From a virus, in the IMG/VR virus record IMGVR_UViG_3300027754_000067, positions 1 to 64,000 of that record: a stretch of 64,000 nt of DNA; one strand, given 5' to 3'. Position 1 is the stretch's first letter. Each line of letters begins with the position of its first letter. Both the position numbers and the translations under genes were made by a program. The notes beneath the pieces are model-generated. The model had not been told where the DNA came from and ran no database searches. It saw nothing but the letters and a program-made list of their open reading frames with translations. Shown here in pieces: positions 1 through 64,000 of the stretch.

Positions 1-1
1 T

Positions 2-208
2 ATTGTACGTTATGCTTGGCATACAGATAAGTATGTATCTTTTTTGAAAAAACTTCAATGTATGAAATTATTGATTCGCATTCCTCCCACACCACGAGGG
101 TGTGGGTTTCCTGCTCATGCAAATGAAGATTGGTATGCAATGCATTCTCCACAATTTCTCAACAAAAAGGTGAGAATCATTACAAGAGAAATGTGGCTGG
201 AGTACTGA
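2..208 (+). CDS. 3' end of unidentified gene, containing an IS200/IS605-type right end
   Basis: Open frame entering from the left edge and stopping at TGA 206-208 (68 residues visible, ending TREMWLEY). No family recognised. The frame runs straight through the hairpin at 86-106 that matches the right end of the mobile element at 16588-16943, so either the element end became part of the protein or the true gene begins after it. The part after the hairpin (NEDWYAMHSPQ...) reads like ordinary coding sequence. Start is outside the window. Confidence 0.4.
   Translation: MVRYAWHTDKYVSFLKKLQCMKLLIRIPPTPRGCGFPAHANEDWYAMHSPQFLNKKVRIITREMWLEY
69..120 (+). mobile_element. right-end hairpin of an IS200/IS605-type element (relic)
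   Basis: ATTGATTCGCATTCCTCCCAC, hairpin, then GTGGGTTTCCTGCTCATG. The hairpin arms CCCACACC (86-93) and GGTGTGGG (99-106) enclose ACGAG. The flanks are identical to 16893-16942, where the arms are CCCACGGG/CCCGTGGG, so the inner pairs differ but pairing is kept. This layout is typical of the right end of IS200/IS605 family elements. The rest of the element would lie left of the window. Confidence 0.6.
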
Positions 209-308
209 AAGAATAACACATGTTAGTAATCCAGTAAACAGATTGATTGCCGTGCAATGATTATTATAATTTGTTGACAGTGCAACAAACATCAGGTATA
301 ACAAGAAC

Positions 309-734
309 ATGACAAACCAAACTGATTTCAATGACAATCCTCGTGAATGCAATGACAACGTTGGAACCATGTGGTGTTGGCATCGCAGGTATTCTCTTGG
401 AGACAATGATTCCAGCAAGTACAATCATTCTGATTTTTCTGGATGGGAAGAAATGAAGAAGGAGATTATGCATCGGGAGAAGGCAATTGCTATTCTGCCG
501 TTGTATCTTCATGATCATGGTAATATTACCATGAGGACCACATCATTTAATGATGCTTTTGATTCTGGGCAGGTAGGTTTTATTTTCTTTCGCCGCAATA
601 GGATTGAAGAACTCGGATATAATCGTGCCACCAAGAAGGCCATTGAGGCAGCTTGTGAGCTCCTTCGTGGAGAGGTAGAGGATTATGACCGCTATCTCCG
701 TGGTGATGAAGAAGAAGAAGAATATGTCCAGTAA
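309..734 (+). CDS. conserved phage protein of unknown function, 141 aa
   Basis: Class L promoter: TTGACA 274-279, 17 bp, TATAAC, 6 bp, ATG. The protein has a WCWHRRYSLGD segment near residue 22-32, an ILPLYLHDHGNITM stretch in the middle, a DSGQVGFIFF strand and a very acidic tail (GDEEEEEYVQ). I recognise this arrangement from many large phages, without a known function. The 3' end overlaps the next gene by 11 bases, suggesting coupled translation. Confidence 0.85.
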   Translation: MTNQTDFNDNPRECNDNVGTMWCWHRRYSLGDNDSSKYNHSDFSGWEEMKKEIMHREKAIAILPLYLHDHGNITMRTTSFNDAFDSGQVGFIFFRRNRIEELGYNRATKKAIEAACELLRGEVEDYDRYLRGDEEEEEYVQ

Positions 735-969
735 AAAACCACTGGAAGTCGGTAAGTTATATCAAACAAAAATAAAAATTAGTTTTTATAGCGATATTTC
801 AAATAGTTTTGTGTGGTTAAAAAACTTGGAATCCATGACAGTGATCATGATTTTGGAAAATGGTTGTTTTGATAGATTTAACAAAATCATTACAGAAGAT
901 GGGCAAGTAGGCTACATTGATTCCACCTTTCATTACGAAGATGGAGGAACAGTGGAAAAAGTCATTTGA
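724..969 (+). CDS. small GxLY-family protein, 81 aa
   Basis: Starts inside the end of the previous gene; the purine run GAAGAAGAAG before ATG 724 serves as ribosome site. The pattern is VGKLYQ at the N-terminus, a hydrophobic VIMILE strand and a late ITEDGQVGYID turn. The same plan occurs at 3260, 3529, 5141, 8155, 19112 and 19393, probably a small beta-barrel family expanded in this genome. Function unknown. Its last codons overlap the -35 box of the next promoter. Confidence 0.7.
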   Translation: MSSKKPLEVGKLYQTKIKISFYSDISNSFVWLKNLESMTVIMILENGCFDRFNKIITEDGQVGYIDSTFHYEDGGTVEKVI

Positions 970-994
970 CAAATGTTCAGTGATAGTGTATAGT
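966..994 (+). promoter_or_regulatory. class L promoter (example) nested in the end of the upstream gene
   Basis: TTGACA 966-971, 17-bp spacer, TATAGT 989-994, then CTTTCT and ATG at 1001. The -35 overlaps the stop codon of the preceding gene. Predicted transcription start is the A of the ATG. Confidence 0.75.
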
Positions 995-1000
995 CTTTCT

Positions 1001-1732
1001 ATGACTGAGAAGTACCTATTCGGATCAGCATTGACCAAGAAATATTTTCCAGAGTATCGTACTCCGAACGATATTGATTGGGTTGTCTTTGATAAAGACA
1101 AAGAAAAAGATTCTGTAACCGCAGTAGAAGAGTATTATTATCTTCCTGTTGCTCCTCATAGAGAAATGACTCCTGACGAACTTTACACTGTGAAAGTTTC
1201 TCATGCAATTTATGATATTCATTGGAAAAAGACGATGTCTGATATTCGTTTTTTCCAAATCAAAGGTTGCAAAATTGATCGGTCATATCTAAAAGACCTC
1301 CGAGAATTCTGGAAAACTGTTCATGGAGAGCAGCGTCGAACAAATTTTGATATTGATCCTGATAAGTTTTTCACAGATAAAGTAAAACGGGAAATTCCGC
1401 ATGATGAACTTCATGTAATGCTTCATAATCCACCATCTTATCTTAAAATGGTGGAAGGAATTAATCCGGTAGAAAACAAATTCTTTAATGAGCTCTCCGA
1501 ACAAGAGCGTGTTGATATTTGTTTTGAAGAAGCTTTTGTTATTGCTTTGGAGCGATTCAATACAGAGCGGTTTGAAAAAAGAACAGCCTATTGCATTGCA
1601 CAACAATCTCTGGTAACAAGGATTCATCCAGTTTGGATCGCAGACTATGTGATTGAGAATTGGAATAAAGCATTTTGGAATGCAAGTAACTCACAGCACT
1701 GGAATCAGTACGTAACCCTAAGAAAGAAATAA
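1001..1732 (+). CDS. nucleotidyltransferase-fold-like protein, 243 aa
   Basis: The start at 1001 is chosen because the class L promoter (966-994) points at it; a longer frame from 917 would include the promoter. The N-terminus has FGSAL followed about 14 residues later by NDIDWVV, resembling the GS and DxD motifs of nucleotidyltransferases; a second part (HDELHVMLHNPPSYLKM) is all-alpha in character. No substrate can be named. It probably heads an operon with the three YSSWD-type genes downstream (5-22 base gaps). Confidence 0.65.
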   Translation: MTEKYLFGSALTKKYFPEYRTPNDIDWVVFDKDKEKDSVTAVEEYYYLPVAPHREMTPDELYTVKVSHAIYDIHWKKTMSDIRFFQIKGCKIDRSYLKDLREFWKTVHGEQRRTNFDIDPDKFFTDKVKREIPHDELHVMLHNPPSYLKMVEGINPVENKFFNELSEQERVDICFEEAFVIALERFNTERFEKRTAYCIAQQSLVTRIHPVWIADYVIENWNKAFWNASNSQHWNQYVTLRKK

Positions 1733-1737
1733 CCAAC

Positions 1738-2028
1738 ATGACTATCTCTAAAGAACAAATTCTCGTCAAAATTCAAGAAAAAGATTTTGATTTTTTTGAT
1801 CAGTATGGTGACAACCAGAAACAGCTTCGAGAATCTGGTGTTTCATTTCCTTATCGTCTCAATATGGGTGACGGCAATGAAATCACAGAAGTTTGCTATT
1901 TCCCAGAACATGATCTTCATGTTATGATGACAGGTTGTTATAGCTCATGGGATTCAACCCAATGGGATGAAATTGGACTAGCAAGTCCGTTTACCTTCAC
2001 CGAAACACGCTTTAAATTTAAAGAATAA
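1738..2028 (+). CDS. YSSWD-family small protein 1, 96 aa
   Basis: First of three tandem paralogs. Shared core: GDGNE, a strand before the aromatic-hydrophobic YFPEHDLHVMMTG, YSSWD, and a C-terminal ETR. N-terminal helix SKEQILVKIQEKDFDFFD. I recall similar short proteins in other large phages; function unknown. Follows the previous stop by 5 bases with a purine-rich AAGAAAGAAA stretch. Confidence 0.75.
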   Translation: MTISKEQILVKIQEKDFDFFDQYGDNQKQLRESGVSFPYRLNMGDGNEITEVCYFPEHDLHVMMTGCYSSWDSTQWDEIGLASPFTFTETRFKFKE

Positions 2029-2040
2029 TAGGAGTTTATA

Positions 2041-2346
2041 ATGGAAATCACACTAGATCTAGTAAAAGAAAAAATCGCTGCTAGCTCATACAAGTTTTTT
2101 GATTTTGATTATTGGGATGAATACGGAGAAGCATCAGAAGATCCATTTAAAGATGGTCAAATGGTATATGTCCATTCGGATAATGATGGTGATGGCCGTC
2201 ATGCAACAAAAACTGTCTATTTACCGAAACTGGATGTGTATATTACGCTAGAAGGCTGGTATAGTTCCTACGAAGGTGCAAATTACAATAAAATTGGATT
2301 CTCGAAACCTTACGAATACAAAGAAACTCGTTATCAAATTCTATAA
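2041..2346 (+). CDS. YSSWD-family small protein 2, 101 aa
   Basis: Second tandem paralog: GDGRHATKTVYLP, LDVYITLEGWYSSYEG, ending KETRYQIL. Clear AGGAG ribosome site (AATAGGAGTTTATA then ATG). The copy is strongly diverged from 1738, so the duplication is old. Confidence 0.78.
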   Translation: MEITLDLVKEKIAASSYKFFDFDYWDEYGEASEDPFKDGQMVYVHSDNDGDGRHATKTVYLPKLDVYITLEGWYSSYEGANYNKIGFSKPYEYKETRYQIL

Positions 2347-2368
2347 TCTGACTATCGGAGACAAATAA

Positions 2369-2746
2369 ATGACAATCAAATTGGCATCAAAAGAAGAAAT
2401 TCTTGAACACGTTGAAATGAATAATTGTTCTTGGTTTGAAAATAAAGAATATATTTCTAAATCATCTCTTCCACGCCTAGAGTATAATTCACCAGAATAT
2501 ATTCGGAGGTATGTTGATCGAATTTTTACTGAAGAAGAAGAGGCTGAAAACGAAGTTTATGCTTCAGCTTATGTTATTGATGATTATAATGAAGGGGATG
2601 GTAATACAGCCCAACAAACTCATTACTTCAAGCCATATGATCTTTACGTTTCCCTTTATGGAGTTTATAGTTCTTGGGATCGAACAATATACGATAACGT
2701 CTATGTAACAACACCATACCAACACACAGAAACCCGTTATAGATAA
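2369..2746 (+). CDS. YSSWD-family small protein 3, 125 aa
   Basis: Third tandem paralog with an insertion of about 25 acidic residues before GDGNTAQQTHYF; then YDLYVSLYGVYSSWD and ETRYR at the end. CGGAG ribosome site. The three genes keep the same order of motifs but share few side chains. Confidence 0.78.
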   Translation: MTIKLASKEEILEHVEMNNCSWFENKEYISKSSLPRLEYNSPEYIRRYVDRIFTEEEEAENEVYASAYVIDDYNEGDGNTAQQTHYFKPYDLYVSLYGVYSSWDRTIYDNVYVTTPYQHTETRYR

Positions 2747-2828
2747 TCGTTTTCCTACTGTTCATTGCCATGAGCAACAGGAGAAAAAATCGTTTGACTA
2801 ACATTGAGTCATAGTGTATAGTCTGTCC

Positions 2829-3263
2829 ATGACGCAGTTCAATAAGTATCTGGATATGGCTATTTCATTTGCTCGTGAGCATCAGCATGATAATTCGCTT
2901 CCGGCATTTGTTACTTCGATTATTGTGTCAGGAGGATCAGTATTGAGTGTTGGGTTTAATTCCAGATCCAATACTGGTCTTCAGCGTCGTTATATGCAGA
3001 ATCCTCATTGCAACAGTATTCATGCTGAAGTTGATGCAATTCTTAATGTTCGCAAGAAGATTGACTTGACCAATTCCAAGATTTATACTGTTCGCCGGTT
3101 GCGATCAGATACCATGGAAAATCCCAATATTGGTTGTGCAAAGAACTGCCCAATGTGTTCCGCTATTATTTATGCTTACGGTATCAAGCGATCTTATTAT
3201 ACCATTGACAATCACAACTTTGGGGTCATGAAGGTGGTTGATCCAAGGAATAATCATCAGTGA
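2829..3263 (+). CDS. deoxycytidylate/cytidine deaminase-like protein (copy 1), 144 aa
   Basis: Class L promoter TTGACT 2794-2799, TATAGT, 6 bp, ATG 2829 (the in-frame ATG at 2814 lies upstream of the predicted transcript start). Zinc-dependent deaminase signature: SIHAEVDAI (His and catalytic Glu near residue 64-66) and CAKNCPMC near residue 106, giving the HAE...PCxxC-like ligands. The family hydrolyses amino groups of cytosine nucleotides or acts on other substrates; exact substrate cannot be read. A second copy at 28667 is about 90% identical. Confidence 0.8.
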   Translation: MTQFNKYLDMAISFAREHQHDNSLPAFVTSIIVSGGSVLSVGFNSRSNTGLQRRYMQNPHCNSIHAEVDAILNVRKKIDLTNSKIYTVRRLRSDTMENPNIGCAKNCPMCSAIIYAYGIKRSYYTIDNHNFGVMKVVDPRNNHQ

Positions 3264-3532
3264 ATAAGATTGATCCAAATTTTTTCCAAGTAGGAAAACT
3301 TTACGAGTGGAAAAGGAAAAATTCTTTCTATTTCCATTTATATGACATCAATAATGATAAAATTAATTACAGCGACTGTAAAGCTAATTTAGTTCCAGGA
3401 GAAATTGTTTTTATCCTGGAGGTGCTCCCAAAATCAGAAATTGTTTCTGTAAGAATGATGACATCTACAGGAATAATTGCTTGGGGTCAATTCTATCATA
3501 TACACACTGAATCATATTGGCAAAAGCTATGA
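3260..3532 (+). CDS. small GxLY-family protein, 90 aa, GTG start
   Basis: Begins with GTG in a GTGA overlap with the deaminase stop. FFQVGKLYEWK near residue 8, VFILEVLP in the middle, then MMTSTGIIAWGQF. Translationally coupled to both neighbours. Same fold family as 724 and 3529. Confidence 0.7.
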   Translation: MNKIDPNFFQVGKLYEWKRKNSFYFHLYDINNDKINYSDCKANLVPGEIVFILEVLPKSEIVSVRMMTSTGIIAWGQFYHIHTESYWQKL

Positions 3533-3780
3533 GTACTTCTGATTTTTTCCAAGTAGGAAAGCTATATCAATGTAATTTGCAAGATCTTGGTCTTTATCTG
3601 GACAAAGAACACAGCACCCATATTGGTTGTTTAAGCAGAGGATCAACCATTATGGTTATAGAAATCAATGATAACAACAACATTAAAATTTTGTCAAATG
3701 ATAAGGTTGGATGGTTTTTTTGTCCGCAATGGGGATATGAAAAATATTTCAAACAAATCGGTGAATCAACGGATATCTAA
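3529..3780 (+). CDS. small GxLY-family protein, 83 aa
   Basis: ATG 3529 overlaps the preceding stop as ATGA. FFQVGKLYQCN is nearly the same opening as the previous gene, so this is a tandem duplicate that has diverged (TIMVIEI, KILSNDKVGWFFC). Function unknown. Confidence 0.72.
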   Translation: MSTSDFFQVGKLYQCNLQDLGLYLDKEHSTHIGCLSRGSTIMVIEINDNNNIKILSNDKVGWFFCPQWGYEKYFKQIGESTDI

Positions 3781-3827
3781 TCAGAAAAAGGTTTGACATC
3801 TCCAGCAAGAAAGTGTAGAGTAATCAC

Positions 3828-4040
3828 ATGAGCAAGACGAACAAGGGTTTGAGCGGGCACAGTGTTCGTAATCCTCTGGCTATTGCGGCATTTAGTCGTA
3901 ATGGTGGAGGATACATGAAGGATCGCCGTGAAGAGCGTCAAGGTGCTCGGAATGATTTCCGTGATTTGATTGCCAAGTATGGCGATGACGATGATCAGCA
4001 CGAGGATGATTGGGCTGATGAATACGGTTGTGAGGACTGA
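3828..4040 (+). CDS. small protein with acidic tail, 70 aa
   Basis: Class L promoter TTGACA 3793-3798, TAGAGT, 6 bp, ATG. The N-terminal half is basic (NPLAIAAFSRNGGGYMKDRREERQGAR), the tail is Asp/Glu-rich (GDDDDQHEDDWADEYG). The N-terminal half resembles 23159 (NAVAAHQRNSAGPMKDKRQAR), so the two are paralogs. This N(x)VA-RN-aG-MKD pattern is common in phages; function unknown. Confidence 0.75.
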   Translation: MSKTNKGLSGHSVRNPLAIAAFSRNGGGYMKDRREERQGARNDFRDLIAKYGDDDDQHEDDWADEYGCED

Positions 4041-4128
4041 AAGAGTTTAGGAAAAAGAAAAAAGGTTTGACTTCTGAGGCAACAAAGGCTATAACTGGAT
4101 TCAAGAAAGGTTCAAGAAAAACAAAACA

Positions 4129-4653
4129 ATGACTACCACTACTGACACCACTATTCCCGTCGTTTCCACCCTTACCACTGTTACGGAGGATGTAGTTGCA
4201 ACGGCAACTCCTGCTATGCCGGTTCCACGTGTTCGTGGAGCGGTTTCTGCAAGTGCTGCCAAGGTTGAGGCTCCCAAGGTATTCAAGCTTGGTGTTCATG
4301 CTGTTCTTACGGCGAATGTTGGTGATCTCCTTGCAGGACAGAAGGTATTTATTTCTTCTGTGTCACCTCTTCAGGTGAGTGACAAGGAGGGTCACACTGT
4401 TACGGTTGCACCAGAGCAGATTAAGACCATGAAGGGTCGTCCTTGCAAGGTTCCTGTTGCTTCTTCGGTGGCACCTGTTGTTGCTGTTGTTTCTGCCCCT
4501 CCGGTTGTCGAGTCAGCACCTCCTGTTGTTGCCTCTCTGGAGGCTGTTGTGGAGGTTGCAACTGTCGTGACTGAGGAAGTGTCGGCAGCGGTTGATGAGG
4601 CTTTTGCAGAGGCTCTAATGGAGTCTGAACAGACTGTTCCCGTTCTAGATTGA
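4129..4653 (+). CDS. KLGxHAV-family protein with Ala/Val-rich extensions, 174 aa
   Basis: Class S promoter: TTGACT, 17 bp, TATAAC, then a leader of about 34 bases containing AAGAAAGGTTCAAG, a leader shared with 12817. Core about residue 50-108: KLGVHAVLTANVGD, KVFISSVSPLQVS, then KTMKGRPCKV. Paralogs at 12817, 25172 and 26860 have only this core; here it is flanked by low-complexity Ala/Val/Thr/Pro segments. Unknown function. A covarying hairpin follows at 4686. Confidence 0.75.
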   Translation: MTTTTDTTIPVVSTLTTVTEDVVATATPAMPVPRVRGAVSASAAKVEAPKVFKLGVHAVLTANVGDLLAGQKVFISSVSPLQVSDKEGHTVTVAPEQIKTMKGRPCKVPVASSVAPVVAVVSAPPVVESAPPVVASLEAVVEVATVVTEEVSAAVDEAFAEALMESEQTVPVLD

Positions 4654-4685
4654 TACCCCATCAATTTTTAACGGAACGCAGTGGG

Positions 4686-4711
4686 GAGCGCATACTGCAT
4701 AAATAACGCTT
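4686..4711 (+). other. GCGCATAC hairpin element, copy 1
   Basis: Downstream of a class S gene: GTGGG, stem GAGCG / CGCTT, loop starting CATAC and ending AA. One G-T wobble closes the stem. Member of the 13-copy covarying family. Confidence 0.65.
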
Positions 4712-4826
4712 ATTTTTCCATATAGCCGAATTACTTCTCAAGACCAACTTTGAGCAAAGAATTGGGGCATTAAGTTTAATATTGACTTAAAGTGGTTCAA
4801 GACCATAATATGGTACAAAGTAAATT

Positions 4827-5144
4827 ATGACCGACGAAGAATTTCAAGCTGCTTTTGCTGATTTTGATGATATATCAAGCCAATATACGCCTGTTGACAT
4901 TTTAGCAAAGTATGCTAATGGTGAAAAGCTTGAAGTAGGCTCTTTGTATCGTGCTTTAGATATTTTGTGCTCAGCTTATGGAAGGGTCATAGCTCAAAAT
5001 GGAGATATTTTCATGTGTCTAGAGCAGCTAAATTCTGAGAGTACATCTGAGTATCAAAATTATAAGTTTCTTTTAGAAAATGGAGATATTTTTACTTTTC
5101 GCTATGATCCAACATATAGTTTTTGTGAGAAAGTAAATCCATGA
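4827..5144 (+). CDS. unidentified small protein, 105 aa
   Basis: TTGACT at about 4783 with TAATAT downstream forms a weaker promoter. The middle VGSLYRALD and the strand YKFLLENGDIF loosely resemble the GxLY family. Followed by an ATGA overlap with the next gene. Confidence 0.65.
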   Translation: MTDEEFQAAFADFDDISSQYTPVDILAKYANGEKLEVGSLYRALDILCSAYGRVIAQNGDIFMCLEQLNSESTSEYQNYKFLLENGDIFTFRYDPTYSFCEKVNP

Positions 5145-5392
5145 TTAAATCGGGTAGTCTAGTTCGATGGAAGAACTGGGAGAAATTGAAGAAACATTAT
5201 TTAGTTGGGACTGATTCAAGTAAGAGAATTATTTCAATTAACCAAAGTGATTCTTTAATGTTTTTGGAAGAGATTCGCATTGGTTCCAGTGAGATTAGTG
5301 TTAATGTTGTAAAAGTCTTGACTGGTTCTGGGATCATTGTTACAATTTTGGCTGAAGCTTCTGAGTTTGAGATTTTGGAGGCGGTGAAATAA
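5141..5392 (+). CDS. small GxLY-like protein, 83 aa
   Basis: ATGA overlap with the upstream gene. SGSLVRWKNW at the N-terminus, LMFLEEIRIG in the middle, VVKVLTGSGIIVTI at the end: the same layout as the GxLY family with Val instead of Tyr. Function unknown. Confidence 0.7.
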   Translation: MIKSGSLVRWKNWEKLKKHYLVGTDSSKRIISINQSDSLMFLEEIRIGSSEISVNVVKVLTGSGIIVTILAEASEFEILEAVK

Positions 5393-5395
5393 TTT

Positions 5396-6085
5396 ATGGA
5401 AGCATCTGAGCTAAAAGAGATTCTGGATCAGCACCGGCTTTGGATTGATGGAAAGGGAGGGAGTCGTGCAGACCTCCGTGGTGCAAACCTCCATCGTGCA
5501 AACCTCCGTGGAGCAAACCTCGGAGGTGCAAACCTCGGGCATGCATACCTCTTGCGTGCAGACCTCACTGGTGCAAACCTCTATTGTGCAGACTTGACGA
5601 GTGCATACCTCTCGGGTGCAAACCTCATTGGTGCAAACCTCGGACGTGCAAACCTCGGAGGTGCAAACCTCGGAGGTGCAAACCTCGAACGTGCAAACCT
5701 CGGAGGTGCAAACCTCACGGGTGCAAACCTCAAGGATGCATACCTCACGGGTGCAAACCTCATTAGTGCAAACCTCATTGGTGCAAACCTCAAGGATGCA
5801 AACCTCATTGGTGCAATCCTCTCGGGTGCAAACCTCACGAATGCCATTTTATCTGATGTTTCTTGGATTATTCCCGGTTGTTTGGCTCAGTTGAATAATA
5901 TTGATTATTGTGGCTTTTATCTAGAAAAAGAGAGAAAATACGAAAACTTTATTCAAGACAGCATTGGATTTTTCATTCAAAACAATCCCGAAGAAAAGAC
6001 TTTTGATATGCTCCTTGGAGATCGGATTATTCGAGGTATTCCTGATTGGGTAAAGTATTCGGGAATGAAACAGATTTTGTCATAG
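5396..6085 (+). CDS. pentapeptide-repeat protein with C-terminal domain, 229 aa
   Basis: N-terminal segment ELKEILDQHRLWIDG shared by the whole set, then about 25 A(N/D)LxG-type pentapeptides (residues 25-150), then a C-terminal domain of about 75 residues (FIQDSIGFFIQNNP, GDRIIRGIPDWVKYSG) found again only in the gene at 10994. Pentapeptide repeats fold as a right-handed quadrilateral beta-helix; some members mimic DNA. Each repeat is a 15-bp unit with almost invariant codons (GCA AAC CTC), implying recent amplification. It starts 3 bases after the previous stop. Confidence 0.88.
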   Translation: MEASELKEILDQHRLWIDGKGGSRADLRGANLHRANLRGANLGGANLGHAYLLRADLTGANLYCADLTSAYLSGANLIGANLGRANLGGANLGGANLERANLGGANLTGANLKDAYLTGANLISANLIGANLKDANLIGAILSGANLTNAILSDVSWIIPGCLAQLNNIDYCGFYLEKERKYENFIQDSIGFFIQNNPEEKTFDMLLGDRIIRGIPDWVKYSGMKQILS

Positions 6086-6108
6086 AATTTACTTAGAAAG
6101 ATTAGATT

Positions 6109-6363
6109 ATGGATATCCGAGAAGAGGTTCCGTACAATGCATTTGTTAACATGCCTCCGATGTATTGGCGTAACATTGATGAGGCTAAGGGAGCATTGTA
6201 TTTTCTTGCCGCAATAGATTCAACATTCCCAATAGATGATTTTGCATACAAGCTGCCATTCATTCGTGCTATTGATGCATGTAAAGATTTTGAAGACATT
6301 AAAGAAGTATATTTAAAATATTTCGGTGATAAACACAAGAAAGTAGTTTTGAATTCTCTTTAA
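6109..6363 (+). CDS. unidentified small protein, 84 aa
   Basis: Follows the pentapeptide gene by 23 bases with AGAAAGATTAGATT before ATG. Mostly helical look (FIRAIDACKDFEDIKEVYLKYF). No family recognised. Confidence 0.6.
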   Translation: MDIREEVPYNAFVNMPPMYWRNIDEAKGALYFLAAIDSTFPIDDFAYKLPFIRAIDACKDFEDIKEVYLKYFGDKHKKVVLNSL

Positions 6364-6393
6364 TAATCTTATCAAGAAAGACATAATAGAGTC

Positions 6394-6537
6394 ATGAATC
6401 AGATTTCACTACCAGAAGTAAGCAATGCTTTACTTGATCCATCGATTTTTAATCGATCAACTTTTGTTTTACTGCTTTTGAGTGCAGTGTTTGAATCACT
6501 TATATTAAAGCAATATATCATGTGGATTATGGGTTAA
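6394..6537 (+). CDS. single-span membrane microprotein, 47 aa
   Basis: ATG 6394 preceded by CATAAT and exactly 6 bp, matching the class L geometry, although the -35 (TTTAAT) is weak. Residues 23-45 are hydrophobic (TFVLLLLSAVFESLIL), a probable membrane segment. Function unknown. Confidence 0.5.
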   Translation: MNQISLPEVSNALLDPSIFNRSTFVLLLLSAVFESLILKQYIMWIMG

Positions 6538-6609
6538 TGGAATAGATTGCGGCAAACACATAAAAATTATATCATTGATATCATCAAATAGATAAGGTAA
6601 GTTAACAAC

Positions 6610-6978
6610 ATGGACAAAGATACAAAACTGCTTCTTGGTTGGACGATAACTTGTTTGTTTGCATTAATTCTGATAATCGGATTTACTCCATCGCCCGAAC
6701 GAAGAGTAGATCCTGTTTTAGAAGCCATACAGGAGCGAAACAGGATTTATATTATTGAACGAGGTGCAGAAGATGACGCTTCTGACAAAGCACTATCGGA
6801 GCATCAAGAGGTAAACTATGTAAGATGCTTTCTTCGACCGGCTGGATATGTGACTTGTCAGGTTCATACACCGCCAATGGATGTTGAAGCATATTGCCGA
6901 GCAAGGGGTCCACGGGAGTTTCTTGTTGATGGGAATCGTTGTCGATGGACAAGTCCGTCTTCAATGTCTCATCCATAA
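6610..6978 (+). CDS. membrane-anchored protein, 122 aa
   Basis: Class L promoter: TTGATA 6575-6580, 17 bp, TAAGTT, 6 bp, ATG, with a GCGGCAAACA box at 6549. Residues 8-26 form a membrane segment (LLGWTITCLFALILIIG), then a soluble part with three Cys (YVRCFLRPAGYVTCQV, YCRARG, NRCRW). Probable N-in, C-out topology. Unknown function. Confidence 0.7.
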   Translation: MDKDTKLLLGWTITCLFALILIIGFTPSPERRVDPVLEAIQERNRIYIIERGAEDDASDKALSEHQEVNYVRCFLRPAGYVTCQVHTPPMDVEAYCRARGPREFLVDGNRCRWTSPSSMSHP

Positions 6979-7052
6979 TGTTGCGGCAAACATATTAAAA
7001 AAATAATATTGGTTGACAAATCCAGTAAGATAGGATAGGATAAGGTAATAAC

Positions 7053-7307
7053 ATGAATTGCGAATTTGGATCACCTAGTCGTATCCCTCATTATCTTATG
7101 GATAATAATCCTTTTGTTGATCCTTGCATTGGGTGGACATTAGATCATTATGTGCATCGTCATTGTCCGATGACGAAAAAGGATTTCAGGGAGTTGACTG
7201 ATAGACATGATATGTCTGTATCTCCATGGAGGCAACACTGTGATTGTTTGCTGTGTGATGAGGATATGGAGACAGAGATGGACCAATATCGTTATTGGGC
7301 ACCATGA
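7053..7307 (+). CDS. unidentified small protein, 84 aa
   Basis: TTGACA at 7013, 17 bp, TAGGAT, then 11 bases to ATG: an extra 5-base unit compared with class L. Cys/His-rich (HCPMTKKDF, HCDCLLCDED), which could bind a metal. Heads a small operon with the next two genes. Confidence 0.65.
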   Translation: MNCEFGSPSRIPHYLMDNNPFVDPCIGWTLDHYVHRHCPMTKKDFRELTDRHDMSVSPWRQHCDCLLCDEDMETEMDQYRYWAP

Positions 7308-7310
7308 CTC

Positions 7311-7412
7311 ATGTTTAAGGATGAGTTTCAGATTGCATTACTGATTTTTGTATTCTTTTTGTTTTACAGCATTGGAATGACATTATCAAAGATGGGTTTT
7401 ACAATCAATTAA
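7311..7412 (+). CDS. single-span membrane microprotein, 33 aa
   Basis: Three bases after the previous stop. Hydrophobic core ALLIFVFFLFYSIGMTL (residues 9-25). Too short for family assignment; its position in an operon and intact frame support it. Confidence 0.5.
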   Translation: MFKDEFQIALLIFVFFLFYSIGMTLSKMGFTIN

Positions 7413-7419
7413 GGGTAAA

Positions 7420-7629
7420 ATGGAAAATTGTTTTGTTTGCCGCAAATTTATTGAGGGAGATGATCTGATTAAATCATCTGGCTATTATGTTTGTTCTGGA
7501 TGTTACAAGAAACCAGCCAATAATACTTGTGTGGGAAATTGCGGCAAGAAGTATCAATTGCCATTTAAATTCAATTGCACATCATGCTTCAAACGAGCAA
7601 AAAATATTGACTCCAATCCAGATGCCTGA
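7420..7629 (+). CDS. zinc-ribbon protein, 69 aa
   Basis: AAGGG ribosome site. Cys pairs CFVC, CSGC, CVGNC and CTSC make two zinc-binding knuckles. No catalytic residues evident. The last 10 codons contain the -35 and spacer of the promoter for the next gene. Confidence 0.75.
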   Translation: MENCFVCRKFIEGDDLIKSSGYYVCSGCYKKPANNTCVGNCGKKYQLPFKFNCTSCFKRAKNIDSNPDA

Positions 7630-7641
7630 TATATTCTCTCT

Positions 7642-7806
7642 ATGGAAACAACAAAGCAGTGTGCAAAGCAATTGATTGGCAAGCATCAGGGTTGCGGAGG
7701 TGAAGTGTATTACTTCAGTACTCGTAATTTTGGATTCCGTAAGTGTTTCAAGTGCAATGCAGATGGTATGAGGGGAACGACTTCACCTTCCTTGGAGCAG
7801 GAGTAA
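7642..7806 (+). CDS. CGGE zinc-knuckle protein (copy 1), 54 aa
   Basis: Class L promoter inside the upstream gene: TTGACT 7607-7612, TATATT, CTCTCT, ATG. Contains CGGEVYYFSTRNFGFRKC and CNADGMRGTTSP; paralog at 38322 has CGGEVFYHSGRSFAYRQC and GMHGTLSP. Likely a small zinc-binding protein. Confidence 0.75.
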   Translation: METTKQCAKQLIGKHQGCGGEVYYFSTRNFGFRKCFKCNADGMRGTTSPSLEQE

Positions 7807-7812
7807 ATTAAA

Positions 7813-8145
7813 ATGCTGTGCAAACTGACTGATTCATCTGAAATTCTTTCTGCTTTGTGTATTGCAAAGAATGCATGGGGAATCTACGTAAGCCATTGTG
7901 CCTTTGAGATTGCACATACTGAGCTTAATCGTGCAATCCCATTTCTTAGCGAGGAAGATGTAATCCAGCTGTGGCACAAGGGATACATGTACTTATTCTT
8001 CTCCACCAAGCAAGAGCTTGATAATCATTACAATCAGATTGTGGGAGATGACGGGCCTACTAGCTTGAATGCTTATCATGGGGAAGCACGAGTTTATGCC
8101 CTAACCTGTAATCCTGATGGCAATTCTATGAATGAAAACACATGA
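7813..8145 (+). CDS. conserved phage protein, 110 aa
   Basis: Ribosome site AGGAG overlaps the end of the previous gene. The C-terminal pattern GDDGPTSLNAYHGEARVYALTC...NENT is one I recognise from T4-like and other large phages; function not established. Confidence 0.78.
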   Translation: MLCKLTDSSEILSALCIAKNAWGIYVSHCAFEIAHTELNRAIPFLSEEDVIQLWHKGYMYLFFSTKQELDNHYNQIVGDDGPTSLNAYHGEARVYALTCNPDGNSMNENT

Positions 8146-8154
8146 TCAAAAGTG

Positions 8155-8427
8155 ATGGATAACATTCAATTAGGAAAAATATATCAATTTAATTATGGAG
8201 TATGGCCTCTGCCGTATGGCTGGAATACCATTGACGAAGCAAACGTATGTTATACCAAAGGTATTTGTTATGGGCTTGTTGAGGATTTATGTTTGGTTTT
8301 GGAATGCAAGCCATTTGATTCAAAATTTGATGATGACTATTTTGCTGTCAAAGTTTTGATAGAAACTGGCAATATATACTGGATATGCGTGAATCAAGAC
8401 GCATTAGTTTTAGCCGCAAAAGAATAA
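8155..8427 (+). CDS. small GxLY-family protein, 90 aa
   Basis: ATG 8155 preferred over the adjacent GTG 8152. LGKIYQFN opening, LVLECKP in the middle and VLIETGNIYWI near the end fit the GxLY plan. Confidence 0.7.
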   Translation: MDNIQLGKIYQFNYGVWPLPYGWNTIDEANVCYTKGICYGLVEDLCLVLECKPFDSKFDDDYFAVKVLIETGNIYWICVNQDALVLAAKE

Positions 8428-8435
8428 TAAAACCC

Positions 8436-9173
8436 ATGAAAATTAAATTAGTTTCTTTTATTTTATTGATGGCTGGTTGTAGTGATCCATCTTTGTCTGA
8501 ATCAGATAACAATCATTGTATTGAAATTGGTTTAAACTTAACAAGAGCTTTCAGTGATTTCAATGGAGATGCTGGTCAGCAAGGTAGATATAACAATGAT
8601 TATTCTTGTGCTGTTTTAAATGACGCACAACTTCCTGGTATTGATTTCTCTAGCCCATATATTCCATACAGTCCACATAGACCTTTTCAAGTATGTGAAA
8701 CAGGCTTTACATCACCACCACAGCTTTGTCTTACAAATCTCAAGAATGCTAATATGGCGAGGATTAATCTTAGTGGTGCAAACTTATCCAGGGTAGTGTT
8801 GCATGATGCCAATCTTCAAGGTGCGATATTAAATCGTGCTCTTCTAATTGGAACAGAGTTTTACAGGGCTAATCTACAGACTGCTGATATGAGAAATGCA
8901 AATGCTACTAGAGCTTATTACAATCAAGCATTTATGCTAGGAGCTAATTTGTCGTATTCTGTATTAACCGAAGCAAACTTAACCGAAGCAAACTTAACCG
9001 AAGCAAACCTTAGTGATGCAGTGCTAGTAAATGCAAATCTTAACAGAGCTAATTTACAAAATGCAGACTTAACTGGTGCCAATCTAACAGGAGCTACTTT
9101 TCTTGGTGCCGATCTTCGAGGTGCAATTTTAGATAGAGTTCTTGGCTTTAACGAAACAGGAGCTATTCGCTAA
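8436..9173 (+). CDS. pentapeptide-repeat lipoprotein, 245 aa
   Basis: The start at 8436 gives a lipoprotein signal peptide MKIKLVSFILLMAGC with lipobox LMAGC, so the mature protein would be lipidated at Cys15 and exported. Residues 115-240 hold about 20 pentapeptides ([26 protein letters not shown]). Unlike the other pentapeptide genes, its codons for repeats vary, so it is older or of separate origin. An exported lipoprotein in a phage may act at the host envelope, for example superinfection exclusion (inference). Confidence 0.82.
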   Translation: MKIKLVSFILLMAGCSDPSLSESDNNHCIEIGLNLTRAFSDFNGDAGQQGRYNNDYSCAVLNDAQLPGIDFSSPYIPYSPHRPFQVCETGFTSPPQLCLTNLKNANMARINLSGANLSRVVLHDANLQGAILNRALLIGTEFYRANLQTADMRNANATRAYYNQAFMLGANLSYSVLTEANLTEANLTEANLSDAVLVNANLNRANLQNADLTGANLTGATFLGADLRGAILDRVLGFNETGAIR

Positions 9174-9226
9174 AGTATAGTTGATAATTGTTTGACATGT
9201 TCAGTGAGATAAGATAGGATAAGAAC

Positions 9227-9565
9227 ATGAAGACGAATGATGTCACGTTGGATATTCCCACTGGTTTGACTGAGAGTGGTCTGAAGGCTGCAAATATTAT
9301 TCTTGCTTTTATGGAAAAGCATAATATGAGCACTGGAGGATGTCGTTTGTTTTATTCTCCTGAGCAATGGAAGGCTCGTGGTGAAGAATATGGAACTACA
9401 TCTGAGTTAATTTTTGTTTATGATGGTGGTGATTTGTTTGATGTATTGAATGGATACATTGAAGGTTCATACCGAATGATGGATGAATTCACCAAGGCTC
9501 TTGTAGATGGAGGTTTTAACTACGAGCCTTGCACGCATTGGTATTCGGCTGTACATGCTGATTGA
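9227..9565 (+). CDS. conserved phage protein, 112 aa
   Basis: Class L promoter TTGACA 9192-9197, TAGGAT, AAGAAC, ATG. The C-terminal CTHWYSAVHAD and the preceding YDGGDLFDVLNGY are familiar from other large phages. Unknown function. Confidence 0.75.
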   Translation: MKTNDVTLDIPTGLTESGLKAANIILAFMEKHNMSTGGCRLFYSPEQWKARGEEYGTTSELIFVYDGGDLFDVLNGYIEGSYRMMDEFTKALVDGGFNYEPCTHWYSAVHAD

Positions 9566-9578
9566 GGGGTAAAAAACA

Positions 9579-9779
9579 ATGATTAGAGTTATTGGATTTG
9601 ATTCTAGTGTAACGTTGAGACATGTGACTTGTAATAGTTGTCATGCGATCAATGAATTTGATCCAAAGCGTGATATGGTATCAATGGAGCCATTTGGATC
9701 TACTAACAGGCATTCAATGATTCGTTGTGGTAATTGCCATCAATATGTTTCCACGGACAAAGCTCGTCTAGTTGGCTAA
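9579..9779 (+). CDS. zinc-ribbon protein, 66 aa
   Basis: GAGGGG ribosome site. Two Cys pairs, CNSC (about residue 19) and CGNC (about residue 51), with a 28-residue spacing. Second cistron behind 9227. Confidence 0.75.
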   Translation: MIRVIGFDSSVTLRHVTCNSCHAINEFDPKRDMVSMEPFGSTNRHSMIRCGNCHQYVSTDKARLVG

Positions 9780-9848
9780 ATTTTTGCGGCAAACATCTAA
9801 AAAATAATATTGTTTGACTTCTCCAGCAAGATAGGATAAGGTAAGAAC

Positions 9849-9974
9849 ATGGAAGAAGAAATCTATGATTCTGAATATGATGACTCAATGGATGGAGATC
9901 ATGATTCCTGCATGAATTCTATTGGTTGGGGAGATGATGATGCTTATGGTTCCTGTAATGAGGAAGACTACTGA
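9849..9974 (+). CDS. acidic microprotein (copy 1), 41 aa
   Basis: Canonical class L promoter (TTGACT 9814-9819, TAAGGT). More than a third Asp/Glu; YDDSMDGDHDSCMNSIGWG resembles YDDSMDGDFDSGMASAGWG in the larger paralog at 38571. Very acidic phage proteins sometimes mimic DNA (inference only). Confidence 0.65.
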   Translation: MEEEIYDSEYDDSMDGDHDSCMNSIGWGDDDAYGSCNEEDY

Positions 9975-10032
9975 AATTAAGGCTTGAGTTACATTAAGAA
10001 ACCTGTTAATCTACTTCTAGAGGAAAAAACAA

Positions 10033-10512
10033 ATGCCGAACTGGTGCAACAATCATTTCACGATTTCTCATTCTGATCCTATGATGTTGGAGAAGATGGT
10101 TCAAGCGTCAATTGCTGAAAAGCTTGGTGAAACCTTTGTACCTATTCCAGATTCAGTCCGAGATAATTCCCGTGACTTTTGTGTTGACAATTGGGGAACC
10201 AAGTGGGATTTTGGATGTAAGGATATTTCTACCTTTGGAGATGATATTTACTCAGGATATTTTGATACTGCTTGGGCACCACCCGTGGAATGGTACACTG
10301 CGATGTCAGAGATTGGATTTAGGATTGAGGCACACTGGCATGAAGGAGGGAATGGTTTTGCTGGATCATTTATTGATGGCGAGGTAACGGAATATAATAA
10401 CCTTGACTGTGATTCATTTAAGGAATTGCCGCAGGAGTTTGATGAACTGTTTGGGCTACATGAGCAATATCAGCCAGAAGAAGAGTCATTCGACTCAGAA
10501 GATATCCCCTGA
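10033..10512 (+). CDS. Api92-like protein (MPNWC family), 159 aa
   Basis: Class S promoter TTGAGT, 17 bp, TAATCT, with GAGG before ATG. Starts MPNWCNNHFTI and contains WGTKWDFG and FDTAWAPPVEW, then a C-terminal ferredoxin-like part (HWHEGGNGFAGSF). This is the conserved phage/prophage Api92 / DUF1281 type; biochemical role unknown. Followed by about 100 bases with AGAGTCTC repeats and no gene. Confidence 0.88.
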   Translation: MPNWCNNHFTISHSDPMMLEKMVQASIAEKLGETFVPIPDSVRDNSRDFCVDNWGTKWDFGCKDISTFGDDIYSGYFDTAWAPPVEWYTAMSEIGFRIEAHWHEGGNGFAGSFIDGEVTEYNNLDCDSFKELPQEFDELFGLHEQYQPEEESFDSEDIP

Positions 10513-10682
10513 TAGACCGCCACCAGAGTCTCTATAGGGCATTCTTTTGCTTATCACGAAACATCCCACAAGACAGGCAGCAAACCTCCTAGAGAGTCTC
10601 TAAAGAGGATTTAATATAGCTGCGGCGAACACTTTAAAATTAAATCATTGACTTCTTCAGCAAGATAGGATATAACAAAAGC

Positions 10683-10943
10683 ATGATTAGCAACGAAGAG
10701 TTTTATGCAAAGGTTCTCCGTGGTGAATATACTCACTCTGACGGTAGCAGAACAATCATGCTAGCTTGGGATGATATGGATTACTACAATCCAGAAACAA
10801 AAGAATTCTCTTGCCCAAACAGAATTGACTTTACTAGTTGGATTTATGAAGGCCATAACGGTTATTTTCAAGAACGTTATGGTAGCGTTGGTTCTCAAGG
10901 ATCTATGCTTTTGATTACACTTGGCCCACCAAAGCGTGAGTAA
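10683..10943 (+). CDS. unidentified small protein, 86 aa
   Basis: Class L promoter TTGACT 10648-10653, TATAAC, AAAAGC, ATG, with a GCGGCGAACA box at 10622. Tyr/Trp/Asp-rich. No family recognised. Confidence 0.7.
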   Translation: MISNEEFYAKVLRGEYTHSDGSRTIMLAWDDMDYYNPETKEFSCPNRIDFTSWIYEGHNGYFQERYGSVGSQGSMLLITLGPPKRE

Positions 10944-10993
10944 AATTAAATCTTTGACATCTCCAGCAAGATAGGATAGGATAGGATAAGAGC

Positions 10994-11590
10994 ATGAAAA
11001 AGATCTCTGTAAAGGCTCTTAAAGAGATTCTGGATCTGCACAAGCTCTGGCTTGAGACTGACAACAAACAAGGTAAGTGTGCATTTCTTGCAAATGTAAA
11101 CCTTGCAAATGTAAACCTTGCAAATGTAAACCTATCTTTTGTAAACCTTGAAGATACAAACCTCACGGGTGCAAACCTCACGGGTGCAAACCTTGAAGAT
11201 ACAAACCTCACGGGTGCAAACCTTGAAGATACAAACCTCACGGGTGCAAACCTCACGGGTGCAGACCTCTATTGTGCAAACCTCGGTGGTGCAAACCTCC
11301 GTGGTGCAAACCTATCAGGTGCAAACCTCTATTGTGCATATTTGAATAATGCGATTGGTTTGCCTGATATTTCATGGATTGAACCGGGCGTTCTCGTTCA
11401 ATTGAACAATGTTTATGATGGTTTTTCTGTGGATAAGGAGTGTAAACGGGATAACTTCATTCAAGACAGCATTGGGATGTTTATTCAGAATAATCCTGAA
11501 AATAAAACTATTGATATGCTTGTTGGAGATCGGATTATCAGGAATATTCCCGATTGGGTCAAGTATTCTGGAATGAAGAAGGTTGTTTGA
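10994..11590 (+). CDS. pentapeptide-repeat protein with C-terminal domain, 198 aa
   Basis: TTGACA 10954, 17 bp, TAGGAT, 11 bases to ATG (one extra 5-base unit). N-terminal LKEILDLHKLWLETD, then about 18 repeats including four FANVNL/LANVNL units, then the same C-terminal domain as 5396 (FIQDSIGMFIQNNP, GDRIIRNIPDWVKYSGMKK). Confidence 0.88.
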   Translation: MKKISVKALKEILDLHKLWLETDNKQGKCAFLANVNLANVNLANVNLSFVNLEDTNLTGANLTGANLEDTNLTGANLEDTNLTGANLTGADLYCANLGGANLRGANLSGANLYCAYLNNAIGLPDISWIEPGVLVQLNNVYDGFSVDKECKRDNFIQDSIGMFIQNNPENKTIDMLVGDRIIRNIPDWVKYSGMKKVV

Positions 11591-11661
11591 CTTTTTGCGG
11601 CAAACACAATAAAAAAACAATATTGTTTGACTTCTGATTCAAGATAGGGTAAGGTAAGGCC

Positions 11662-11865
11662 ATGAAGACGACGAACTACACGGTTTATGTTGCTGCTAAC
11701 TCTGATTGCATTTGGACTGATCAGGGAGTGACTATTGATCTGGAGGAAGCAAAGCTTGGAGCAAGGGTGCTGCATGATCTTATCTTTGCTCACGTCATGA
11801 TTCAGGATGATGACGGGAACCTTGTGCAATTCCTGCACGCCAACAATCATCAGAAGCTTAACTGA
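11662..11865 (+). CDS. unidentified small protein, 67 aa
   Basis: Class L promoter TTGACT 11627-11632, TAAGGT, AAGGCC, ATG; GCGGCAAACA box at 11597. Opens MKTTNYTVYVAANSD. First cistron; the next gene has a normal AAGGAG site. Confidence 0.72.
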   Translation: MKTTNYTVYVAANSDCIWTDQGVTIDLEEAKLGARVLHDLIFAHVMIQDDDGNLVQFLHANNHQKLN

Positions 11866-11890
11866 CTTGATTAAAAGGAGAAAATAAATT

Positions 11891-12151
11891 ATGGCACGAG
11901 GAAAGCTTAATCGGGATAAGCAGACAAAAGTCCGGGAACTTCCCGGTGATCTGAATCTTGTTTGGAAAATTGCAATGCTAGAAAAAAAGAATTATCTGGA
12001 AGGAGCCCAGCCAGATGATTTAGGATTTGAAATCGAGCAAGCCAAATCATATAGGAAAATTATTGCGGAAAAAGCCAAACGACGATTCCGTAATTCAGAA
12101 GAAAAAGAAATCCAAGAAGAAATTGATCTAGATCAAGACGATTCTGATTGA
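11891..12151 (+). CDS. basic-to-acidic small protein, 86 aa
   Basis: AAAAGGAG ribosome site. Basic N-terminus (ARGKLNRDKQTK), long predicted helix, and acidic end DLDQDDSD, a tail type that recurs on several unrelated small proteins here. Confidence 0.7.
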   Translation: MARGKLNRDKQTKVRELPGDLNLVWKIAMLEKKNYLEGAQPDDLGFEIEQAKSYRKIIAEKAKRRFRNSEEKEIQEEIDLDQDDSD

Positions 12152-12204
12152 TTCCAAGCCAGCAACCTGTTATAACTGATCTAACAAAGGAAACGGAAAC
12201 AAAA

Positions 12205-12381
12205 ATGAATAAAGCCAATGTCAACAAGGTCCATATGTTTAGTGATGCTATTTTCTCGAAGAAGGTTACGGCCTGTGGACTAGGGGTAAGCAAGGGTAAT
12301 CTTACAAAGATCACTCGAAATCCGACGCATCTGACTTGTGGTAATTGCAATCGGGTAAAGGTTGTAAAGAACGGTAGCTGA
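12205..12381 (+). CDS. CGNC zinc-knuckle protein (copy 1), 58 aa
   Basis: Class S promoter TTGATT (overlapping the previous stop), 17 bp, TATAAC, leader with AAAGGAAACGG. Start at 12205 rather than the upstream TTG. VHMF...TACGLGV...LTCGNCNRVK is shared with 24147 (IHMF...TVCGLDI...SCKNCAKTK). Confidence 0.72.
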   Translation: MNKANVNKVHMFSDAIFSKKVTACGLGVSKGNLTKITRNPTHLTCGNCNRVKVVKNGS

Positions 12382-12442
12382 ATTTAAAAAGATTGACACG
12401 GCAATCAAGTTTCAATATAATTGAACTCAAGAAAGATAAAAA

Positions 12443-12736
12443 ATGAATAAAAACAATATCTCATTACGTATTCTTGTCGCTGCTATTATTATCTCAATGG
12501 GTTCCCTAAATCTTATGGCTTGTGCAGGGATTAACCAATTGGGTGTGCGTTCAGCCAATGACCTGAATTGCCCCGAATCAGAGATCCATATCACCGATAT
12601 TGGAGCGCATGCATTTCAGGCTGTCGGGTGTGGCCGTCGAGCAACATATGTATGTGATAATCATGCTCCTGCTGGCTCTTTTATCCAAGATATCCGATGT
12701 ACTCGTGAAGCAGAGATGGGGTCTAATAACCATTAA
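12443..12736 (+). CDS. small lipoprotein, 97 aa
   Basis: Class S promoter TTGACA, 17 bp, TATAAT, leader of about 24 bases. Signal peptide residues 9-26 with lipobox LMAC and lipidated Cys27. Mature part CPESEIHITDIGAHAF, GCGRRATYVC. Small lipoproteins with this Cys pattern occur in bacteria, so a host origin is possible. Would sit in the host envelope. Confidence 0.75.
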   Translation: MNKNNISLRILVAAIIISMGSLNLMACAGINQLGVRSANDLNCPESEIHITDIGAHAFQAVGCGRRATYVCDNHAPAGSFIQDIRCTREAEMGSNNH

Positions 12737-12816
12737 CCAGATAATTTACTGCAAGAAAAGTTTGACACGGCATTCAACTTCTGATATAACTGGATTCAAG
12801 AAAGGTTCAAGGAAAC

Positions 12817-13056
12817 ATGAAGACGATCAAGGCCAAGGTTTTCAAGCTGGGTTCTCATGCGGTTACTCTGTGTGATGTGATTCATCCAGAGGTTGACGAT
12901 GATGGTTGTCCCCAGTTTGCTCTTCGGATGGGAGAGAAGGTTCACATTTCGAGTGTGGAGCCTTTGATGGTTCGGAATCTTGAGGGTTTTTCATTTGTGG
13001 TTGATCCAGAGTTTATTCATGCGATGAAGGGTCGTCCGGTAAAGATTCTGGGTTGA
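12817..13056 (+). CDS. KLGxHAV-family protein, 79 aa
   Basis: Class S promoter TTGACA, 17 bp, TATAAC and a leader almost identical to that of 4129. FKLGSHAVTLCDVI, KVHISSVEPLMV, then HAMKGRPVKIL at the end. Core-only member of the family. Followed by a covarying hairpin. Confidence 0.78.
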   Translation: MKTIKAKVFKLGSHAVTLCDVIHPEVDDDGCPQFALRMGEKVHISSVEPLMVRNLEGFSFVVDPEFIHAMKGRPVKILG

Positions 13057-13075
13057 TTTAAGGGATCACGGTGGG

Positions 13076-13101
13076 GAGCGCATACCGATTGAATCACGCC
13101 C
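13076..13101 (+). other. GCGCATAC hairpin element, copy 2
   Basis: GGTGGG, GGAGCG, loop CATACCGATTGAATCA, CGCCC. Here the A of GAGCG must be bulged or mismatched, so this is the least perfect copy. Confidence 0.5.
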
Positions 13102-13151
13102 AAGAACAGAAGCCAAGTTTTGCGGCAAACACCTAAAAATTAATACATTGC

Positions 13152-13352
13152 ATGAATAATAGTAAACCATGTTTCACTCTTCACGAAGACGAAACAATAT
13201 CTCCAGAATATAAATGGTGCCCAAACTGTGGCTATAATGCAATGATTATAACTTGGCATTCTAAATTAGGAAAGCGTTATCGATGTATCTGTGGCTTGCA
13301 TGGTAGATTTGGTGATGGATTAGAAGAACCTAAATTCGAACAAGAAATTTAA
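13152..13352 (+). CDS. zinc-ribbon protein, 66 aa, promoter apparently deleted
   Basis: CPNC and CIC pairs. The upstream box at 13122 and the A/T tract are present, but the text goes from ACATTG directly to CATG: the stretch from -35 to start codon seems removed by a short deletion. It may depend on transcription from 12817. Confidence 0.6.
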   Translation: MNNSKPCFTLHEDETISPEYKWCPNCGYNAMIITWHSKLGKRYRCICGLHGRFGDGLEEPKFEQEI

Positions 13353-13391
13353 TCCTTTGACAAATCCAGTAAGATAGGATAAGGTAAGACC

Positions 13392-13601
13392 ATGAACCAC
13401 AACAAGATGCAAGAGTTGGCAACCAAGAACAATTTTGGTTACATTCAGTGGGAAGAAAAGATTGCTCTCAACACTGGGAAGCCGATGGAAGTAGGTTATG
13501 TCTGGATTGATGGACATCGTGAATTGTTCTGCAAGCGAAGCATGAACACAGAATTTCGTCTATGCAATCAATTCGATGTGCTTGCACAAGTAAGCGTTTG
13601 A
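13392..13601 (+). CDS. unidentified small protein, 69 aa
   Basis: Canonical class L promoter TTGACA 13357-13362, TAAGGT, AAGACC, ATG. N-terminal MQELATKNNFGYIQWEEK. The gene's last codons run into the next promoter. Confidence 0.72.
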   Translation: MNHNKMQELATKNNFGYIQWEEKIALNTGKPMEVGYVWIDGHRELFCKRSMNTEFRLCNQFDVLAQVSV

Positions 13602-13632
13602 CAAATCCAGTAAGATAAGATATAAGGGAACC

Positions 13633-13890
13633 ATGAGCAACCCATTTCAAACCACGGTTACTGTTGAGCATCTTACTAGGATTACCATTCGTAATCTCTT
13701 CAATGTAGTCATTGAAGATAATCAGGATGGGCATTCTGTATTTTACTTGCATACGGCAACGCATGATGCTTTTACCGCTGATGCTGCCCTAGAACAGATT
13801 CGTTTGCAAAAGATCGGGAAGCATGCTTACGTTTATTTTAGGAATAATGGGAATACGTTAAATCAGGTAAACGAACTTATCCGAGTTTGA
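13633..13890 (+). CDS. unidentified small protein, 85 aa
   Basis: Class L promoter TTGACA 13598-13603 (overlapping the previous stop), TATAAG, GGAACC, ATG. No family recognised. Confidence 0.72.
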   Translation: MSNPFQTTVTVEHLTRITIRNLFNVVIEDNQDGHSVFYLHTATHDAFTADAALEQIRLQKIGKHAYVYFRNNGNTLNQVNELIRV

Positions 13891-13944
13891 AAGTATCGAA
13901 ACAAAAACTTTGACTTCTCCAACCAAATAGGGTAAGGTAAGAAC

Positions 13945-14640
13945 ATGAAAAAGATCACTGCAACGGAACTGAAGAGCATTCTTGCAAACCACAAGCTTTG
14001 GATTGATACCAATGGTAAACAAGGAAACTTTGCAAACCTCCGTGGTGCATACCTCGGGGGTGCAAACCTCTCGTATGCAAACCTATCGTGTGTAAACCTC
14101 CGTGATGCAGACCTTACGAGTGCAGACCTTACGAGTGCAGACCTCACGGGTGCAGACCTCACGGGTGCAAGCCTCATCCTTGCAAACCTCGAAGGTGCAG
14201 ACCTCCGTGGTGCAAACCTCCGTGGTGCAAACCTCGAAGGTGCAAACCTCGAAGGTGCAAACCTCCAATGGGCAAACCTCCAATGGGCAAACCTTACTGG
14301 CACGATTATTGATAAGAAGAAAGAACAAGGAACCACAATGATTCTGTCAGAAGAAGAAACTGCTGCTATTCTCAAGATGCGAGCCGATAAGGTCAATAAA
14401 GCCAAGATCGATGCAAGAGATATTGTGATTGAAGTTATTACTCTTGTTACACTCGAACTTTCAAACAATCGACCAAGTAACACACTTATCATGCGAACTG
14501 ATGATTGTGATGAAGATATTGGTTCAGAAAACCTAGAAACCATTTCTCAGATTTTGGATCTCATGGGAGTGAAGTTCTTGGCACTTACTGCAAATCGACG
14601 AGCAATCACTTTTGACTACAAGAAGCTTAATAGCCTTTGA
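13945..14640 (+). CDS. pentapeptide-repeat protein with unique C-terminus, 231 aa
   Basis: Class L promoter TTGACT 13910-13915, TAAGGT. N-terminal KSILANHKLWIDT, about 19 repeats (ANLRGAYLGGANL, two QWANL units), then a roughly 110-residue helical C-terminal region (ILSEEETAAILKMRADK, TLIMRTDDCDEDIGSENL) not found in the other copies. Confidence 0.87.
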   Translation: MKKITATELKSILANHKLWIDTNGKQGNFANLRGAYLGGANLSYANLSCVNLRDADLTSADLTSADLTGADLTGASLILANLEGADLRGANLRGANLEGANLEGANLQWANLQWANLTGTIIDKKKEQGTTMILSEEETAAILKMRADKVNKAKIDARDIVIEVITLVTLELSNNRPSNTLIMRTDDCDEDIGSENLETISQILDLMGVKFLALTANRRAITFDYKKLNSL

Positions 14641-14694
14641 ATCTATCGAAACAAAACCTTTGACATTCTGATCGAACCAAGGTATAACAAGACC

Positions 14695-15384
14695 ATGAAG
14701 ACGACGAACAAGTGGGTTGCTGGTAACGCTAAGCTGAACAAGGTTACGGGTGATAACGGGGAGTATCGGATTATTGGGTTTGGTATTCCTGCTGATATGG
14801 ATTTCATGGAAGGGAAGCGCAAGCGCAATACTTGCCCCGGTGCTAAGGAGTGTCGTGATGTTTGTTATGCCAAGCAGGGAATGTATGTTTTCCCGAATGT
14901 CAAGAATGCTCGTAATCTTTCGCTAGAGCAGACTCTTGACGGTAGCTTCACTCAAAACATGATTGAGGATCTTTACAAGTTTTCGGCCAAGGGGATTAAC
15001 ACGGTTCGGATTCACGATTCTGGTGATTTTTATTCTCAGAAGTACCTTGACAAGTGGTTTAACATTGCACGTTCGATGCCTTGGATGAAGTTTTATGCCT
15101 ATACCAAGGCTATGAATCTGGATCTTTGGACTGATAAGCCTGACAATATGCAGATTATTCAGTCTCTTGGTGGTCGATGGGACAGCAAAGTTGACCTTAG
15201 CAAGCCTCATTCTCGGATTTTCACTGATGATGATTCTCGGATTGCGAATGGTTATGCTGATGGAAATGCAAATGATGCGCCAGCGATTGAGGGAGTGATT
15301 AAGATTGGTCTGGTTTATCATGGCAGCAAGCGCATGACTCCTGTGCAGAGCAAGCACTTCCGACTCCCTGTTGTTGCTTCCTAA
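14695..15384 (+). CDS. Gp88-like phage protein, 229 aa
   Basis: Class L promoter TTGACA 14660-14665, TATAAC, AAGACC, ATG. Contains NTCPGAKECRDVCYAKQGMY (about residue 45), then IRIHDSGDFYSQKYLDKWF-type segments and a long C-terminal half: the phage Gene product 88 family. Three Cys near residue 47-58 may bind metal. Biochemical role unknown. The stop codons lie in the base of a strong 3' hairpin. Confidence 0.82.
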   Translation: MKTTNKWVAGNAKLNKVTGDNGEYRIIGFGIPADMDFMEGKRKRNTCPGAKECRDVCYAKQGMYVFPNVKNARNLSLEQTLDGSFTQNMIEDLYKFSAKGINTVRIHDSGDFYSQKYLDKWFNIARSMPWMKFYAYTKAMNLDLWTDKPDNMQIIQSLGGRWDSKVDLSKPHSRIFTDDDSRIANGYADGNANDAPAIEGVIKIGLVYHGSKRMTPVQSKHFRLPVVAS

Positions 15385-15464
15385 TAGCCTCTAGAGAGGC
15401 ATCCAAGAGATCGGAGCATGACAAGGTGCTCCTTTCTCTTGGGTGCCGTTGGGTGGTCTATTAG
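15381..15464 (+). other. large 3' hairpin after the Gp88 gene
   Basis: Outer arms CTAATAG (15381) and CTATTAG (15458); middle arms GCATCCAAGAGA and TCTCTTGGGTGC with one G-U; inner GGAGCA/TGCTCC. No U-run follows, so it is more likely an RNA stability or processing structure than a classical terminator. Confidence 0.6.
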
Positions 15465-15480
15465 ATGGCAAAAATAGTGG

Positions 15481-15509
15481 TTGACAATTGTTGCGGCAAT
15501 CACTATAAT
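15481..15509 (+). promoter_or_regulatory. consensus sigma70 promoter without a following gene
   Basis: TTGACA 15481-15486, 17 bp (including TTGCGGCAA), TATAAT 15504-15509. The only fully consensus promoter noticed in the window, driving a non-coding stretch. Confidence 0.75.
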
Positions 15510-15515
15510 GTTCTC

Positions 15516-15680
15516 AAGTTGAAACATTAACAAAAACAAATTGATCTCTTTTAGAAGGGCTAGACGTGTGTCTTGATCAACCTGTTTGTGGTAATCTGAT
15601 CAATAACCTAAAACAGACACGCAGAGTTTAGCTACCTCTGGAGCATATCACTTTCCAGCCTTTCTAAAAAAGATCACTGA
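15516..15680 (+). ncRNA. candidate structured small RNA
   Basis: No ORF follows the consensus promoter. Bases 15542-15563 pair with 15655-15676 over about 22 positions (TGATCTCTTTTAGAAGGGCT with AGCCTTTCTAAAAAAGATCA; one G-U and two mismatches). Inside are TTGATCA/TGATCAA and GTGTCT/AGACAC pairs, giving a multibranch fold. The next gene's class L promoter starts right after it. Function unknown. Confidence 0.6.
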
Positions 15681-15721
15681 AATCCTTTGACAACCACAAC
15701 AAGATAGGATAAAGTAAAAAC

Positions 15722-16129
15722 ATGAAGACGATCACCGAGACGGAATTGAAGGATATTCTCAATAAGCATCTTGAATGGATTGACAGTGATGGAGCTCGTG
15801 GTGCTTGTGCAAACCTAAACGAAATGCAGCTTTCTGGTTTGGATTTGTCAGGGTTTGAGCTTGAAGGTGCAAGCCTTTATAATGCTGATCTGTCTGGTTC
15901 AAACCTTGAAGGGACTGATTTTTACGAGGCTTGCATGGTTGGTGTAAACCTTACAGGAGCAAACCTGCGTGATGCAATCTTGCATGACGTAGACTTTGCT
16001 GGAGCAGACCTCACAGGAGCAGACCTTACAGGTGCAGACCTGATCTATGCAAATCTAGAAGGTGCCATCCTCACAGGTGCTATCCTCACCGATGCCATTC
16101 TGGATGGCACTGTTCTCCTTCCTGATTGA
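15722..16129 (+). CDS. pentapeptide-repeat protein, diverged, 135 aa
   Basis: Class L promoter TTGACA 15687-15692, TAAAGT, AAAAAC, ATG. ELKDILNKHLEWIDSDG, then repeats that are irregular at first (LSGLDLSGFELEGASL) and regular near the end ([17 protein letters not shown]). Codons are less uniform than in the other copies. Confidence 0.83.
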   Translation: MKTITETELKDILNKHLEWIDSDGARGACANLNEMQLSGLDLSGFELEGASLYNADLSGSNLEGTDFYEACMVGVNLTGANLRDAILHDVDFAGADLTGADLTGADLIYANLEGAILTGAILTDAILDGTVLLPD

Positions 16130-16195
16130 TCCATTCTAAAACAATCCACAAATTAATCCTTTGACAAATCCAGCAAGATAGGATAAGGTAAGAAC

Positions 16196-16579
16196 ATGAA
16201 GAAGTACATTCCTTGTGGAACATCTACTCATATCAGCACGTCTGGGTTCATCAATTATTTTGGTAATTCTACTGAGACCATTGATCAAATGGTAAACCGT
16301 GTATTTAAGGAAACACCAAACAGTGTTGTAATTAATGGTACTGACAATTGGTATGCCAATACATTTGCCAAGCCAGAAGCTGTGTTCAATGAACACTTTA
16401 AAATGAGCAAAGAGCCTATCGCTTTTTTCCATACTGGTACCAGCGGCATTAGTTCAACTGGTATTGTTATTGCAATCGAAGATTATAATGCTTTGAGTAA
16501 GGCATATCAAGAAAAATACGGATTTGCCATGGATAAAAAGATGAAGATTTACTTTGACAAATCCAGCAACAAAGGGTAA
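16196..16579 (+). CDS. unidentified protein, 127 aa
   Basis: Canonical class L promoter TTGACA 16161-16166, TAAGGT. Soluble, Gly/Ser/Thr-rich (HTGTSGISSTGIVIAIEDY). The last residues DKSSNKG are encoded by the promoter of the next gene: its -35 and spacer are in frame and the stop TAA lies within the -10 region. Confidence 0.7.
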   Translation: MKKYIPCGTSTHISTSGFINYFGNSTETIDQMVNRVFKETPNSVVINGTDNWYANTFAKPEAVFNEHFKMSKEPIAFFHTGTSGISSTGIVIAIEDYNALSKAYQEKYGFAMDKKMKIYFDKSSNKG

Positions 16580-16587
16580 GGTAAAAG

Positions 16588-16943
16588 TGTCAACTACTCA
16601 CAGGACTAGCCTGTGAGCTTGCAAATAGTTTTTAAAGCTATTCACGATTGGCCTGTTGACTTTGGCCTGCCCATAAGTCAAGTTGGCGAAGCCAACTTGT
16701 GATACAGGGTGTTTTGCTGCTTGCAAAAGCAGCAAATTATCCTTTTAAATAACTGTTTTAACCATTCTTTTTGGGAATGGTGCCTTCGAGGATAAACATA
16801 GTTAAAATGGTTTGATAAACAAATTCATATTAACTATACTTTAGATATAGTGTTTTTGGAGTTAAAAAATGTATAAAATTACTTTTCGGAAAATTGATTC
16901 GCATTCCTCCCACGGGACAAGCCCGTGGGTTTCCTGCTCATGA
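16588..16943 (+). mobile_element. non-autonomous IS200/IS605-type palindrome element
   Basis: Five hairpins in 350 bp and no transposase: CTCACAGG/CCTGTGAG (16597-16617), CAAGTTGGC/GCCAACTTG (16679-16699), TGCTGCTT/AAGCAGCA (16715-16734), ACCATTC/GAATGGT (16761-16781), CCCACGGG/CCCGTGGG (16909-16929). Subterminal hairpins at both ends without terminal inverted repeats are typical of this family. It separates a class L promoter (ending ...GGTAAAAG) from the ATG at 16947. Left boundary approximate. Confidence 0.7.
16869..16943 (+). CDS. 24-codon ORF inside the mobile element
   Basis: MYKITFRKIDSHSSHGTSPW... with GGAG 8 bases before ATG and a promoter TTGATA 16815, 17 bp, TATACT. The frame passes through the right-end hairpin. 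It may be the remnant start of a transposon gene; translation uncertain. Confidence 0.3.
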   Translation: MYKITFRKIDSHSSHGTSPWVSCS

Positions 16944-16946
16944 AAT

Positions 16947-17273
16947 ATGAAAGCAGAAGATCACGAGGAACTTACAGAAATTTACGAGCAGATGCAGGAG
17001 CTAGTACACCGTGCAGAAATGATTATGGTGCGTGAAGGTGGCATTGTTTATGAGCAAGCAAGGGGTTATTGGCTTGCCAGTTTTAAAACTGCTCTTTCAA
17101 AGGATCATAGTTATATTGGCGGCTGTATGTTTACAATGCAGGATGCCGTTGATCACACATTAATTGATGAAGATGATGATGAGGATATTGATGACGATAT
17201 TGATGAAGATGAAGCTGAATATTGTGACGATGCTGATGAAGATGATGACGATGATCTTTTGCCGGAAGATTGA
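16947..17273 (+). CDS. paralog of the gene at 39710, with acidic tail, 108 aa
   Basis: DHEELTEIYEQMQELV, MVREGGIVYEQARGYWLA match the first 70 residues of 39710. The C-terminal 40 residues are almost only Asp/Glu (DEDDDEDIDDDIDEDEAE). Its original class L promoter is now 350 bp away across the inserted element; a promoter inside the element (16815-16843) may drive it. Confidence 0.75.
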   Translation: MKAEDHEELTEIYEQMQELVHRAEMIMVREGGIVYEQARGYWLASFKTALSKDHSYIGGCMFTMQDAVDHTLIDEDDDEDIDDDIDEDEAEYCDDADEDDDDDLLPED

Positions 17274-17319
17274 TGAATAATCCTTTGACAAATCCAACCA
17301 GATAGGATAAGGTAAGAGC

Positions 17320-17619
17320 ATGAAGTTCAAGTCGCATCCCGTGGATACCAATGGCATGTGTCTGATTACCTATATTGATGGTGTAAAGATGCAAGATATT
17401 ATTGATAATTTTCCTTCTGGAAAGATGGAAGGTTATTATGAGCCTGAAAAGGGATATCATGGGGATTATGAGGTAGGCTTTGTCGAGGAAGTATCAGGAG
17501 CAACCTATTATGTTTATTCCCGATTTGGGGAAGTTCGTATTGGTGGTTATGATCCTGGCGATATGATTAGGACTGAAGAGCTTACTAACTTTATTGTCTC
17601 CAGTGTGCATTCTTCTTGA
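17320..17619 (+). CDS. unidentified protein, 99 aa
   Basis: Canonical class L promoter TTGACA 17285-17290, TAAGGT, AAGAGC, ATG. No family recognised. Its final codons overlap the next promoter's -35. Confidence 0.72.
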   Translation: MKFKSHPVDTNGMCLITYIDGVKMQDIIDNFPSGKMEGYYEPEKGYHGDYEVGFVEEVSGATYYVYSRFGEVRIGGYDPGDMIRTEELTNFIVSSVHSS

Positions 17620-17667
17620 CGGAATAACAAAAACAATCTATAACATCACTCGAAGGGAAACAAAAAC

Positions 17668-18108
17668 ATGGCTCAGAACTACATGCAATTTTCAGAAGTT
17701 ATTGACAATCTCACTGTCGAGGAGCATGATTGGTTTAAGAAGGCTCTTGCCTTGAATGATGATGGTTGTTATGATGATGGTGTAGAGCCTCCTGCATGGT
17801 GGGATGACAGTACAGAATCCTTTGGCTTTGAATATGATTTGGGTCAAAGCGAGATTCAGTTTTACTCTGAGGAGTATGGCAATATTAATTCTGTGCAAGC
17901 ATTGGTTAGTGAGTTTATCAGTTTGTTCCGCAAGGATTATGTTTTTACTCTATCTTGGTCTGAATCTTGCAGTAAGATGCGTGTTGGGGAGTTTGGTGGT
18001 GGTGGGATGATTGTTACTCTGGATGAGACAAGGTTTCAGAATGTTTGGGGATGGCTACAATCAGAGAAGAAGCGGATTACTGAATCACGGCTTTCCGAGA
18101 GCCTCTAA
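17668..18108 (+). CDS. conserved protein, 146 aa
   Basis: Class S promoter TTGACG 17616, 17 bp, TATAAC; leader with GAAGGGAAAC. The EEHDWFKKAL, SVQALVSEFI and CSKMRVGEFGGGGMIVT segments resemble a protein seen in phages and some bacteria; no known function. A stem-rich 3' end follows. Confidence 0.75.
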   Translation: MAQNYMQFSEVIDNLTVEEHDWFKKALALNDDGCYDDGVEPPAWWDDSTESFGFEYDLGQSEIQFYSEEYGNINSVQALVSEFISLFRKDYVFTLSWSESCSKMRVGEFGGGGMIVTLDETRFQNVWGWLQSEKKRITESRLSESL

Positions 18109-18180
18109 TAGCCTCTGGAGAGGAAGCAAACGAACGGGGATGAGTCATTGTGGCTTATCCCTGTTTTGCTGTTTGTGGGT
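18104..18180 (+). other. 3' hairpins after 18108
   Basis: CCTCTGGAGAGG at the stop codon, then a long stem AACGGGGATGAG / CTTATCCCTGTT with two G-U pairs, flanked by CAAAC/GTTTG. No U-run. Confidence 0.5.
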
Positions 18181-18257
18181 CATTTAGAAGAATTGCGGCA
18201 ATTATTCAATGGAATAATAATCTTGATCTATTTGGTTTGTTATGCTATAACAATAGC

Positions 18258-18488
18258 ATGAGCAACAGGAAAGAAGATCATGATCAATCAGGGCGCAAGC
18301 AATGCGTTAATTGTTTGAGGTTTGAGGATTTAAGGTTATTGCGTTATGGCAAGGCATTAATTCCAGTTCATAAGATTAATTGGGTAAAGATCATTGGTAT
18401 TCCAGGAACCAAAGGTGAGGGAAAGAGGTTTCCATCAGGAAGCAATCTTTGTTTGGATTGTATGTTTTGTTTTGAAGCAGTTGAGTAA
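18258..18488 (+). CDS. zinc-ribbon protein, 76 aa
   Basis: Start chosen by the class L promoter TTGATC 18223-18228, TATAAC, AATAGC, ATG; the frame is open further upstream but lies before the predicted start. CVNC and CLDC pairs about 40 residues apart. Confidence 0.72.
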   Translation: MSNRKEDHDQSGRKQCVNCLRFEDLRLLRYGKALIPVHKINWVKIIGIPGTKGEGKRFPSGSNLCLDCMFCFEAVE

Positions 18489-18566
18489 GTTTTGCGGCAA
18501 ACATATTAAAAATAATATTGCTTGACTTCTCCAGTAAGATAAGATAAGATAGGATAGAATAAGAAC

Positions 18567-18815
18567 ATGAGTGAACGATATAATATAAGTGATAAGGTCA
18601 CTGTAAACAAGGATATTTACCGAATCGATCATATCAGTCGTGCTAAGGTTCTATATGCATCTTTAGGAGAGATTGGCACGATTATTGAAATCTTTCGTCC
18701 ACAACCAACTGCTGGTGGCGGATATGTCAAAACTCCATTTTATGCAAAAGTAAAGATGGATGTTTGTAATGGAATTAAAACTTTCCGGCTAACTTCTTTG
18801 TCTAGAGTAGTGTAG
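18567..18815 (+). CDS. small beta-rich protein, 82 aa
   Basis: TTGACT, 17 bp, TAAGAT, then 16 bases to ATG built of GATAG-like 5-base repeats (two extra units). Pattern GEIGTIIEI...FYAKVKMD suggests an SH3-like barrel. Unknown function. Confidence 0.68.
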   Translation: MSERYNISDKVTVNKDIYRIDHISRAKVLYASLGEIGTIIEIFRPQPTAGGGYVKTPFYAKVKMDVCNGIKTFRLTSLSRVV

Positions 18816-18819
18816 GAAC

Positions 18820-19080
18820 ATGATTAAGAAGCAAAACAAGGATAAGCTGGTTGCAGCTGCTCTTCGTCAACAAGCAAGAATGTTGATTGAAAACCCAGGT
18901 TTGGCAACCCTTGAGGAAGCACAATGTTTGGATCGTGCTTTGCGTTCTTGTAAAGCTATTGGTGGTTCTGATATTGTTTGGCCTCGTTGGGTTGTTTACT
19001 CTGAGAGGCATGGATGGAATACTGAAGTTGAGCAAAAGTTTAACCCTAAATGGGGTTATTATTATCCAGAAAAGCTTTGA
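18820..19080 (+). CDS. unidentified protein, 86 aa
   Basis: AGGA ribosome site 4 bases after the previous stop. N-terminal helix (KLVAAALRQQARMLIENP), then an aromatic C-terminus. Confidence 0.7.
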   Translation: MIKKQNKDKLVAAALRQQARMLIENPGLATLEEAQCLDRALRSCKAIGGSDIVWPRWVVYSERHGWNTEVEQKFNPKWGYYYPEKL

Positions 19081-19111
19081 TTTCCCTGAAACCTCCTGAT
19101 AGGATAGAAAC

Positions 19112-19396
19112 ATGAATATTGGATCTTTGTATCAGGTTAAGAAGCATTCTTGGTTATTGTTTCCAACAAAGGAACTCGTAACCTACTACCCCTCCGTCGT
19201 CGGCTACGCCGATGCCGCTTGGTACGCCGCTAGGTACAGCTGCAATGTGACTTATTTTTCTCCAGATTCCTTTGTTGTATTTCTTGAAGAAGATGGAATG
19301 CTCAAGAAGTTTCTAACTTCAGAAGGTTTGATTGGTTGGACTCGGTTTGGTGAAGATGAAAGTTATAACGAAAGCTTTGAAGAAGTGAAGCCATGA
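19112..19396 (+). CDS. GxLY-family protein, tandem copy 1, 94 aa
   Basis: Class L promoter TTGATT 19077-19082, TAGGAT, AGAAAC, ATG. IGSLYQVKK, VVFLEEDGMLKKFLTSEGLIGW. Residues 26-47 are encoded by a GC-rich patch (about 19196-19245), out of character with the AT-rich flanks. Overlaps the next copy as ATGA. Confidence 0.75.
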   Translation: MNIGSLYQVKKHSWLLFPTKELVTYYPSVVGYADAAWYAARYSCNVTYFSPDSFVVFLEEDGMLKKFLTSEGLIGWTRFGEDESYNESFEEVKP

Positions 19397-19725
19397 ACAT
19401 TGGATCTTTGTATCAGGTTAAGAAGCGTTTTTGGTTATTGTTTCCAACAAAGGAAATCGTTACCCGGCGAGCCGCCGAAGCTGGTGCCCTCACCGACGCT
19501 GACAGCATCACCGGCTACGCCAATAACGAAAATGCAGTTTGGTACGCCGCTAGGTATAGCAGGCTGTATAACTGCAATGTGACTTATTTTTCTCATGATA
19601 CCTTTGTTGTATTTCTTGAAGAAGATGGAAAGTTCAAGAAAGTCTTGACTTCTGAAGGTTTGATTGGTTGGACTCAGTTTAATGAAGCTTGGCTTGGATG
19701 CTTTGAAGAAGTGAAAAGCGAATAA
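19393..19725 (+). CDS. GxLY-family protein, tandem copy 2, 110 aa
   Basis: Nearly identical first 19 codons and C-terminal half to copy 1, but the GC-rich middle (about 19460-19560) is 16 residues longer (RRAAEAGALTDADSITGYA). The difference between copies is confined to this patch. Confidence 0.75.
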   Translation: MNIGSLYQVKKRFWLLFPTKEIVTRRAAEAGALTDADSITGYANNENAVWYAARYSRLYNCNVTYFSHDTFVVFLEEDGKFKKVLTSEGLIGWTQFNEAWLGCFEEVKSE

Positions 19726-19764
19726 TCCCTTGACTTCTCCATAACGTTCTGATAGGATAGAAAC

Positions 19765-19938
19765 ATGAGTGAAGAACGGAAAGAGGCAATCTATGAGGTT
19801 GCAATGGCGATTCGCAGTCCTTTGATGATGATGTGCGCTCCAGAAAGAGTAAGGATTATGGCTCTTGCTGTCGAACATAGCATCACCGCAGCAGAGCTTT
19901 TGGAGTTCTTCTCTATTAAGAAGGCTCGCAAAACATAA
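19765..19938 (+). CDS. unidentified small protein, 57 aa
   Basis: Class L promoter TTGACT 19730-19735, TAGGAT, AGAAAC, ATG. Two predicted helices (ERKEAIYEVAMAIRS; VRIMALAVEHSITAAELLEFF). The second resembles a helix-turn-helix in spacing, but this is not firm. Confidence 0.62.
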   Translation: MSEERKEAIYEVAMAIRSPLMMMCAPERVRIMALAVEHSITAAELLEFFSIKKARKT

Positions 19939-19952
19939 AAAGGAACTATAAC

Positions 19953-20135
19953 ATGACTGGATATATGTCATTTGGTATGCTGCGTATTCAAGAACGATTT
20001 CAATTTTCCAATCCATATATCAATTTGAATGCAAGTGGTACAATCAACGAAAAGATTTCTTCGCAAAAATACAAAGTTCCAGATGGGATTGTTTACGGCA
20101 CACAATCTGTAACTGGTGTAAAGATAATTCTTTAG
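19953..20135 (+). CDS. unidentified small protein, 60 aa
   Basis: AAAAAGGAAC ribosome site; second cistron after 19765. No family recognised. A GCGGCAAACA box follows at 20135. Confidence 0.6.
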   Translation: MTGYMSFGMLRIQERFQFSNPYINLNASGTINEKISSQKYKVPDGIVYGTQSVTGVKIIL

Positions 20136-20194
20136 CGGCAAACACACAAATTATATTAATTGACTTCCTGTGATAGATGGGATAGTATAGAAAC

Positions 20195-20362
20195 ATGAGC
20201 AAAGACAATCGTCTTCGAGATTTTAGCTTTGACGTGTTTGATCTTGGAGCAAACATTGCTTATACCTTTCGTCTCCCTAAGATTGGAGATCAACTAAGAA
20301 AGGTAGCTGTACGCATCATACTGGGCAAGCAGACAAAGAATAACCGTACACATTCCTATTGA
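20195..20362 (+). CDS. unidentified small protein, 55 aa
   Basis: Class L promoter TTGACT 20160-20165, TAGTAT, AGAAAC, ATG. Basic C-terminus (LGKQTKNNRTHSY). The stop codon is part of the next gene's -35 box. Confidence 0.6.
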   Translation: MSKDNRLRDFSFDVFDLGANIAYTFRLPKIGDQLRKVAVRIILGKQTKNNRTHSY

Positions 20363-20393
20363 CAGATCCAGCATAATCAAATATAACAAACGT

Positions 20394-20651
20394 ATGGAGT
20401 ATCTAGTACAAGAGATCGTAAAAGCTGGCGGCATAGATAGATCATATCCTCAACCATCCAATAAAGATTGCAACCATAGAGTTCAGTATAGAGAGTATAC
20501 AGTAATTCTCCATTGGGATTTTATTGAAGTAATTCATTGGACTGGTTTTCCTTCTTTTTCTTCTGAAGAATGTACCTTTACGACCATTGAAGCAATAGAT
20601 CAGCTAATCGACACGCTAAATACTAAAAAGGAAAATAATAAAAATGGCTAA
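20394..20651 (+). CDS. unidentified protein, 85 aa
   Basis: Class L promoter TTGACA 20359-20364, TATAAC, AAACGT, ATG. Trp-rich centre (VILHWDFIEVIHWTGF). Overlaps the next gene by 8 bases. Confidence 0.68.
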   Translation: MEYLVQEIVKAGGIDRSYPQPSNKDCNHRVQYREYTVILHWDFIEVIHWTGFPSFSSEECTFTTIEAIDQLIDTLNTKKENNKNG

Positions 20652-20859
20652 TGTTTACATCGTAGAAGCAATTTGGTATGGATCTGAATCTTGTACTGAG
20701 GGTAAACAGGTTATTGGTGTTTTTACCGCAAAGAATTATGCCGAAGAATTTGTTTCAACTAAAGTGAAACAAAAGAAAAATAACTGTAAATATAAATTTA
20801 AGGGAGACGTACTGGAATTTGACAGTGTAAGAATCTCGGAGGAGGAACTAATCAAATGA
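20644..20859 (+). CDS. VYIV-family small protein, 71 aa
   Basis: AAAAAGGAAAATAAT before ATG. MANVYIVEAIWYG, then IGVFTAKNYAEEF. Shares a beta-strand plus helix layout (VFxxxxxAxxF) with the next gene and with 33222. ATGA overlap downstream. Confidence 0.68.
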   Translation: MANVYIVEAIWYGSESCTEGKQVIGVFTAKNYAEEFVSTKVKQKKNNCKYKFKGDVLEFDSVRISEEELIK

Positions 20860-21041
20860 ACAGGGTATGGATTGTTTCTGGACAGCTTGATTATGGTACT
20901 GTTGTTTTGCGTGTATTCGATAATCCAGGTGCAGCACACAAGTTTGCTCTTGAAGTAGAGGGAACTCTAAATTACACTTTTGAAGATATTAAATATTTCT
21001 CTGTGTTTATTAGGGAATTTGAGGTAGAAACCAATGTCTGA
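20856..21041 (+). CDS. VYIV-family small protein, 61 aa
   Basis: CGGAGGAGG, a strong ribosome site. MNRVWIVSGQLDYG, LRVFDNPGAAHKFALEV. Third cistron of the 20394 operon; overlaps the next by 8 bases. Confidence 0.68.
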   Translation: MNRVWIVSGQLDYGTVVLRVFDNPGAAHKFALEVEGTLNYTFEDIKYFSVFIREFEVETNV

Positions 21042-21207
21042 TTTTGCACCAGAAACTATTAAAAAGGAATATTTTGTTGTTGCCACGATTATTCTTGTGT
21101 TAGCAGTGGCGATTGGTTATGCTTTTGGTGCTGATGCTGGATACAAGAAGGGTTTGGAAGATGGCGGTCATCAACCAACTTCACCCATTGCTCTAACAGC
21201 ACCATAA
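21034..21207 (+). CDS. single-span membrane protein, 57 aa
   Basis: Overlaps the previous gene by 8 bases. Residues 13-32 (YFVVATIILVLAVAIGYAFG) form a membrane segment, followed by a short polar C-terminus. Last gene of this operon. Confidence 0.62.
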   Translation: MSDFAPETIKKEYFVVATIILVLAVAIGYAFGADAGYKKGLEDGGHQPTSPIALTAP

Positions 21208-21250
21208 TATTAATATTGACAAATCCACCAACAAAAGGTATTCTAAGACC

Positions 21251-21715
21251 ATGAAGAAGATCACTGCAACGCAACTGAAGAACATTCTGGATCAGCACCA
21301 GCTTTGGATTCAAACCAATGGAAAGCAAGGAAATTGTGCAGACCTCACGGGTGAAAACCTCACGGGTGAAAACCTCTGGGGTGCAAACCTCCGTGGTGCA
21401 GACCTCACGGGTTCAAACCTCAGTTATGCAAACCTCCGTCGTGCAGACCTCCGTCGTGCAGACCTCCGTCGTGCAAACCTCACCCGTGCAAACCTCCGTG
21501 ATGCAAACCTCGAAGGTGCAAACCTCCTTGATGCAAACCTCAAAGCTGCATTCCTCGAAGGTGCAGACCTCACTGGCACGATTCTTGATAAGAAGGCAGA
21601 GAAGAAGGCAGAAATTGCTTCTGTCAATGCAGAAAGCACGATTCGCTCTGAGATTGAAGCGATTGCCAAGAAGCATGGCATGAAGATTGATTCAATCACT
21701 CTTAGTTTTCTGTGA
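21251..21715 (+). CDS. pentapeptide-repeat protein, 154 aa
   Basis: Class L promoter TTGACA 21216-21221, TATTCT, AAGACC, ATG. KNILDQHQLWIQT, about 17 repeats (two TGENL units), then a helical C-terminus ([18 protein letters not shown]) almost identical in DNA to that of 22631. Confidence 0.87.
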   Translation: MKKITATQLKNILDQHQLWIQTNGKQGNCADLTGENLTGENLWGANLRGADLTGSNLSYANLRRADLRRADLRRANLTRANLRDANLEGANLLDANLKAAFLEGADLTGTILDKKAEKKAEIASVNAESTIRSEIEAIAKKHGMKIDSITLSFL

Positions 21716-21757
21716 TCTATTTCCGCAACAATTCCCCAGCAAGAAAGTAAAGAAACC

Positions 21758-21991
21758 ATGTCAAGCGAATGCATCAAACTGAGTGTTGATAGGGCGACTT
21801 GTATTCTAGAGCATTACCGTTCATTGTGCGGCAAACATAACCTTGGAGATTATTCTTATCTCAGGGATTTGATTACTGATATTATGCATTATGTTACTGA
21901 AAAGAATCTTGGTGATGGGCCAGAAGATATGCTCATTGGAGCATCGGAGGTTTACCAGACCGAGCAAGAAGAGTCAGAGCCTCAAGATTGA
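21758..21991 (+). CDS. unidentified protein, 77 aa
   Basis: No clear -35; the leader AGCAAGAAAGTAAAGAAACC resembles a decayed class L promoter. Helical, with acidic tail EQEESEPQD. Confidence 0.62.
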   Translation: MSSECIKLSVDRATCILEHYRSLCGKHNLGDYSYLRDLITDIMHYVTEKNLGDGPEDMLIGASEVYQTEQEESEPQD

Positions 21992-22216
21992 GGTTTTACA
22001 CCATCCAATAGCCTCTCCAGAGGCTCCAATCTCTGTTTTCATCCGAATATACATCACCAACAAGGAAAGCCTCTAATAAGGCGATAAGGAGCCAGGGCAA
22101 CATTGATGCCACTGACTCTGAAGTTTTGCGGTCATCAGTGGAAGATAACCAATAGAAGAGACCCAATAACAAATTAAATAATTGACTTTAGTGCAATCAA
22201 CTGATAGAGTATTTCT
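21992..22216 (+). other. 225-bp intergenic stretch with hairpin and repeated motif
   Basis: Contains GCCTCTCCAGAGGC (22012) and CAGTGGAAGATAACCAATAG (22137), the latter found again at 46472 with one difference. No ORF. Ends with the class L promoter for 22217. Confidence 0.5.
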
Positions 22217-22585
22217 ATGTTGCGAATTATCCAAAATGGTCAAGTCATTCAAACTGTTGCATTCTTTAATCAGGGAGATCAGGTAACACTCCCTGATGGA
22301 ACTATTATTCAGTCTTATCTGACGGCTGATGGGCCTTCAGAAGAAATGATTATTACTGGAATTGATTATCCAGTTGACACTCCAAGGTTTTGTCAATTCT
22401 GTAAAACTCGGTTGCTACTGGCTCCACTACATTCCCGGCATCGGGATATCCGTAGATTCCAGATGAAGGATGGGTCATCTACTTGGCTTGCTACTTGCAT
22501 GGGGCCAGCTTGTTTGGAGGAATTCTCAAATCGATGCCGTCAACTGTCTCGTGATCCTAATGTGCACCATGGGCACGGACAGTAA
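22217..22585 (+). CDS. Cys-rich protein, 122 aa
   Basis: Class L promoter TTGACT 22182-22187, TAGAGT, ATTTCT, ATG. The C-terminal half has CQFC and CMGPAC pairs plus His-rich end (HHGHGQ), probably metal binding. Function unknown. Confidence 0.7.
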   Translation: MLRIIQNGQVIQTVAFFNQGDQVTLPDGTIIQSYLTADGPSEEMIITGIDYPVDTPRFCQFCKTRLLLAPLHSRHRDIRRFQMKDGSSTWLATCMGPACLEEFSNRCRQLSRDPNVHHGHGQ

Positions 22586-22630
22586 AAATAATCCTTTGAC
22601 TTCTCCGATCAAACAGGATAAGGTAAGACC

Positions 22631-22888
22631 ATGAAGAAGATCACTGCAACGGAACTGAAGAGCATTGTGGATCAGCACAAGCTTTGGCTTGATGGCAACG
22701 GAGGAATCCGTGCAAACCTCGAAGGTGCAGACCTCCATCGTGCAGACCTCCATCGTGCAGACCTCCATCGTGCAAACCTCGGGGGTGCAAACCTCACGAA
22801 TGCAAACCTCGTTGGTGCAGACCTCACGGGTGCAAACCTCGTTGGTGCAAACCTCTCGGATGCAAACCTCGTTGGTGCAGACCTCTGA
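22631..22888 (+). CDS. pentapeptide-repeat protein truncated by TGA, 85 aa
   Basis: Class L promoter TTGACT 22596-22601, TAAGGT. N-terminal [13 protein letters not shown] and 12 repeats, then TGA at 22886-22888 in the position of a repeat codon (CTC TGA GGT GCA). Confidence 0.8.
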
Positions 22889-23119
22889 GGTGCAGACCTC
22901 AGAGGTGCAGACCTCACTGGTGCAGATCTCCGTGGTGCAAACCTCACGGGTGCAAACCTCGAAGGTGCAGACCTCACTGGCACGATTCTTGATAAGAAGG
23001 CAGAGAAGCAGCCCGAAGTTGTTTCTGTCAATGCAGAAAGCACGATTCGCTCTGAGATTGAAGCGATTGCCAAGAAGCATGGCATGAAGATTGAGTCAAT
23101 GACTTTTTCTCTGATTTAA
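22889..23119 (+). pseudogene. in-frame 3' half of the interrupted pentapeptide gene
   Basis: After the TGA the same frame continues through six more repeats and the common C-terminus ([14 protein letters not shown]) to TAA 23117-23119. TGA is a normal stop throughout this genome, so this half is probably untranslated, with nonsense suppression as the alternative. Confidence 0.75.
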
Positions 23120-23158
23120 TTTTTTGACTTCTCCGATCAAACAGGATAAGGTAAAAAC

Positions 23159-23326
23159 ATGAAGACCGAAAACAAGATTCGCAACTGGAATGCTGTTGCT
23201 GCTCACCAGCGTAACTCTGCTGGCCCCATGAAGGATAAGCGTCAAGCACGTCATCGAAGCAAGAATCAGTCCATCATGGAGCTTCTTGAGGAAGAAGACC
23301 TTGCTTTTAGCGATTACGATGATTAA
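23159..23326 (+). CDS. small basic/acidic protein, paralog of 3828, 55 aa
   Basis: Class L promoter TTGACT 23124-23129, TAAGGT, AAAAAC, ATG. NAVAAHQRNSAGPMKDKRQAR, then acidic end (LLEEEDLAFSDYDD). Same pattern as 3828. Confidence 0.72.
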   Translation: MKTENKIRNWNAVAAHQRNSAGPMKDKRQARHRSKNQSIMELLEEEDLAFSDYDD

Positions 23327-23392
23327 ATCAAACGATTGACTTCTGGCATCTGACCTGATACAATCAACCAATCAAAGGAAAGAGAAAACATC

Positions 23393-23611
23393 ATGGAATA
23401 CATCATTCGCACCAACATTCAGAGTTCTGTTATTAACGCTGCGGTTTACAATCCTCACCAGAGGGATCTGGTTGTGACGATGAATGGAGGGAGCAAGTAC
23501 GTTTACCGTCAGGTTCCTGTTGATACGGCTATTTCTCTTGTTACGGCCAAGAGTGCTGGATCATTCTTTAACAAGAACATTCGGAACAAGTTTCACTGCG
23601 ACAAGGGCTGA
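23393..23611 (+). CDS. KTSC-domain protein, 72 aa
   Basis: Class S promoter TTGACT, 17 bp, TACAAT, leader with AAAGGAAAGAG. SSVINAAVYNPHQRDLVVTM, KYVYRQVP, SAGSFFNKNI fit the KTSC domain, common in phages and sometimes linked to lysyl-tRNA synthetase. Function unknown. Confidence 0.8.
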   Translation: MEYIIRTNIQSSVINAAVYNPHQRDLVVTMNGGSKYVYRQVPVDTAISLVTAKSAGSFFNKNIRNKFHCDKG

Positions 23612-23627
23612 TTGATTGAGCGGTGGG

Positions 23628-23655
23628 TTGGCGCATACCGATTTAAGCACGCCAA
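23628..23655 (+). other. GCGCATAC hairpin element, copy 3
   Basis: GGTGGG, stem TTGGCG / CGCCAA (6 bp), loop CATACCGATTTAAGCA. Follows the KTSC gene. Confidence 0.7.
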
Positions 23656-23748
23656 AGGATTGCGGCAAACACATTAAAAAACAATAATAGCACTTGACTA
23701 TCTCTGACATTCTGGTAAGATCAAGCAATCGAAAGGCTGAAAACGATC

Positions 23749-24105
23749 GTGGGAACCAATGGAATTGTTTTGGTGCAGAAGGATTTCCATCATCGTAATG
23801 GCAAGGACTTTATTATTGCGGTTACTTCAAATGGGATGTGTGATAATCTGCTTGAGCTTGCAAAGCAACTTATGAAAACCGCAAAGAAGCGCAATGTGCT
23901 GGAAGCATTCGGCAATGCCGTTCCAAATGTCGTCTTCCAAGTGATGCAAGAAGTTGCGACTGCTACGGATGGCTGGGCTTTTGTTGACATTCTTAATAAT
24001 GCACAGTTTGTCTCGTATGCGGTAATTCTCCATCCAGCAACAGGAATGGTGCAGCGTTGGGAAGGGAATCTGGATGAGTTCCTCGGACAAGAAGAGCTTT
24101 CCTGA
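23749..24105 (+). CDS. unidentified protein, GTG start, 118 aa
   Basis: GTG 23749 preceded by GAAAGGCTGAAAACGATC, part of a leader family seen at 24757 and 25172. The nearby ATG is out of frame. Promoter TTGACT with TAAGAT. No family recognised. Confidence 0.65.
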   Translation: MGTNGIVLVQKDFHHRNGKDFIIAVTSNGMCDNLLELAKQLMKTAKKRNVLEAFGNAVPNVVFQVMQEVATATDGWAFVDILNNAQFVSYAVILHPATGMVQRWEGNLDEFLGQEELS

Positions 24106-24146
24106 AATCCTTTGACTTCCAACCTCAGAAACAGTAAGGTAATCAC

Positions 24147-24302
24147 ATGAGCAACGCCAACAAGAAGATCCATATGTTCCTCAAGGGTGGTCTTTACACG
24201 GTTTGTGGTCTTGACATTCTTACCACCAATGTAAAGCTTACTTGTGGCACGGAGCGTATCAGCTGCAAGAATTGCGCCAAGACTAAGGCGGCAAACATCT
24301 AA
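24147..24302 (+). CDS. zinc-knuckle protein (copy 2), 51 aa
   Basis: Class L promoter TTGACT 24112-24117, TAAGGT, AATCAC, ATG. KKIHMFLKGGLYTVCGLDI, SCKNCAKTK; paralog of 12205. Its final residues TKAANI are encoded by the GCGGCAAACA box, so that element overlaps coding sequence here. Confidence 0.68.
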   Translation: MSNANKKIHMFLKGGLYTVCGLDILTTNVKLTCGTERISCKNCAKTKAANI

Positions 24303-24348
24303 AAATTAATCCTTTGACTAATCCAGCAAGATAGGATAAGGTAAGACC

Positions 24349-24678
24349 ATGAAGACGACGAGCAATGTTTGGACGACCCTTTTCATTGACAACGACAACT
24401 GCGCTCAGTACATCAATGTGTTTGTAACGGAACTGGATGCTGTAAGAAGCGTTGGTCTTGAAATGGCTGATTGGCTTGAAATGCATGAAAATTATCCTGA
24501 TGAAGCACTCGACAGACTTGCAGAGAAGATCAATGAATGCGATTATTACGCAGCATTGGAAATCTGGAATGATTGGCAGGGTGAACATGGCACGGGTATT
24601 GAAATCTCTATTGAAGAGCACCCTTTGTGTACTGATATTTCTTTGCCACCTCGTTGTAATCGCAAAGTAAAGGTTTGA
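24349..24678 (+). CDS. unidentified protein, paralog of 24757, 109 aa
   Basis: Canonical class L promoter TTGACT 24314-24319, TAAGGT, AAGACC, ATG. VFVTELDAVRSVGLEMADWL, LDRLAEKINECDYYAALEIW align with 24757. Confidence 0.72.
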   Translation: MKTTSNVWTTLFIDNDNCAQYINVFVTELDAVRSVGLEMADWLEMHENYPDEALDRLAEKINECDYYAALEIWNDWQGEHGTGIEISIEEHPLCTDISLPPRCNRKVKV

Positions 24679-24756
24679 CAAATCCAGCAAGATAGGATAA
24701 GGTAGAGACAGTTGAACTGTAACACAAACGGCTGAAACAGAGAAAGATCATAAACA

Positions 24757-25080
24757 ATGTTGTTTTTTGTTGCATACACTCACTGTTATGGTACTGACGT
24801 TTTTGTTTATCCTAATGAGGATATTGCCTACAAGGGTGCTTGCAAGATTATTGCTGATTGGTTTGATGATCTTGATTTTTTTGCTGATGATCGGATTGAT
24901 GAACTTCGTGATTTGATTAATGCTGGTAGCTATTTTCCTGCGGTTGTGCTATGGAATGAGCTTAGCGGTGATTTTGATCTTCAAGAGAGCATCACTGTTA
25001 CTTGCAGTGAGATGATTACAGAGGTTGAAATCCCTTTTATCAAGGATGAATCAACGGAGCAGGAAGAAGATTCTGAGTAA
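24757..25080 (+). CDS. unidentified protein, paralog of 24349, 107 aa
   Basis: A class L type promoter (TTGACA 24676, TAAGGT) is followed not by ATG but by an 80-base leader of class S type (ACAGTTGAACTGT, AACGGCTGAAAC), a chimaera of the two. VFVYPNEDIAYKGACKIIADW, DELRDLINAGSYFPAVVLW; tail EQEEDSE. Confidence 0.72.
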   Translation: MLFFVAYTHCYGTDVFVYPNEDIAYKGACKIIADWFDDLDFFADDRIDELRDLINAGSYFPAVVLWNELSGDFDLQESITVTCSEMITEVEIPFIKDESTEQEEDSE

Positions 25081-25171
25081 AAGAATGGTTTGACTCTGGA
25101 ATGGTGATCTGATATAACAGAGACAGTTGAACGGTAACTCAAACGGCTGAAACGGAAAAGGATCAAAGACG

Positions 25172-25399
25172 ATGAACACCTCTCTTAAGCTTGGTACTCA
25201 TGCGGTTATGGTTTCGGACATCATTTCTCCGATTCTGGATGCGGAGGGTTATCCGCAGTACAGTCTTCGTCAGGGTGACAAGGTGGTTGTTACTTCTCTG
25301 GAGCCTTTGATGGTGCGTGGCAAGGAGAATCATCTTTCTGCGATTGTGGAGCCTGATTTCTTTAAGACCACCAAGGGTCGTCCTGTAAAGATCGGCTGA
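25172..25399 (+). CDS. KLGxHAV-family protein, 75 aa
   Basis: Class S promoter TTGACT, 17 bp, TATAAC and the same ACAGTTGAAC leader as 24757. LKLGTHAVMVSDII, KVVVTSLEPLMV, KTTKGRPVKIG. Followed by a covarying hairpin. Confidence 0.78.
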   Translation: MNTSLKLGTHAVMVSDIISPILDAEGYPQYSLRQGDKVVVTSLEPLMVRGKENHLSAIVEPDFFKTTKGRPVKIG

Positions 25400-25416
25400 T
25401 TCGGGTTCTGGTGGGA

Positions 25417-25442
25417 TGGCGCATACCAATCGAATAACGCCA
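25417..25442 (+). other. GCGCATAC hairpin element, copy 4
   Basis: GTGGG, stem TGGCG / CGCCA, loop CATACCAATCGAATAA. Compensatory change relative to GAGCG/CGCTC copies. Confidence 0.7.
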
Positions 25443-25516
25443 AAGATTCTGCGGCAAACACATTAAAAACAATATTATTGGTTGACTTATCCAGCCAGAA
25501 AAGGTATAACTTTCTC

Positions 25517-25792
25517 ATGGAACCAACTAAAAGCGACATTTCCAGGATGGAACAATCAGCTAATATCATGGCTGATATGATTGACATGGCTTTTAATAAA
25601 GCCAAGACCATGTCTTTGACTTCTCGGACAAAGGAGGTCATGCAAGGATTGATGGATGAATCATTTAAGGAAATCAACTCACCTTTCTTTGAATCCCGTC
25701 AAGAACTTAGTGAATGGTTTCAAAAGCATATGAATCATATTGAGATTCAAACCCGTGCACGCTTTGAAAAACTGCGTGCAAAAAATCTCTGA
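25517..25792 (+). CDS. helical small protein, 91 aa
   Basis: Start set by class L promoter TTGACT 25482-25487, TATAAC, TTTCTC, ATG. Long helices (IMADMIDMAFNKAKTM; ELSEWFQKHMNHIEIQ). Box at 25451. Confidence 0.7.
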   Translation: MEPTKSDISRMEQSANIMADMIDMAFNKAKTMSLTSRTKEVMQGLMDESFKEINSPFFESRQELSEWFQKHMNHIEIQTRARFEKLRAKNL

Positions 25793-25842
25793 ATGTAAAA
25801 AAATACATTGACATAATCATCTAAATCAGGTATAAACAAAAC

Positions 25843-26271
25843 ATGAGTGACAGAGAAGGTTTTAACGAGTGTTTTGATTGGTTTGACGAGATGCAATCTA
25901 TTTCAGATGATGTCAATAAACTTATTACCGGCAATCCTTCTCTTCTGGATGTTTATGTAGAACTTCCAAAGAATAGGTTTGACAAGGTTAGAGGGCAAGT
26001 ATATAAGATCGTTGAAAGCGATATCCACAAGTATGCTTCTCTGTTTATTGCAGAGAGTAAGACAAATGAATTGGTTATTGACATTAGTCCAACAAAGCAT
26101 CCAATGTGTGCTCGATGCAAGGCACCAAGGGAAGATGCAAAGCTTAGGCCGTGGCTCAAGGGAACAGATGATGACCTCATTTGTTTCCGGTGTGATGAAG
26201 CACTAATGGCATGGGTCGCAAAGGGAAACAAGATCGAAAATCTCCCAATTAAAATCCAAAAGAATGTTTGA
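25843..26271 (+). CDS. zinc-knuckle protein, 142 aa
   Basis: Class L promoter TTGACA 25808-25813, TATAAA, CAAAAC, ATG. CARCKAP (about residue 88) and CFRCDEAL (about residue 112) form a treble-cleft-like pair. Helical N-terminus. Confidence 0.72.
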   Translation: MSDREGFNECFDWFDEMQSISDDVNKLITGNPSLLDVYVELPKNRFDKVRGQVYKIVESDIHKYASLFIAESKTNELVIDISPTKHPMCARCKAPREDAKLRPWLKGTDDDLICFRCDEALMAWVAKGNKIENLPIKIQKNV

Positions 26272-26302
26272 CAACAAACCCTAACTCGGATATAAATAAA
26301 GC

Positions 26303-26497
26303 ATGAAGACCTCACCTGATGCAGTTGTTAAGAACTTTGCTCCTGATTCTGACCTTTTGTTGATTACAATTGGGGATTGGAAGATTAATATTGGTAGGGA
26401 TGAAGATGGTAGAACCCAGGTGGTGATAATTGATACCATTGAAGGTTCTGAAACTTCTTATATCCTTGGCGAAGAGGGTGAGTCACAAAAGGTTTGA
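26303..26497 (+). CDS. small beta-rich protein, 64 aa
   Basis: Class L promoter TTGACA 26268-26273 overlapping the previous stop, TATAAA, TAAAGC, ATG. Beta-strand rich. Its own stop overlaps the next -35. Confidence 0.65.
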   Translation: MKTSPDAVVKNFAPDSDLLLITIGDWKINIGRDEDGRTQVVIIDTIEGSETSYILGEEGESQKV

Positions 26498-26549
26498 CAT
26501 TTGAATCAAATCACGCTAGATTAGGTTCATAAGAAAGGCAACCAACACA

Positions 26550-26756
26550 ATGGCTCTTCACAGTTCACACAAGAAGATTCTTGATAGTTTCTATTCTGGC
26601 AGCAAGCAGGTTGTTTCTGATTATGACGAGATCCCTTCTTCTGTTCGCAATTCTTTGGAAAAGGTGAAGTTCACTGAAACCCTTTGGTGTGATTCGGTGC
26701 GTTACCTTAACGATCTTCAAACCAAGGATCTTATTGCTCGCCGGGGTAGCTGGTAA
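26550..26756 (+). CDS. unidentified small protein, 68 aa
   Basis: Class S promoter TTGACA, 17 bp, TAGATT; leader about 30 bases with AAGAAAGG. Helical. No family recognised. Confidence 0.66.
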   Translation: MALHSSHKKILDSFYSGSKQVVSDYDEIPSSVRNSLEKVKFTETLWCDSVRYLNDLQTKDLIARRGSW

Positions 26757-26859
26757 AAGAAAAAAGGTTTGACAACTGGATCGGGTTCTGATAGATTAGG
26801 AATGTAAGTAAGGGATACGAAACCAAAAACGTCTGAGTGTTTGAAAGGTAATAAACAAA

Positions 26860-27204
26860 ATGGCTACTACGATTAAGTCTCTTTCTCTTGGTGTTCACGC
26901 TATTCTGGTGTCTGATGTTGCTGTTGATGGTGGCAGTCTTCTTGCGGGGACCAAGGTTTTTGTTTCTTCACTGGAGCCTCTTGCGATTTCGACTGCGGAG
27001 GTTTCTGGCATTCTGGTTCCTCGTGAGTCGTTTAAGACCACCAAGGGTCGCCCGAAGAAGATTGTTGGTGCGGTTGCTGCCCCGGCATCTGTTGCCGCCT
27101 CTGGTGAGGCTTCTGGTGAGTCTGCGATGGATCTTTCTGTTGATGGTGTGATGGGTTTCACTCCAACGGTTGACGAGATTCTTTCTGAGTGTTCGATGGG
27201 CTGA
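26860..27204 (+). CDS. KLGxHAV-family protein, 114 aa
   Basis: Class S promoter TTGACA, 17 bp, TAGATT, with a long 60-base leader that has an AUG directly followed by UAA near its start (26802). SLSLGVHAILVSDVAV, KVFVSSLEPLAIS, FKTTKGRPKKI, then an Ala/Ser/Gly-rich tail of 45 residues. Followed by a hairpin and a tRNA-like sequence. Confidence 0.76.
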   Translation: MATTIKSLSLGVHAILVSDVAVDGGSLLAGTKVFVSSLEPLAISTAEVSGILVPRESFKTTKGRPKKIVGAVAAPASVAASGEASGESAMDLSVDGVMGFTPTVDEILSECSMG

Positions 27205-27225
27205 ATGGCGGGTCAAACCAGAGGG

Positions 27226-27256
27226 GAGCGCATTCTGGGTCAAAGATTTAACGCTC
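27226..27256 (+). other. GCGCATAC hairpin element, copy 5
   Basis: Stem GAGCG / CGCTC with a 21-base loop beginning CATTC and ending AA. The tRNA-like sequence begins 13 bases later. Confidence 0.62.
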
Positions 27257-27268
27257 AATTTTAAGATT

Positions 27269-27342
27269 GCCCATGTACGCCAACTGGTCGAGCGGAGATT
27301 TTCAAAAATTCTTGCATGTAGATTCGAATTCTATCATGGGCA
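27269..27342 (+). tRNA. tRNA-like sequence, anticodon CAA
   Basis: Acceptor GCCCATG/CATGGGC, D-stem CGC/GCG, anticodon stem AGATT/ATTCT (one U-U mismatch) around TTCAAAA, 5-base variable loop, T-arm GTAGA-TTCGAAT-TCTAT. CAA would read Leu UUG, yet Leu tRNAs have a long variable arm, and no CCA is encoded. It may be a degenerate or atypical tRNA. Confidence 0.5.
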
Positions 27343-27416
27343 CAACAGAATAATTGCGGCAAACATCTAAAAATTAATCATTTGACTTCTCAATCAACAA
27401 AGGGTAAGGTAAGAGC

Positions 27417-28082
27417 ATGAAGAAGATCACTGGAACGGAACTGAAGAAGATTCTGGCTAAACACAAGCTATGGCTTGATGGAAAGGGAGGAGCCCGTGCA
27501 GACCTCTCGGGTGCAAACCTCACGGGTGCAAACCTCACGGGTGCAAACCTCAATGGTGCAAATCTCACAGTTGCAGACCTCACGGGTGCAAACCTCACGG
27601 GTGCAATCCTCACGGGTGCAATCCTCACGGGTGCAAACCTCAATGGTGCATACCTCGAACGTGCAGACCTCACGGATGCAATCCTCACGGGTGCAAACCT
27701 CGAATGTGCAAACCTCGAATGTGCAAACCTCGAATGTGCAGACCTCACGGGTGCAGACCTCTCGGGTGCAAACCTCACGGGTGCAGACCTCTCGGGTGCA
27801 AGCCTCTCGGGTGCAAACCTCACGGGTGCAGACCTCACGGATGCAATCCTCACGGGTGCAAACCTCGAATGTGCAAACCTCACGGGTGCAGATCTCAAGG
27901 ATGCAAATCTCACAGTTGCAGACCTCACTGGCACGATTCTTGATAAGGACAAGAAAGAGAATAAGACAGAGAAGCAGCCGGAAGTTGGTTCAGTCAAGTC
28001 TGAAAACCTTCGATCAGAGTTTGAAGCTCTTGCCAAGAAGCATGGTTTGCAGATTACTTGTCTGGAATTCAAGATGATTTAA
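27417..28082 (+). CDS. pentapeptide-repeat protein, 221 aa
   Basis: Class L promoter TTGACT 27382-27387, TAAGGT, AAGAGC, ATG. KKILAKHKLWLDG, about 29 repeats (the longest array), then a helical C-terminus LRSEFEALAKKHGLQI. Repeats such as GCAAACCTCGAATGT occur in identical runs. Confidence 0.88.
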   Translation: MKKITGTELKKILAKHKLWLDGKGGARADLSGANLTGANLTGANLNGANLTVADLTGANLTGAILTGAILTGANLNGAYLERADLTDAILTGANLECANLECANLECADLTGADLSGANLTGADLSGASLSGANLTGADLTDAILTGANLECANLTGADLKDANLTVADLTGTILDKDKKENKTEKQPEVGSVKSENLRSEFEALAKKHGLQITCLEFKMI

Positions 28083-28121
28083 TCTTTTGACTTAATCAAC
28101 ACAATCAGATAAGGTAAGAAC

Positions 28122-28328
28122 ATGAAGAAGATCGTAAAGCATACTGAAGAGAACTGCGAGCATCTTGCGAGTCTTTTGGTGGACTCTTGGGAGATTGAAG
28201 ACATTGTTTCTTATGCGATTGAGAAGCTTAAGGAGCATTATCTAGCTGATAAGGAAGCTTTTGATTATGATTCCGTTGTAATGATGGAGGAAGATGAGTC
28301 TGATATTGATTCAAGTCAAGTCAATTAA
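28122..28328 (+). CDS. helical acidic small protein, 68 aa
   Basis: Class L promoter TTGACT 28087-28092, TAAGGT, AAGAAC, ATG. Helix-rich with acidic end (MMEEDESDIDSS). No family recognised. Confidence 0.68.
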   Translation: MKKIVKHTEENCEHLASLLVDSWEIEDIVSYAIEKLKEHYLADKEAFDYDSVVMMEEDESDIDSSQVN

Positions 28329-28405
28329 ATTGAGAAAGTTTTGCGGCAAACACATTAAAAATAATACTGTTTGACTTCTGATTCAAGAAAGAATAAGGTA
28401 AGACC

Positions 28406-28612
28406 ATGAACAACATCTGGGATTCAGTCGTGATCGGGAAGTCTTATATGTTTGACATGGAATATCTTAACAATAACTCTCGTCGAACTGAAATGATTGA
28501 AGGAACAGTCAAGGATAAATTGATCCAATCTGATGGAAGACACTACATCGTCCTAAACAATAACAGTGCCGTCCATCTGGAACAAGTCTCCCGTTTGATT
28601 GGCCCCTTCTGA
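28406..28612 (+). CDS. small beta-rich protein, 68 aa
   Basis: Class L promoter TTGACT 28371-28376, TAAGGT, AAGACC, ATG; box at 28343. VIGKSYMFDMEYL may be a distant GxLY relative. Function unknown. Confidence 0.66.
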   Translation: MNNIWDSVVIGKSYMFDMEYLNNNSRRTEMIEGTVKDKLIQSDGRHYIVLNNNSAVHLEQVSRLIGPF

Positions 28613-28666
28613 GTTAATCAAAAACAAACACTGGACTTCATCCAGAAGAAAGTATATAGTCTTTCC

Positions 28667-29092
28667 ATGGCTCACTTCAACAAGTACCTGGATATGGCCA
28701 TTTCCTTCGCTCGTGAACACCAACACGATGATTCTCTTGCTGCTTTCGTTACTTCAATCATTGTGTCTGGTGGTTCCGTATTGTCGGTAGGATTCAATTC
28801 TCGCACCAATACAAGTCTCCAGCGAAAGTATATGAGAAACCCTCATTGCAATAGCATTCATGCTGAAGTTGATGCAATCTTAAATGTACGAAAGAAGATT
28901 GACTTAACCAATTCCAAGATTTATACTATTCGACGCTTGCGGTCTGATACTGTGGAAAACCCTAATATTGGTTGCGCCAAGAACTGCCCTATGTGTGCTG
29001 CCATTATTTACGATTATGGTATCAAGCGTTCATATTATACCATTGACAACCATAACTTTGGTGTCATGAAGGTTGTTGATCCGAGAGCCTGA
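28667..29092 (+). CDS. deoxycytidylate/cytidine deaminase-like protein (copy 2), 141 aa
   Basis: Class L promoter TGGACT 28632-28637, TATAGT, CTTTCC, ATG. Same zinc ligands as copy 1 (HAEVDAI; CAKNCPMC). About 90% protein identity to 2829 with many synonymous differences, so both copies are under selection. The flanking genes differ. Confidence 0.8.
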   Translation: MAHFNKYLDMAISFAREHQHDDSLAAFVTSIIVSGGSVLSVGFNSRTNTSLQRKYMRNPHCNSIHAEVDAILNVRKKIDLTNSKIYTIRRLRSDTVENPNIGCAKNCPMCAAIIYDYGIKRSYYTIDNHNFGVMKVVDPRA

Positions 29093-29136
29093 TTTAATCC
29101 TTTGACTTCTGAACCAACAAAGGATAAGGTAAGAGC

Positions 29137-29493
29137 ATGAAGAAGATCACTGAAACGGAAATGAAGAGCATTCTTGCAAACCACAAACTTTGGGTTGAAG
29201 GAAATGGAGGAAAGTGCTCTGGCGATGCGTTTGAAGGTGCAGATTTGCGTGGTGCCGATTTTCGTGATGCAAATCTGAAATTTGCTACGTTTTTGGGAGC
29301 AGATCTACGAGATGCAGATTTCAGGAATGCAGATCTCGTTGATACATGGTTTGTAGATGCAGATTTGAGGAATGCAAATTTCCGAAACTCTAACCTTACC
29401 ATTGCAAGACTAATGGGTGCAAACATTCAAGGTGCAAACTTTGGCGATGCAATTCTTAGTGGCACGGTTTTTGAAAAGCCACCAAGTATCTGA
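29137..29493 (+). CDS. pentapeptide-repeat protein, AxF type, 118 aa
   Basis: Class L promoter TTGACT 29102-29107, TAAGGT, AAGAGC, ATG. KSILANHKLWVEG, then about 15 pentapeptides with Phe at the central position (ADFRDANLKFATFLGADL). DNA units are not uniform, so it is an older member. Confidence 0.84.
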   Translation: MKKITETEMKSILANHKLWVEGNGGKCSGDAFEGADLRGADFRDANLKFATFLGADLRDADFRNADLVDTWFVDADLRNANFRNSNLTIARLMGANIQGANFGDAILSGTVFEKPPSI

Positions 29494-29599
29494 AATTCAC
29501 ACAAATTTCCAACCTATCTGATTTAATCCTTTGACTTTTCTAGCCTGACCTGATATAACAGGGATAGTTCAACGGCAACAAACAAAAGGGATAAAGAAC

Positions 29600-29812
29600 A
29601 TGGCGATTGCATATGTGAACTTCATTCAATGGGACACCACTACCGACGAAGATCCTGCTGGTCTTGAGAAGCACGATCTTCCTACTTGTTTTGAGTTTGA
29701 GCTTGACTTGAATGATTTTATTAGCGAGGATGCTATTTCTGATTGGATTACGGGTGAGTTGAGTGATGAGACCGGTTGGTGTGTTTCTGGATTCAACTAT
29801 GTGATCAAGTGA
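29600..29812 (+). CDS. unidentified small acidic protein, 70 aa
   Basis: Class S promoter TTGACT, 17 bp, TATAAC, leader with AAAAGGGATAAAG. IAYVNFIQWDTTTDEDP; ends CVSGFNYVIK. First of a two-gene unit. Confidence 0.68.
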   Translation: MAIAYVNFIQWDTTTDEDPAGLEKHDLPTCFEFELDLNDFISEDAISDWITGELSDETGWCVSGFNYVIK

Positions 29813-29826
29813 AGGAGAAAAAGAAA

Positions 29827-30012
29827 ATGAAGCCTCTTGTAAAGCTTTCTGGTGTTGACGGCAATGTTTTTTCGATTATTGGGACGATGACACGTTCCAT
29901 GAAGGCGCAAGGTCTTTTTAAGGAGGCTCAGGAGTTTTCGAGGAAGGCAATGGATTGTCATAGTTACGATGCTGTTTTGCAGCTTTGCTTTGAGTATGCC
30001 GATATTAGGTGA
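29827..30012 (+). CDS. unidentified small protein, 61 aa
   Basis: Strong GAAGGAG ribosome site before ATG 29827; upstream in-frame codons overlap the previous gene. Helical. The 3' end is followed by two large hairpins. Confidence 0.66.
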   Translation: MKPLVKLSGVDGNVFSIIGTMTRSMKAQGLFKEAQEFSRKAMDCHSYDAVLQLCFEYADIR

Positions 30013-30019
30013 TTAGCCT

Positions 30020-30131
30020 CACCAGAAGACATAGGATGCCCGTTAAAGGCTTCTGGTGTCAGAGATGACAGCTTATAGCTTGCCCGATTCTGATGCCTTT
30101 AATGAGGCGTTTAATGAGTCGGGCAAGTTAT
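30020..30131 (+). other. two 3' hairpins
   Basis: CACCAGAAG (30020) pairs with CTTCTGGTG (30050); ATAGCTTGCCCGA (30075) pairs with TCGGGCAAGTTAT (30119) with one G-U, enclosing GCCT/AGGC. No U-run; probable RNA-end structure. Confidence 0.6.
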
Positions 30132-30214
30132 ATGCCATTGCGAGATAGAATTCTGCGGCAAACACCTAAAAATTAATCCTTGACTTCTCAATCAACAAAA
30201 GGTAAGGTATTCTC

Positions 30215-30769
30215 ATGAACTTTGAAGACGAACTCTCTGCTATCCGTTCTGAGGCTGTTAAAAACATTGAGGGTAGAGCGGATAGTCTCTTAGATATTCG
30301 TAATGAACATATTGGCACACCCGTTGCAGAGTTCATTGAAAGAATCATTGGCTGGTTTAATGATCCACAGAAGAGACTGCTTGGCTATCAAATCGGAGAA
30401 TATATCTTTTGGGACGATGAATTCAACTTCTTAAAGAAGCTTTGTCAATTTGTTTCTCATGAAATGCTGGACGATGGTTGTTTCATTGTCAAATGGATGA
30501 AACCAGACTATGATTACATTGAGCATGAAATTAATGGAAAAGTATTAAAGCTTCCTAATGCTGTTTATGTTGATGGCCGTATTAGGTTGAAGGAAACTGA
30601 CAAGGATGATCCAGAAGGAAGACCAGAAATCCATTACGGCGGAGATCTTGGCACACAAGATGCATCAGTCCTGCTTGAAGCAATGGATATTCTAGAGCAG
30701 CGGGATCTGGAACGCCATAATAGAATGATTGATCTCCAGAACCGTCTTAAAGATCTTCGGAAAACCTGA
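30215..30769 (+). CDS. unidentified protein, 184 aa
   Basis: Class L promoter TTGACT 30180-30185, TAAGGT, ATTCTC, ATG. Mixed alpha/beta with a C-terminal coiled-coil-like helix (LEAMDILEQRDLERHNRMID). No family recognised. Confidence 0.7.
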   Translation: MNFEDELSAIRSEAVKNIEGRADSLLDIRNEHIGTPVAEFIERIIGWFNDPQKRLLGYQIGEYIFWDDEFNFLKKLCQFVSHEMLDDGCFIVKWMKPDYDYIEHEINGKVLKLPNAVYVDGRIRLKETDKDDPEGRPEIHYGGDLGTQDASVLLEAMDILEQRDLERHNRMIDLQNRLKDLRKT

Positions 30770-30820
30770 TTGACTGATTTTTCTTTTGACTTCTCCACCA
30801 ACAAAAGGTAAAGTAATCCC

Positions 30821-31099
30821 ATGAGCAAGACGAACACGGATCAGGTTATCAAGATCGACGGCACGATTCTCCCTATCACCCCAAAGAACCCTAAGAAGGG
30901 ATATTCTCTGGAAGAAATGTATCGGGCCATCGACACCAACATGGTACAGATTGTCTCCACCATGGAGAGAAACACCATCATGGTCTGCGACGAAGAAGCA
31001 ATGTATAATAGCAAGAGCTATAATGCTCTGGCTTCAATGATTGCAGGACAGCCCATTCTGGGAGATGTTCTTGTCTGCAACACCAAGAACGTTAAGTAA
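30821..31099 (+). CDS. unidentified protein, 92 aa
   Basis: Class L promoter TTGACT 30786-30791, TAAAGT, AATCCC, ATG. IKIDGTILPITPKNPKKGYS, YRAIDTNMVQIV. Similar short proteins occur in other phages, I believe; function unknown. Confidence 0.7.
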   Translation: MSKTNTDQVIKIDGTILPITPKNPKKGYSLEEMYRAIDTNMVQIVSTMERNTIMVCDEEAMYNSKSYNALASMIAGQPILGDVLVCNTKNVK

Positions 31100-31138
31100 T
31101 CTCTTTACTAATCCAGCAAGATAGGATAAGGTAATCCC

Positions 31139-31387
31139 ATGAGCAACACAAACATCACCGTTGAAGAGATGCTGTCCGGCAAGACTGTTACCATCATTGA
31201 AGATGATGCTGTTCCTGCAACTGGCACTCCACACCGGGCTTCATGGGAAGCCAATCAGGCTTCTGGTGAAGAAGCAAAGGCTCTTCATGGGATTGCGGAA
31301 CAAGCATGGAAGGGTTATGTAGTCAACTCCTTTGGTGGAGCATTGCTCCGTAATGCCAAGATCGATTATCATGCCAGCCGAAAGTAA
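31139..31387 (+). CDS. unidentified protein, 82 aa
   Basis: Class L promoter TTTACT 31104-31109, TAAGGT, AATCCC, ATG. MSNTNITVEEMLSGKTV then an Ala/Gly-rich helix. Confidence 0.68.
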   Translation: MSNTNITVEEMLSGKTVTIIEDDAVPATGTPHRASWEANQASGEEAKALHGIAEQAWKGYVVNSFGGALLRNAKIDYHASRK

Positions 31388-31471
31388 TTAATCCTCTGAC
31401 GCAATCGTTTGCGGCAAACACCTAAAAATTAATCCTTTGACTTCTCAATCAACATAAGGTATAACAAGACC

Positions 31472-31654
31472 ATGGCAAAGTACGAAGTTACTGTTGTTTT
31501 CAAGGGACAAGTCAACTACATCGTGGAAGCTTCCTCTGAGGAAGAAGCAGAACAGCTAGGTCAAGATAAGTATTCCAATAATGATCCTGCCACCATTCTT
31601 GGCAATGAATGGCAATCTTGCGAGAATGTGATTGTTGAAAAGCTGGAAGATTAA
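31472..31654 (+). CDS. small beta-alpha protein, 60 aa
   Basis: Class L promoter TTGACT 31437-31442, TATAAC, AAGACC, ATG. YEVTVVFKGQVNYIVEASSE is a two-strand plus helix pattern common in tiny phage proteins. Confidence 0.68.
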   Translation: MAKYEVTVVFKGQVNYIVEASSEEEAEQLGQDKYSNNDPATILGNEWQSCENVIVEKLED

Positions 31655-31710
31655 AGCTTGACATATCCAGCAAGACATGATATGATCCGTTAAAGAAAGA
31701 GAAATCAAAA

Positions 31711-31875
31711 ATGATCGAATTTCTGACTGTGATCTTTATGATTACTTGCGTATTTGTAGCAATTAATGCAGGAATCATGCTTTTTGAGTGTGCAGATGAA
31801 TTCTATCATCGAATTGTTTGCCGCAAAGATAATAAGAAGAATAAAAAGAATAAAAAGAATAACTGGATTCTCTGA
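31711..31875 (+). CDS. membrane protein with Lys/Asn tail, 54 aa
   Basis: Class S promoter TTGACA 31660, TATGAT; leader AAAGAAAGAGAAATC. One membrane segment (residues 4-25), then a basic tail with three NKK repeats (KKNKKNKKN). Confidence 0.62.
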   Translation: MIEFLTVIFMITCVFVAINAGIMLFECADEFYHRIVCRKDNKKNKKNKKNNWIL

Positions 31876-31933
31876 GCAATCCCTGATATATTAGATTTAC
31901 CCCATCGACAGCAATCAAAAGGAAAAAACGATC

Positions 31934-32107
31934 ATGGCAAAGAAGAGCGTTCTTTCAATCGTAGTCAAGGAATATCATCTCTCTCAGTCAAACCAGTGGG
32001 ATTCAATCCTCAATGCGAATGACCGAGAGGAAGATCAGCCTGTATCGAAGGAGCAGCAAGAGGCAATTGATATTTATTATCATTCCCGCCCAACCAATCG
32101 ACGTTGA
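31934..32107 (+). CDS. unidentified small protein, 57 aa
   Basis: Leader with AAAAGGAAAAAACGATC; -10 TATATT at about 31892. KEYHLSQSNQWDSILNAND. No family recognised. Confidence 0.6.
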   Translation: MAKKSVLSIVVKEYHLSQSNQWDSILNANDREEDQPVSKEQQEAIDIYYHSRPTNRR

Positions 32108-32151
32108 TTTAATCCTTTGACTTCTGAACCAACAAAGGGTAAGGTAAGAAC

Positions 32152-32718
32152 ATGAAGAAGATCACCGAAACGGAACTGAAGAACATTCTGGAACAGCACC
32201 AGCTTTGGCTTTCTATCAGTGGGCAGGGAGGAAAACGTGCAAACCTCCGTGATGCAAACCTCACGGGTGCAAACCTCTATTGTGCAAACCTCCGTGGAGC
32301 AAACCTCATTGGTGCAAACCTCACGGATGCAAACCTCGAAGATGCAATCCTCCGTGGTGCAAACCTCGTTGGTGCAAACCTCGGGGGTGCAAACCTCCGT
32401 GGTGCAAACCTCACGGATGCAAACCTCACGGATGCAAACCTCGAAGATGCAAACCTCCGTGGTGCAGACCTCGTTGGTGCAAACCTCGAATATGCAGACC
32501 TCGAATATGCAGACCTCGGGGGTGCAGACCTGACGAATGCATACCTCACGGGTGCAAACCTCAATGACACGATTCTTGAGAAGAATAAGGCAGAGAAGCA
32601 GCCCGATATTTCTTCTGTCAAGTCTGAAACCAGCACTCGTCAAGCTCTTGAAAAGCTTGCCAAGGAGCATGGTTTTAAGATTGATTTAATTTCTTTGAGT
32701 TCATCTGACTTTCTATAA
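32152..32718 (+). CDS. pentapeptide-repeat protein, 188 aa
   Basis: Class L promoter TTGACT 32117-32122, [28 protein letters not shown], about 23 repeats, then [27 protein letters not shown]. The 15-bp units are nearly invariant. Confidence 0.88.
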
Positions 32719-32780
32719 GGATTTAATCCTTTACATCACACATTCCATCTGATATAACCAATCCACAAGGAAATCAAACA

Positions 32781-33146
32781 ATGCTTATTGATACAAAGGA
32801 ACTGACGAACGTCAAGGATATTATTAATGGCTTCCATGTTGAAGCCAAGAGGACTTGGATTGGGCACTGGTGCGGATATATCACGATCCCATCTACACAC
32901 CCGTGGGCACAGTCAGAAGAGCCTTATGCTGAAGAATGTCATATTAACGTTCATGGTGGTGTTACCTTTCTCGAAAAGGATAATGATGGGAATACAGTTG
33001 TAGGATTTGACTGCGGTCATTCCTGCGATGCTTCTCCTTCATGGAGTGAACACAAGTCATTTACGTCATCTGGCGGTGAATATCGTGATATTTATTATGT
33101 GCTTGATCAACTGAAGAGCCTTGCTAGTCAAGCAAGCAAGTTTTAA
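32781..33146 (+). CDS. conserved protein, 121 aa
   Basis: Class S promoter TTTACA, 17 bp, TATAAC, leader with AAGGAAATC. WCGYITIPSTHPW, HGGVTFLE, VVGFDCGHSCDASPSW: a pattern I recognise from phage and bacterial hypothetical proteins. Cys/His suggest metal binding. Confidence 0.75.
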   Translation: MLIDTKELTNVKDIINGFHVEAKRTWIGHWCGYITIPSTHPWAQSEEPYAEECHINVHGGVTFLEKDNDGNTVVGFDCGHSCDASPSWSEHKSFTSSGGEYRDIYYVLDQLKSLASQASKF

Positions 33147-33221
33147 TAATAATCCATTGACTATCACCAAGGAATCTAGTATATTCCATCTATAACAAAG
33201 CAAACGAGAGAAAAGCCAAAC

Positions 33222-33392
33222 ATGGATAACAAGATTGTTTTCGTGGTTTTGGGGGGATATTTTTATGAGTCCTCCATGGTTTACGGTGTTTTCAATTTCA
33301 AGGCTGATGCAGAAGCATTTAAGAAGTCAAGACTTGCTGACGCAGACAATCCCCTTGATTATCTTTCCATTGAAGAATTTAAAGTGCAGTAA
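33222..33392 (+). CDS. VYIV-family small protein, 56 aa
   Basis: Class S promoter TTGACT, 17 bp, TATATT; leader about 45 bases with GAGAGAAAAG. KIVFVVLGGYFYE, YGVFNFKADAEAFKK match the layout of 20644 and 20856. Confidence 0.66.
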   Translation: MDNKIVFVVLGGYFYESSMVYGVFNFKADAEAFKKSRLADADNPLDYLSIEEFKVQ

Positions 33393-33462
33393 AGATTAGA
33401 CTTCCTGGGAGATGACTGATATAGTCAGACCACAAGAGACAAACAAACGAGGGAGATGATCC

Positions 33463-33612
33463 ATGAACAAGTGTGTTTGTTGCGGCAATAACTCTGGTTT
33501 GGCGACTTGGTTTGCTATTCGGGCTGTCAAGGGGAAGATGTCTGGTAGGGTTTTTTTCAAAGGTACCATCATCTGCGATCATTGTTTGGAGAACTTTTCT
33601 GCGGCATATTAA
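33463..33612 (+). CDS. zinc-ribbon protein, 49 aa
   Basis: Class S promoter TAGACT, 17 bp, TATAGT; GAGGGAGATG ribosome site. CVCC at residue 4-7 and CDHC at 38-41, probable zinc site. Confidence 0.68.
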   Translation: MNKCVCCGNNSGLATWFAIRAVKGKMSGRVFFKGTIICDHCLENFSAAY

Positions 33613-33671
33613 AATAAAGCCTTGATCTTCAAAGGATCATCTGGTAAGATAAGAGCACAAAGGGAGAAACA

Positions 33672-33968
33672 ATGTTCTACACTTTCCGACAGAATAACAG
33701 CGGCGGGTATTTCAGTGGTCCTGTCCTTGTATGTGTGGAGTGCGATTCTCTGGAACAGGCAAACGATCAAGCGGAACTCAATGGAATCTGTTTTGGTATG
33801 TTTGGAAGTTGTGAGTGTTGCGGACCTCGCTGGTCTACGGCATACGATCAGGATAGCTTGACTGAGACTCCCACTTATTATGGTGATCTATTGACTGATT
33901 CTGGAGAATCTTGGGTAATCCACTACAAGGATGGCACAAATCTTTCTGGAGGAAAGAATCGCCGTTAA
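33672..33968 (+). CDS. conserved phage protein, 98 aa
   Basis: Class S promoter TTGATC, 17 bp, TAAGAT, AAAGGGAG ribosome site. FYTFRQNNSGGYF, a Glu/Ala helix, CECCGPRW and YYGDLL form a pattern common in large phages. Cys triplet may bind metal. Confidence 0.8.
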   Translation: MFYTFRQNNSGGYFSGPVLVCVECDSLEQANDQAELNGICFGMFGSCECCGPRWSTAYDQDSLTETPTYYGDLLTDSGESWVIHYKDGTNLSGGKNRR

Positions 33969-34022
33969 AGGCTGATTTAATTCTTTGACAAATCCAGCAT
34001 CACCCTATAAGATATAAAAACA

Positions 34023-34250
34023 ATGAGGAACAGAACAATCAACAAGCAAACCAATAATCTTCACTTATTGGTTGTTGACGAGGGTATGTTCACAGTAATT
34101 GTTGAAGATGATATTGGGATTTACTTGAGTACGATTTCAGAATTTCTTACAATTGCAGAGCTTGCAAAGCAAGAAGCTAGCAAGGCTTTTCCTGCTTCAA
34201 GCGTATATATTTACACTCGTAAGGGGAAAGAGATTATCCAGCAAAAGTAA
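34023..34250 (+). CDS. unidentified small protein, 75 aa
   Basis: TTGACA 33986, 17 bp, TAAGAT, then 9 bases to ATG. VVDEGMFTVIVEDDIG; beta-rich then helix. Confidence 0.66.
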   Translation: MRNRTINKQTNNLHLLVVDEGMFTVIVEDDIGIYLSTISEFLTIAELAKQEASKAFPASSVYIYTRKGKEIIQQK

Positions 34251-34301
34251 GTGCTGAATTAATCTCTTGACTTCTCAAACAAAAGAGGGTAAGGTAAGAA
34301 C

Positions 34302-34496
34302 ATGGAAACGACGAACAAGTGGGGAGTGGCAGAGTGGCAGGGTCGCAATCTGGTGGTGATTGCCAAGGTTCCAAGCATGGAGGATGCCAGCAAGCTTGCC
34401 AAGGGAAATCAGCATGTAATGAATCTGGATGCTGGCAATTGGGCATTGATCCATCAGGATGGCAAGGATATTCTGCGATTGGTTCGAGATTTTTAA
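34302..34496 (+). CDS. unidentified small protein, 64 aa
   Basis: Class L promoter TTGACT 34267-34272, TAAGGT, AAGAAC, ATG. Opens METTNKWG like 42393. beta-alpha-beta look. Confidence 0.68.
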   Translation: METTNKWGVAEWQGRNLVVIAKVPSMEDASKLAKGNQHVMNLDAGNWALIHQDGKDILRLVRDF

Positions 34497-34554
34497 TCCT
34501 AGACTTCTGCAAAGCAACCTGATAGATTGATTGAAGAAAGGGAAGAGACAAAAG

Positions 34555-34758
34555 ATGTACACCACTAAGAACTTCAAGTCTAAGAAGGATCTCAAGACTG
34601 CGATTGCTGGAGGTGAGCGGATTGGGATTTTTACTCCCGGTCTTGGCACGGTCCCTGCAAACGGCACTGTGTATCTTGAGGGTCCGCACTATCCTCTGCC
34701 CCACAAGTGGTATGCTCAAGCCACGGTTGTCAATGGGATTGTGACGAAGGTCAAGTGA
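34555..34758 (+). CDS. conserved phage protein (TKNFKSKK...GPHYPxPH), 67 aa
   Basis: Class S promoter TAGACT, 17 bp, TAGATT, leader GATTGAAGAAAGGGAAGAG. Start at 34555. TTKNFKSKKDLKTAIAGG, GTVYLEGPHYPLPHKWYA is a pattern I recall from many phages; function unknown. Followed by a covarying hairpin. Confidence 0.78.
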   Translation: MYTTKNFKSKKDLKTAIAGGERIGIFTPGLGTVPANGTVYLEGPHYPLPHKWYAQATVVNGIVTKVK

Positions 34759-34770
34759 TTTAACAGTGGG

Positions 34771-34791
34771 GAGCGCATACTTAAAACGCTC
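34771..34791 (+). other. GCGCATAC hairpin element, copy 6
   Basis: CAGTGGG, stem GAGCG / CGCTC, 11-base loop CATACTTAAAA. Same loop as copy 10. Confidence 0.72.
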
Positions 34792-34798
34792 AAGTTTT

Positions 34799-34808
34799 GC
34801 GGCAAACA
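34799..34808 (+). promoter_or_regulatory. GCGGCAAACA box (representative of about 26)
   Basis: TTTTGCGGCAAACA includes the near-palindrome TTTGC-G-GCAAA, followed by an A/T tract and then the -35 of the next gene. Other copies are listed in the findings. Confidence 0.6.
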
Positions 34809-34887
34809 CAATAAAAAACAATATTGTTTGACTCTTCTGACAAACCCTGATAGTATCAAAACATCGAAAGGGCAAAGGAACAAAACA

Positions 34888-35241
34888 ATGACGACCATCA
34901 ACAAGACCTCTCCTGAGTTCGTTTCTTGGTTCAATGCTTGCCAGACCATGATCGATACCTATATGAGCAACAGTTTCCCTTCTCTGGATCGTGAAGTTCT
35001 GGAGATTGAGGAAGGAAGCAAGTTTATTAAGGTTGTCAAGGTTGGACGACATCAGCGGTGTGTTTACGCCTTTGTTGCCAAGAGCAGCTTCACTACCAAG
35101 ACCTTTGGCACGGTTAATGCCGGTGAGATTTACAAGCCATCCTCCTACAAGGCTCCAGCAAAGCACGCCCGTGGCTCGATTCTTGATGCGTCCAATGGAA
35201 TGAGTCGAATGACCTGTTATGGTCCCGAATATCTCCGCTAG
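34888..35241 (+). CDS. conserved phage protein, 117 aa
   Basis: Class S promoter TTGACT, 17 bp, TAGTAT; leader with GAAAGGGCAAAGG. Start at 34888. VYAFVAKSSFTTKTFGTVNAG, GEIYKPSSYKAPAKHARGSI resemble a family common in phages. Unknown function. Confidence 0.77.
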   Translation: MTTINKTSPEFVSWFNACQTMIDTYMSNSFPSLDREVLEIEEGSKFIKVVKVGRHQRCVYAFVAKSSFTTKTFGTVNAGEIYKPSSYKAPAKHARGSILDASNGMSRMTCYGPEYLR

Positions 35242-35262
35242 CAAATAGCGTACCAAGGTGGG

Positions 35263-35288
35263 GAGCGTATACCAATCCAATAACGCTC
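35263..35288 (+). other. GCGCATAC hairpin element, copy 7
   Basis: GGTGGG, stem GAGCG / CGCTC, loop TATACCAATCCAATAA. Confidence 0.7.
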
Positions 35289-35375
35289 AAGGGATGCGGC
35301 AAACATCTTAAATTTAATCCTAGACTTCTCCCAAGCAACCTGATAGAGTGATTGAAGAAAGGCAAGGGTAACTCA

Positions 35376-35684
35376 ATGGCTTTCATCGCACCAGAGTTTG
35401 CTAATGTCGAGGCTTTCGTCCAATTCTGTTTCGATGATGACAAGGCAACCTTCATGCCAGGAGATGCACAAAAGATTGCCGCAAACACCAAGCGCCCCAT
35501 GCAGGAAGTGATGGCAGAGCTTAAGGGTTACGGTTTGAAGTGCATCCTTAATCACGTCCAGAAGGACATTAGAGGCTGCACGAGCAACCCTAACGGTACT
35601 TTCCCGTTCTCTGGTGCGAACTCGACGCATACCACCTCTGGTGGCTCTAATATCCAAGGTTTTGCAGGGCGATCAGGCTCCTAG
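35376..35684 (+). CDS. unidentified protein, 102 aa
   Basis: Class S promoter TAGACT, 17 bp, TAGAGT, leader GATTGAAGAAAGGCAAGGG. N-terminal helical half (FVQFCFDDDKATFMPGDAQK, VMAELKGYGL) resembles a small DNA-binding domain seen in phages; Gly/Ser/Thr-rich tail. Confidence 0.7.
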   Translation: MAFIAPEFANVEAFVQFCFDDDKATFMPGDAQKIAANTKRPMQEVMAELKGYGLKCILNHVQKDIRGCTSNPNGTFPFSGANSTHTTSGGSNIQGFAGRSGS

Positions 35685-35705
35685 TAAGTAGGATGCCAAG
35701 TGGGA

Positions 35706-35726
35706 GGGCGCATACTTATCACGCCC
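35706..35726 (+). other. GCGCATAC hairpin element, copy 8
   Basis: GTGGG A, stem GGGCG / CGCCC, loop CATACTTATCA. Compensatory pair relative to copies 6 and 7. Confidence 0.72.
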
Positions 35727-35816
35727 GAATATTGCGGCAAACACCTTAAAAATAATACTTTACTTCTCCGAGAGCATCCTGTAAGATTATCTACATCAAC
35801 CAAGAAAGAAAAAACA

Positions 35817-36026
35817 ATGACAATGCTCGCAATCATGATTGTTGCTACTGTTCTTTCTGGTATTGCTACTACCCTTTCTTTTTTTGTTTGTATGGATGCT
35901 TCTACTTCTAGAAAGTATATCATTCAAGCAACGCTTTGGTTTTTGTTTTCTTTTGTTGCATTCATTTTGTTTGGGTGTTACACCATGATTTATTTTATTA
36001 GAGAAATCGCTCTTCATTGTCCGTGA
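35817..36026 (+). CDS. two-span membrane protein, 69 aa
   Basis: Class S promoter TTTACT, 17 bp, TAAGAT; start at 35817. Membrane segments at about residues 3-25 and 37-60. Function unknown. Confidence 0.68.
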   Translation: MTMLAIMIVATVLSGIATTLSFFVCMDASTSRKYIIQATLWFLFSFVAFILFGCYTMIYFIREIALHCP

Positions 36027-36104
36027 GCAGTATCGAAAATATTATTTTTCTTGGTGCCAATTAAATCCTTTGACTTCTCCAGCAACAAAAGATAAGGTAA
36101 GACC

Positions 36105-36290
36105 ATGAAGCGAACTGATACAGAACACGCAAGCTGCCATGAAGAAGATGATTTCTGCCATCACTGTGAGCATTATGAAAGCACTGATAGTCAAGTGATT
36201 AGAAACCATCATGCAAAGACTGCACGAGAGTTTCGCAAGGGTGATAAGAAGCGCATCATGGAAGAATGGGGCGACCCTACCAAGGACTGA
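36105..36290 (+). CDS. Cys/His-rich acidic protein, 61 aa
   Basis: Class L promoter TTGACT 36070-36075, TAAGGT, AAGACC, ATG. CHEEDDFCHHCEHYE may bind zinc; the C-terminus is mixed-charge. Confidence 0.68.
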   Translation: MKRTDTEHASCHEEDDFCHHCEHYESTDSQVIRNHHAKTAREFRKGDKKRIMEEWGDPTKD

Positions 36291-36334
36291 TTTAATCGGT
36301 TGACTTCTCCAGCAATAAAGGGTAGGATACATCA

Positions 36335-36598
36335 ATGGCAAACTTCAAGCATGATTGCGACAAATGTATTCTTCTGAGTTCAACAGAATATAAGTTTGAC
36401 GATAACGAAGACCTATATCTTTGTCCAAACTCTTCTATTGACAAGAAAGGATCAATCGTTGTAAGGTACAGTGACGAAGGAAGTGACTACCAATCTTTCC
36501 CTGTAAAAATGATTGAAGAGAACTCAGGACACCTGATTCAATTGCCAGTATCATTAAGAATTGGTTATGAGATCGCAAAGCAAAAGGAATTGATTTAA
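36335..36598 (+). CDS. unidentified protein, 87 aa
   Basis: Class L promoter TTGACT 36300-36305, TAGGAT, ACATCA, ATG. CDKCILLSS near the start, beta-rich. No family recognised. Confidence 0.69.
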   Translation: MANFKHDCDKCILLSSTEYKFDDNEDLYLCPNSSIDKKGSIVVRYSDEGSDYQSFPVKMIEENSGHLIQLPVSLRIGYEIAKQKELI

Positions 36599-36668
36599 TC
36601 GGTTGACTCTTTGATCTGTTTCTGATAGTATCATTTTCATCGGTAGGAACAAAGAAAGGCCGTCAACA

Positions 36669-36740
36669 ATGACTCTCTTCATCTCTCTCTTCATTGTGGT
36701 TTCTTTTGCTGGTCTTAAGATTGTTCGATTGACCGATTAA
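36669..36740 (+). CDS. membrane microprotein, 23 aa
   Basis: Own class S promoter TTGACT, 17 bp, TAGTAT and AAGAAAGG leader. Residues 2-16 (TLFISLFIVVSFAGL) are hydrophobic. The dedicated promoter argues that this tiny frame is real. Confidence 0.5.
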   Translation: MTLFISLFIVVSFAGLKIVRLTD

Positions 36741-36813
36741 TGGTTTGACTTTCTAACGAGCATCCTGTAAGATCAGTCAACATCAACGGACAACAGCAAG
36801 GAGAATAAAGATC

Positions 36814-37065
36814 ATGGCTTCTATTCACTACAAGTCTTTTGTTGATTTTGTCAACACTGGCAAGACTCAGCGGCATGGAGCTTTGGTTATGAAGGGTGAT
36901 ACGGTTGTTTCATATAGCACGGTGATTGCGAAGGTTGACCGTGCGAACAAGGTTATTGACTTTTGCCCCAAGAAGTATTCTGTTACTACTTCTCGGCATC
37001 AGAGTGCGGTAACGACTGGCCTTTCATTCCTTACTTCTGGGTGGAGCTTGAACCATAGCCTGTAA
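36814..37065 (+). CDS. unidentified protein, 83 aa
   Basis: Class S promoter TTGACT, 17 bp, TAAGAT; AAGGAG ribosome site. GDTVVSYSTVIAKVDRANK reads like an alpha/beta domain I have seen in phages. Large hairpin in its 3' region. Confidence 0.72.
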   Translation: MASIHYKSFVDFVNTGKTQRHGALVMKGDTVVSYSTVIAKVDRANKVIDFCPKKYSVTTSRHQSAVTTGLSFLTSGWSLNHSL

Positions 37066-37083
37066 GGCTTCCAGAAGCCATTT

Positions 37084-37139
37084 AAAGGCTTCCTAGATCC
37101 GATCGTGCCTGATAGTGGCATGGGATGCAGGAAGCCTTT
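37084..37139 (+). other. large 3' hairpin
   Basis: AAAGGCTTCCT (37084) pairs perfectly with AGGAAGCCTTT (37129); inside TGCC/GGCA. A smaller GGCTTCCAGAAGCC lies just upstream. Confidence 0.6.
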
Positions 37140-37243
37140 AAAGAGGCTTATAGAGCTTGATGCAAAGGTCAAACCAAGTTTTGCGGCAAACACCTTAAAA
37201 TTAATCCGTTGACTATCTCACCAGAATAACCTATAACAAGGAC

Positions 37244-37381
37244 ATGGAAGAGATGAGCAATACCACAACGGCAGAAGAAGAGGAATACTTCCTGCGGCTT
37301 CAGCAAGAAGACAAGGATCATGCCAAGTGGCTTGAGCAAAATCCACTCTTTGAAGATGATCCAGATCCTCAGAAGTATTGA
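37244..37381 (+). CDS. acidic microprotein, 45 aa
   Basis: Class L promoter TTGACT 37209-37214, TATAAC, AAGGAC, ATG. Glu/Asp-rich helix (AEEEEYFLRLQQEDKDHAKW). Unknown. Confidence 0.6.
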   Translation: MEEMSNTTTAEEEEYFLRLQQEDKDHAKWLEQNPLFEDDPDPQKY

Positions 37382-37448
37382 TCGTTTTATTCTTGACTCT
37401 TAGATCTACTTCTGGTAGAGTGATTGAAGAAAGCGAGAGGGAAACATC

Positions 37449-37697
37449 ATGGTTCAGTTCTCTGATGGCTTCAAGGTTTCGATTGGGGATACCGTTGGAT
37501 TCTTTACTCGCCATGGTTCCAATGGTAGAGGTGAAGTAATTGGCTTCTCCCGCAGCAGGGGAGCAACCACTGTGCTTGTCAAGCCCAATGCAGAAACCAA
37601 TTTCGGATCTTATGACCGTTGGCCCTTGAAGGATGGTGGCTTTTATTCACGCATGGAATCCGAGGGTCTCTTTGGGGGAGAGATTTTCCGCAAGTAG
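37449..37697 (+). CDS. small beta-barrel-like protein, 82 aa
   Basis: Class S promoter TTGACT, 17 bp, TAGAGT; leader GATTGAAGAAAGCGAGAGG. VSIGDTVGFFTRHG, GRGEVIGFSRSRGATTVLV suggests an SH3-like barrel. Confidence 0.7.
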   Translation: MVQFSDGFKVSIGDTVGFFTRHGSNGRGEVIGFSRSRGATTVLVKPNAETNFGSYDRWPLKDGGFYSRMESEGLFGGEIFRK

Positions 37698-37771
37698 CAT
37701 ACCAAGTTTTGCGGCAAACACCTTAAAATTAATCCTTTGACTTCTCAACCAACAAAGGGTAAGGTAAGAAC

Positions 37772-37960
37772 ATGGAAGCAAACCTCAGGCAGTATCAGAT
37801 TGATGCAATCAACCAAGGATATCCTTGGGAGTGTGCTTGCGGAGAACTACATCGCACGAGAGAATCAGCAGTTAGTTGCCGCAAGTGTCGGCAGTACTGC
37901 ATGGATCATGCCAATAGATCCAATCCCATTGATCTCCGCACCATCAATCTTAACAAGTAA
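37772..37960 (+). CDS. zinc-knuckle protein, 62 aa
   Basis: Class L promoter TTGACT 37737-37742, TAAGGT, AAGAAC, ATG. CACGELH and CRKC pairs around residue 22-40, probable zinc site. Confidence 0.68.
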   Translation: MEANLRQYQIDAINQGYPWECACGELHRTRESAVSCRKCRQYCMDHANRSNPIDLRTINLNK

Positions 37961-38321
37961 GCTAATAGTGTAAAGCAAAAAATTAATTAATGGAAAAACC
38001 GGGAAGCGCATGGTATAAACGCTTATTATTCCGATCGCAAAAGAAAATTAATTCTGCGAACACTATATATCCAGTGAAAGCTAATTGACTCTGCCTAAGA
38101 ATGAACGGCGCTGTATGCTAGATATGCATGACGGCAGACAAGAAAAGTTTTCAATGCCTTGAATCAGTTAGAATAACATAACTCCAGCCTGAAGTCAATC
38201 AATTTAAACATATTGAAACGACCAAGGGCTTTCGGTGTTTGTTGCCAATGCAAAAACAATGCCGCAAACATACCAATTTTAATCCTTTGACTCTTCAAGC
38301 AGAATCAAGTAAGGTAAGAAT
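37961..38321 (+). other. 361-bp gene-free stretch
   Basis: Holds hairpin copy 9 (38004) with an overlapping promoter-like TGGAAA-17-TATAAA, a second TTGACT (38086), a GCTGTATGCTAGATATGCATGA segment and a GCCGCAAACA box (38261). No ORF of note; could encode a small RNA. Confidence 0.45.
38004..38024 (+). other. GCGCATAC hairpin element, copy 9
   Basis: Stem AAGCG / CGCTT, 11-base loop CATGGTATAAA; compensatory A-T pair. The loop contains a TATAAA that could act as a -10. Confidence 0.65.
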
Positions 38322-38507
38322 ATGAAGAGCCGATTGAATCAAATCAAGGCGTCACTCACTGCACCTCGCATGATCGGAAACCACAAGGAATGCGGTGGTG
38401 AGGTGTTCTATCACTCTGGCCGCAGTTTTGCTTATCGTCAGTGCAGTCAGTGTGGCCAAAACGGAATGCATGGAACCCTTAGCCCCACACTTGAAACAGA
38501 GCGATAA
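38322..38507 (+). CDS. CGGE zinc-knuckle protein (copy 2), 61 aa
   Basis: Class L promoter TTGACT 38287-38292, TAAGGT, AAGAAT, ATG. HKECGGEVFYHSGRSFAYRQ, CSQCGQNGMHGTLSP; paralog of 7642. Confidence 0.74.
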   Translation: MKSRLNQIKASLTAPRMIGNHKECGGEVFYHSGRSFAYRQCSQCGQNGMHGTLSPTLETER

Positions 38508-38570
38508 AAGAACTTCTCTGATTTAATCCTTTGACAATCCAACCAACAAAAGGTAAGGTAAGGTAAGAGC

Positions 38571-38786
38571 ATGAACAACGAGATCTCTGAGTATGAAGGC
38601 TGGGAGAATGATTACGATAACTCCCATGGTGACACTCAAGGTGATACCTTTACCGACGATGGTGCCGATCCCGGTGGAGACAACTACGATGATTCAATGG
38701 ATGGTGACTTCGACTCTGGCATGGCAAGTGCAGGTTGGGGTACAGATGAATCTTATGGATATTTCGGAAACGATGAAGATTTCTGA
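38571..38786 (+). CDS. highly acidic protein (copy 2), 71 aa
   Basis: TTGACA 38531, 17 bp, TAAGGT, 11 bases to ATG (three TAAGG units, one more than usual). About 30% Asp/Glu with Gly; DDSMDGDFDSGMASAGWG links it to 9849. Candidate DNA mimic on composition only. Confidence 0.68.
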   Translation: MNNEISEYEGWENDYDNSHGDTQGDTFTDDGADPGGDNYDDSMDGDFDSGMASAGWGTDESYGYFGNDEDF

Positions 38787-38794
38787 ATAATCCC

Positions 38795-38823
38795 TTGACT
38801 CTTCCTTAGCTTCCTGATACTCT
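38795..38823 (+). promoter_or_regulatory. orphan class S promoter
   Basis: TTGACT 38795-38800, 17 bp, TACTCT 38818-38823, then a leader (TTAACTGAAAACAAAGACAC) like that of 40036 but with no ORF before the next promoter. Remnant of a lost gene, or a second promoter for 38910. Confidence 0.6.
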
Positions 38824-38909
38824 CTCTTAACTGAAAACAAAGACACAAACCAAGTCCAGAGATAAAAGAATCTCTTGACAATCCAAACAGGAAAGTGTAG
38901 AGTAGAACA

Positions 38910-39455
38910 ATGAAGATCACCGCTAACGATCTGGTGGCCGCTGTTTCTAACGCTTCTGGCTTCTGTACGGTAACGACCCGTACTGTACCCCGAATGAAGG
39001 GTGGCAAGAGCAACCCTTATGCCAATCGTGTTTGGAATCGTACTGAGCGATGCGGAATGTTTGGCGTCTCTTATGAGAATGCCGTCCGCTCCCAGCGGAC
39101 TCGTGAAGGCCACGAGGAGCCTAGCAGCTTCCATGCCGAGTCTCTCTGGAAGGGTGCTGGAAAGCGTCTCAATCGGAACATCGTGGAGAACGTGAACACT
39201 GGCAAGCTTTACATGGTGATGTATCCCGTCCGTGCAAACGGTATGCCAGCGAACCGCAGCACGGAATGGTTTGTCGATGATCGCCCTGCAACGGAGCAGG
39301 AGGTGGCAGAGATCAAGCAATACCTGTACCAGCCTTCCTTTAATCCTGCTGCAAAGCAGGAGACTGAAGAAGCGGTAGCTTGGCGCACCTTTTGCCTTGA
39401 GAATGTCGAGGTTGTTAACTGTGAGGGTAACACCTTTGAGGTGTCTTACAGCTAG
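38910..39455 (+). CDS. conserved phage protein, 181 aa
   Basis: Class L promoter TTGACA 38875-38880, TAGAGT, AGAACA, ATG. GGKSNPYANRVWNRTERCGMFG, YMVMYPVRANG: similar proteins occur in large phages. Unknown function. One of the longer genes of this region. Confidence 0.76.
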   Translation: MKITANDLVAAVSNASGFCTVTTRTVPRMKGGKSNPYANRVWNRTERCGMFGVSYENAVRSQRTREGHEEPSSFHAESLWKGAGKRLNRNIVENVNTGKLYMVMYPVRANGMPANRSTEWFVDDRPATEQEVAEIKQYLYQPSFNPAAKQETEEAVAWRTFCLENVEVVNCEGNTFEVSYS

Positions 39456-39463
39456 CAACCATC

Positions 39464-39511
39464 ATGCCAAGGACAAGGGTTCTGCCATAAACGGAACCCT
39501 TGTCTCGGCAT
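39464..39511 (+). terminator. 3' hairpin after 39455
   Basis: ATGCC-AAG-G-ACAAGGGTTC pairs with GGAACCCTTGTCTCGGCAT, with one bulge. No U-run. A nearly identical core (AAGGGTTC/GGAACCCTT) recurs at 41105. Confidence 0.5.
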
Positions 39512-39709
39512 CCTACCAGAACCCTCCTAAGCGCCTTTAAACGGCCCTAGAAGGCTCGCAAACGCCAACAACGGGCAATCTGCCATTGGCGCAGCAAGAG
39601 GCATAGAATAGCCTTTAAATCAGTCATGCAAAGGCAATGCCAAACTCTGCGGCAAACACACTAAATTTAATTCATTGACTCTTCAATCAGAATCCAGTAA
39701 GGTAAGAGC
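39512..39709 (+). other. 198-bp intergenic stretch
   Basis: GC-richer, with TTAAACGGCCC and GCGCAGCAAG segments but no ORF; ends with a GCGGCAAACA box (39649) and the class L promoter of 39710. Confidence 0.4.
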
Positions 39710-39964
39710 ATGAACAGCAGAGATCATGAGGAACTAACAGAGATCCACGAGAAGATGCTTGAACTCGTGAATGATGTTGAAAGAATCATGCGACGAGAAG
39801 GAGGGATTGAATATGAGCGAGCCAAGGGATATTGGCTTGCAAACATTAAAATGGGATTGACAAACAATCATGGGTATCTTAGTATGCCCATGTTCAACAT
39901 GGAAACTGCAATCAGTGCGCTGGAACCATGCGAGGATGAAGATCAGGAAGAAGATTCCGATTAA
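39710..39964 (+). CDS. paralog of 16947, 84 aa
   Basis: Class L promoter TTGACT 39675-39680, TAAGGT, AAGAGC, ATG. DHEELTEIHEKMLELV, MRREGGIEYERAKGYWLA; acidic tail EDEDQEEDSD. Intact promoter here shows what 16947 looked like before the mobile element. Confidence 0.74.
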   Translation: MNSRDHEELTEIHEKMLELVNDVERIMRREGGIEYERAKGYWLANIKMGLTNNHGYLSMPMFNMETAISALEPCEDEDQEEDSD

Positions 39965-40035
39965 GTTAATCCCTTGACTCTCCCTTCAAACCCTGATAAT
40001 CTCTCCTAACTGGAACGGAACAAAGGAGCAACAAA

Positions 40036-40266
40036 ATGAAGTGCTGCAAGGTTTCTATCTCTGGAATGATGCACTCCCATGATTGCCTTGACAATCCAAG
40101 GGAATATGTCTATAGCTTCTATCAGGATTCCGACGACTCCGACGATGATACTATCCAAACGGCTCACGTTTCAATCGTCGAGCAAAACGAAGAGCCCGAA
40201 TCCGATCATGGCACCATGATTGCATCAGATGATTCCGAGGATGACAACGACGAAGATTCCGATTAA
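40036..40266 (+). CDS. acidic protein, 76 aa
   Basis: Class S promoter TTGACT, 17 bp, TAATCT; AAAGGAGC ribosome site. The C-terminal two thirds are Asp/Glu/Ser-rich; ends DNDEDSD. Confidence 0.67.
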   Translation: MKCCKVSISGMMHSHDCLDNPREYVYSFYQDSDDSDDDTIQTAHVSIVEQNEEPESDHGTMIASDDSEDDNDEDSD

Positions 40267-40275
40267 GTTAATCCC

Positions 40276-40304
40276 TTGACTCTGCAATCCAAGTCTGATA
40301 TAAC
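40276..40304 (+). promoter_or_regulatory. orphan class S promoter
   Basis: TTGACT 40276-40281, 17 bp, TATAAC 40299-40304, leader with GGAGGGAAG but no ORF before the next promoter (TGGACT 40351, TAAAAC). Confidence 0.6.
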
Positions 40305-40403
40305 AGAATAGTCGGAGGGAAGAACAAAACAAAGAGCAGCAAAAGAATCACTGGACTTCTGAATCGCAATCTGGTAAAACAGTCTCTAGAAGGAATCAGA
40401 CAA

Positions 40404-40721
40404 ATGAACTTCACCATCCCGAATCGTATCATTGTCTCTAACTCCCTTGGTTTCCGCTATCATGCGAAGAATCCCGGCAAGCTCTTTGCCATGTCTGTCA
40501 AGGGACAGGATCGTGAAACCGTGTTCACGGTGCTTTCACTCAAGGGAAGCATGGGCCGACCTTGCAAGGGTGATACCAAGGGTTTCGGAGTCAAGACTCA
40601 TGCCGTGATCCGAAACGGATTCACTGGCCGAAAGTCCACCGTGCTTCTGTCAACCCTTGTTGACCGCAATGTGCGATATGTTGGCATGAAGCATGAAGTG
40701 ATCGCCTACTTTAGCCGGTAA
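40404..40721 (+). CDS. basic protein, 105 aa
   Basis: Class S promoter TGGACT, 17 bp, TAAAAC; leader AGAAGGAATC. Lys/Arg-rich, beta-rich; GRPCKGDTKGFGV. Could bind nucleic acid. Followed by hairpin copy 10. Confidence 0.7.
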   Translation: MNFTIPNRIIVSNSLGFRYHAKNPGKLFAMSVKGQDRETVFTVLSLKGSMGRPCKGDTKGFGVKTHAVIRNGFTGRKSTVLLSTLVDRNVRYVGMKHEVIAYFSR

Positions 40722-40740
40722 GCAATAACTGTACCAGTGG

Positions 40741-40761
40741 GGAGCGCATACTTAAAACGCT
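40741..40761 (+). other. GCGCATAC hairpin element, copy 10
   Basis: CAGTGGG, stem GAGCG / CGCTC, loop CATACTTAAAA, identical to copy 6. Confidence 0.72.
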
Positions 40762-40848
40762 CAAATTTTGCGGCAAACACCTTAAAATTTAATACCTTGA
40801 CTCTCCCTTCAATCTCTGATAGAGTGATTGAAGAAAGCGAGAGACTGA

Positions 40849-41088
40849 ATGACAACTTACATCCTCAAGAATGGTGAGATTGTTTTGTTTCTTGTCATGG
40901 CAACGGAACCTATTGGTGGATGCCGTTTACCTTATCTTAAAACATTCTCGGAGGATGAAGCATTGAATGCCGCAATGACGCTTGAATCTGATTGGGGCGC
41001 TGGTGCAAGGGTAAAGATTTGTGAGCACTACATCTCCCAAAGAATGTGGGAACACAAGTACAAAACCCCTTGGCCTATCGCTCAATAG
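40849..41088 (+). CDS. unidentified protein, 79 aa
   Basis: Class S promoter TTGACT, 17 bp, TAGAGT; leader GATTGAAGAAAGCGAGAG. Trp at three positions near the C-terminus. No family recognised. Confidence 0.68.
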   Translation: MTTYILKNGEIVLFLVMATEPIGGCRLPYLKTFSEDEALNAAMTLESDWGAGARVKICEHYISQRMWEHKYKTPWPIAQ

Positions 41089-41296
41089 CAAACACCATAC
41101 CAAGGCAAGGGTTCCAATCCAACGGAACCCTTGCTCTGGTATCCCTCTCTAATATGCCTCTCTCTGGCATCAGGAACGCCCAACAGAGCCGTTAAATCCT
41201 TTCAACGGACAATCTACCGTTAGGGAAATGAGAGCCCAAGAAACGCTGCAAATCTGTCAATAGGAATAGCAGGGCAAACACCTTAAAATTAATCCT
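41089..41296 (+). other. 208-bp intergenic stretch with strong hairpin
   Basis: ATACCA/TGGTAT outer and GCAAGGGTTCC/GGAACCCTTGC inner stem (41097-41142). Rest without ORF; a degenerate GGGCAAACAC box near 41271. Confidence 0.5.
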
Positions 41297-41349
41297 TTGA
41301 CAATCTAACAGGAATCCAGTAAGATCAAAACAGATCAAAGAGAGCCTAG

Positions 41350-41376
41350 ATGAACAAAAGCCGAGACGGCCCCTAA
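41350..41376 (+). CDS. mini-ORF 1 (MNKSRDGP)
   Basis: ATG to TAA, 8 codons, in unit 1 of the triplicated array. Peptide diverged from the other two in two residues. Weak leader site. Confidence 0.35.
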   Translation: MNKSRDGP

Positions 41377-41474
41377 TAAAATCCTTTGCAAACCTCTGGA
41401 GTGCAGACCTCAATTAAATGCCTTGACTCTTCAATCAGAATCCAGTAAGATCAGAACATAACAAAGGAACCTAG

Positions 41475-41501
41475 ATGCAAAAGATCCGAGACGGTCCCTA
41501 A
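41475..41501 (+). CDS. mini-ORF 2 (MQKIRDGP)
   Basis: Eight codons with AAAGGAACC 6 bases before ATG, in unit 2. Two stop codons in tandem (TAATAA). Confidence 0.38.
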   Translation: MQKIRDGP

Positions 41502-41612
41502 TAAAACTCTGTGCAAACTACACGGGTGCAAACCTCAATCAATGCCTTGACTTCTCATTCAGAATCCAGTAAGATCAGATCACAAAGCAGATAACTAAAA
41601 GGAACCAACTAG

Positions 41613-41642
41613 ATGCAAAAGATCCGAGACGGTCCTATCTAA
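41613..41642 (+). CDS. mini-ORF 3 (MQKIRDGPI)
   Basis: Nine codons with AAAAGGAACC upstream, in unit 3. First seven codons identical to mini-ORF 2. Confidence 0.38.
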   Translation: MQKIRDGPI

Positions 41643-41661
41643 ACTTCCTACAATCAATGGT

Positions 41662-41690
41662 TTGACATACCGGGGAGCGCATGGTATAAA
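41662..41690 (+). promoter_or_regulatory. promoter of tRNA-Leu, overlapping a hairpin element
   Basis: TTGACA 41662-41667, 17 bp, TATAAA 41685-41690. The hairpin copy 11 lies across spacer and -10. Confidence 0.65.
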
Positions 41691-41695
41691 CGCTC
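41675..41695 (+). other. GCGCATAC hairpin element, copy 11
   Basis: Stem GAGCG / CGCTC, loop CATGGTATAAA as in copy 9. Here it coincides with the -10 of the tRNA promoter, so a DNA-level role is possible. Confidence 0.65.
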
Positions 41696-41708
41696 ATTAC
41701 TAAGAAAA

Positions 41709-41797
41709 GCCCGAATGGTGGAATCGGCAGACACCGGAGACTTAAAATCTCTTGCTGCGAAAGTAGCGTACCAGTTCAAGTCTGGTTTCGGGCACCA
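41709..41797 (+). tRNA. tRNA-Leu (UAA)
   Basis: Acceptor GCCCGAA/TTCGGGC, D-arm with GGTGGAATCGGCAGAC, anticodon stem GGAGA/TCTCT with loop CTTAAAA (anticodon TAA), long variable arm TGCTGCGAAAGTAGCGTA, T-arm with GTTCAAGTC, and encoded ACCA. 89 bases. The window's AT-rich coding makes UUA codons common, which such a tRNA would support. Confidence 0.93.
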
Positions 41798-41800
41798 TAA

Positions 41801-41817
41801 AAGAGATTTTAAGTCTC
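41801..41817 (+). repeat. inverted copy of the tRNA-Leu anticodon arm
   Basis: AAGAGATTTTAAGTCTC is the exact reverse complement of 17 bases of the tRNA anticodon arm (41737-41753), 4 bases after the tRNA end and just before the next -35. It can itself form a 5-bp hairpin. Confidence 0.65.
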
Positions 41818-41869
41818 TTGACTTAAAACAAACAATCCTGTAAGCTAAGAACATCAAGGGAGCAAAACA

Positions 41870-42040
41870 ATGCAAACCAAGAAGCAAGCCATCAAGGATT
41901 TTCGGGAATTTCTCTTGCCTTCCATCCCAAACAATGATACCATCGCCAAGCAAGAAGCATGGAATAATTATACTGATGCTCTTTGCAAGAGCCGTTTTAT
42001 TACCCTTCGCCAATATGAAAACTGGACTAACCCCTTCTGA
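41870..42040 (+). CDS. conserved phage small protein, 56 aa
   Basis: Class S promoter TTGACT 41818-41823, 17 bp, TAAGCT; leader with AAGGGAGC. WNNYTDALCKSRFITLRQYENW with C-terminal NPF is familiar from many phage genomes. Function unknown. Confidence 0.75.
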   Translation: MQTKKQAIKDFREFLLPSIPNNDTIAKQEAWNNYTDALCKSRFITLRQYENWTNPF

Positions 42041-42106
42041 TTTAATCCCTTGACTATCCAGTGAGAGTCTGATAAAGTCAGGAAAGATCAGGGAGCAAAA
42101 GAAACC

Positions 42107-42307
42107 ATGAAGATCAACCATCGCACTGGATCTGTCAAGCGTTTGGACCATCACGAGAACTATCGCTTTAACAAGTCTGGCTTGAAGGAGGAAGGTAACA
42201 CGGTTCGCCGCTGCATGGATCGTGCCGCAATCAAGAACAGCCTTGAAGGCAACGATGGCACGCTCTTTGCTCGCAGCAAGGAAGGAAACCCTTGGAACTT
42301 CGATTGA
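42107..42307 (+). CDS. basic small protein, 66 aa
   Basis: Class S promoter TTGACT, 17 bp, TAAAGT; leader with CAGGGAGC. Arg/Lys/Asn/His-rich. No family recognised. Confidence 0.68.
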   Translation: MKINHRTGSVKRLDHHENYRFNKSGLKEEGNTVRRCMDRAAIKNSLEGNDGTLFARSKEGNPWNFD

Positions 42308-42392
42308 TTTGCAAGTAGCATACCAAGTTTTGCCGTAAACATACCAATTTTAATCCTTTGACAATCCAACCAACAAAGGGTAAAGTAAGAAC

Positions 42393-42692
42393 ATGGAAAC
42401 GACGAACAAGGTTTGGACAGAGGCCGCAATCGTCTCTCTGCTCCAGAGCAACAATCGTGCCGTCGAAAGGGCAATCCTGGCAATCTTTGCTCGGCAAACG
42501 GAGGATGAGAAGTCAACGGAATGCACCCGGCACGAGAACTCTCGTGGATTCTCTGCGGCTGATGCCCGTACCGGCTCCTACATGGCACGCTGGATTAGCA
42601 GCGGAAAGCGTCTCGATGGAAAGTTTCTTGACAAGGCCCGAAAGATGGCCGTCAAGTACCGCAAGCAACTGGTAGAGGTTGCCAACGGCTAG
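42393..42692 (+). CDS. conserved small protein, 99 aa
   Basis: Class L promoter TTGACA 42358-42363, TAAAGT, AAGAAC, ATG. LLQSNNRAVERAILAIFARQ, QTEDEKSTECT, NSRGFSAADARTG, KARKMAVKYRKQL: a pattern common in phages and plasmids, without known function. Confidence 0.8.
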   Translation: METTNKVWTEAAIVSLLQSNNRAVERAILAIFARQTEDEKSTECTRHENSRGFSAADARTGSYMARWISSGKRLDGKFLDKARKMAVKYRKQLVEVANG

Positions 42693-42712
42693 CAAACAGC
42701 ATACCAGTGGGA

Positions 42713-42734
42713 GGGCGCATACTTTATCACGCCC
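42713..42734 (+). other. GCGCATAC hairpin element, copy 12
   Basis: CAGTGGGA, stem GGGCG / CGCCC, loop CATACTTTATCA. Confidence 0.7.
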
Positions 42735-42779
42735 ATTGCCGTCAACAAAACTCTGCGGCAAACAAACAAATTTAATTAC

Positions 42780-42808
42780 TTTACTTCATTCCCTAATCAT
42801 GCTAATGT
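42780..42808 (+). promoter_or_regulatory. orphan class S promoter
   Basis: TTTACT 42780-42785, 17 bp, TAATGT 42803-42808, then about 60 bases of leader-like sequence (CAACCAACAAAAGCAAGCAC) without an ORF, followed by the class L promoter of 42904. Confidence 0.55.
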
Positions 42809-42903
42809 CAGGACACATCAGACAACGGCAACCAACAAAAGCAAGCACAAGGGAATCAAAACAATCCCTTGACAATCCAACCAACAAAGGGTAAAGTAAG
42901 AAC

Positions 42904-43374
42904 ATGGAAACCAAGAGCAACACGGTTCACATCTTTCAGGCGGCTGGTCTCGGCGTCGGTCCCTTCAAGCTTCACCATGTATCCGGTGAGGGAGGAAAGT
43001 GCCAGTACTGTGCCACTCCGATTCTGTGGCGTTTCTATCTCAATGGCATTGACGGCTCTACTTTCTTCGTTGGATCGGATTGTGTCATGAAGACCGGCGA
43101 TGCGGGACTCATGAAGATTGTTGACGCAGAAGTCAAGCGCCGAATGGCAGAAGCCCGAAAGGTCCGTGAGGATGCCAAGCTGGCATCTGTCAAGGAAAGC
43201 ATGAAGGATGCCAACGTGCTTGCCAAGCTGGCAACCCTCCCACACCCGAATGGTTACTATGCCCGCAATGGCAAGACTCTTGCAGACTATGCCTCGTGGA
43301 TCGTGAAGTACGGTGGCAAGACTGCAATGCTCAACCTTGGCAAGAGTATTGCAAAGGCTACCGTCTCGGCCTAG
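42904..43374 (+). CDS. conserved phage protein, 156 aa
   Basis: Class L promoter TTGACA 42869-42874, TAAAGT, AAGAAC, ATG. VHIFQAAGLGVGPFKLHHVS, CQYCATPI and FFVGSDCVMKTGDAGL form a motif set known from many phages; a zinc-binding Cys pair is likely. Helical basic middle. Followed by hairpin copy 13. Confidence 0.8.
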   Translation: METKSNTVHIFQAAGLGVGPFKLHHVSGEGGKCQYCATPILWRFYLNGIDGSTFFVGSDCVMKTGDAGLMKIVDAEVKRRMAEARKVREDAKLASVKESMKDANVLAKLATLPHPNGYYARNGKTLADYASWIVKYGGKTAMLNLGKSIAKATVSA

Positions 43375-43394
43375 TCAATCTGACAAACGGTGGG

Positions 43395-43420
43395 AAGGCG
43401 CATACCGGGAATCACGCCTT
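43395..43420 (+). other. GCGCATAC hairpin element, copy 13
   Basis: GGTGGG, stem AAGGCG / CGCCTT (6 bp), loop CATACCGGGAATCA. Two compensatory pairs compared with copy 3. Confidence 0.72.
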
Positions 43421-43602
43421 AGACGGCTCTAATAGCCCCTCCAGTGACCGCAAACCACAAGGGACCATAAAGGGTAGCAGAACAAAACAGAAGCCAACCA
43501 AAAGGCTCCCAAGAGATCGGGCAAACACCATGCCAAACTCTGCGGCAAACATACCAATTTTAATCCTTTGACAATCCAACCAACAAAGGGTAAAGTAAGA
43601 AC

Positions 43603-43758
43603 ATGGAACACAACGAAAACATCGAGTGCTTCGCTTGTGCTGGATTCTCCTATTACATGGGATCGCTTGGCGATCTAGACTGGTACAGATGCCGCAACTG
43701 CGGCTTTGAACAATACCAGCAAACTACTCCCGATTCAGAAGAAGAAGATTCCGAGTAA
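43603..43758 (+). CDS. zinc-ribbon protein with acidic tail, 51 aa
   Basis: Class L promoter TTGACA 43568-43573, TAAAGT, AAGAAC, ATG. CFAC and CRNC pairs 21 residues apart; tail SEEEDSE. Confidence 0.7.
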   Translation: MEHNENIECFACAGFSYYMGSLGDLDWYRCRNCGFEQYQQTTPDSEEEDSE

Positions 43759-43786
43759 TCAATTGATTCTTTAATCATTAACTGAT

Positions 43787-43819
43787 ATATTGGTTCCATC
43801 TAACCAATGGAACCAATAT
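43787..43819 (+). promoter_or_regulatory. perfect inverted repeat over -10 and start codon
   Basis: ATATTGGTTCCAT (43787-43799), 7-base gap, ATGGAACCAATAT (43807-43819). The left arm covers the -10 TATATT and the right arm includes the first bases of ATG 43818. Operator-like. Confidence 0.65.
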
Positions 43820-44018
43820 GCTACCTAATACCTGTACCTGTAACCTCTCTTCATGCAATACCTGTACCAACCAAAACCTAAAAGAACTCTGGGAAGAACC
43901 AGAATTCTTGGCATGGAACCTGCATAGAGAATCACAATGGTTCAATGAACTTGAATCCATGTCGGAAGAACAATGGCAAACAATGTGCCAAACTTCACCG
44001 CAATCAATCCAAACTTAA
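43818..44018 (+). CDS. Cys-rich small protein, 66 aa
   Basis: TTGATT 43763, 17 bp, TATATT, 26 bases to ATG. Four Cys in the first 16 residues (CTCNLSSCNTC), then Trp/Glu-rich helix. Its promoter carries the inverted repeat above. Confidence 0.66.
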   Translation: MLPNTCTCNLSSCNTCTNQNLKELWEEPEFLAWNLHRESQWFNELESMSEEQWQTMCQTSPQSIQT

Positions 44019-44062
44019 CCCTTGACTAATCCAGCAAAACATCATAAACTAAAAGGGAAACC

Positions 44063-44305
44063 ATGAAGTACACACTCACTGACTCCCTCTCACCAGAACA
44101 AGTAATCGTTTGCAAGTTGGATGCCTACTTCATGGCATCCCATGCTTGCAACAACTATACCAGAAATCAGCATGAAGTAATGGTATTCCCTTGCAGCAAA
44201 GATGGCAAGGTAATTGCATGGGATGCCGTAGATCAATTCCGATACTCCAGCATCGAAGAGTTTATCGGCAATGAATGTGCCAACCAAGACGATTTCGACC
44301 ACTAA
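44063..44305 (+). CDS. unidentified protein, 80 aa
   Basis: TTGACT 44022, 17 bp, TAAACT, then 12 bases with AAAAGGGAAA to ATG. Beta-rich. No family recognised. Confidence 0.67.
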   Translation: MKYTLTDSLSPEQVIVCKLDAYFMASHACNNYTRNQHEVMVFPCSKDGKVIAWDAVDQFRYSSIEEFIGNECANQDDFDH

Positions 44306-44323
44306 ACAATCCAAAACAATTAC

Positions 44324-44352
44324 TAGACTCTCAACCCGCAATCGAGTATATT
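44324..44352 (+). promoter_or_regulatory. orphan class S promoter
   Basis: TAGACT 44324-44329, 17 bp, TATATT 44347-44352, leader with AGAGAGAAAC but no ORF before the promoter of 44443. Confidence 0.55.
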
Positions 44353-44442
44353 GAATCATCAGAGAGAAACAACGAGCAAAACAAAAGGGTAAACAAAAGT
44401 TTAATCCTTGACTCCTAAACCTCTGCATGGTAAGGTGAGAGC

Positions 44443-45447
44443 ATGAAGATCGGAATTGAGATCGAGTTCTTCGCACCGATCAGCAAGTATGAACTTGCTA
44501 CCAACCTCCGAAACCAAGGAATTGCCGTCGAGGCAACCGGCTACACCCATTCCGTGTCTTCTGACTGGAAGATCGTTGACGACGGTTCCGTCTTAGGTAT
44601 GCCCGCTCACCATGGCATGGAACTTGTTAGCCCGATCCTTAACAGCGACTCTGATGTCGATATGGCAACCCTGCGACGCATTTGTCGTGCCATCCAGAAG
44701 CTTGGTTGTCGGGTCTCTAAGGCTTGTGGGCTGCACATTCACGTTGACGCCACGGACCTGACGGCGGCACAAGTATTGCAGGTCTGGACCCGGTATCAGA
44801 CCATGGAAGGGGAGATCGACACCCTCATGACTAGCAATAGGCGTGCCAACCTTGGCTCCTACTGTCAGTCGCTGCGGAACCTCATGGTTCACGGTCAAAC
44901 CAAGGAAGCACTTGCACGGAGTGCCGATCGTTACTTCAAGGTCAACCTGCAATCCTTGAACCGTCATGGAACCATTGAGTTCCGCAAGCACTCTGGCACG
45001 ATCAATGCAGATACCATTATCAACTGGGCGTCCTTCTGTGTCGGGTTCGTTGAAGCGTCCCTTGTGAGTGCTGGCACGAGCGTTGCAAGCCGCACCGAAA
45101 CCACTACGGTGCATCCTACGGGCCTCAACACTGGTATGCTGGGGATCTATCGGGCGCTCTTGCAAGCCCCGCACCACAATATGACCGTGGCAGAGATCGC
45201 TCTGTCAACGGGTCTCGGAGAGAATAGCGTGCGGGCCTACATTAGCACAATGCATACCAGACACGGTGTGAATGTGCGGCACGCTTATCGGGGTTCATGC
45301 AATATTGTCTTGACACCCGTTACCACTACTCGCACCATTGCAGCAAGCGAGCCAACGGCTGACACCATCTGGCGTGGCATCGATCCTGCAACCGTCGCCT
45401 TCTACATGGAGCGTGCCCAAGAACTTGCTGGCTTCGCTAGCAGGTAG
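44443..45447 (+). CDS. amidoligase-like enzyme, 334 aa
   Basis: Class L promoter TTGACT 44408-44413, TAAGGT, GAGAGC, ATG. Starts IGIEIEFFAP; DGSVLGMPAHHGMELVSPIL and CGLHIHVDATDLT are the Glu/His-rich metal and nucleotide motifs of the putative amidoligase family (glutamine-synthetase-like fold), which would form amide bonds, perhaps peptide or cell-wall modification. The C-terminal 90 residues hold a helix-turn-helix-like segment (TVAEIALSTGLGENSVRAYI). Last + strand gene of the early region; followed by a strong terminator. Confidence 0.8.
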   Translation: MKIGIEIEFFAPISKYELATNLRNQGIAVEATGYTHSVSSDWKIVDDGSVLGMPAHHGMELVSPILNSDSDVDMATLRRICRAIQKLGCRVSKACGLHIHVDATDLTAAQVLQVWTRYQTMEGEIDTLMTSNRRANLGSYCQSLRNLMVHGQTKEALARSADRYFKVNLQSLNRHGTIEFRKHSGTINADTIINWASFCVGFVEASLVSAGTSVASRTETTTVHPTGLNTGMLGIYRALLQAPHHNMTVAEIALSTGLGENSVRAYISTMHTRHGVNVRHAYRGSCNIVLTPVTTTRTIAASEPTADTIWRGIDPATVAFYMERAQELAGFASR

Positions 45448-45499
45448 CATGCCAAAGGAAACGGGGGGGGACTGCAAACCCCCGGCATGCCTTTTGTTT
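45447..45499 (+). terminator. terminator after the amidoligase gene
   Basis: GCATGCC (45447) pairs with GGCATGC (45484), enclosing a G-run and CCCCC, followed by CTTTTGTTT. Closes the 45-kb + strand gene array. Confidence 0.75.
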
Positions 45500-46500
45500 A
45501 TTCAACCCCCATGCCAACCCTGTACCCCCATAGGGCATGCACAACCCATGCCATACCCCACCCTATAGGGGTACCCCTTACACCCCTCCCTGTTTCGAGG
45601 GGGGTACCCCAACCATGATACCCGGCACCTTCGGCACGAGATGGGCTAAACCCACACATCTCGCACCAAAATTTTTTCTGGGTATTTTTTCATTTTGAAC
45701 CTTTTTATTTACCTCACCACTGGCAATCATTTTTAGGATTTCCGTTTTTGCGACCATATTGTTTGCATCATCAAAATTTTTTCTGGGAATTTTTTCATTT
45801 TGAAACCTTTTTGGCACCCATAATACTGGCACCATTTTATTGATTTCGGACATCGGTGCCATTCGAACGATTGGTGCCAAAATTTTTTTGGGAAATTTTT
45901 TCATTTCAAACCAATGTTGCGTGCGTGGCCTCTGTTCCATGGGCACCATGTTTTTATGGGCACCGTTTTATGTGGCACCATGTCATGTGGCACCAGTTTC
46001 TGATGCCCTATTTTGACATCATTTATTATTTTGCTGTGTGTGTGGCACCGTATTTTTATGGGCACCAGTTTTATGTGGCACCATGTTTTCGGGCACGATG
46101 TTTTGTGATATTGTTGTTTTGTGATTATTTTAATGATGTTTTGTGATGTGGCATGATGATTAGGGATGATTTTAAAAAATCACTATGGGTCTTGGTGCCC
46201 TTCGGGCACATTGCATGAACATTTTATGGATATTTTTATGAATATTTGATTGATATTCTGGATGGTGGATGAGAGATGGGTGGTGGAGGGCAGAGTATTT
46301 GGATGTTGTGATTGGTTGCTTTGTTGGGTTGCTTTGTCGGGTTGTTCTACCGGGTTGCTTTATCGGGATGCTTTGCGGGGCTCTGTGAGGCTTTGTGGTG
46401 GCTTGGAATATGAAGGATGGGCAATGTGGTGTTCTGGTTGTTTGCTTCCTTTCCTGGTATTTTTAAATTGACAGTGGAATATAACCAATAGAAGAGGGAG
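45500..46500. repeat. 1-kb repeat-rich gene-free region
   Basis: Begins with C-rich, palindromic segments (CCTATAGGGGTACCCC), then three copies of AAAATTTTTTCTGGG + ATTTTTTCATTT spaced about 105 bp, then many GGCACCATGTTTT units, then five GGGTTGCTTTGT-type units (46315-46380). GTGCCCTTCGGGCAC hairpin at 46193. A minus-strand open frame (45578-45949) covers part but lacks a ribosome site. Strand bias of genes changes here. Confidence 0.6.
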
Positions 46501-46515
46501 TATATATTTAGAAAT

Positions 46516-47028
46516 ATGATTAAATTGAGTGAGTTATATTTTCGGCATCAATCCAAATCCCTTTATGAATTATTGAGGCCCATTTCATATGATAGGGTAC
46601 AAGAGGAGTCAGAGAGATCTGATGAATATATGGAATCAAGGATTGAAACTGAGGATGCATATCGCAGATTATTAAAATCTGCTGGTATTATTCATGCTAA
46701 GGGTACTTCTTTTTTGTATGCAACAGTTGTTGGATTTCATGGGATGGAGTCTGCGAATGATTATCCTGGTTACACTTATTATTTCCATATAACACCAAAT
46801 CAATTATCTGAAACTATTTTTGAGGTTGTTGACAAAAACCATTCTTTGCCACCGATGGTTGGTCGTCATGGACTTGAAAGATGTTTAAAGCACTGGGTGA
46901 GATATCGGAAAGATATGTCGAGTTATCGGGAAGAGTTTGTTGAAGGGATAATATTTCCAAGGATAGAAGTTATAATCCCATATGTGGTTGCTGCCACCAA
47001 GTTGGTTCGCCAAGTTGAGGATAGGTAA
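46516..47028 (+). CDS. unidentified protein with LSELYF N-terminus, 170 aa
   Basis: TATTTA 46505-46510, 5 bases, ATG. N-terminal IKLSELYFRHQ resembles the tag of neighbouring proteins. Contains GYTYYFHITPN and a C-terminal PRIEVIIPYVVAATK. Possible ADP-ribosyltransferase-like fold, not firm. Confidence 0.65.
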   Translation: MIKLSELYFRHQSKSLYELLRPISYDRVQEESERSDEYMESRIETEDAYRRLLKSAGIIHAKGTSFLYATVVGFHGMESANDYPGYTYYFHITPNQLSETIFEVVDKNHSLPPMVGRHGLERCLKHWVRYRKDMSSYREEFVEGIIFPRIEVIIPYVVAATKLVRQVEDR

Positions 47029-47032
47029 ATCC

Positions 47033-47515
47033 TTACTTTAGGAAGAAATTTTGGAGTGTTGATTGGTTGATGTGTTTTATTACTTTATCGGAATAAATGG
47101 TCTGCGTGATTGGATCATTGATTAGAAATGCTTGTATTTTTGGGGAATTGATTTGTTGGATATCTTGTGTGGACATGAATGGTTGGGTTTGTTTCAGAGT
47201 CTTGGTGAATCCAGAGATTGGGAAAGCGGTTGGGGAGTGTTTGAGATAGTCGATTATTTTTTGATTTAAATCTTGTTGGGATAATTTATTGAGCTCTATT
47301 GATATTCTTTTTAGAGTTATTTCGTTTTCATTATTTTGTTTTATATTGAAGATGTAGCGTAGTATTCCAGCTGCTTCATTTTTTGCATCATCAGTGGTGA
47401 TATAGTTTATGGCTTGTCTTGCGGCTTTTATTTTTGGGTCTATAATATTCGGTAATAGTTTTGATTGGAGGATATTTTCTTTTATGATTGTTTTGAGATC
47501 ATTTAATGGGTTCAT
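47033..47515 (-). CDS. unidentified helical protein, 160 aa
   Basis: ATGA overlap with the upstream gene 47512-48345. Helical; N-terminal LNDLKTIIKENIL resembles the amphipathic start of other proteins of the block. Confidence 0.68.
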   Translation of the reverse strand: MNPLNDLKTIIKENILQSKLLPNIIDPKIKAARQAINYITTDDAKNEAAGILRYIFNIKQNNENEITLKRISIELNKLSQQDLNQKIIDYLKHSPTAFPISGFTKTLKQTQPFMSTQDIQQINSPKIQAFLINDPITQTIYSDKVIKHINQSTLQNFFLK

Positions 47516-48345
47516 GGTTTTTTGTACCTGTTATGAAACATTTCTTGTCCAGCTAGTTTTATTATTTTCTTTTGTTTATTGATTGGGATATCAAAGTCAT
47601 TATTGATTTGTTGGAGTAGTTCTAATCCAGATTGTATTAATGGGTTTGGGTCAAGAGGTCCATTATAGATGTATGCATTTGCTGTTCCTAGTTTTTTATC
47701 TAGTTCATTTTCATCTTCTAGCCATGGTGGTAACCTACAATCGTCACTGGGATCATCTGGTGTTTTTGCTCCTTGCGGTCTATGTTCAATTTTTCTATTG
47801 GGCCATGATCCAGAGATGTCGTAGAAGTTTTTTATTCTTTTGCGGAAATTATCTGGATCTGGTATTGGGGAGAAGTTATCTAGTTCTACTTTTTGCCAAT
47901 CCCCAGAGGTTTCTATTTTTGCCCAGAGTTTTTTGGCACTATCTGTTGTGGATACATTTCTGTCACTGGTGATTGGTTTACCTGAGATTTTTGAATAGAG
48001 GGCATACATTGCATATCCGGCTGCTGGATATTCTTGACTTGACACGATAGTTCCGGCGATGGTTGCATCTGCACAGTTTCCTATGGAGCTTCCTGCTATT
48101 TTTGGATTAAACGATCCAAAGGCTGCTAGCCATTCTTTGCTTGGAGGTGGTTCATTATTTTTGCTTATTAATTCCATTGCTGTTTCATAGGAGTATGAAT
48201 TTACTAGTGCATAGTAGTTTGCTTCTTGATCTACTGGAATTAGGGAAAATTTATTTTTTGTGAATCTGTGAGGGTTTTTGTGATTGTTTGCGGCCAGATT
48301 TTGATCTTGCGTTTGCTCAAATAATATTTTGGATAATGTTATCAT
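47512..48345 (-). CDS. TSDR-family protein 1, 277 aa
   Basis: N-terminal ITLSKILFEQTQ. Shared with 54082, 57743 and 58513: a PAAGYAMYALYSKISGKPIT block then SDR, STxxAKKxWxKIExSGDWQKV, DDCxLP, and LGTANAYIYxGPLDPxxLI. No domain recognised with certainty; the block around SDR is reminiscent of acetyltransferase-like phage proteins. Likely virion-associated, because of the tag and neighbourhood. Confidence 0.75.
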   Translation of the reverse strand: MITLSKILFEQTQDQNLAANNHKNPHRFTKNKFSLIPVDQEANYYALVNSYSYETAMELISKNNEPPPSKEWLAAFGSFNPKIAGSSIGNCADATIAGTIVSSQEYPAAGYAMYALYSKISGKPITSDRNVSTTDSAKKLWAKIETSGDWQKVELDNFSPIPDPDNFRKRIKNFYDISGSWPNRKIEHRPQGAKTPDDPSDDCRLPPWLEDENELDKKLGTANAYIYNGPLDPNPLIQSGLELLQQINNDFDIPINKQKKIIKLAGQEMFHNRYKKP

Positions 48346-48438
48346 AGTTTTATTTTATTAATTATTGCCGCAGATATTGTTCACACGAATAAGTGTTTAA
48401 TGTTTATTTTGCTATTAATTATATATTTATGTAAATAT

Positions 48439-49134
48439 ATGAATATCTTACAACTAAAACGTATTATCAGGGAAGAGATTATCCTATTAAAAGAAGTGCG
48501 ATATAAAGCTTTTGAAAAGGTTATGCGGCAGGTTTATGATAATCTACCAAATCATATTTTTAATGATATGTATAGCCAAGAAAAACAATGGGCAAACATT
48601 GAAAATTCTGATATTGGAACTGATATACAGAAGCTTACTGCGGCTGTATTAAATAATCAGCCAAATGCTGTAGAGAACTTTAGAGAGTATGAACGTAAAC
48701 GTGGCTCTGAATGGATAGATACAGTTTGGAGTAAGCGGGCACAGAACGTTGAACTACATTGGAATGATCTATCTGATAGAAAACGTGATTTTTTTATACG
48801 GAAGTATACGGGGCAACTCAAATATTTCCCAGCAAGAACAGAAGATAAACATGGATATCTGGATAAAGTAGAACGTTTGTTGCCAAAGTTTATGGCGCAA
48901 TCAGAGCAATCAAGTGAGCCGGTTATATTGTTGCAATGGCACGGTGAACCCGGCTTTGATATATTAGGCGGAAACAATCGGACGTTTAATGCATTTCTTG
49001 CTACGGCTGTCAGAGAGCTAAAAAATATAGATGCTGCGAATATGTCATTAGATACATTTACTTCTATATTTGATTATTTGAATAAACAAAATCCTACAAT
49101 ACGAATTAACACATTTATTGGACGACAAAAATAA
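48439..49134 (+). CDS. protein with IIREE N-terminus, 231 aa
   Basis: ATG 48439 is preferred to 48400, giving MNILQLKRIIREEIILLKE, an amphipathic start common in phage virion-associated proteins. C-terminal LQWHGEPGFDILGGNNRTFN is similar to ILGG-HR motifs I have seen in phages. TATTTA and TAAATA lie just upstream. Confidence 0.7.
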   Translation: MNILQLKRIIREEIILLKEVRYKAFEKVMRQVYDNLPNHIFNDMYSQEKQWANIENSDIGTDIQKLTAAVLNNQPNAVENFREYERKRGSEWIDTVWSKRAQNVELHWNDLSDRKRDFFIRKYTGQLKYFPARTEDKHGYLDKVERLLPKFMAQSEQSSEPVILLQWHGEPGFDILGGNNRTFNAFLATAVRELKNIDAANMSLDTFTSIFDYLNKQNPTIRINTFIGRQK

Positions 49135-49210
49135 GTTCACATACACCGCCCATTATGCCAATATAGTACAGTCTATGTGAAAACACATCACTTCGCAACT
49201 ATTTAGCTTC

Positions 49211-51064
49211 ATGAACCAACAACTTCTCAAAATAATAATCAAACAAACACTTTTAACCGAAGCTCCTATTGATGTTTGGTTAAATGGAAAAGCAAAAAGG
49301 GAGAAGAATCCAGTTTCGAGAGAAGAGGTTGAGGCAATTTTTAATGATTTTGAGACTTTCAAACCTTACTTTGTTTTGCCAGATGCGACTCAGTATACGT
49401 TATCAGAATTAAAATTTTCTGTTTCTGCCGCAAAGTTTTTGAAAGAAAATGGGATTAAAGCAGAGAAAGGTAAGCCAATCGTCAGTTGGTTTCTTGGACA
49501 AATTAGGAAAGTAAAAGATATTTCTTGGCAATACATCAAAGAAGACTATCTTCCTTTGTTAAAATCTTATGTGAAAAACATTTCATTAATGAAGCCAATT
49601 TCTGAATATTCAGAAATTTCTGAATTGCATAAAGACATTGATGCGAAACAAGTTGGTGTTTATAAACCGGCAACAGAATCGGAGAAAGATATTTTTTTCC
49701 GATCTAATGGCTGGAGTGTTGCGATGCCTCAAACCACTGAAGCCAGTTGTGATTTGGGTGCTGGCACAACTTGGTGCACGGCAAGAAAAGGCGAAGAGGA
49801 ACAAAATCTATTTCTTAGTTATGTTGGAAGGGGAGATCAGGATATTATTCTTTTTTACGTGATGAAAGACGGTGCTGACCCTAAAACAGATCGTTGGAGC
49901 AGGCTTTCTGTTGGTTTTATAAATGGTGAACCTGCTTTTGATCAAGGCGCTGGCAACATATCAGTTAATGCAGCAAATGATAACTTGACTGAAGATAAAT
50001 TCAATCAGCTGCTAGGTGAAAATGTTGCTGCTTTATTTTTGAAAAAAATGATGGAGAAAGCTGAAACAATTTCTGGTAAACATCCTGCCAAAAAGGAATT
50101 AGAAGAGATAGCTTTAAATGTTAATAAATTCAAACAAAAAATGGCTTCTTTTCGCAATGAATATTATCGTTTAGATTTCATAGACAACATATTAACCACG
50201 GATAATGTTTCGCCAGAAATATTTCATTTATTAGCCGATGATAAAAGTGAAGATGTAATACGTAGTGTTTCCAGGAATACAAAGACCCCACCGGAAGTTT
50301 TAAATAAAATATCTAACAGTACGCAGAATGTTTATATTATTAGAAACATATGTAGAAACCCAAATGCACCTGAAGAAGTATTGAAAAAATTTGCTTTAAA
50401 TGATGATAAAGATATCAGGTACAGCGCTTCATTAAATACCATGATTACTCCTGCTGTATTAGAAATACTGAGTAGAGATACTAGTATTAAAATTCGTATC
50501 AATGTGGCCAATAATATAAAAATAACTCCATCAATAATTGATACTCTTTCGAAAGATGAAGAACCTCTCGTTGTAGTTAACCTTGCTAAAAACACAAAAT
50601 TATCAGAAGAAAAACTAATTGAGTTAGCTAATCACAGGAATGAATTTGTTAAAGACGCTGTCGCCCATAATCCTAATTTACCACCGGAGGCTTTGAGAAT
50701 TCTTGCCGGGTCCGAAAAAATGGACATACGAGAACTGGTTGCGGGAAATGACAAGACCCCACCAGACGCATTGGCACTTCTAGCAAAAGATTATACTACC
50801 ATTAGCAAAAATAGCGGTTTTGTAAATAAAAAAATAGCCATGAATCCTCATACACCAACAGAAACATTGCTGCTTTTTGCTAAAGGCGCAGAAGCTGCGG
50901 TTAGAGGTGTTTTATTTTATAATGATAAATTAACAAAGGAAGTTTTGGAAGTCCTAGCGAATGATGAAGATTACTATATTTCAGATAGAGCGATCAAAGC
51001 ATTAGAAAAAATTAAGTCCCGACCGTTAACTGAATCAATAAAATTATATAAAATATTATATTGA
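49211..51064 (+). CDS. WCTA-motif and leucine-repeat-variant protein, 617 aa
   Basis: TATTTA 49200-49205, 5 bases, ATG. N-terminal MNQQLLKIIIKQTLLTEAP. Around residue 175-190 AGTTWCTARKGEE, a motif known from phage proteins of unknown function; from about residue 325 some ten tandem repeats of 20-25 residues (RNPNAPEEVLKKFALNDD, AHNPNLPPEALRILA), variant leucine-rich/HEAT-like. These form a solenoid for protein binding. The C-terminus ends SIKLYKILY, echoing the tag of its neighbours. Confidence 0.8.
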   Translation: MNQQLLKIIIKQTLLTEAPIDVWLNGKAKREKNPVSREEVEAIFNDFETFKPYFVLPDATQYTLSELKFSVSAAKFLKENGIKAEKGKPIVSWFLGQIRKVKDISWQYIKEDYLPLLKSYVKNISLMKPISEYSEISELHKDIDAKQVGVYKPATESEKDIFFRSNGWSVAMPQTTEASCDLGAGTTWCTARKGEEEQNLFLSYVGRGDQDIILFYVMKDGADPKTDRWSRLSVGFINGEPAFDQGAGNISVNAANDNLTEDKFNQLLGENVAALFLKKMMEKAETISGKHPAKKELEEIALNVNKFKQKMASFRNEYYRLDFIDNILTTDNVSPEIFHLLADDKSEDVIRSVSRNTKTPPEVLNKISNSTQNVYIIRNICRNPNAPEEVLKKFALNDDKDIRYSASLNTMITPAVLEILSRDTSIKIRINVANNIKITPSIIDTLSKDEEPLVVVNLAKNTKLSEEKLIELANHRNEFVKDAVAHNPNLPPEALRILAGSEKMDIRELVAGNDKTPPDALALLAKDYTTISKNSGFVNKKIAMNPHTPTETLLLFAKGAEAAVRGVLFYNDKLTKEVLEVLANDEDYYISDRAIKALEKIKSRPLTESIKLYKILY

Positions 51065-51094
51065 TATTCCTGGTATAATTTCTATTTAATCATC

Positions 51095-51976
51095 ATGAGT
51101 AATTTGAAATTATATAATATTTTATACGAGAACGGTGATCTAGTTGATGAAATGGCGATTCAGCAGTTTAAAACTGTTGGAGATTGGTCAAAAAGATCAT
51201 CCTTTTCTCACCCAGTTGACAGAGCATTATTAACATCGCCAAAAGCGGTAGAGAAAATAAAACGTCAATGGGAAAATACGCCATATGATTTTGATTTATA
51301 TTTTGTTAATGATAAAAGAGTTAATAATCCAGCATTTAGAGAAGTAGGTTACAAACATTTAGATTTTGTAAGAAATATACTGCAAATCACACCAGAAGAG
51401 ATACCAGACCCGTCAGATGACAGAATAACAATTATATATACTGGTAATTTTGGTGATGAAAGATATATGGCAAGTGGCTGGATTTTGGCACATCGTTTTG
51501 GACATGCGATTTCAAGAAGCGATAATTCAACGGTTGGCGACTTATGGCGTAAATTTATAAAAAATCTAGCTGATATTTTTAAAGATATTTTATCAAAAGT
51601 TTACAATATCGAAGTTGATCTTAACATGCGTGGCAATTATTCTCAAATAAATAAAAATCAGAAGATATTAAAATTTGCCGCTCAGCAAATTGGGACTATG
51701 AAAAGTGCTAGAGAAAATAATTTACGTAATTGGTATGAATTTGCCTATGAATTATTAGCTCAATACTTAATTTCAGGTAAAATAAAGTTTAATCCATTAC
51801 CAAAATCAATTATTATTGGATTTGGTCCTTATGGCAGAAAAGAAATGAGATATACTAAATCTGAAGAATCTCGTCAGGAGATAAACTCCAGTGAATTAGA
51901 TTACTATGCTTCGACTATTGAATATCAGCTGGAAGATATCCTTGGAGCATGTTTGAATAAGATATTTGTGATGTGA
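51095..51976 (+). CDS. HRFGH protein, possible inactive metallopeptidase, 293 aa
   Basis: TATTTA 51083-51088, 6 bases, ATG. Tag LKLYNILYENG. WILAHRFGHAIS near residue 129-141 looks like a HEx(2)H zinc-protease helix with Glu replaced by Arg, so catalysis is unlikely. NWYEFAYELLAQYL downstream fits a third-ligand helix. Confidence 0.7.
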   Translation: MSNLKLYNILYENGDLVDEMAIQQFKTVGDWSKRSSFSHPVDRALLTSPKAVEKIKRQWENTPYDFDLYFVNDKRVNNPAFREVGYKHLDFVRNILQITPEEIPDPSDDRITIIYTGNFGDERYMASGWILAHRFGHAISRSDNSTVGDLWRKFIKNLADIFKDILSKVYNIEVDLNMRGNYSQINKNQKILKFAAQQIGTMKSARENNLRNWYEFAYELLAQYLISGKIKFNPLPKSIIIGFGPYGRKEMRYTKSEESRQEINSSELDYYASTIEYQLEDILGACLNKIFVM

Positions 51977-51979
51977 TTC

Positions 51980-52807
51980 ATGATTAAACTATATAACATA
52001 TTATTTGAATCTTGTGTGGGTCTAGTGGAAGAAATTACTGATTCACAGCGGGAGCAAATGAAAAGATTAAAACCGGACGATAAGATTACGGTTTTTCATG
52101 GCACTCCACTTTTTCGTTTGCCGCATTTGATTAATGGATTTGATTCTACTCAGGAGCATAAAAGAGATTATCGTGGTGGGGCTCATCGTGGTTTGTTTGT
52201 GACTCTTGATTGGGAAATGGCTAAACGCTTTGGTGGAGGGGCCATATTAGAGCTAGAAGTTAAAGCAAAAAACATTCACGGCACTGATTATGGAGGTAAT
52301 ATTGGTCGAGAACAGCAAATGAGCGATAAAACCGAAGAGTTTATAAAAGGAGAACATCCAGAAAGCTTTCGCCCATACCTGAATTATACAATGCTTCAAA
52401 AAGGAGAACCACAAGGTTTATTGATTGGTGTTGTTGGCCCAAATCAAATTAAACGTGTTTGGGTCCGTGAAGGGAATGATTGGAAAGATTATACACGTGA
52501 AGAGTATTTGAAAAAAGAGTCCGTGTATAATGTAGAATTTGGCAAAGAAAAACGTTTTAAAGAAGCCGGTATTGATTTATCAAGCCCAAAAATAAAATTA
52601 GATGAGTTTTTGAAAGCTTATGCCGTTGCTAATAATCGTGCCGGTGAAGAAGACAGTCTGAAACAATATTTGTTACGTTATGCTCGCCGTGATTTGGATG
52701 ATCTACGGATTAGATTAGGTGATATGAGTATTGGCGGGAGCAATCTTGGTAAATTGGCATTAGAAAATATCATTCGTCAGCTTAAAAATGAGGCTGAGAA
52801 GCCATGA
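51980..52807 (+). CDS. ADP-ribosyltransferase-like protein A, 275 aa
   Basis: Three bases after the previous stop. Tag IKLYNILFES. Then VFHGTPLFRLPHLINGFD (His-Gly-Thr of the NAD pocket), RGLFVTLDWEMAKRFGGG and ILELEVKAKNIHGTDYGG: the order of motifs in ADP-ribosyltransferase folds. Would modify host or viral proteins with ADP-ribose from NAD (inference). Overlaps the next gene by 4 bases. Confidence 0.75.
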   Translation: MIKLYNILFESCVGLVEEITDSQREQMKRLKPDDKITVFHGTPLFRLPHLINGFDSTQEHKRDYRGGAHRGLFVTLDWEMAKRFGGGAILELEVKAKNIHGTDYGGNIGREQQMSDKTEEFIKGEHPESFRPYLNYTMLQKGEPQGLLIGVVGPNQIKRVWVREGNDWKDYTREEYLKKESVYNVEFGKEKRFKEAGIDLSSPKIKLDEFLKAYAVANNRAGEEDSLKQYLLRYARRDLDDLRIRLGDMSIGGSNLGKLALENIIRQLKNEAEKP

Positions 52808-53835
52808 AATTATTTGAAATACTTTTTGAAGAAAATAGCATTGTAAAAAAGCTACATGGAAGCAATTTTTTATATCGATTAAAAGAATATGAAAAATTAA
52901 ATGATGATGGATTGCCACAATATGCCGTTAATTATTCGGAATTTAATAAATGGGGTGTAAACCCCAGTGCAGGTTATTTTCCAAAAGGAATATATTTTTA
53001 TTATTTGCACCCTAAATGCAGGGAACGTGCCGGAACGGGAACTGGATTTGCCACTAACAGGACATGGGTGAACATAGCTAAACTGAATTTAGATCGGTTT
53101 ATAGTATTAGATCCAGGAAAACCTAAAAATTTTGGTAAAGAAAGTCTTGATGCAGCAATTAGTAAGCTAAAATCAAAGTATAAAGATTTAGTAGGTACTG
53201 GTGACAGGGCAAGAAAATCTTATCGATTTGAAGACCACTATAATGATATACCAGAATTCATTACTTTAGCTAGGATATTATCCCAGATGCAGGATGATGG
53301 TGCTGGTAGTTTTAATAAACTTTTACACGATGCTGGATATGATGGGATTCTAGATATGGCTGGCGTTTTTTTGCCAATTGAAAGTTGTCAGGGAGTACAA
53401 ACATGGCCGGGTGCCGCTGATTATATTGAATCAATTAATACGCCATCTTCTATTAGAAGAAGCACTCCAACAGAAGACCAAAGAAGAAAAAACATATATA
53501 AGCAATTACAACATCAGAAAAATGGCGAGTTAGATTTGACCGAGGATGAATTTAGAGACATCATTGATTCATTTAAATCTGGGTTTTACTCTGGTGACAC
53601 TGATAATAAATATTATTTAATGGATTTGCTTGGCGATCTTTTTGCCAAGATCAATTTCAATAGATTTGATCTTGATAATCCAGCGAATCGTGTTGCTCAG
53701 TATGTCGAAAAATATGGTTCGCAACTTTGGGATGCGTTTGAAAGAAATCCTACAACACCGAAAAATTTTTGGCAACAAAGGATAAATTCTAGTTTTGAGG
53801 ATGTACGTTTGGCAGCAAAAGATAATTTACGGTGA
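52804..53835 (+). CDS. ADP-ribosyltransferase-like protein B, 343 aa
   Basis: ATGA overlap. Tag MKLFEILFEEN. FNKWGVNPSAGYFPKGIYF, then LNLDRFIVLDPG and HDAGYDGILDMAGVF resemble the KxGINP...TPxGIY type of phage ART-like domain. C-terminal 90 residues form a separate helical domain. Confidence 0.68.
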   Translation: MKLFEILFEENSIVKKLHGSNFLYRLKEYEKLNDDGLPQYAVNYSEFNKWGVNPSAGYFPKGIYFYYLHPKCRERAGTGTGFATNRTWVNIAKLNLDRFIVLDPGKPKNFGKESLDAAISKLKSKYKDLVGTGDRARKSYRFEDHYNDIPEFITLARILSQMQDDGAGSFNKLLHDAGYDGILDMAGVFLPIESCQGVQTWPGAADYIESINTPSSIRRSTPTEDQRRKNIYKQLQHQKNGELDLTEDEFRDIIDSFKSGFYSGDTDNKYYLMDLLGDLFAKINFNRFDLDNPANRVAQYVEKYGSQLWDAFERNPTTPKNFWQQRINSSFEDVRLAAKDNLR

Positions 53836-53874
53836 CGGATATAGCATCATTAGCTATAACATGTGGCCTAAGCT

Positions 53875-53943
53875 AGACTTTAGAAGTCTGTACTATTCAA
53901 AGGAGATAAAGATCTAAGAGATTCGAATCTCTCCTCTTTTTTT
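53875..53943 (+). terminator. terminator after the ART gene block
   Basis: AGACTT-TAG-AAGTCT hairpin, then the perfect palindrome AGAGATTCGAATCTCT (53917-53932) and CCTCTTTTTTT. Closes the + strand unit. Confidence 0.72.
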
Positions 53944-54081
53944 GTCCTCTGTTTCATTTCCGATGGTAGTCCATCCCTAAAACAAAGCCCTTGTGAGGCT
54001 TATTGTGGGCGTTGAATGATTGGGATGGATACTTTACGGTTCGGATGATTTCGTGGCACTGCTGGGGCTCTGGGATGGGTT

Positions 54082-54897
54082 TTAGCCGGTGACGCTTTTG
54101 TAGTACTTGCGGAATAGTTTGTTAGCTTCGCTTTGCACGAAGTTATGGATATAGTCTGTATCTTTTCCGATTTCGCTGGCGGTATCGTTTAGTAGTTTTT
54201 CACCAAGATTAAGGAGACGTTCAGCGGAATAAGGTCCGGTATATGTATAGGCGTTAGCGGTTCCTAGATTAGCGTTTATTGCTGTTAACGAATAGCCTGT
54301 GAGCCCGCAGTCATCATCTTCTGTTGGTGTTTTTGGGCCTTCTAGTTTATCTATTTTTCTGTCTGGCCAAGTTCCTTGGGCGTCGAAGTATTTTTTTACG
54401 AATTTACCTTCGTCTTCTTCGAAACTATTGCCATGGTTATCCAGTTCGACTTTTTTCCAATCGCTGCTGTTTTCTATTCTTGTCCAAGTTTTTTTGGCGC
54501 TGTTGGATGTTGAAGAGCTTCTGTCTGAAGTGATAGGTCCACCGGCTACTTTGGACATCAAACAATACATGAAATATCCAGCAGCTGGGAACAGTGGACT
54601 TGCGACCATGATTGAGATTGATGCTGCACCAGAGCAGCTACCGCCACTATTATCGGTATCTAGTTCGGCGTAGGCAGCGATCCATTGATCAGGAGACAAG
54701 TACCTATCGTCTCTTAATCTGGTCTTGAATGCTTGTATGTTGACGAGAACATATTCGGAATCGCTATCGTTGATATTGATGAGAGCATATTTGGAGCCAG
54801 AGAATCTATCTGGATTTGTATCTCTGATTGGTTTTTCAACAGCAGTAGGTTCGTTTGTTGGCTCAGTTTGTTCGAACAGTATTGGATATAGCTTCAT
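54082..54897 (-). CDS. TSDR-family protein 2, 271 aa
   Basis: Tag MKLYPILFEQTEP. PAAGYFMYCLMSKVAGGPIT then SDR, SSTSNSAKKTWTRIENSSDW, GLTG, LGTANAYTYTGPYSAERLL. Thr/Asp-rich linker after the tag. Stands alone between terminator and the AdoMetDC unit. Confidence 0.75.
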   Translation of the reverse strand: MKLYPILFEQTEPTNEPTAVEKPIRDTNPDRFSGSKYALININDSDSEYVLVNIQAFKTRLRDDRYLSPDQWIAAYAELDTDNSGGSCSGAASISIMVASPLFPAAGYFMYCLMSKVAGGPITSDRSSSTSNSAKKTWTRIENSSDWKKVELDNHGNSFEEDEGKFVKKYFDAQGTWPDRKIDKLEGPKTPTEDDDCGLTGYSLTAINANLGTANAYTYTGPYSAERLLNLGEKLLNDTASEIGKDTDYIHNFVQSEANKLFRKYYKSVTG

Positions 54898-55017
54898 GAG
54901 CTATAACTAGTCGGATTAATCTGGAGCTTGTTTGTTAGACAGGAAATAATTGATCGAAACCACGGTCATAGATGTAGTTGATAATTGTAGAAATTAGTAT
55001 TTCAAAAGTTTGAAAGG

Positions 55018-55425
55018 TTAAGTGTAATCTAATTGAGTGCGTTCTACTACCTGTGTTTTTTGTTCTTCTATCTGCATATATTCTTCGACGATTGAGTATG
55101 CTTTTTTTGCATCGAATTCCTTGCAACTAAATGCATCAAATTGAAATGTGCGAGTGAGTGGCCACACATGTATTGATATATGCGAACAACTTATCATACA
55201 AAAAGCACTAGTTCCACCAGAATCTGCAAAAGCCGTATAATCCAGTTTTGTTGGATCGACCTCGACGACTTTGAATATCGGACCTAAAATCACATACATT
55301 CCCAGAGACTTTACCAAAGCTTCAAACATCGCAGAAATATTTTCGTTAGAAAACGTAGAATCGTTTTTCACGAGGCCATCGATTATTAAATGTGTGCCTT
55401 TGAAGGCGGGTCTAATTTCAGACAT
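55018..55425 (-). CDS. S-adenosylmethionine decarboxylase-like protein, 135 aa
   Basis: SGGTSAFCMISCSHISIHVW followed by DAFSCKEFDAKKA matches the pyruvoyl-dependent AdoMetDC signature (ESHISIHTWPE...DVFTC): Ser is the residue converted to pyruvoyl and His/Cys form the active site. The residue before Ser is Cys instead of the usual Glu. The family makes decarboxylated SAM for spermidine. Overlaps the small upstream gene by 8 bases. Confidence 0.8.
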   Translation of the reverse strand: MSEIRPAFKGTHLIIDGLVKNDSTFSNENISAMFEALVKSLGMYVILGPIFKVVEVDPTKLDYTAFADSGGTSAFCMISCSHISIHVWPLTRTFQFDAFSCKEFDAKKAYSIVEEYMQIEEQKTQVVERTQLDYT

Positions 55426-55564
55426 GCTGCACCTCCATAACTATCATACTTGTTGTTTTGCCTTGATTTTGGAGCATGTCCCAGAAAAATTTATCCAAAT
55501 AATCATGCGAGAAAACTTTTGGATCTTTTACGGTTGCGTCTACCGTGATATGTGGTCCAGCCAT
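55418..55564 (-). CDS. truncated AdoMetDC-like N-terminal protein, 48 aa
   Basis: GAGGT ribosome site 10 bases before ATG 55564. HITVDATVKDPKVFSHDYLD aligns with HLIIDGLVKNDSTFSNENIS of the next gene, so this is a partial duplicate of its N-terminal part. Translationally coupled. Confidence 0.62.
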   Translation of the reverse strand: MAGPHITVDATVKDPKVFSHDYLDKFFWDMLQNQGKTTSMIVMEVQHV

Positions 55565-55728
55565 TGTTTATACCTCAAGAAAATCCATAACTAGTTGGCG
55601 AAATAAATTTATTTTTCTTGAATTAATTAATAGATAATATTGTGATTGTGGCGTGTTCAATATAGCACATTATTAACGCAACTATAACATTTCTATATTT
55701 TTTATGTGACTTAATATATTTAAGAAGC
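55565..55728. promoter_or_regulatory. divergent intergenic region
   Basis: Contains the perfect palindrome AAATAAATTTATTT (55605 region) facing the AdoMetDC genes and TATTTA 55717-55722 with 6 bases to ATG 55729. No ORF. Confidence 0.5.
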
Positions 55729-57126
55729 ATGAATACAATAAGTTTATTCGGAATACTTTACGAAGGTCTTCTTAAGATTCCACCAAAATTATCTACCGAA
55801 GTAAAAAAAGATGCCGCTGGCATTATGGCCGCAAAATATTATGTTATTGCTAAAAAAGTTTATGCTGATAGAATAGAATTAAGCAAACAAATAGTAGAAG
55901 ACAAAAAACATTTTGAGTCTATCAGTGATAAGCTTGCAAAAAAAGTATCAGATTTGGGAAAAGAATTAGAAAAGATAGAAATCAAAGGTCAGGATTATGA
56001 AACATCAGTAACAAGACCTATAGAATTAGATAAATCATTACAGTTTGCGTTATATAGAAACACACTTGATCGTGATATAGTGACCAGGATTACATTAAGA
56101 ACATATATGTCTTCCAATAGCGATGAACGTGCAATTGATATGAAATATTTTAACTCTTCAGGAGAAGAAATTGCAGAAGCAGAGGAAATTCATAGTTTTG
56201 AAACACATGTAAAAAATTACATAGATTATCTTGTGGATTATGATAAAGATGTTGAAAGTATCAAGGATTACAGAGAAGAATCAGCATCACTTATTGATCA
56301 TTTAGATAGTCTACGTACTTCTCAGAATCAACTAACAAACATAATTGGCGATAGTTATGAAAAAGCTATAAATCAATGGGGATTTAACGGAACATATGGT
56401 TTGTTTTTAGATATGTTCCAAGGATGGAGTCCAGGCTCTAAACCTATTGATTTATCTAAGGTTATAAAAAACGAAAAAGGTGATACCGTTTCTTTATATG
56501 TAAAATTTGTTTTTCAAAAAGAAAATGAAAAATTAGAAAATGCTGGCCATTATAGTGGTAGAGTCAGTGATAATTTTTATAGTATCAATATAGTGATACC
56601 ATTTATACCTGATAATAATTTAAATATATATAAAATAGATGAAGTTTTGGAAGAACTAAACTCAACAATTGATCATGAACTTGGGCATTTAGTTCAAGAT
56701 TTGTTGCAACATGCAAAACTGGGTTACTCAAGAAGAATGGGAAGAGAAAAATTTGGATATCCAAGCAAAAAAATATCACAAAAGACACCAGAAATAAGCC
56801 CAGAAGGAAAATGGAATGAGAGACATGAAGTGCGAGATGTTGAGTTTTATACACGTCTCGGTGATAGCAAGGTAAGAGCAGAAAAAATACTGGCTAATAA
56901 AAAACGTGATACTTTGAAGACAAAACTAGATGCTTTTAAAGCAATCGTTGGAATAAGAGATCCATATTTGCGATACTACCAGGAATTTTATAAAGATCCA
57001 TGGTTTGCGGTACTTAAAAAAGAAAACCCTGGCAAATGGGCTAAGGCCGTAAAGGAGTTATATAAATCTTTAGCTGAATATTTTACTGAGCCAGTTGCAA
57101 TAAAAAAAGTGTTTAAAAAACAATGA
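55729..57126 (+). CDS. HELGH zinc metallopeptidase-like protein, 465 aa
   Basis: TATTTA box with 6-base gap. Tag ISLFGILYEG. Residues 20-220 are largely helical/coiled coil. IDHELGHLVQDLL near residue 312-324 is an intact HExxH zinc-peptidase motif. Lys-rich C-terminus. Could process virion or host proteins (inference). Ends in an ATGA overlap with the next gene. Confidence 0.78.
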   Translation: MNTISLFGILYEGLLKIPPKLSTEVKKDAAGIMAAKYYVIAKKVYADRIELSKQIVEDKKHFESISDKLAKKVSDLGKELEKIEIKGQDYETSVTRPIELDKSLQFALYRNTLDRDIVTRITLRTYMSSNSDERAIDMKYFNSSGEEIAEAEEIHSFETHVKNYIDYLVDYDKDVESIKDYREESASLIDHLDSLRTSQNQLTNIIGDSYEKAINQWGFNGTYGLFLDMFQGWSPGSKPIDLSKVIKNEKGDTVSLYVKFVFQKENEKLENAGHYSGRVSDNFYSINIVIPFIPDNNLNIYKIDEVLEELNSTIDHELGHLVQDLLQHAKLGYSRRMGREKFGYPSKKISQKTPEISPEGKWNERHEVRDVEFYTRLGDSKVRAEKILANKKRDTLKTKLDAFKAIVGIRDPYLRYYQEFYKDPWFAVLKKENPGKWAKAVKELYKSLAEYFTEPVAIKKVFKKQ

Positions 57127-57746
57127 AGTTAAGTAATATATTATTTGAATCTGATGATACTGACTATCGTGGAGAGCATTCTGCACCAGGGTCTGATGAT
57201 GCTCCAATGTGGGATGTAACAAAAGCAGTCTATCCTGAAGATTTTTATTCTGCAAATGGCGCTAGATATTATGGAGACAATGCAGGCGATGCATCAGATC
57301 AAATTGTTGTAGCTTTAATTAGAAACGTTAGAAATAAACCAAGAGCACGAATAAAGATATATCGTGCAGTTCCAAAAGAACTAAGCTTACAAGAGCAAAT
57401 TGATAATTTGATAGCAGAAAAGAAATATATATTAAAATATGGAAAAATACCAAAAGATGTTAAAACATCACTAGATAGAAGACTAGATATAAGTAAGTAT
57501 TATGAGCATATATCGGATATGATTGATAGTTTACAGAGCCGTATTGATGCTGGCGAAAAAGATAAAACTGGTATTGAAAAAATAAATAGTGGCGATTGGG
57601 TTACAATATATCGTCCTTATGCAAAAGAACATGGTCTGTCATCTCTAAGAGGAAAATATAAGATATTATCTATGACAGTGCCCGCAAAAAATTTATTCAC
57701 AGACGGAAATAGCATTTACGAATGGGGTTACATAGAGAACGTTTAG
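57123..57746 (+). CDS. ADP-ribosyltransferase-like protein C, 207 aa
   Basis: ATGA overlap. Tag MKLSNILFESD. DYRGEHSAPG, RIKIYRAVPKE, INSGDWVTIYRPYAKEHG and NLFTDGNSIYEWGYIE: the R-S-E type ART layout, with Glu in IYEWGY as probable catalytic residue. This family is found in phage polyvalent proteins. Confidence 0.78.
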   Translation: MKLSNILFESDDTDYRGEHSAPGSDDAPMWDVTKAVYPEDFYSANGARYYGDNAGDASDQIVVALIRNVRNKPRARIKIYRAVPKELSLQEQIDNLIAEKKYILKYGKIPKDVKTSLDRRLDISKYYEHISDMIDSLQSRIDAGEKDKTGIEKINSGDWVTIYRPYAKEHGLSSLRGKYKILSMTVPAKNLFTDGNSIYEWGYIENV

Positions 57747-58510
57747 TCATGCTCATAGCGTTGATTAAATAATTCTTCGCCGCCTTGAATTATTTCATCT
57801 ACAAGATCTTGTGGGCTTTTATAAGCTTTTTCTGAAACATCTCTAATGAGAAGCCGACCTGCTTTAATCAAAGCATTGGGATCTAATGGACCAGAATACA
57901 TATAGGCATTTTCCGTTCCGAGTTCGTCGATAGTGTTGCCAATTTTAACATTTTTCATACCTTTTTTTGGTGCTGGCAATATACAATCATCCGATGGATC
58001 TGTAGTTTTAGGAGCGCTAGATATATTTGCAATTATTTTATTTGGGTGCATCCCTTCAATATCGACAAATGTTTTTTGCTGTTGCAGATAAAAATTATCA
58101 AGATCTAGCTTTTGCCAATCACCTGATTTTTCTATTTTGCTCCATGCTTTTTTTGCTAAATCTGTTGTTGAATGAACACGATCACTTGTCAAGTAAACGC
58201 CTAAATGTTTCGAACTTAATGCATAAAGTAGTGAACCTGCGCCTGGGAATTTACCACTTGCAACTACTTGTTCGATTTCTCTTGCGGGCTGACAGTTTTT
58301 CTGCGGATCTTTAATTTCAATTGCGCCAGCGCACCATTCGTCTAGTGGTATTTTGACACGATCTACAATTAACTCTTCATAAGCCTGTTGATTTACAAGT
58401 ACAAATGTTGAACCATGTACAAATAGAGCAAAATCTTGATCTGAATAATTAATATATTCTTTTTTCCCATCATTTTCAAATAAAATTGGGTAAAGTTTTA
58501 GATGTTTCAT
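57743..58510 (-). CDS. TSDR-family protein 3, 255 aa
   Basis: Tag HLKLYPILFEND. FPGAGSLLYALSSKHLGVYL then TSDR, STTDLAKKAWSKIEKSGDW, DDCILPAPKK, LGTENAYMYSGPLDPNALI. Lies 2 bases after 58513 in a two-gene operon; tail-to-tail with 57123, overlapping by 4 bases. Confidence 0.75.
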   Translation of the reverse strand: MKHLKLYPILFENDGKKEYINYSDQDFALFVHGSTFVLVNQQAYEELIVDRVKIPLDEWCAGAIEIKDPQKNCQPAREIEQVVASGKFPGAGSLLYALSSKHLGVYLTSDRVHSTTDLAKKAWSKIEKSGDWQKLDLDNFYLQQQKTFVDIEGMHPNKIIANISSAPKTTDPSDDCILPAPKKGMKNVKIGNTIDELGTENAYMYSGPLDPNALIKAGRLLIRDVSEKAYKSPQDLVDEIIQGGEELFNQRYEHD

Positions 58511-58512
58511 GA

Positions 58513-59319
58513 TTAATATTTATAGTATTTAGAAAATAATCTATTAGAAAATACTTGAATTTCTTCTTTTAGTTTTCCAATAGGTTGATCTATTAATTTA
58601 CTAATTTCACTAAGCAATTTATTACCGTTTTCGATCAATGGAAATGGATCAAGTCCACCTGTATAAATATAAGCATCAGCTGTGCCAAGACGTTTATTTA
58701 TAGTTTTCACAGTTGACCCAGATGGTAAATTGCAATCATCGCTTACTGATGTGGTTTTAGAAAATGGGCTAGCTTTCATTTCTCTTTCTGGCCAATTTCC
58801 ATTGATATCAAAATATTGATATCCTTGTTTTTCTCCATAAGGGCTCAGGACTTCTGAAGAATAATTATCTAGTGGTATTTTTTGCCAATCACCGGAAGGC
58901 TCAATATATTTTGCCCATGTTGCTTTGGCGGGTTCTGAGGTTGATGATTCTCTGTCACTTGTAAGTGGTTTTCCACGATATTTTGAAAGGAAACAATACA
59001 TTGCGTAACCGGCTTTTGGATACATTGGGCTGGCCACAACATAGCTTACTTCATCAGCGCCAGAACATTCATTTTCTTTATTTGGATCAATACCAGCACT
59101 TGCCACTAACCATTTTTCTATTGCCATGAATTTAGTTTTACCACCTACTTCTTCACGGTTTGTATAATTCGGTACATTAATAAGTATGAGATTTTTTCCT
59201 GCTCCGGTATCAACTATTGCATAATCGGGCGCAATGAATCTACCAGGGTTTTTTTCGGCTGGTATTTCTTTAGTTGTTTGTTTTTCTTCTTGTTCAAATA
59301 ATATAGAATAAAGTTTCAT
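58513..59319 (-). CDS. TSDR-family protein 4, 268 aa
   Basis: Tag MKLYSILFEQEE. YPKAGYAMYCFLSKYRGKPL then TSDR, SSTSEPAKATWAK, DDCNLPSGS, LGTADAYIYTGGLDPFPLI. TATTTA on the minus strand with 5 bases to ATG, shared with the divergent gene. Confidence 0.75.
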   Translation of the reverse strand: MKLYSILFEQEEKQTTKEIPAEKNPGRFIAPDYAIVDTGAGKNLILINVPNYTNREEVGGKTKFMAIEKWLVASAGIDPNKENECSGADEVSYVVASPMYPKAGYAMYCFLSKYRGKPLTSDRESSTSEPAKATWAKYIEPSGDWQKIPLDNYSSEVLSPYGEKQGYQYFDINGNWPEREMKASPFSKTTSVSDDCNLPSGSTVKTINKRLGTADAYIYTGGLDPFPLIENGNKLLSEISKLIDQPIGKLKEEIQVFSNRLFSKYYKY

Positions 59320-59324
59320 ATGAT

Positions 59325-59334
59325 TAAATATTTA
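59325..59334. promoter_or_regulatory. bidirectional TAAATATTTA promoter-like palindrome
   Basis: Perfect 10-bp palindrome between divergent genes; reads TATTTA in both directions, 5 bases from ATG 59319 (minus) and 18 bases from ATG 59353 (plus). Confidence 0.55.
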
Positions 59335-59352
59335 GTTAGAACAAGGAAAAAT

Positions 59353-59976
59353 ATGAAAAAAGATATAATGGTTATTGAGGAAGGAGCTATGGATTGGCTT
59401 CATGCTGGTTTGGATTTAGCCGGTTTAATTCCTGGTATTGGCGAACCATTTGATGCCGCAAATGCAATTTTATACGCCAAACAAGGTGATTGGATGAATG
59501 CAGCCTTATCTGCTATATCTATGGTTCCAGAAATTGGTGATCTTTTTGGTAAAGGTGGGAAAATCGTTTTATTATTAGAGAAATTAATAACCAAAGGAGG
59601 TCGTTCTGGTAAGCTTGCAGAGAAAATTTTACAGCACGCTCCACAAATTGTAAAAACAATTACCGAAGGATTTAAAAAATATAAAAATAATAAAACTAAA
59701 ATTACAGCTTTCTTAGATGGTCTCAGCCAAACCCAAAATGAAAAACTAAAAGGTCTTGCTCCCTATGCGGAAAAGATAAAACAGTCATTGAGTAAAGTAG
59801 AAAAGGCATATGATAATATTGTTAAATTATCACAGGCTGTTTCAAAAAAAGAAGAGAACCCACAAGAGCCAGAAATTGATAAAAAAGAAGCTGAAAATCT
59901 AATCAAAGAAATGGTCTTTGAAGAAAACTTAAAGACCATTATTATCAACGAAATAAGATTACAAATTAATAGATGA
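59353..59976 (+). CDS. pre-toxin-like domain protein, 207 aa
   Basis: AAGGAAAAAT before ATG 59353 favours this start over 59320. WLHAGLDLAGLIPGIGEPFD, NAILYAKQGDWMNAALS, MVPEIGDLFGKGGK match the membrane-associating pre-toxin segment of polymorphic toxins, also found in phage proteins. Helical C-terminus ends IIINEIRLQINR. Convergent with the endonuclease, overlapping its end by 18 bases. Confidence 0.75.
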   Translation: MKKDIMVIEEGAMDWLHAGLDLAGLIPGIGEPFDAANAILYAKQGDWMNAALSAISMVPEIGDLFGKGGKIVLLLEKLITKGGRSGKLAEKILQHAPQIVKTITEGFKKYKNNKTKITAFLDGLSQTQNEKLKGLAPYAEKIKQSLSKVEKAYDNIVKLSQAVSKKEENPQEPEIDKKEAENLIKEMVFEENLKTIIINEIRLQINR

Positions 59977-60984
59977 TTTTTTCCAGTATCCACGGCTAGG
60001 TGTTGGGATATTATATTGGCGGCATCGACGCTCAACAGTCTTTGCTGATACACCATATAATTTCCCAATCTGACTAACAGGAATTTTACAAACTAATAGA
60101 GTTAGTTCTTCACTTGTTATATCAAAAATACGACGTTTTCCCATTCTGCTTTCACTTGCATTTCTTATGGGTATATTATATTTTCGTAATCTATCGCAAA
60201 TGGTCGAAACATCAACATTCAAAATTTTTGCTATATCATGTGTTGATTTTTTAAGAAAAATATATTGCTCATATAGCCAATCCTTGTCAATGCCAGTTAT
60301 CCAACCTGGATGTTTTTCTCCTAGCATTTTTTGTCGACGTTTTTCTATTGTTTTGGCAGATTGTTTTTTTCCAATATGAGTTTTTCTAATTTTTTCTTTT
60401 GTTTGATCGCTGGCTTTTTTTCCAATATTTGCTTTTCTAAGTTTTTCTTTTGCATCATCTGACATAATACGATTTCGACTAGAATCGCCTATTTTTTTCC
60501 TAGTTTCTTCTGTGTGAGTTTTACCTTTCATTGGGCTTTCTTTTCCGTAATATGGATGATCGGAACCTTTTTTATATTGAGTCGATCCTTTTCTTGGCCC
60601 TTTTGGAGAAGAAAAATTCTTTTCTATTGTAGGATTACAATTAAAATTATATACGTTATTTTTTCCATAAGCCAGAATTGCTTCTTTAATCCAATATTCT
60701 TCTCTAGACAATCTCTCCTCTTTTGATGCGCCCTCTAATACATCAATAATATGATATTCCAAAAAATCATCATTTCCCAGCATATCTTTACATTTCTTAT
60801 AATCCGCCAATAAAAAACTATTGGTCTTTCTTCCGTTTGTTAGTGTTTGTTTATGATCTTGCCACCTATTTTTTAATTTACAACTTTGGCCAATGTAACT
60901 TCGATTCGTAACCCTGTTCCGTATCTCATATATCCCAGAATTTGTAAATTTATTGTCGTAAAAAAATAACATCCATATCCCCAT
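59959..60984 (-). CDS. GIY-YIG homing endonuclease, about 337-341 aa
   Basis: GIYEIRNRVTNRSYIGQSC is the GIY-YIG nuclease core (residues about 17-100). Then NUMOD3-type DNA-binding repeats (PMKGKTHTEETRKKIG, KGRK-like) and two helix-turn-helix segments (THDIAKILNVDVSTICDRL; VSQIGKLYGVSAKTVERR). Possible start at the internal ATG 60972 (MLFFYDNKF). A mobile gene next to dnaE, as is common for phage homing endonucleases. Confidence 0.88.
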   Translation of the reverse strand: MGIWMLFFYDNKFTNSGIYEIRNRVTNRSYIGQSCKLKNRWQDHKQTLTNGRKTNSFLLADYKKCKDMLGNDDFLEYHIIDVLEGASKEERLSREEYWIKEAILAYGKNNVYNFNCNPTIEKNFSSPKGPRKGSTQYKKGSDHPYYGKESPMKGKTHTEETRKKIGDSSRNRIMSDDAKEKLRKANIGKKASDQTKEKIRKTHIGKKQSAKTIEKRRQKMLGEKHPGWITGIDKDWLYEQYIFLKKSTHDIAKILNVDVSTICDRLRKYNIPIRNASESRMGKRRIFDITSEELTLLVCKIPVSQIGKLYGVSAKTVERRCRQYNIPTPSRGYWKKSSINL

Positions 60985-61015
60985 ATGGATACATATTTTT
61001 CACCATAAATTTTAT

Positions 61016-64000
61016 TTATGAAATTTTGAATAGTTTATTTTGGAAGCAAGAATATCCAAAATCGCTACGGTCCACGAGCCCTACAATAACATCATTTTCT
61101 TGCACGTTTATCTCACCTTTCCAGCCCCAAATGAAACAAGTATATTCTTTGTTTAGTTCTCCAAACAACCGCAGTTTGACATATTCTTTGTTGGTTTTAG
61201 TAATTGCCTTCGTCGCACCAGCAACGATACCCCAGTAATTTCCTTTTTCACACCAATTATCAATTGATTCAAACCCAAGACTTTCAAGTTTTGCGTGTAC
61301 TTCTGGTGGTACAATTAAGCTAATATCAACAGAGCCTGCTAAATCTTTGGTAAACTCCAGTTTTTCTTTCTTGGTCCAATCTTCCATGGACTGAACATCT
61401 TCAATAGCTTTCTCCAAAAGTTGTGTTATATCATTGTTTTTCTTACGATTTGTGATACGTTTAAATTCATCAAACTTATCGATCAAAACAGAATATAGCT
61501 GCTTGTAATTCTTAAACTGTTTCCCTTCTCCTACTATATCCATAGAACCCATCGCTTCCAGTTTAATCAAAGTTGTAAGAGCACGTTTGTTGAATTTCGT
61601 ATGCCTCCATGTTCCATCTTTATTTACAATTAAATCTCTGACGGAGGTATAAGGACGATAATCTTTAAGCTCTGTTGTAACTGTTTTACCAACATATTTC
61701 ATTGATGAAAAACTTGGAACCAGTGTTTTTTTATTCTCTGTATCGATAATAAACTCATAATCTGACTTATTGATGTCTGCCTTAGAGATCTTATAACCCA
61801 ACATCTTTGCTTCTTTAATTGCAACCATCTTGGGATCTTCCTTCCCAGCTGCTTTTCCTTTGTCGGATGTACAGTAATCAATATATGTTGCTACCCATTC
61901 ATCTTGAAAGTAATGCTGAAGCCAAGCACACTGATAAGCCACGCACGCATAGCAAACACTGTGTGCTTTGTTGAAAGAATATCGAACATATTGCTCCATG
62001 TAATCAAAAATTTTATAAGCTTCTTCTTTTTTAATTTTAGAATGTTCATCGCACCCTTTGGCAAATTCTTCACGCAAACGATTGCGTTCCGCAGCTGATT
62101 TTTCTAGGTTTGATAGATCTCTTTTAGTAAATGCTTTACGAACGTCGTCTGTTTTATCAATTGGAACACCCGCTAGTTTGTTAAAAATAAGCTGGATTTG
62201 TTCTTGGTAAATCAAGACATAGTTTGTTTCGGCCAATACTTGTTCTAGTGCTGGGTGTGGTAATGAAGCTCTTGCTTCTTCAATATCAGTCCGGTTCCGC
62301 AACAGTAGTTTATCGACACCGGCATCTAATGGACCGGGACGAAATGTAGCGGTAATCATTGACAGATCTTCAATTGTCCTTGGCTTTAGCTCTGATGTGA
62401 ATTTTTTCACATTATCTGCAATCCACTGGAATGTACCAACTTCGTTGCTGTTCCAGAAAATATTTTTATAAACAGCTAAATCATCAAGATTGTTATTATC
62501 TGGATGTACGTTCTCATAATACCATTTTGCAATTTCTGCAAACGGCACTGCGTTTTTACCTGTTTGTTTTTTAATGATTCGTTCAATACATTTTTCAAAC
62601 ATGCGTAGAGTGCCAAGTCCGAGAACATCATATTTCAAGACACCAAATGACTCAAGATGTCGATAGTTTTGGCCTTCTGGCCATGGAGTTTGGAACTTAT
62701 TACCAAACTTAATAATTGGCATTTCGTCTTGATTGCCAGTATAAATACCTACGCCAGATGCATGAGTGCTTAATCCACGCACTTGCTTAAAAAGCACTTT
62801 GATAGAAGATTCCAAAACTGGATATTGTTCAATTAATCTGTTGAACGTTGGTGAATACTTCACTGCTTCCTCAAATGTCAGAACCCATGTACCGGCATCA
62901 AAATCTTCTTGTTTTCTAGCAGCTTCCCTAGCCTCTTTTTCTATTTCAAAGGTTGCTTTGTTGATCTCTTCAAACGGCAAGCTATACATACGTGATAGAT
63001 CTTTGATAAGTGATTTAAGCTTAAGTTGGTTAAAGTTAGTCACAGGCACAACTGCACCGCTTCCAAAGTGGTCAGTGATAAGTTTAAGCGCTAATTCTCG
63101 ATCAGCGTAGTCAAGATCAATATCAACAGCCCCAACTTTATGAATTGTAAGCATGCGCTCAAACAAAAGACCGTATTTAATTGGATCAATTTGAGTAATA
63201 TTAAGAACATACAGCACAAGTGATCCTGCTGCTGAGCCACGCCCTGCACCAGTAATCATGTGATTTGTCACAACTTCTAGAATTTTAGCATAAGTTAAGA
63301 AATACTTTTGCATATTAAGATGTTTGATGACATTCAATTCATTCTTTAGTCTATCAATATATTTGTCATCATGATTCTTTTTACGGAATCGCATACCTTT
63401 GATGCAGCGATCAACAAGTTCTTTAAATACTAAATCATCTTCGCTTGCATCAGCGAATTTAGAACGTAAAATCTCAAGACGATCTTTGTCAATAAGCTTG
63501 GTCATGCTAGGATATTTTACGGTTGTATCGAATTTGACATCGCCAATCATTTGATGAGCAATATCATGAGTACGTTCGATAGCATCTTTCATCAATTCAT
63601 CGTCATTATAAACTTCAGGATAAACTTCCTTACAATATCGGATATAAGAATCCCACATTTGATCTTGATTTTTTGGATATAGTTCACATTTAATATCACT
63701 GATAGATTGTGGAATCTTTGCGAGGTCAACCTCACCCTTTGTTTTTGTGGCCCATGCCATAGCTTTATAGATTTCACGTTCCTTCCAATGTGCAGGATCA
63801 GCATAATGTGAATCACATGTCATGACAAGTTTTGTATTTGTGCGCTTAGACGCTTCAATTAAATGATAATTTGAAAGATGCTGTTGTCCAAGACGATTTG
63901 CTTGTAGCTCAATAAAGTAATTCTCTTCTCCAAGAGCATCTTTGAATTGACCGATAACATCTGAAAGTTCTGACTGAATTAGTTCTTTATTTGTGTCATT
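61016..64000 (-). CDS. dnaE: DNA polymerase III alpha subunit (DnaE type), 3' part
   Basis: Open to the right edge; about 994 residues visible. LGEENYFIELQANRLGQQ and VMTCDSHY belong to the PHP domain, GRGSAAGSLVLYVL and VDIDLDYADRE to the palm with catalytic Asp residues, ATFRPGPLDAG and VLIYQEQIQLIFNKLAG to thumb and fingers. Replicative C-family polymerase; a phage copy implies replication partly independent of host DnaE. N-terminal 100 or so residues are outside the window. Confidence 0.93.
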   Translation of the reverse strand, partial: NDTNKELIQSELSDVIGQFKDALGEENYFIELQANRLGQQHLSNYHLIEASKRTNTKLVMTCDSHYADPAHWKEREIYKAMAWATKTKGEVDLAKIPQSISDIKCELYPKNQDQMWDSYIRYCKEVYPEVYNDDELMKDAIERTHDIAHQMIGDVKFDTTVKYPSMTKLIDKDRLEILRSKFADASEDDLVFKELVDRCIKGMRFRKKNHDDKYIDRLKNELNVIKHLNMQKYFLTYAKILEVVTNHMITGAGRGSAAGSLVLYVLNITQIDPIKYGLLFERMLTIHKVGAVDIDLDYADRELALKLITDHFGSGAVVPVTNFNQLKLKSLIKDLSRMYSLPFEEINKATFEIEKEAREAARKQEDFDAGTWVLTFEEAVKYSPTFNRLIEQYPVLESSIKVLFKQVRGLSTHASGVGIYTGNQDEMPIIKFGNKFQTPWPEGQNYRHLESFGVLKYDVLGLGTLRMFEKCIERIIKKQTGKNAVPFAEIAKWYYENVHPDNNNLDDLAVYKNIFWNSNEVGTFQWIADNVKKFTSELKPRTIEDLSMITATFRPGPLDAGVDKLLLRNRTDIEEARASLPHPALEQVLAETNYVLIYQEQIQLIFNKLAGVPIDKTDDVRKAFTKRDLSNLEKSAAERNRLREEFAKGCDEHSKIKKEEAYKIFDYMEQYVRYSFNKAHSVCYACVAYQCAWLQHYFQDEWVATYIDYCTSDKGKAAGKEDPKMVAIKEAKMLGYKISKADINKSDYEFIIDTENKKTLVPSFSSMKYVGKTVTTELKDYRPYTSVRDLIVNKDGTWRHTKFNKRALTTLIKLEAMGSMDIVGEGKQFKNYKQLYSVLIDKFDEFKRITNRKKNNDITQLLEKAIEDVQSMEDWTKKEKLEFTKDLAGSVDISLIVPPEVHAKLESLGFESIDNWCEKGNYWGIVAGATKAITKTNKEYVKLRLFGELNKEYTCFIWGWKGEINVQENDVIVGLVDRSDFGYSCFQNKLFKIS

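Follow-up and report, generated by a model that had tools for sequence, protein, structure and literature searches.

A compact RNA pseudoknot located just past gene stop codons in very different bacterial viruses

Why does a short repeat occur thirteen times in one phage DNA, with the two sides of its stem changing together? We addressed this question for a stretch of 64,000 nt (referred to as the window; IMG/VR record IMGVR_UViG_3300027754_000067, positions 1 to 64,000). An earlier note had described the repeats as hairpins. All 13 were found where it had placed them; its positions are right, although they mark the 5′ arm of a stem, and the whole element begins 5–9 nt earlier (Table 1). With a descriptor of the complete fold, the + strand yields exactly 13 matches and the − strand 0; 100 Markov-1 simulated windows gave an average of 0.0. 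A single RNA copy is 27–40 nt long. In the window, the copies are single units, spaced hundreds to thousands of bases apart.

As judged from covariation, the repeat is a small H-type RNA pseudoknot in the mRNA-sense strand. Its consensus is xGU-GGG-NNGCG-CAU-ACx′-NNNMA-CGCN′N′-A. Stem 1 has 3–5 bp and is free in sequence, GGG comes next, and stem 2 is NNGCG/CGCNN. CAU separates the arms; a third loop, in most cases 5–7 nt long, has (A or C)A at its end, and an A usually comes last. The base directly 3′ of the element is A in 75% and C in 2%. The two stems interleave in the H-type manner, the second pairing the first stem's loop with downstream sequence, and each is supported by covariation. 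A selected RNA structure with covariation was thus rightly proposed, but the stem described at the time is stem 2 of the pseudoknot. A simple hairpin is ruled out because stem 1 covaries independently.

Table 1 Pseudoknot copies in the window
Copy	Coordinates	Strand	Stem 1	Stem 2	Remarks
1	4678..4711	+	GCAGT/ACTGC	GAGCG/CGCTT (one G.U)	
2	13069..13101	+	CGGT/ACCG	GAGCG/CGCCC (one A.C mismatch)	
3	23621..23655	+	CGGT/ACCG	TTGGCG/CGCCAA	
4	25409..25442	+	TGGT/ACCA	TGGCG/CGCCA	L1 GGGA
5	27218..27256	+	CCAGA/TCTGG	GAGCG/CGCTC	~13 nt ahead of tRNA-Leu(CAA) at 27269
6	34765..34791	+	AGT/ACT	GAGCG/CGCTC	Canonical 27-nt form
7	35257..35288	+	GGT/ACC	GAGCG/CGCTC	TAT replaces CAT
8	35698..35726	+	AAGT/ACTT	GGGCG/CGCCC	L1 GGGA
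9	37998..38024	+	ACC/GGT	AAGCG/CGCTT	
10	40736..40762	+	AGT/ACT	GAGCG/CGCTC	
11	41667..41695	+	ATACC/GGTAT	GAGCG/CGCTC	~14 nt ahead of tRNA-Leu(TAA) at 41709; 24 nt past RDGP mini-ORF
12	42706..42734	+	AGT/ACT	GGGCG/CGCCC	L1 GGGA
13	43388..43420	+	CGGT/ACCG	AAGGCG/CGCCTT	

Stem 1 is contained in the GTGGG/CATAC flank, which had been taken as constant: the bases before GGG pair with those in CATAC or CATGGT (GT/AC, GA/TC, CC/GG). The repeats at 27226, 38004, and 41675 do not start with GTGGG but with GAGGG or CCGGG, and CATAC changes to CATTC or CATGG. Hence, these changes are compensation in a second stem that had been overlooked. The other stem has one A.C mismatch at 13076 (GAGCG/CGCCC) and a G.U closing pair at 4686. 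In 13/13 window copies, the bases preceding GGG form at least three Watson–Crick pairs with those following CAT, whereas shuffled arms reach a mean of 4.2 and a maximum of 11 copies (20,000 shuffles).

As MAFFT misaligned stem 2 on mixed loop lengths, we based the counts on 44 gap-free 27-mers. In this set, 98.6% of the cells are paired (81.1% when shuffled), and both-sided changes occur in 5 of the 8 pairs. The claimed covariation stands out from its controls, with a value of 0.474 versus 0.113 for shuffled sets, 0/500 of which reach it, and at most 0.072 for all slid versions. In a set not selected on pairing, the variable pairs of stem 2 are both formed in 89.7% versus 25.6% after shuffling, and the third pair of stem 1 in 93.5% versus 50.4%. 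Paired stem 2 is found in 59 IMG/VR contigs and an equally composed swapped version in 0; together with the simulated windows, this rules out a chance origin. For stem 1, GA/TC occurs in at least 120 contigs and the mispaired GT/TC in 15. Stem 2 is formed alongside GA/TC in 65/79 cases but alongside GT/TC in 3/13; with CC/GG, it is formed in 26/69 and with CC/CC in 7/58.

The family is not limited to the phage in which it was noticed. It is large and extends across unrelated phages: the same pseudoknot lies just past gene stop codons in hundreds of highly diverse bacterial viruses. Its carriers include tailed phages as well as contigs as large as those of jumbo phages, and range from a Microviridae-like contig of 5.6 kb to a contig of 297 kb. 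Bacterial genomes gave far fewer matches.

The statement that the motif is not a known one also holds. At the gathering threshold, no Rfam 15 family matched the element in the window or in six related loci, the latter giving tRNAs only; at E ≤ 10, a single chance-level match on the opposite strand was seen. No known terminator family was matched in the Rfam searches, and searches of the non-subscription literature returned no description of the motif. The STAXI motif (RF01728) is a candidate pseudoknot RNA near single-stranded-DNA-binding protein (SSB) genes (PMC2864571), a neighborhood shared by some copies of the present element. The STAXI model, however, spans 153 positions and describes pseudoknots repeated two or three times in tandem, with UUCG loops in many cases; our element occurs as single units built around a conserved GGG/GCGCAU core. 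Even with a cutoff of E 10, the STAXI model had no match in this genome, and the window and the six related loci gave none at the gathering score; plasmid F around ssb, taken as a comparison, gave no STAXI match either. ToxI of type III toxin–antitoxin systems is another short, phage-connected pseudoknot RNA, in the form of a tandem array processed by the adjacent toxin; the present copies, in contrast, are dispersed and have no fixed partner gene.

In the window, the copies lie 6–37 nt past the upstream stop codon, in line with the 3′ gene regions originally proposed. Among 158 distinct copies, 132 have an ORF stop at most 70 nt upstream; the gap to stem 1 is at least 3 nt, and about half of the gaps are at most 10 nt. 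Stem 1 typically sets in 5–15 nt past the stop. Covariation and position establish the two stems, the conserved core, and the location next to stop codons. As most copies outside the window lie between closely spaced same-strand genes, the closeness to stop codons could simply reflect compact genomes.

Recoding pseudoknots of luteoviruses and retroviruses are compact H-type folds a few nucleotides past the codon at which the ribosome pauses, and the 5–9 nt gap in many copies resembles this spacing. Nevertheless, it is very improbable that the pseudoknot drives readthrough of the preceding stop or a frameshift there. The downstream start frames (41/35/29) show no strong preference, the stop codons are an ordinary mix (TAA 66, TGA 37, TAG 29), the next in-frame stop is often near, and for the copies ahead of tRNAs there is nothing that could be extended. 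A fixed, open downstream register, as expected for a readthrough or frameshift stimulator, was not found; unlike in the viral examples, the frames bear no relation to each other, and an extended product is not expected.

The genes flanking the copies are diverse, which rules out a gene-specific regulator. SSB and capsid genes recur upstream: in one set of upstream proteins (A5), 21/55 match an SSB family and 5 match major-head families. About 20 of the SSB cases share the order ssb, pseudoknot, thymidylate synthase and form a single syntenic lineage, and in the Microviridae-like contig, a copy follows a capsid gene. The window genes upstream of copies are small and without assignment. Five copies lie closely upstream of tRNAs. 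One copy (L106) has no close same-strand start downstream; read by eye, a terminator-like hairpin and a T run come next. The Shine–Dalgarno leaders mentioned in the earlier note fit poorly, as 38 promoter-like sites in the window lie exactly 6 nt before ATG, the layout of leaderless mRNAs. Many window copies have separate promoter-like sites after them, and hence belong to the upstream transcript.

We tentatively prefer the explanation that the pseudoknot marks an mRNA boundary close to the stop codon, most likely as a barrier to 3′ exonucleases. It would act as a boundary on the upstream transcript. Folding just beyond the reach of a ribosome at the stop codon, it would remain intact during translation of the gene. 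Once the downstream RNA ends or is cut, e.g., by RNase P at the tRNA copies, 3′–5′ exonucleases would be blocked. Within an operon, the upstream cistron would be more stable than the next, which would suit products made in abundance, SSB and capsid proteins among them; this abundance argument rests on few independent cases because the SSB cases are largely one syntenic lineage. REP/BIME-type and other 3′ stem-loop mRNA stabilizers also block 3′–5′ exonucleases by structured 3′ RNA. They share the proposed role but are hairpins and mostly chromosomal; the repeat described here, by contrast, is a pseudoknot whose core is conserved and which occurs for the most part in phage sequences. The unpaired GGG and CAU are invariant, which suggests more than a mechanical block: a specific binding partner or some chemistry.

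The same bases are compatible with a ligand or protein site in a 5′-UTR regulator of the downstream gene, riboswitch-like or a protein-bound operator, which we consider unlikely. Many copies outside the window end 10–16 nt before a start, just ahead of a Shine–Dalgarno-like sequence. Small SSB-bound phage pseudoknots are known (PMC535899), and a copy adjoins ssb in one lineage. The gene 32 operator of T4, T2, and RB69 is a ~28-nt H-type pseudoknot on a phage mRNA, linked to an SSB gene (PMC535899; PMC3014915); it is bound by gp32, contains a UUAAA-rich stretch, and lies 5′ of gene 32. The pseudoknot studied here, in contrast, lies 3′ of many unrelated genes and, in the ssb lineage, 3′ of ssb. 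Moreover, the downstream genes are diverse, some copies precede tRNAs, no same-strand gene follows L106 closely, the window has promoter-like sites between pseudoknot and following gene, and the distance to the start codon is looser than that to the stop codon.

Ranked below such a regulator, a cleavage site separating cistrons and tRNAs is rather improbable. In this reading, the RNA would either cleave itself as a ribozyme or be recognized by an endonuclease of host or phage. Copies between cistrons and at mRNA–tRNA junctions, the sharing by unrelated phages, the compact fold with its invariant unpaired bases, and the strong preference for A directly 3′ of it are consistent with cleavage; Rfam gave no ribozyme family match, and 27 nt is unusually small for a ribozyme.

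A transcription terminator or attenuator reducing transcription beyond the upstream gene is lower again in our ranking. The gene-end location, the G+C-rich stem 2, and the promoter-like sites of the downstream genes in the window would fit. Most copies, however, have no T tract: T makes up a mean of 28% of the next 10 nt, and at least six T are present there in only 22/216, so that the G+C-rich stem with an immediate U tract of an intrinsic terminator is confined to few copies. The L106 copy precedes an ordinary terminator-like hairpin and hence does not replace it there. Still further down, we place the speculative idea of a minimal RNA machine of unrelated phages, in which the 27-nt pseudoknot would be catalytic (a self-cleaving ribozyme with the core GGG/CAU/MA/A) or bound by a universal host factor, cutting or capping polycistronic RNA at stop codons and tRNA junctions.

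The pseudoknot represents a structured RNA family absent from Rfam 15, and its small size makes oversight easy. That unrelated phages conserve one fold implies a partner or constraint common to them; a host RNase, the ribosome, and RNA polymerase are the probable candidates. If the boundary element indeed stabilizes or separates mRNAs, phages would have a general means of balancing gene output without extra promoters, and mRNA-stability engineering would gain a compact 27-nt part.

BLAST searches with several copies matched named Mycobacterium and Rhodococcus phages. Because the pseudoknot is present in phages isolated on Mycobacterium smegmatis, such as Indlulamithi, Imvubu, and Faith1, and on Rhodococcus equi, such as Francesca and Shagrat, it is directly testable. 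With one particular copy, no phage record was matched. Matches inside coding sequence (e.g., in Yersinia) were judged to be chance. One further match, in Pseudomonas, is located within an unannotated stretch.

All thirteen sites at which the earlier note had placed a hairpin family with compensatory stem changes were found. The hairpin stem (S2) exists, but a second stem (S1), revealed by aligning the flanks, had been overlooked. In 13 of 13 copies, the bases 5' of GGG pair with those 3' of CAT through three to five Watson-Crick pairs, compared with a mean of 4.2 of 13 copies when the arms are shuffled. The reported variation "CATAC or CATGGT" arises because S1 GT..AC changes to CC..GG or GA..TC. 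The succession S1, GGG, S2, CAU, S1' (the 3' arm), loop and S2' corresponds to an H-type pseudoknot. In its canonical form the element is 27 nt long; variant copies differ by an extended S1, an extended third loop, or GGGA as first loop (L1). With a descriptor of the entire element, the + strand of the window gives 13 matches; the - strand gives none, and neither do 100 simulated windows with matched dinucleotide composition. The pattern GGGNNGCGCAT, which is blind to variants with a longer stem 2, gave no additional copy over the remainder of the 86.5 kb record. Records usually hold 1-4 copies, and the thirteen of the window are the maximum among records examined.

Features of the window and of loci carrying the element outside it (L numbers)
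Feature	Position or locus	Strand	Basis
S1 GT..AC replaced by CC..GG	37998, 41667	+	flank alignment
S1 GT..AC replaced by GA..TC	27218	+	flank alignment
Element immediately 5' of tRNA-Leu	window, tRNA at 27269
Element immediately 5' of tRNA-Leu	window, tRNA at 41709
Element immediately 5' of a tRNA	L158
Element immediately 5' of eleven-tRNA cluster	L412
Element 48 nt 5' of tRNA-Lys	L199
TGCGGCAAACA(C/T) box, then A-rich stretch (~30 sites)	window, e.g. 9785, 27355, 34798, 43541	+
RDGP-ending mini-ORFs, 8-9 codons	window 41350, 41475, 41613; L180 near 2197
Near-identical gene start (ATGAAGAAGATCACTGCAACGGAACTGAAG...)	window 13945, 21251, 22631, 27417, 29137, 32152
Hairpin sequence CATGAGCAGGAAACCCAC...GTGGGAGGAATGCGAATC, two occurrences	window, near 79 and 16902	-

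An IMG/VR scan in which GT/AC was the sole fixed part of S1, and GCG/CGC that of S2, gave at least 119 stretches. In these stretches, which were not selected by pairing, both free S2 positions are paired in 89.7% (25.6% shuffled) and the free third S1 pair is formed in 93.5% (50.4% shuffled). The 44 distinct 27-mers show two-sided changes at five of eight pairs and a covariation score of 0.474, against 0.113 in shuffles and never above 0.072 in slid registers. For S2, paired GC..GC occurs on 59 contigs and mispaired GC..CG on 0. For S1, GA/TC occurs on at least 120 contigs versus 15 for mispaired GT/TC, and CC/GG versus CC/CC, counted with S2 formed, gives 26/69 versus 7/58. The three contrasts agree with one another. 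At the outer S2 pair, G-T (n = 8) exceeds C-A (n = 2), which fits folding of the mRNA-sense strand. GGG, GCGCAU and (A/C)A ahead of CGC are conserved, partly as imposed by the search patterns; the base right after the element, which these do not set, is an A in 75% of copies and a C in 2%.

No Rfam family matches the element. Of the named candidates, STAXI comes closest in topology and in lying near ssb; however, it consists of tandem pseudoknots (PMC2864571), and its model gave no match. The T4 gene 32 pseudoknot acts 5' of its own gene (PMC535899, PMC3014915). We rate the element as a new RNA family within a known structural class, unusual in location and breadth. The element is carried by contigs from 5.6 kb (L082, whose capsid gene matches Microviridae F protein) up to 200-300 kb; carriers include Mycobacterium phages (Indlulamithi, Imvubu, Faith1 group) and Rhodococcus phages (Shagrat, Francesca, Dorin). 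Across bacterial and archaeal genomes totalling 257 billion bases, a related pattern gave 11 stretches, a count that yields no exact ratio to the viral one as the patterns differed; some are chance coding-sequence matches, and others lie in Corynebacterium and several MAGs.

An ORF stop codon lies within 70 nt upstream in 132 of 158 distinct copies, with a gap to S1 of at least 3 nt and mostly 5-15. Unwinding by a ribosome whose A site holds a stop codon probably extends only to about that distance. Hence, the element lies about as near the stop codon as folding permits. Recoding is unlikely, because nothing stands out in the frames, the types of stop codon or the in-frame extensions. Upstream gene families are diverse. 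Where S1 ends GA and S1' begins TC, upstream proteins match an SSB family in 21 of 55 and major-head families in 5; most SSB cases form one syntenic lineage with thymidylate synthase next and are thus not independent. The unit recurring in L338-L455 (e.g., L349, L354, L365) is an SSB gene ending ..PF, the pseudoknot and a thymidylate synthase gene.

Beyond its demonstrated fold, core and position, we tentatively infer that the element is an mRNA boundary element for the upstream transcript, most likely a 3'-5' exonuclease block. The pseudoknot would stop 3'-5' exonucleases, acting on the transcript upstream, and an RNase P cut at a tRNA 5' end would make it the final folded structure on the upstream RNA. 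That the element itself is a cleavage site or ribozyme is doubtful, and a terminator following the upstream stop codon is slightly less probable still. A start lies within 70 nt downstream in 123 of the 158 copies, often at 10-16 nt; many window copies are followed, ahead of the next gene, by a TGCGGCAAACA box together with a promoter-like site. An operator of the downstream gene is unlikely, ranking below the boundary element and slightly ahead of cleavage.

The conserved TGCGGCAAACA(C/T) boxes stand 26-31 nt 5' of TTGAC-type -35 boxes and are probably promoter-upstream DNA elements. At 38 places on the + strand (window 966-45000), and at 0 on the - strand, an ATG is preceded at a spacing of exactly 6 nt by a promoter-like site (TTGAC[ACT], 17 nt, then TAnnnT, frequently TAAGGT); this array probably represents leaderless genes. 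The mini-ORFs, with one promoter-like site apiece, encode MNKSRDGP, MQKIRDGP, MQKIRDGPI and MKNGIRDGP, each followed by a stop. Their RDGP ending resembles the SecM arrest motif, IRAGP, and they may encode stalling peptides. Genes with the ATGAAGAAGATCACTGCAACGGAACTGAAG start may form a paralogous family or share a common 5' module.
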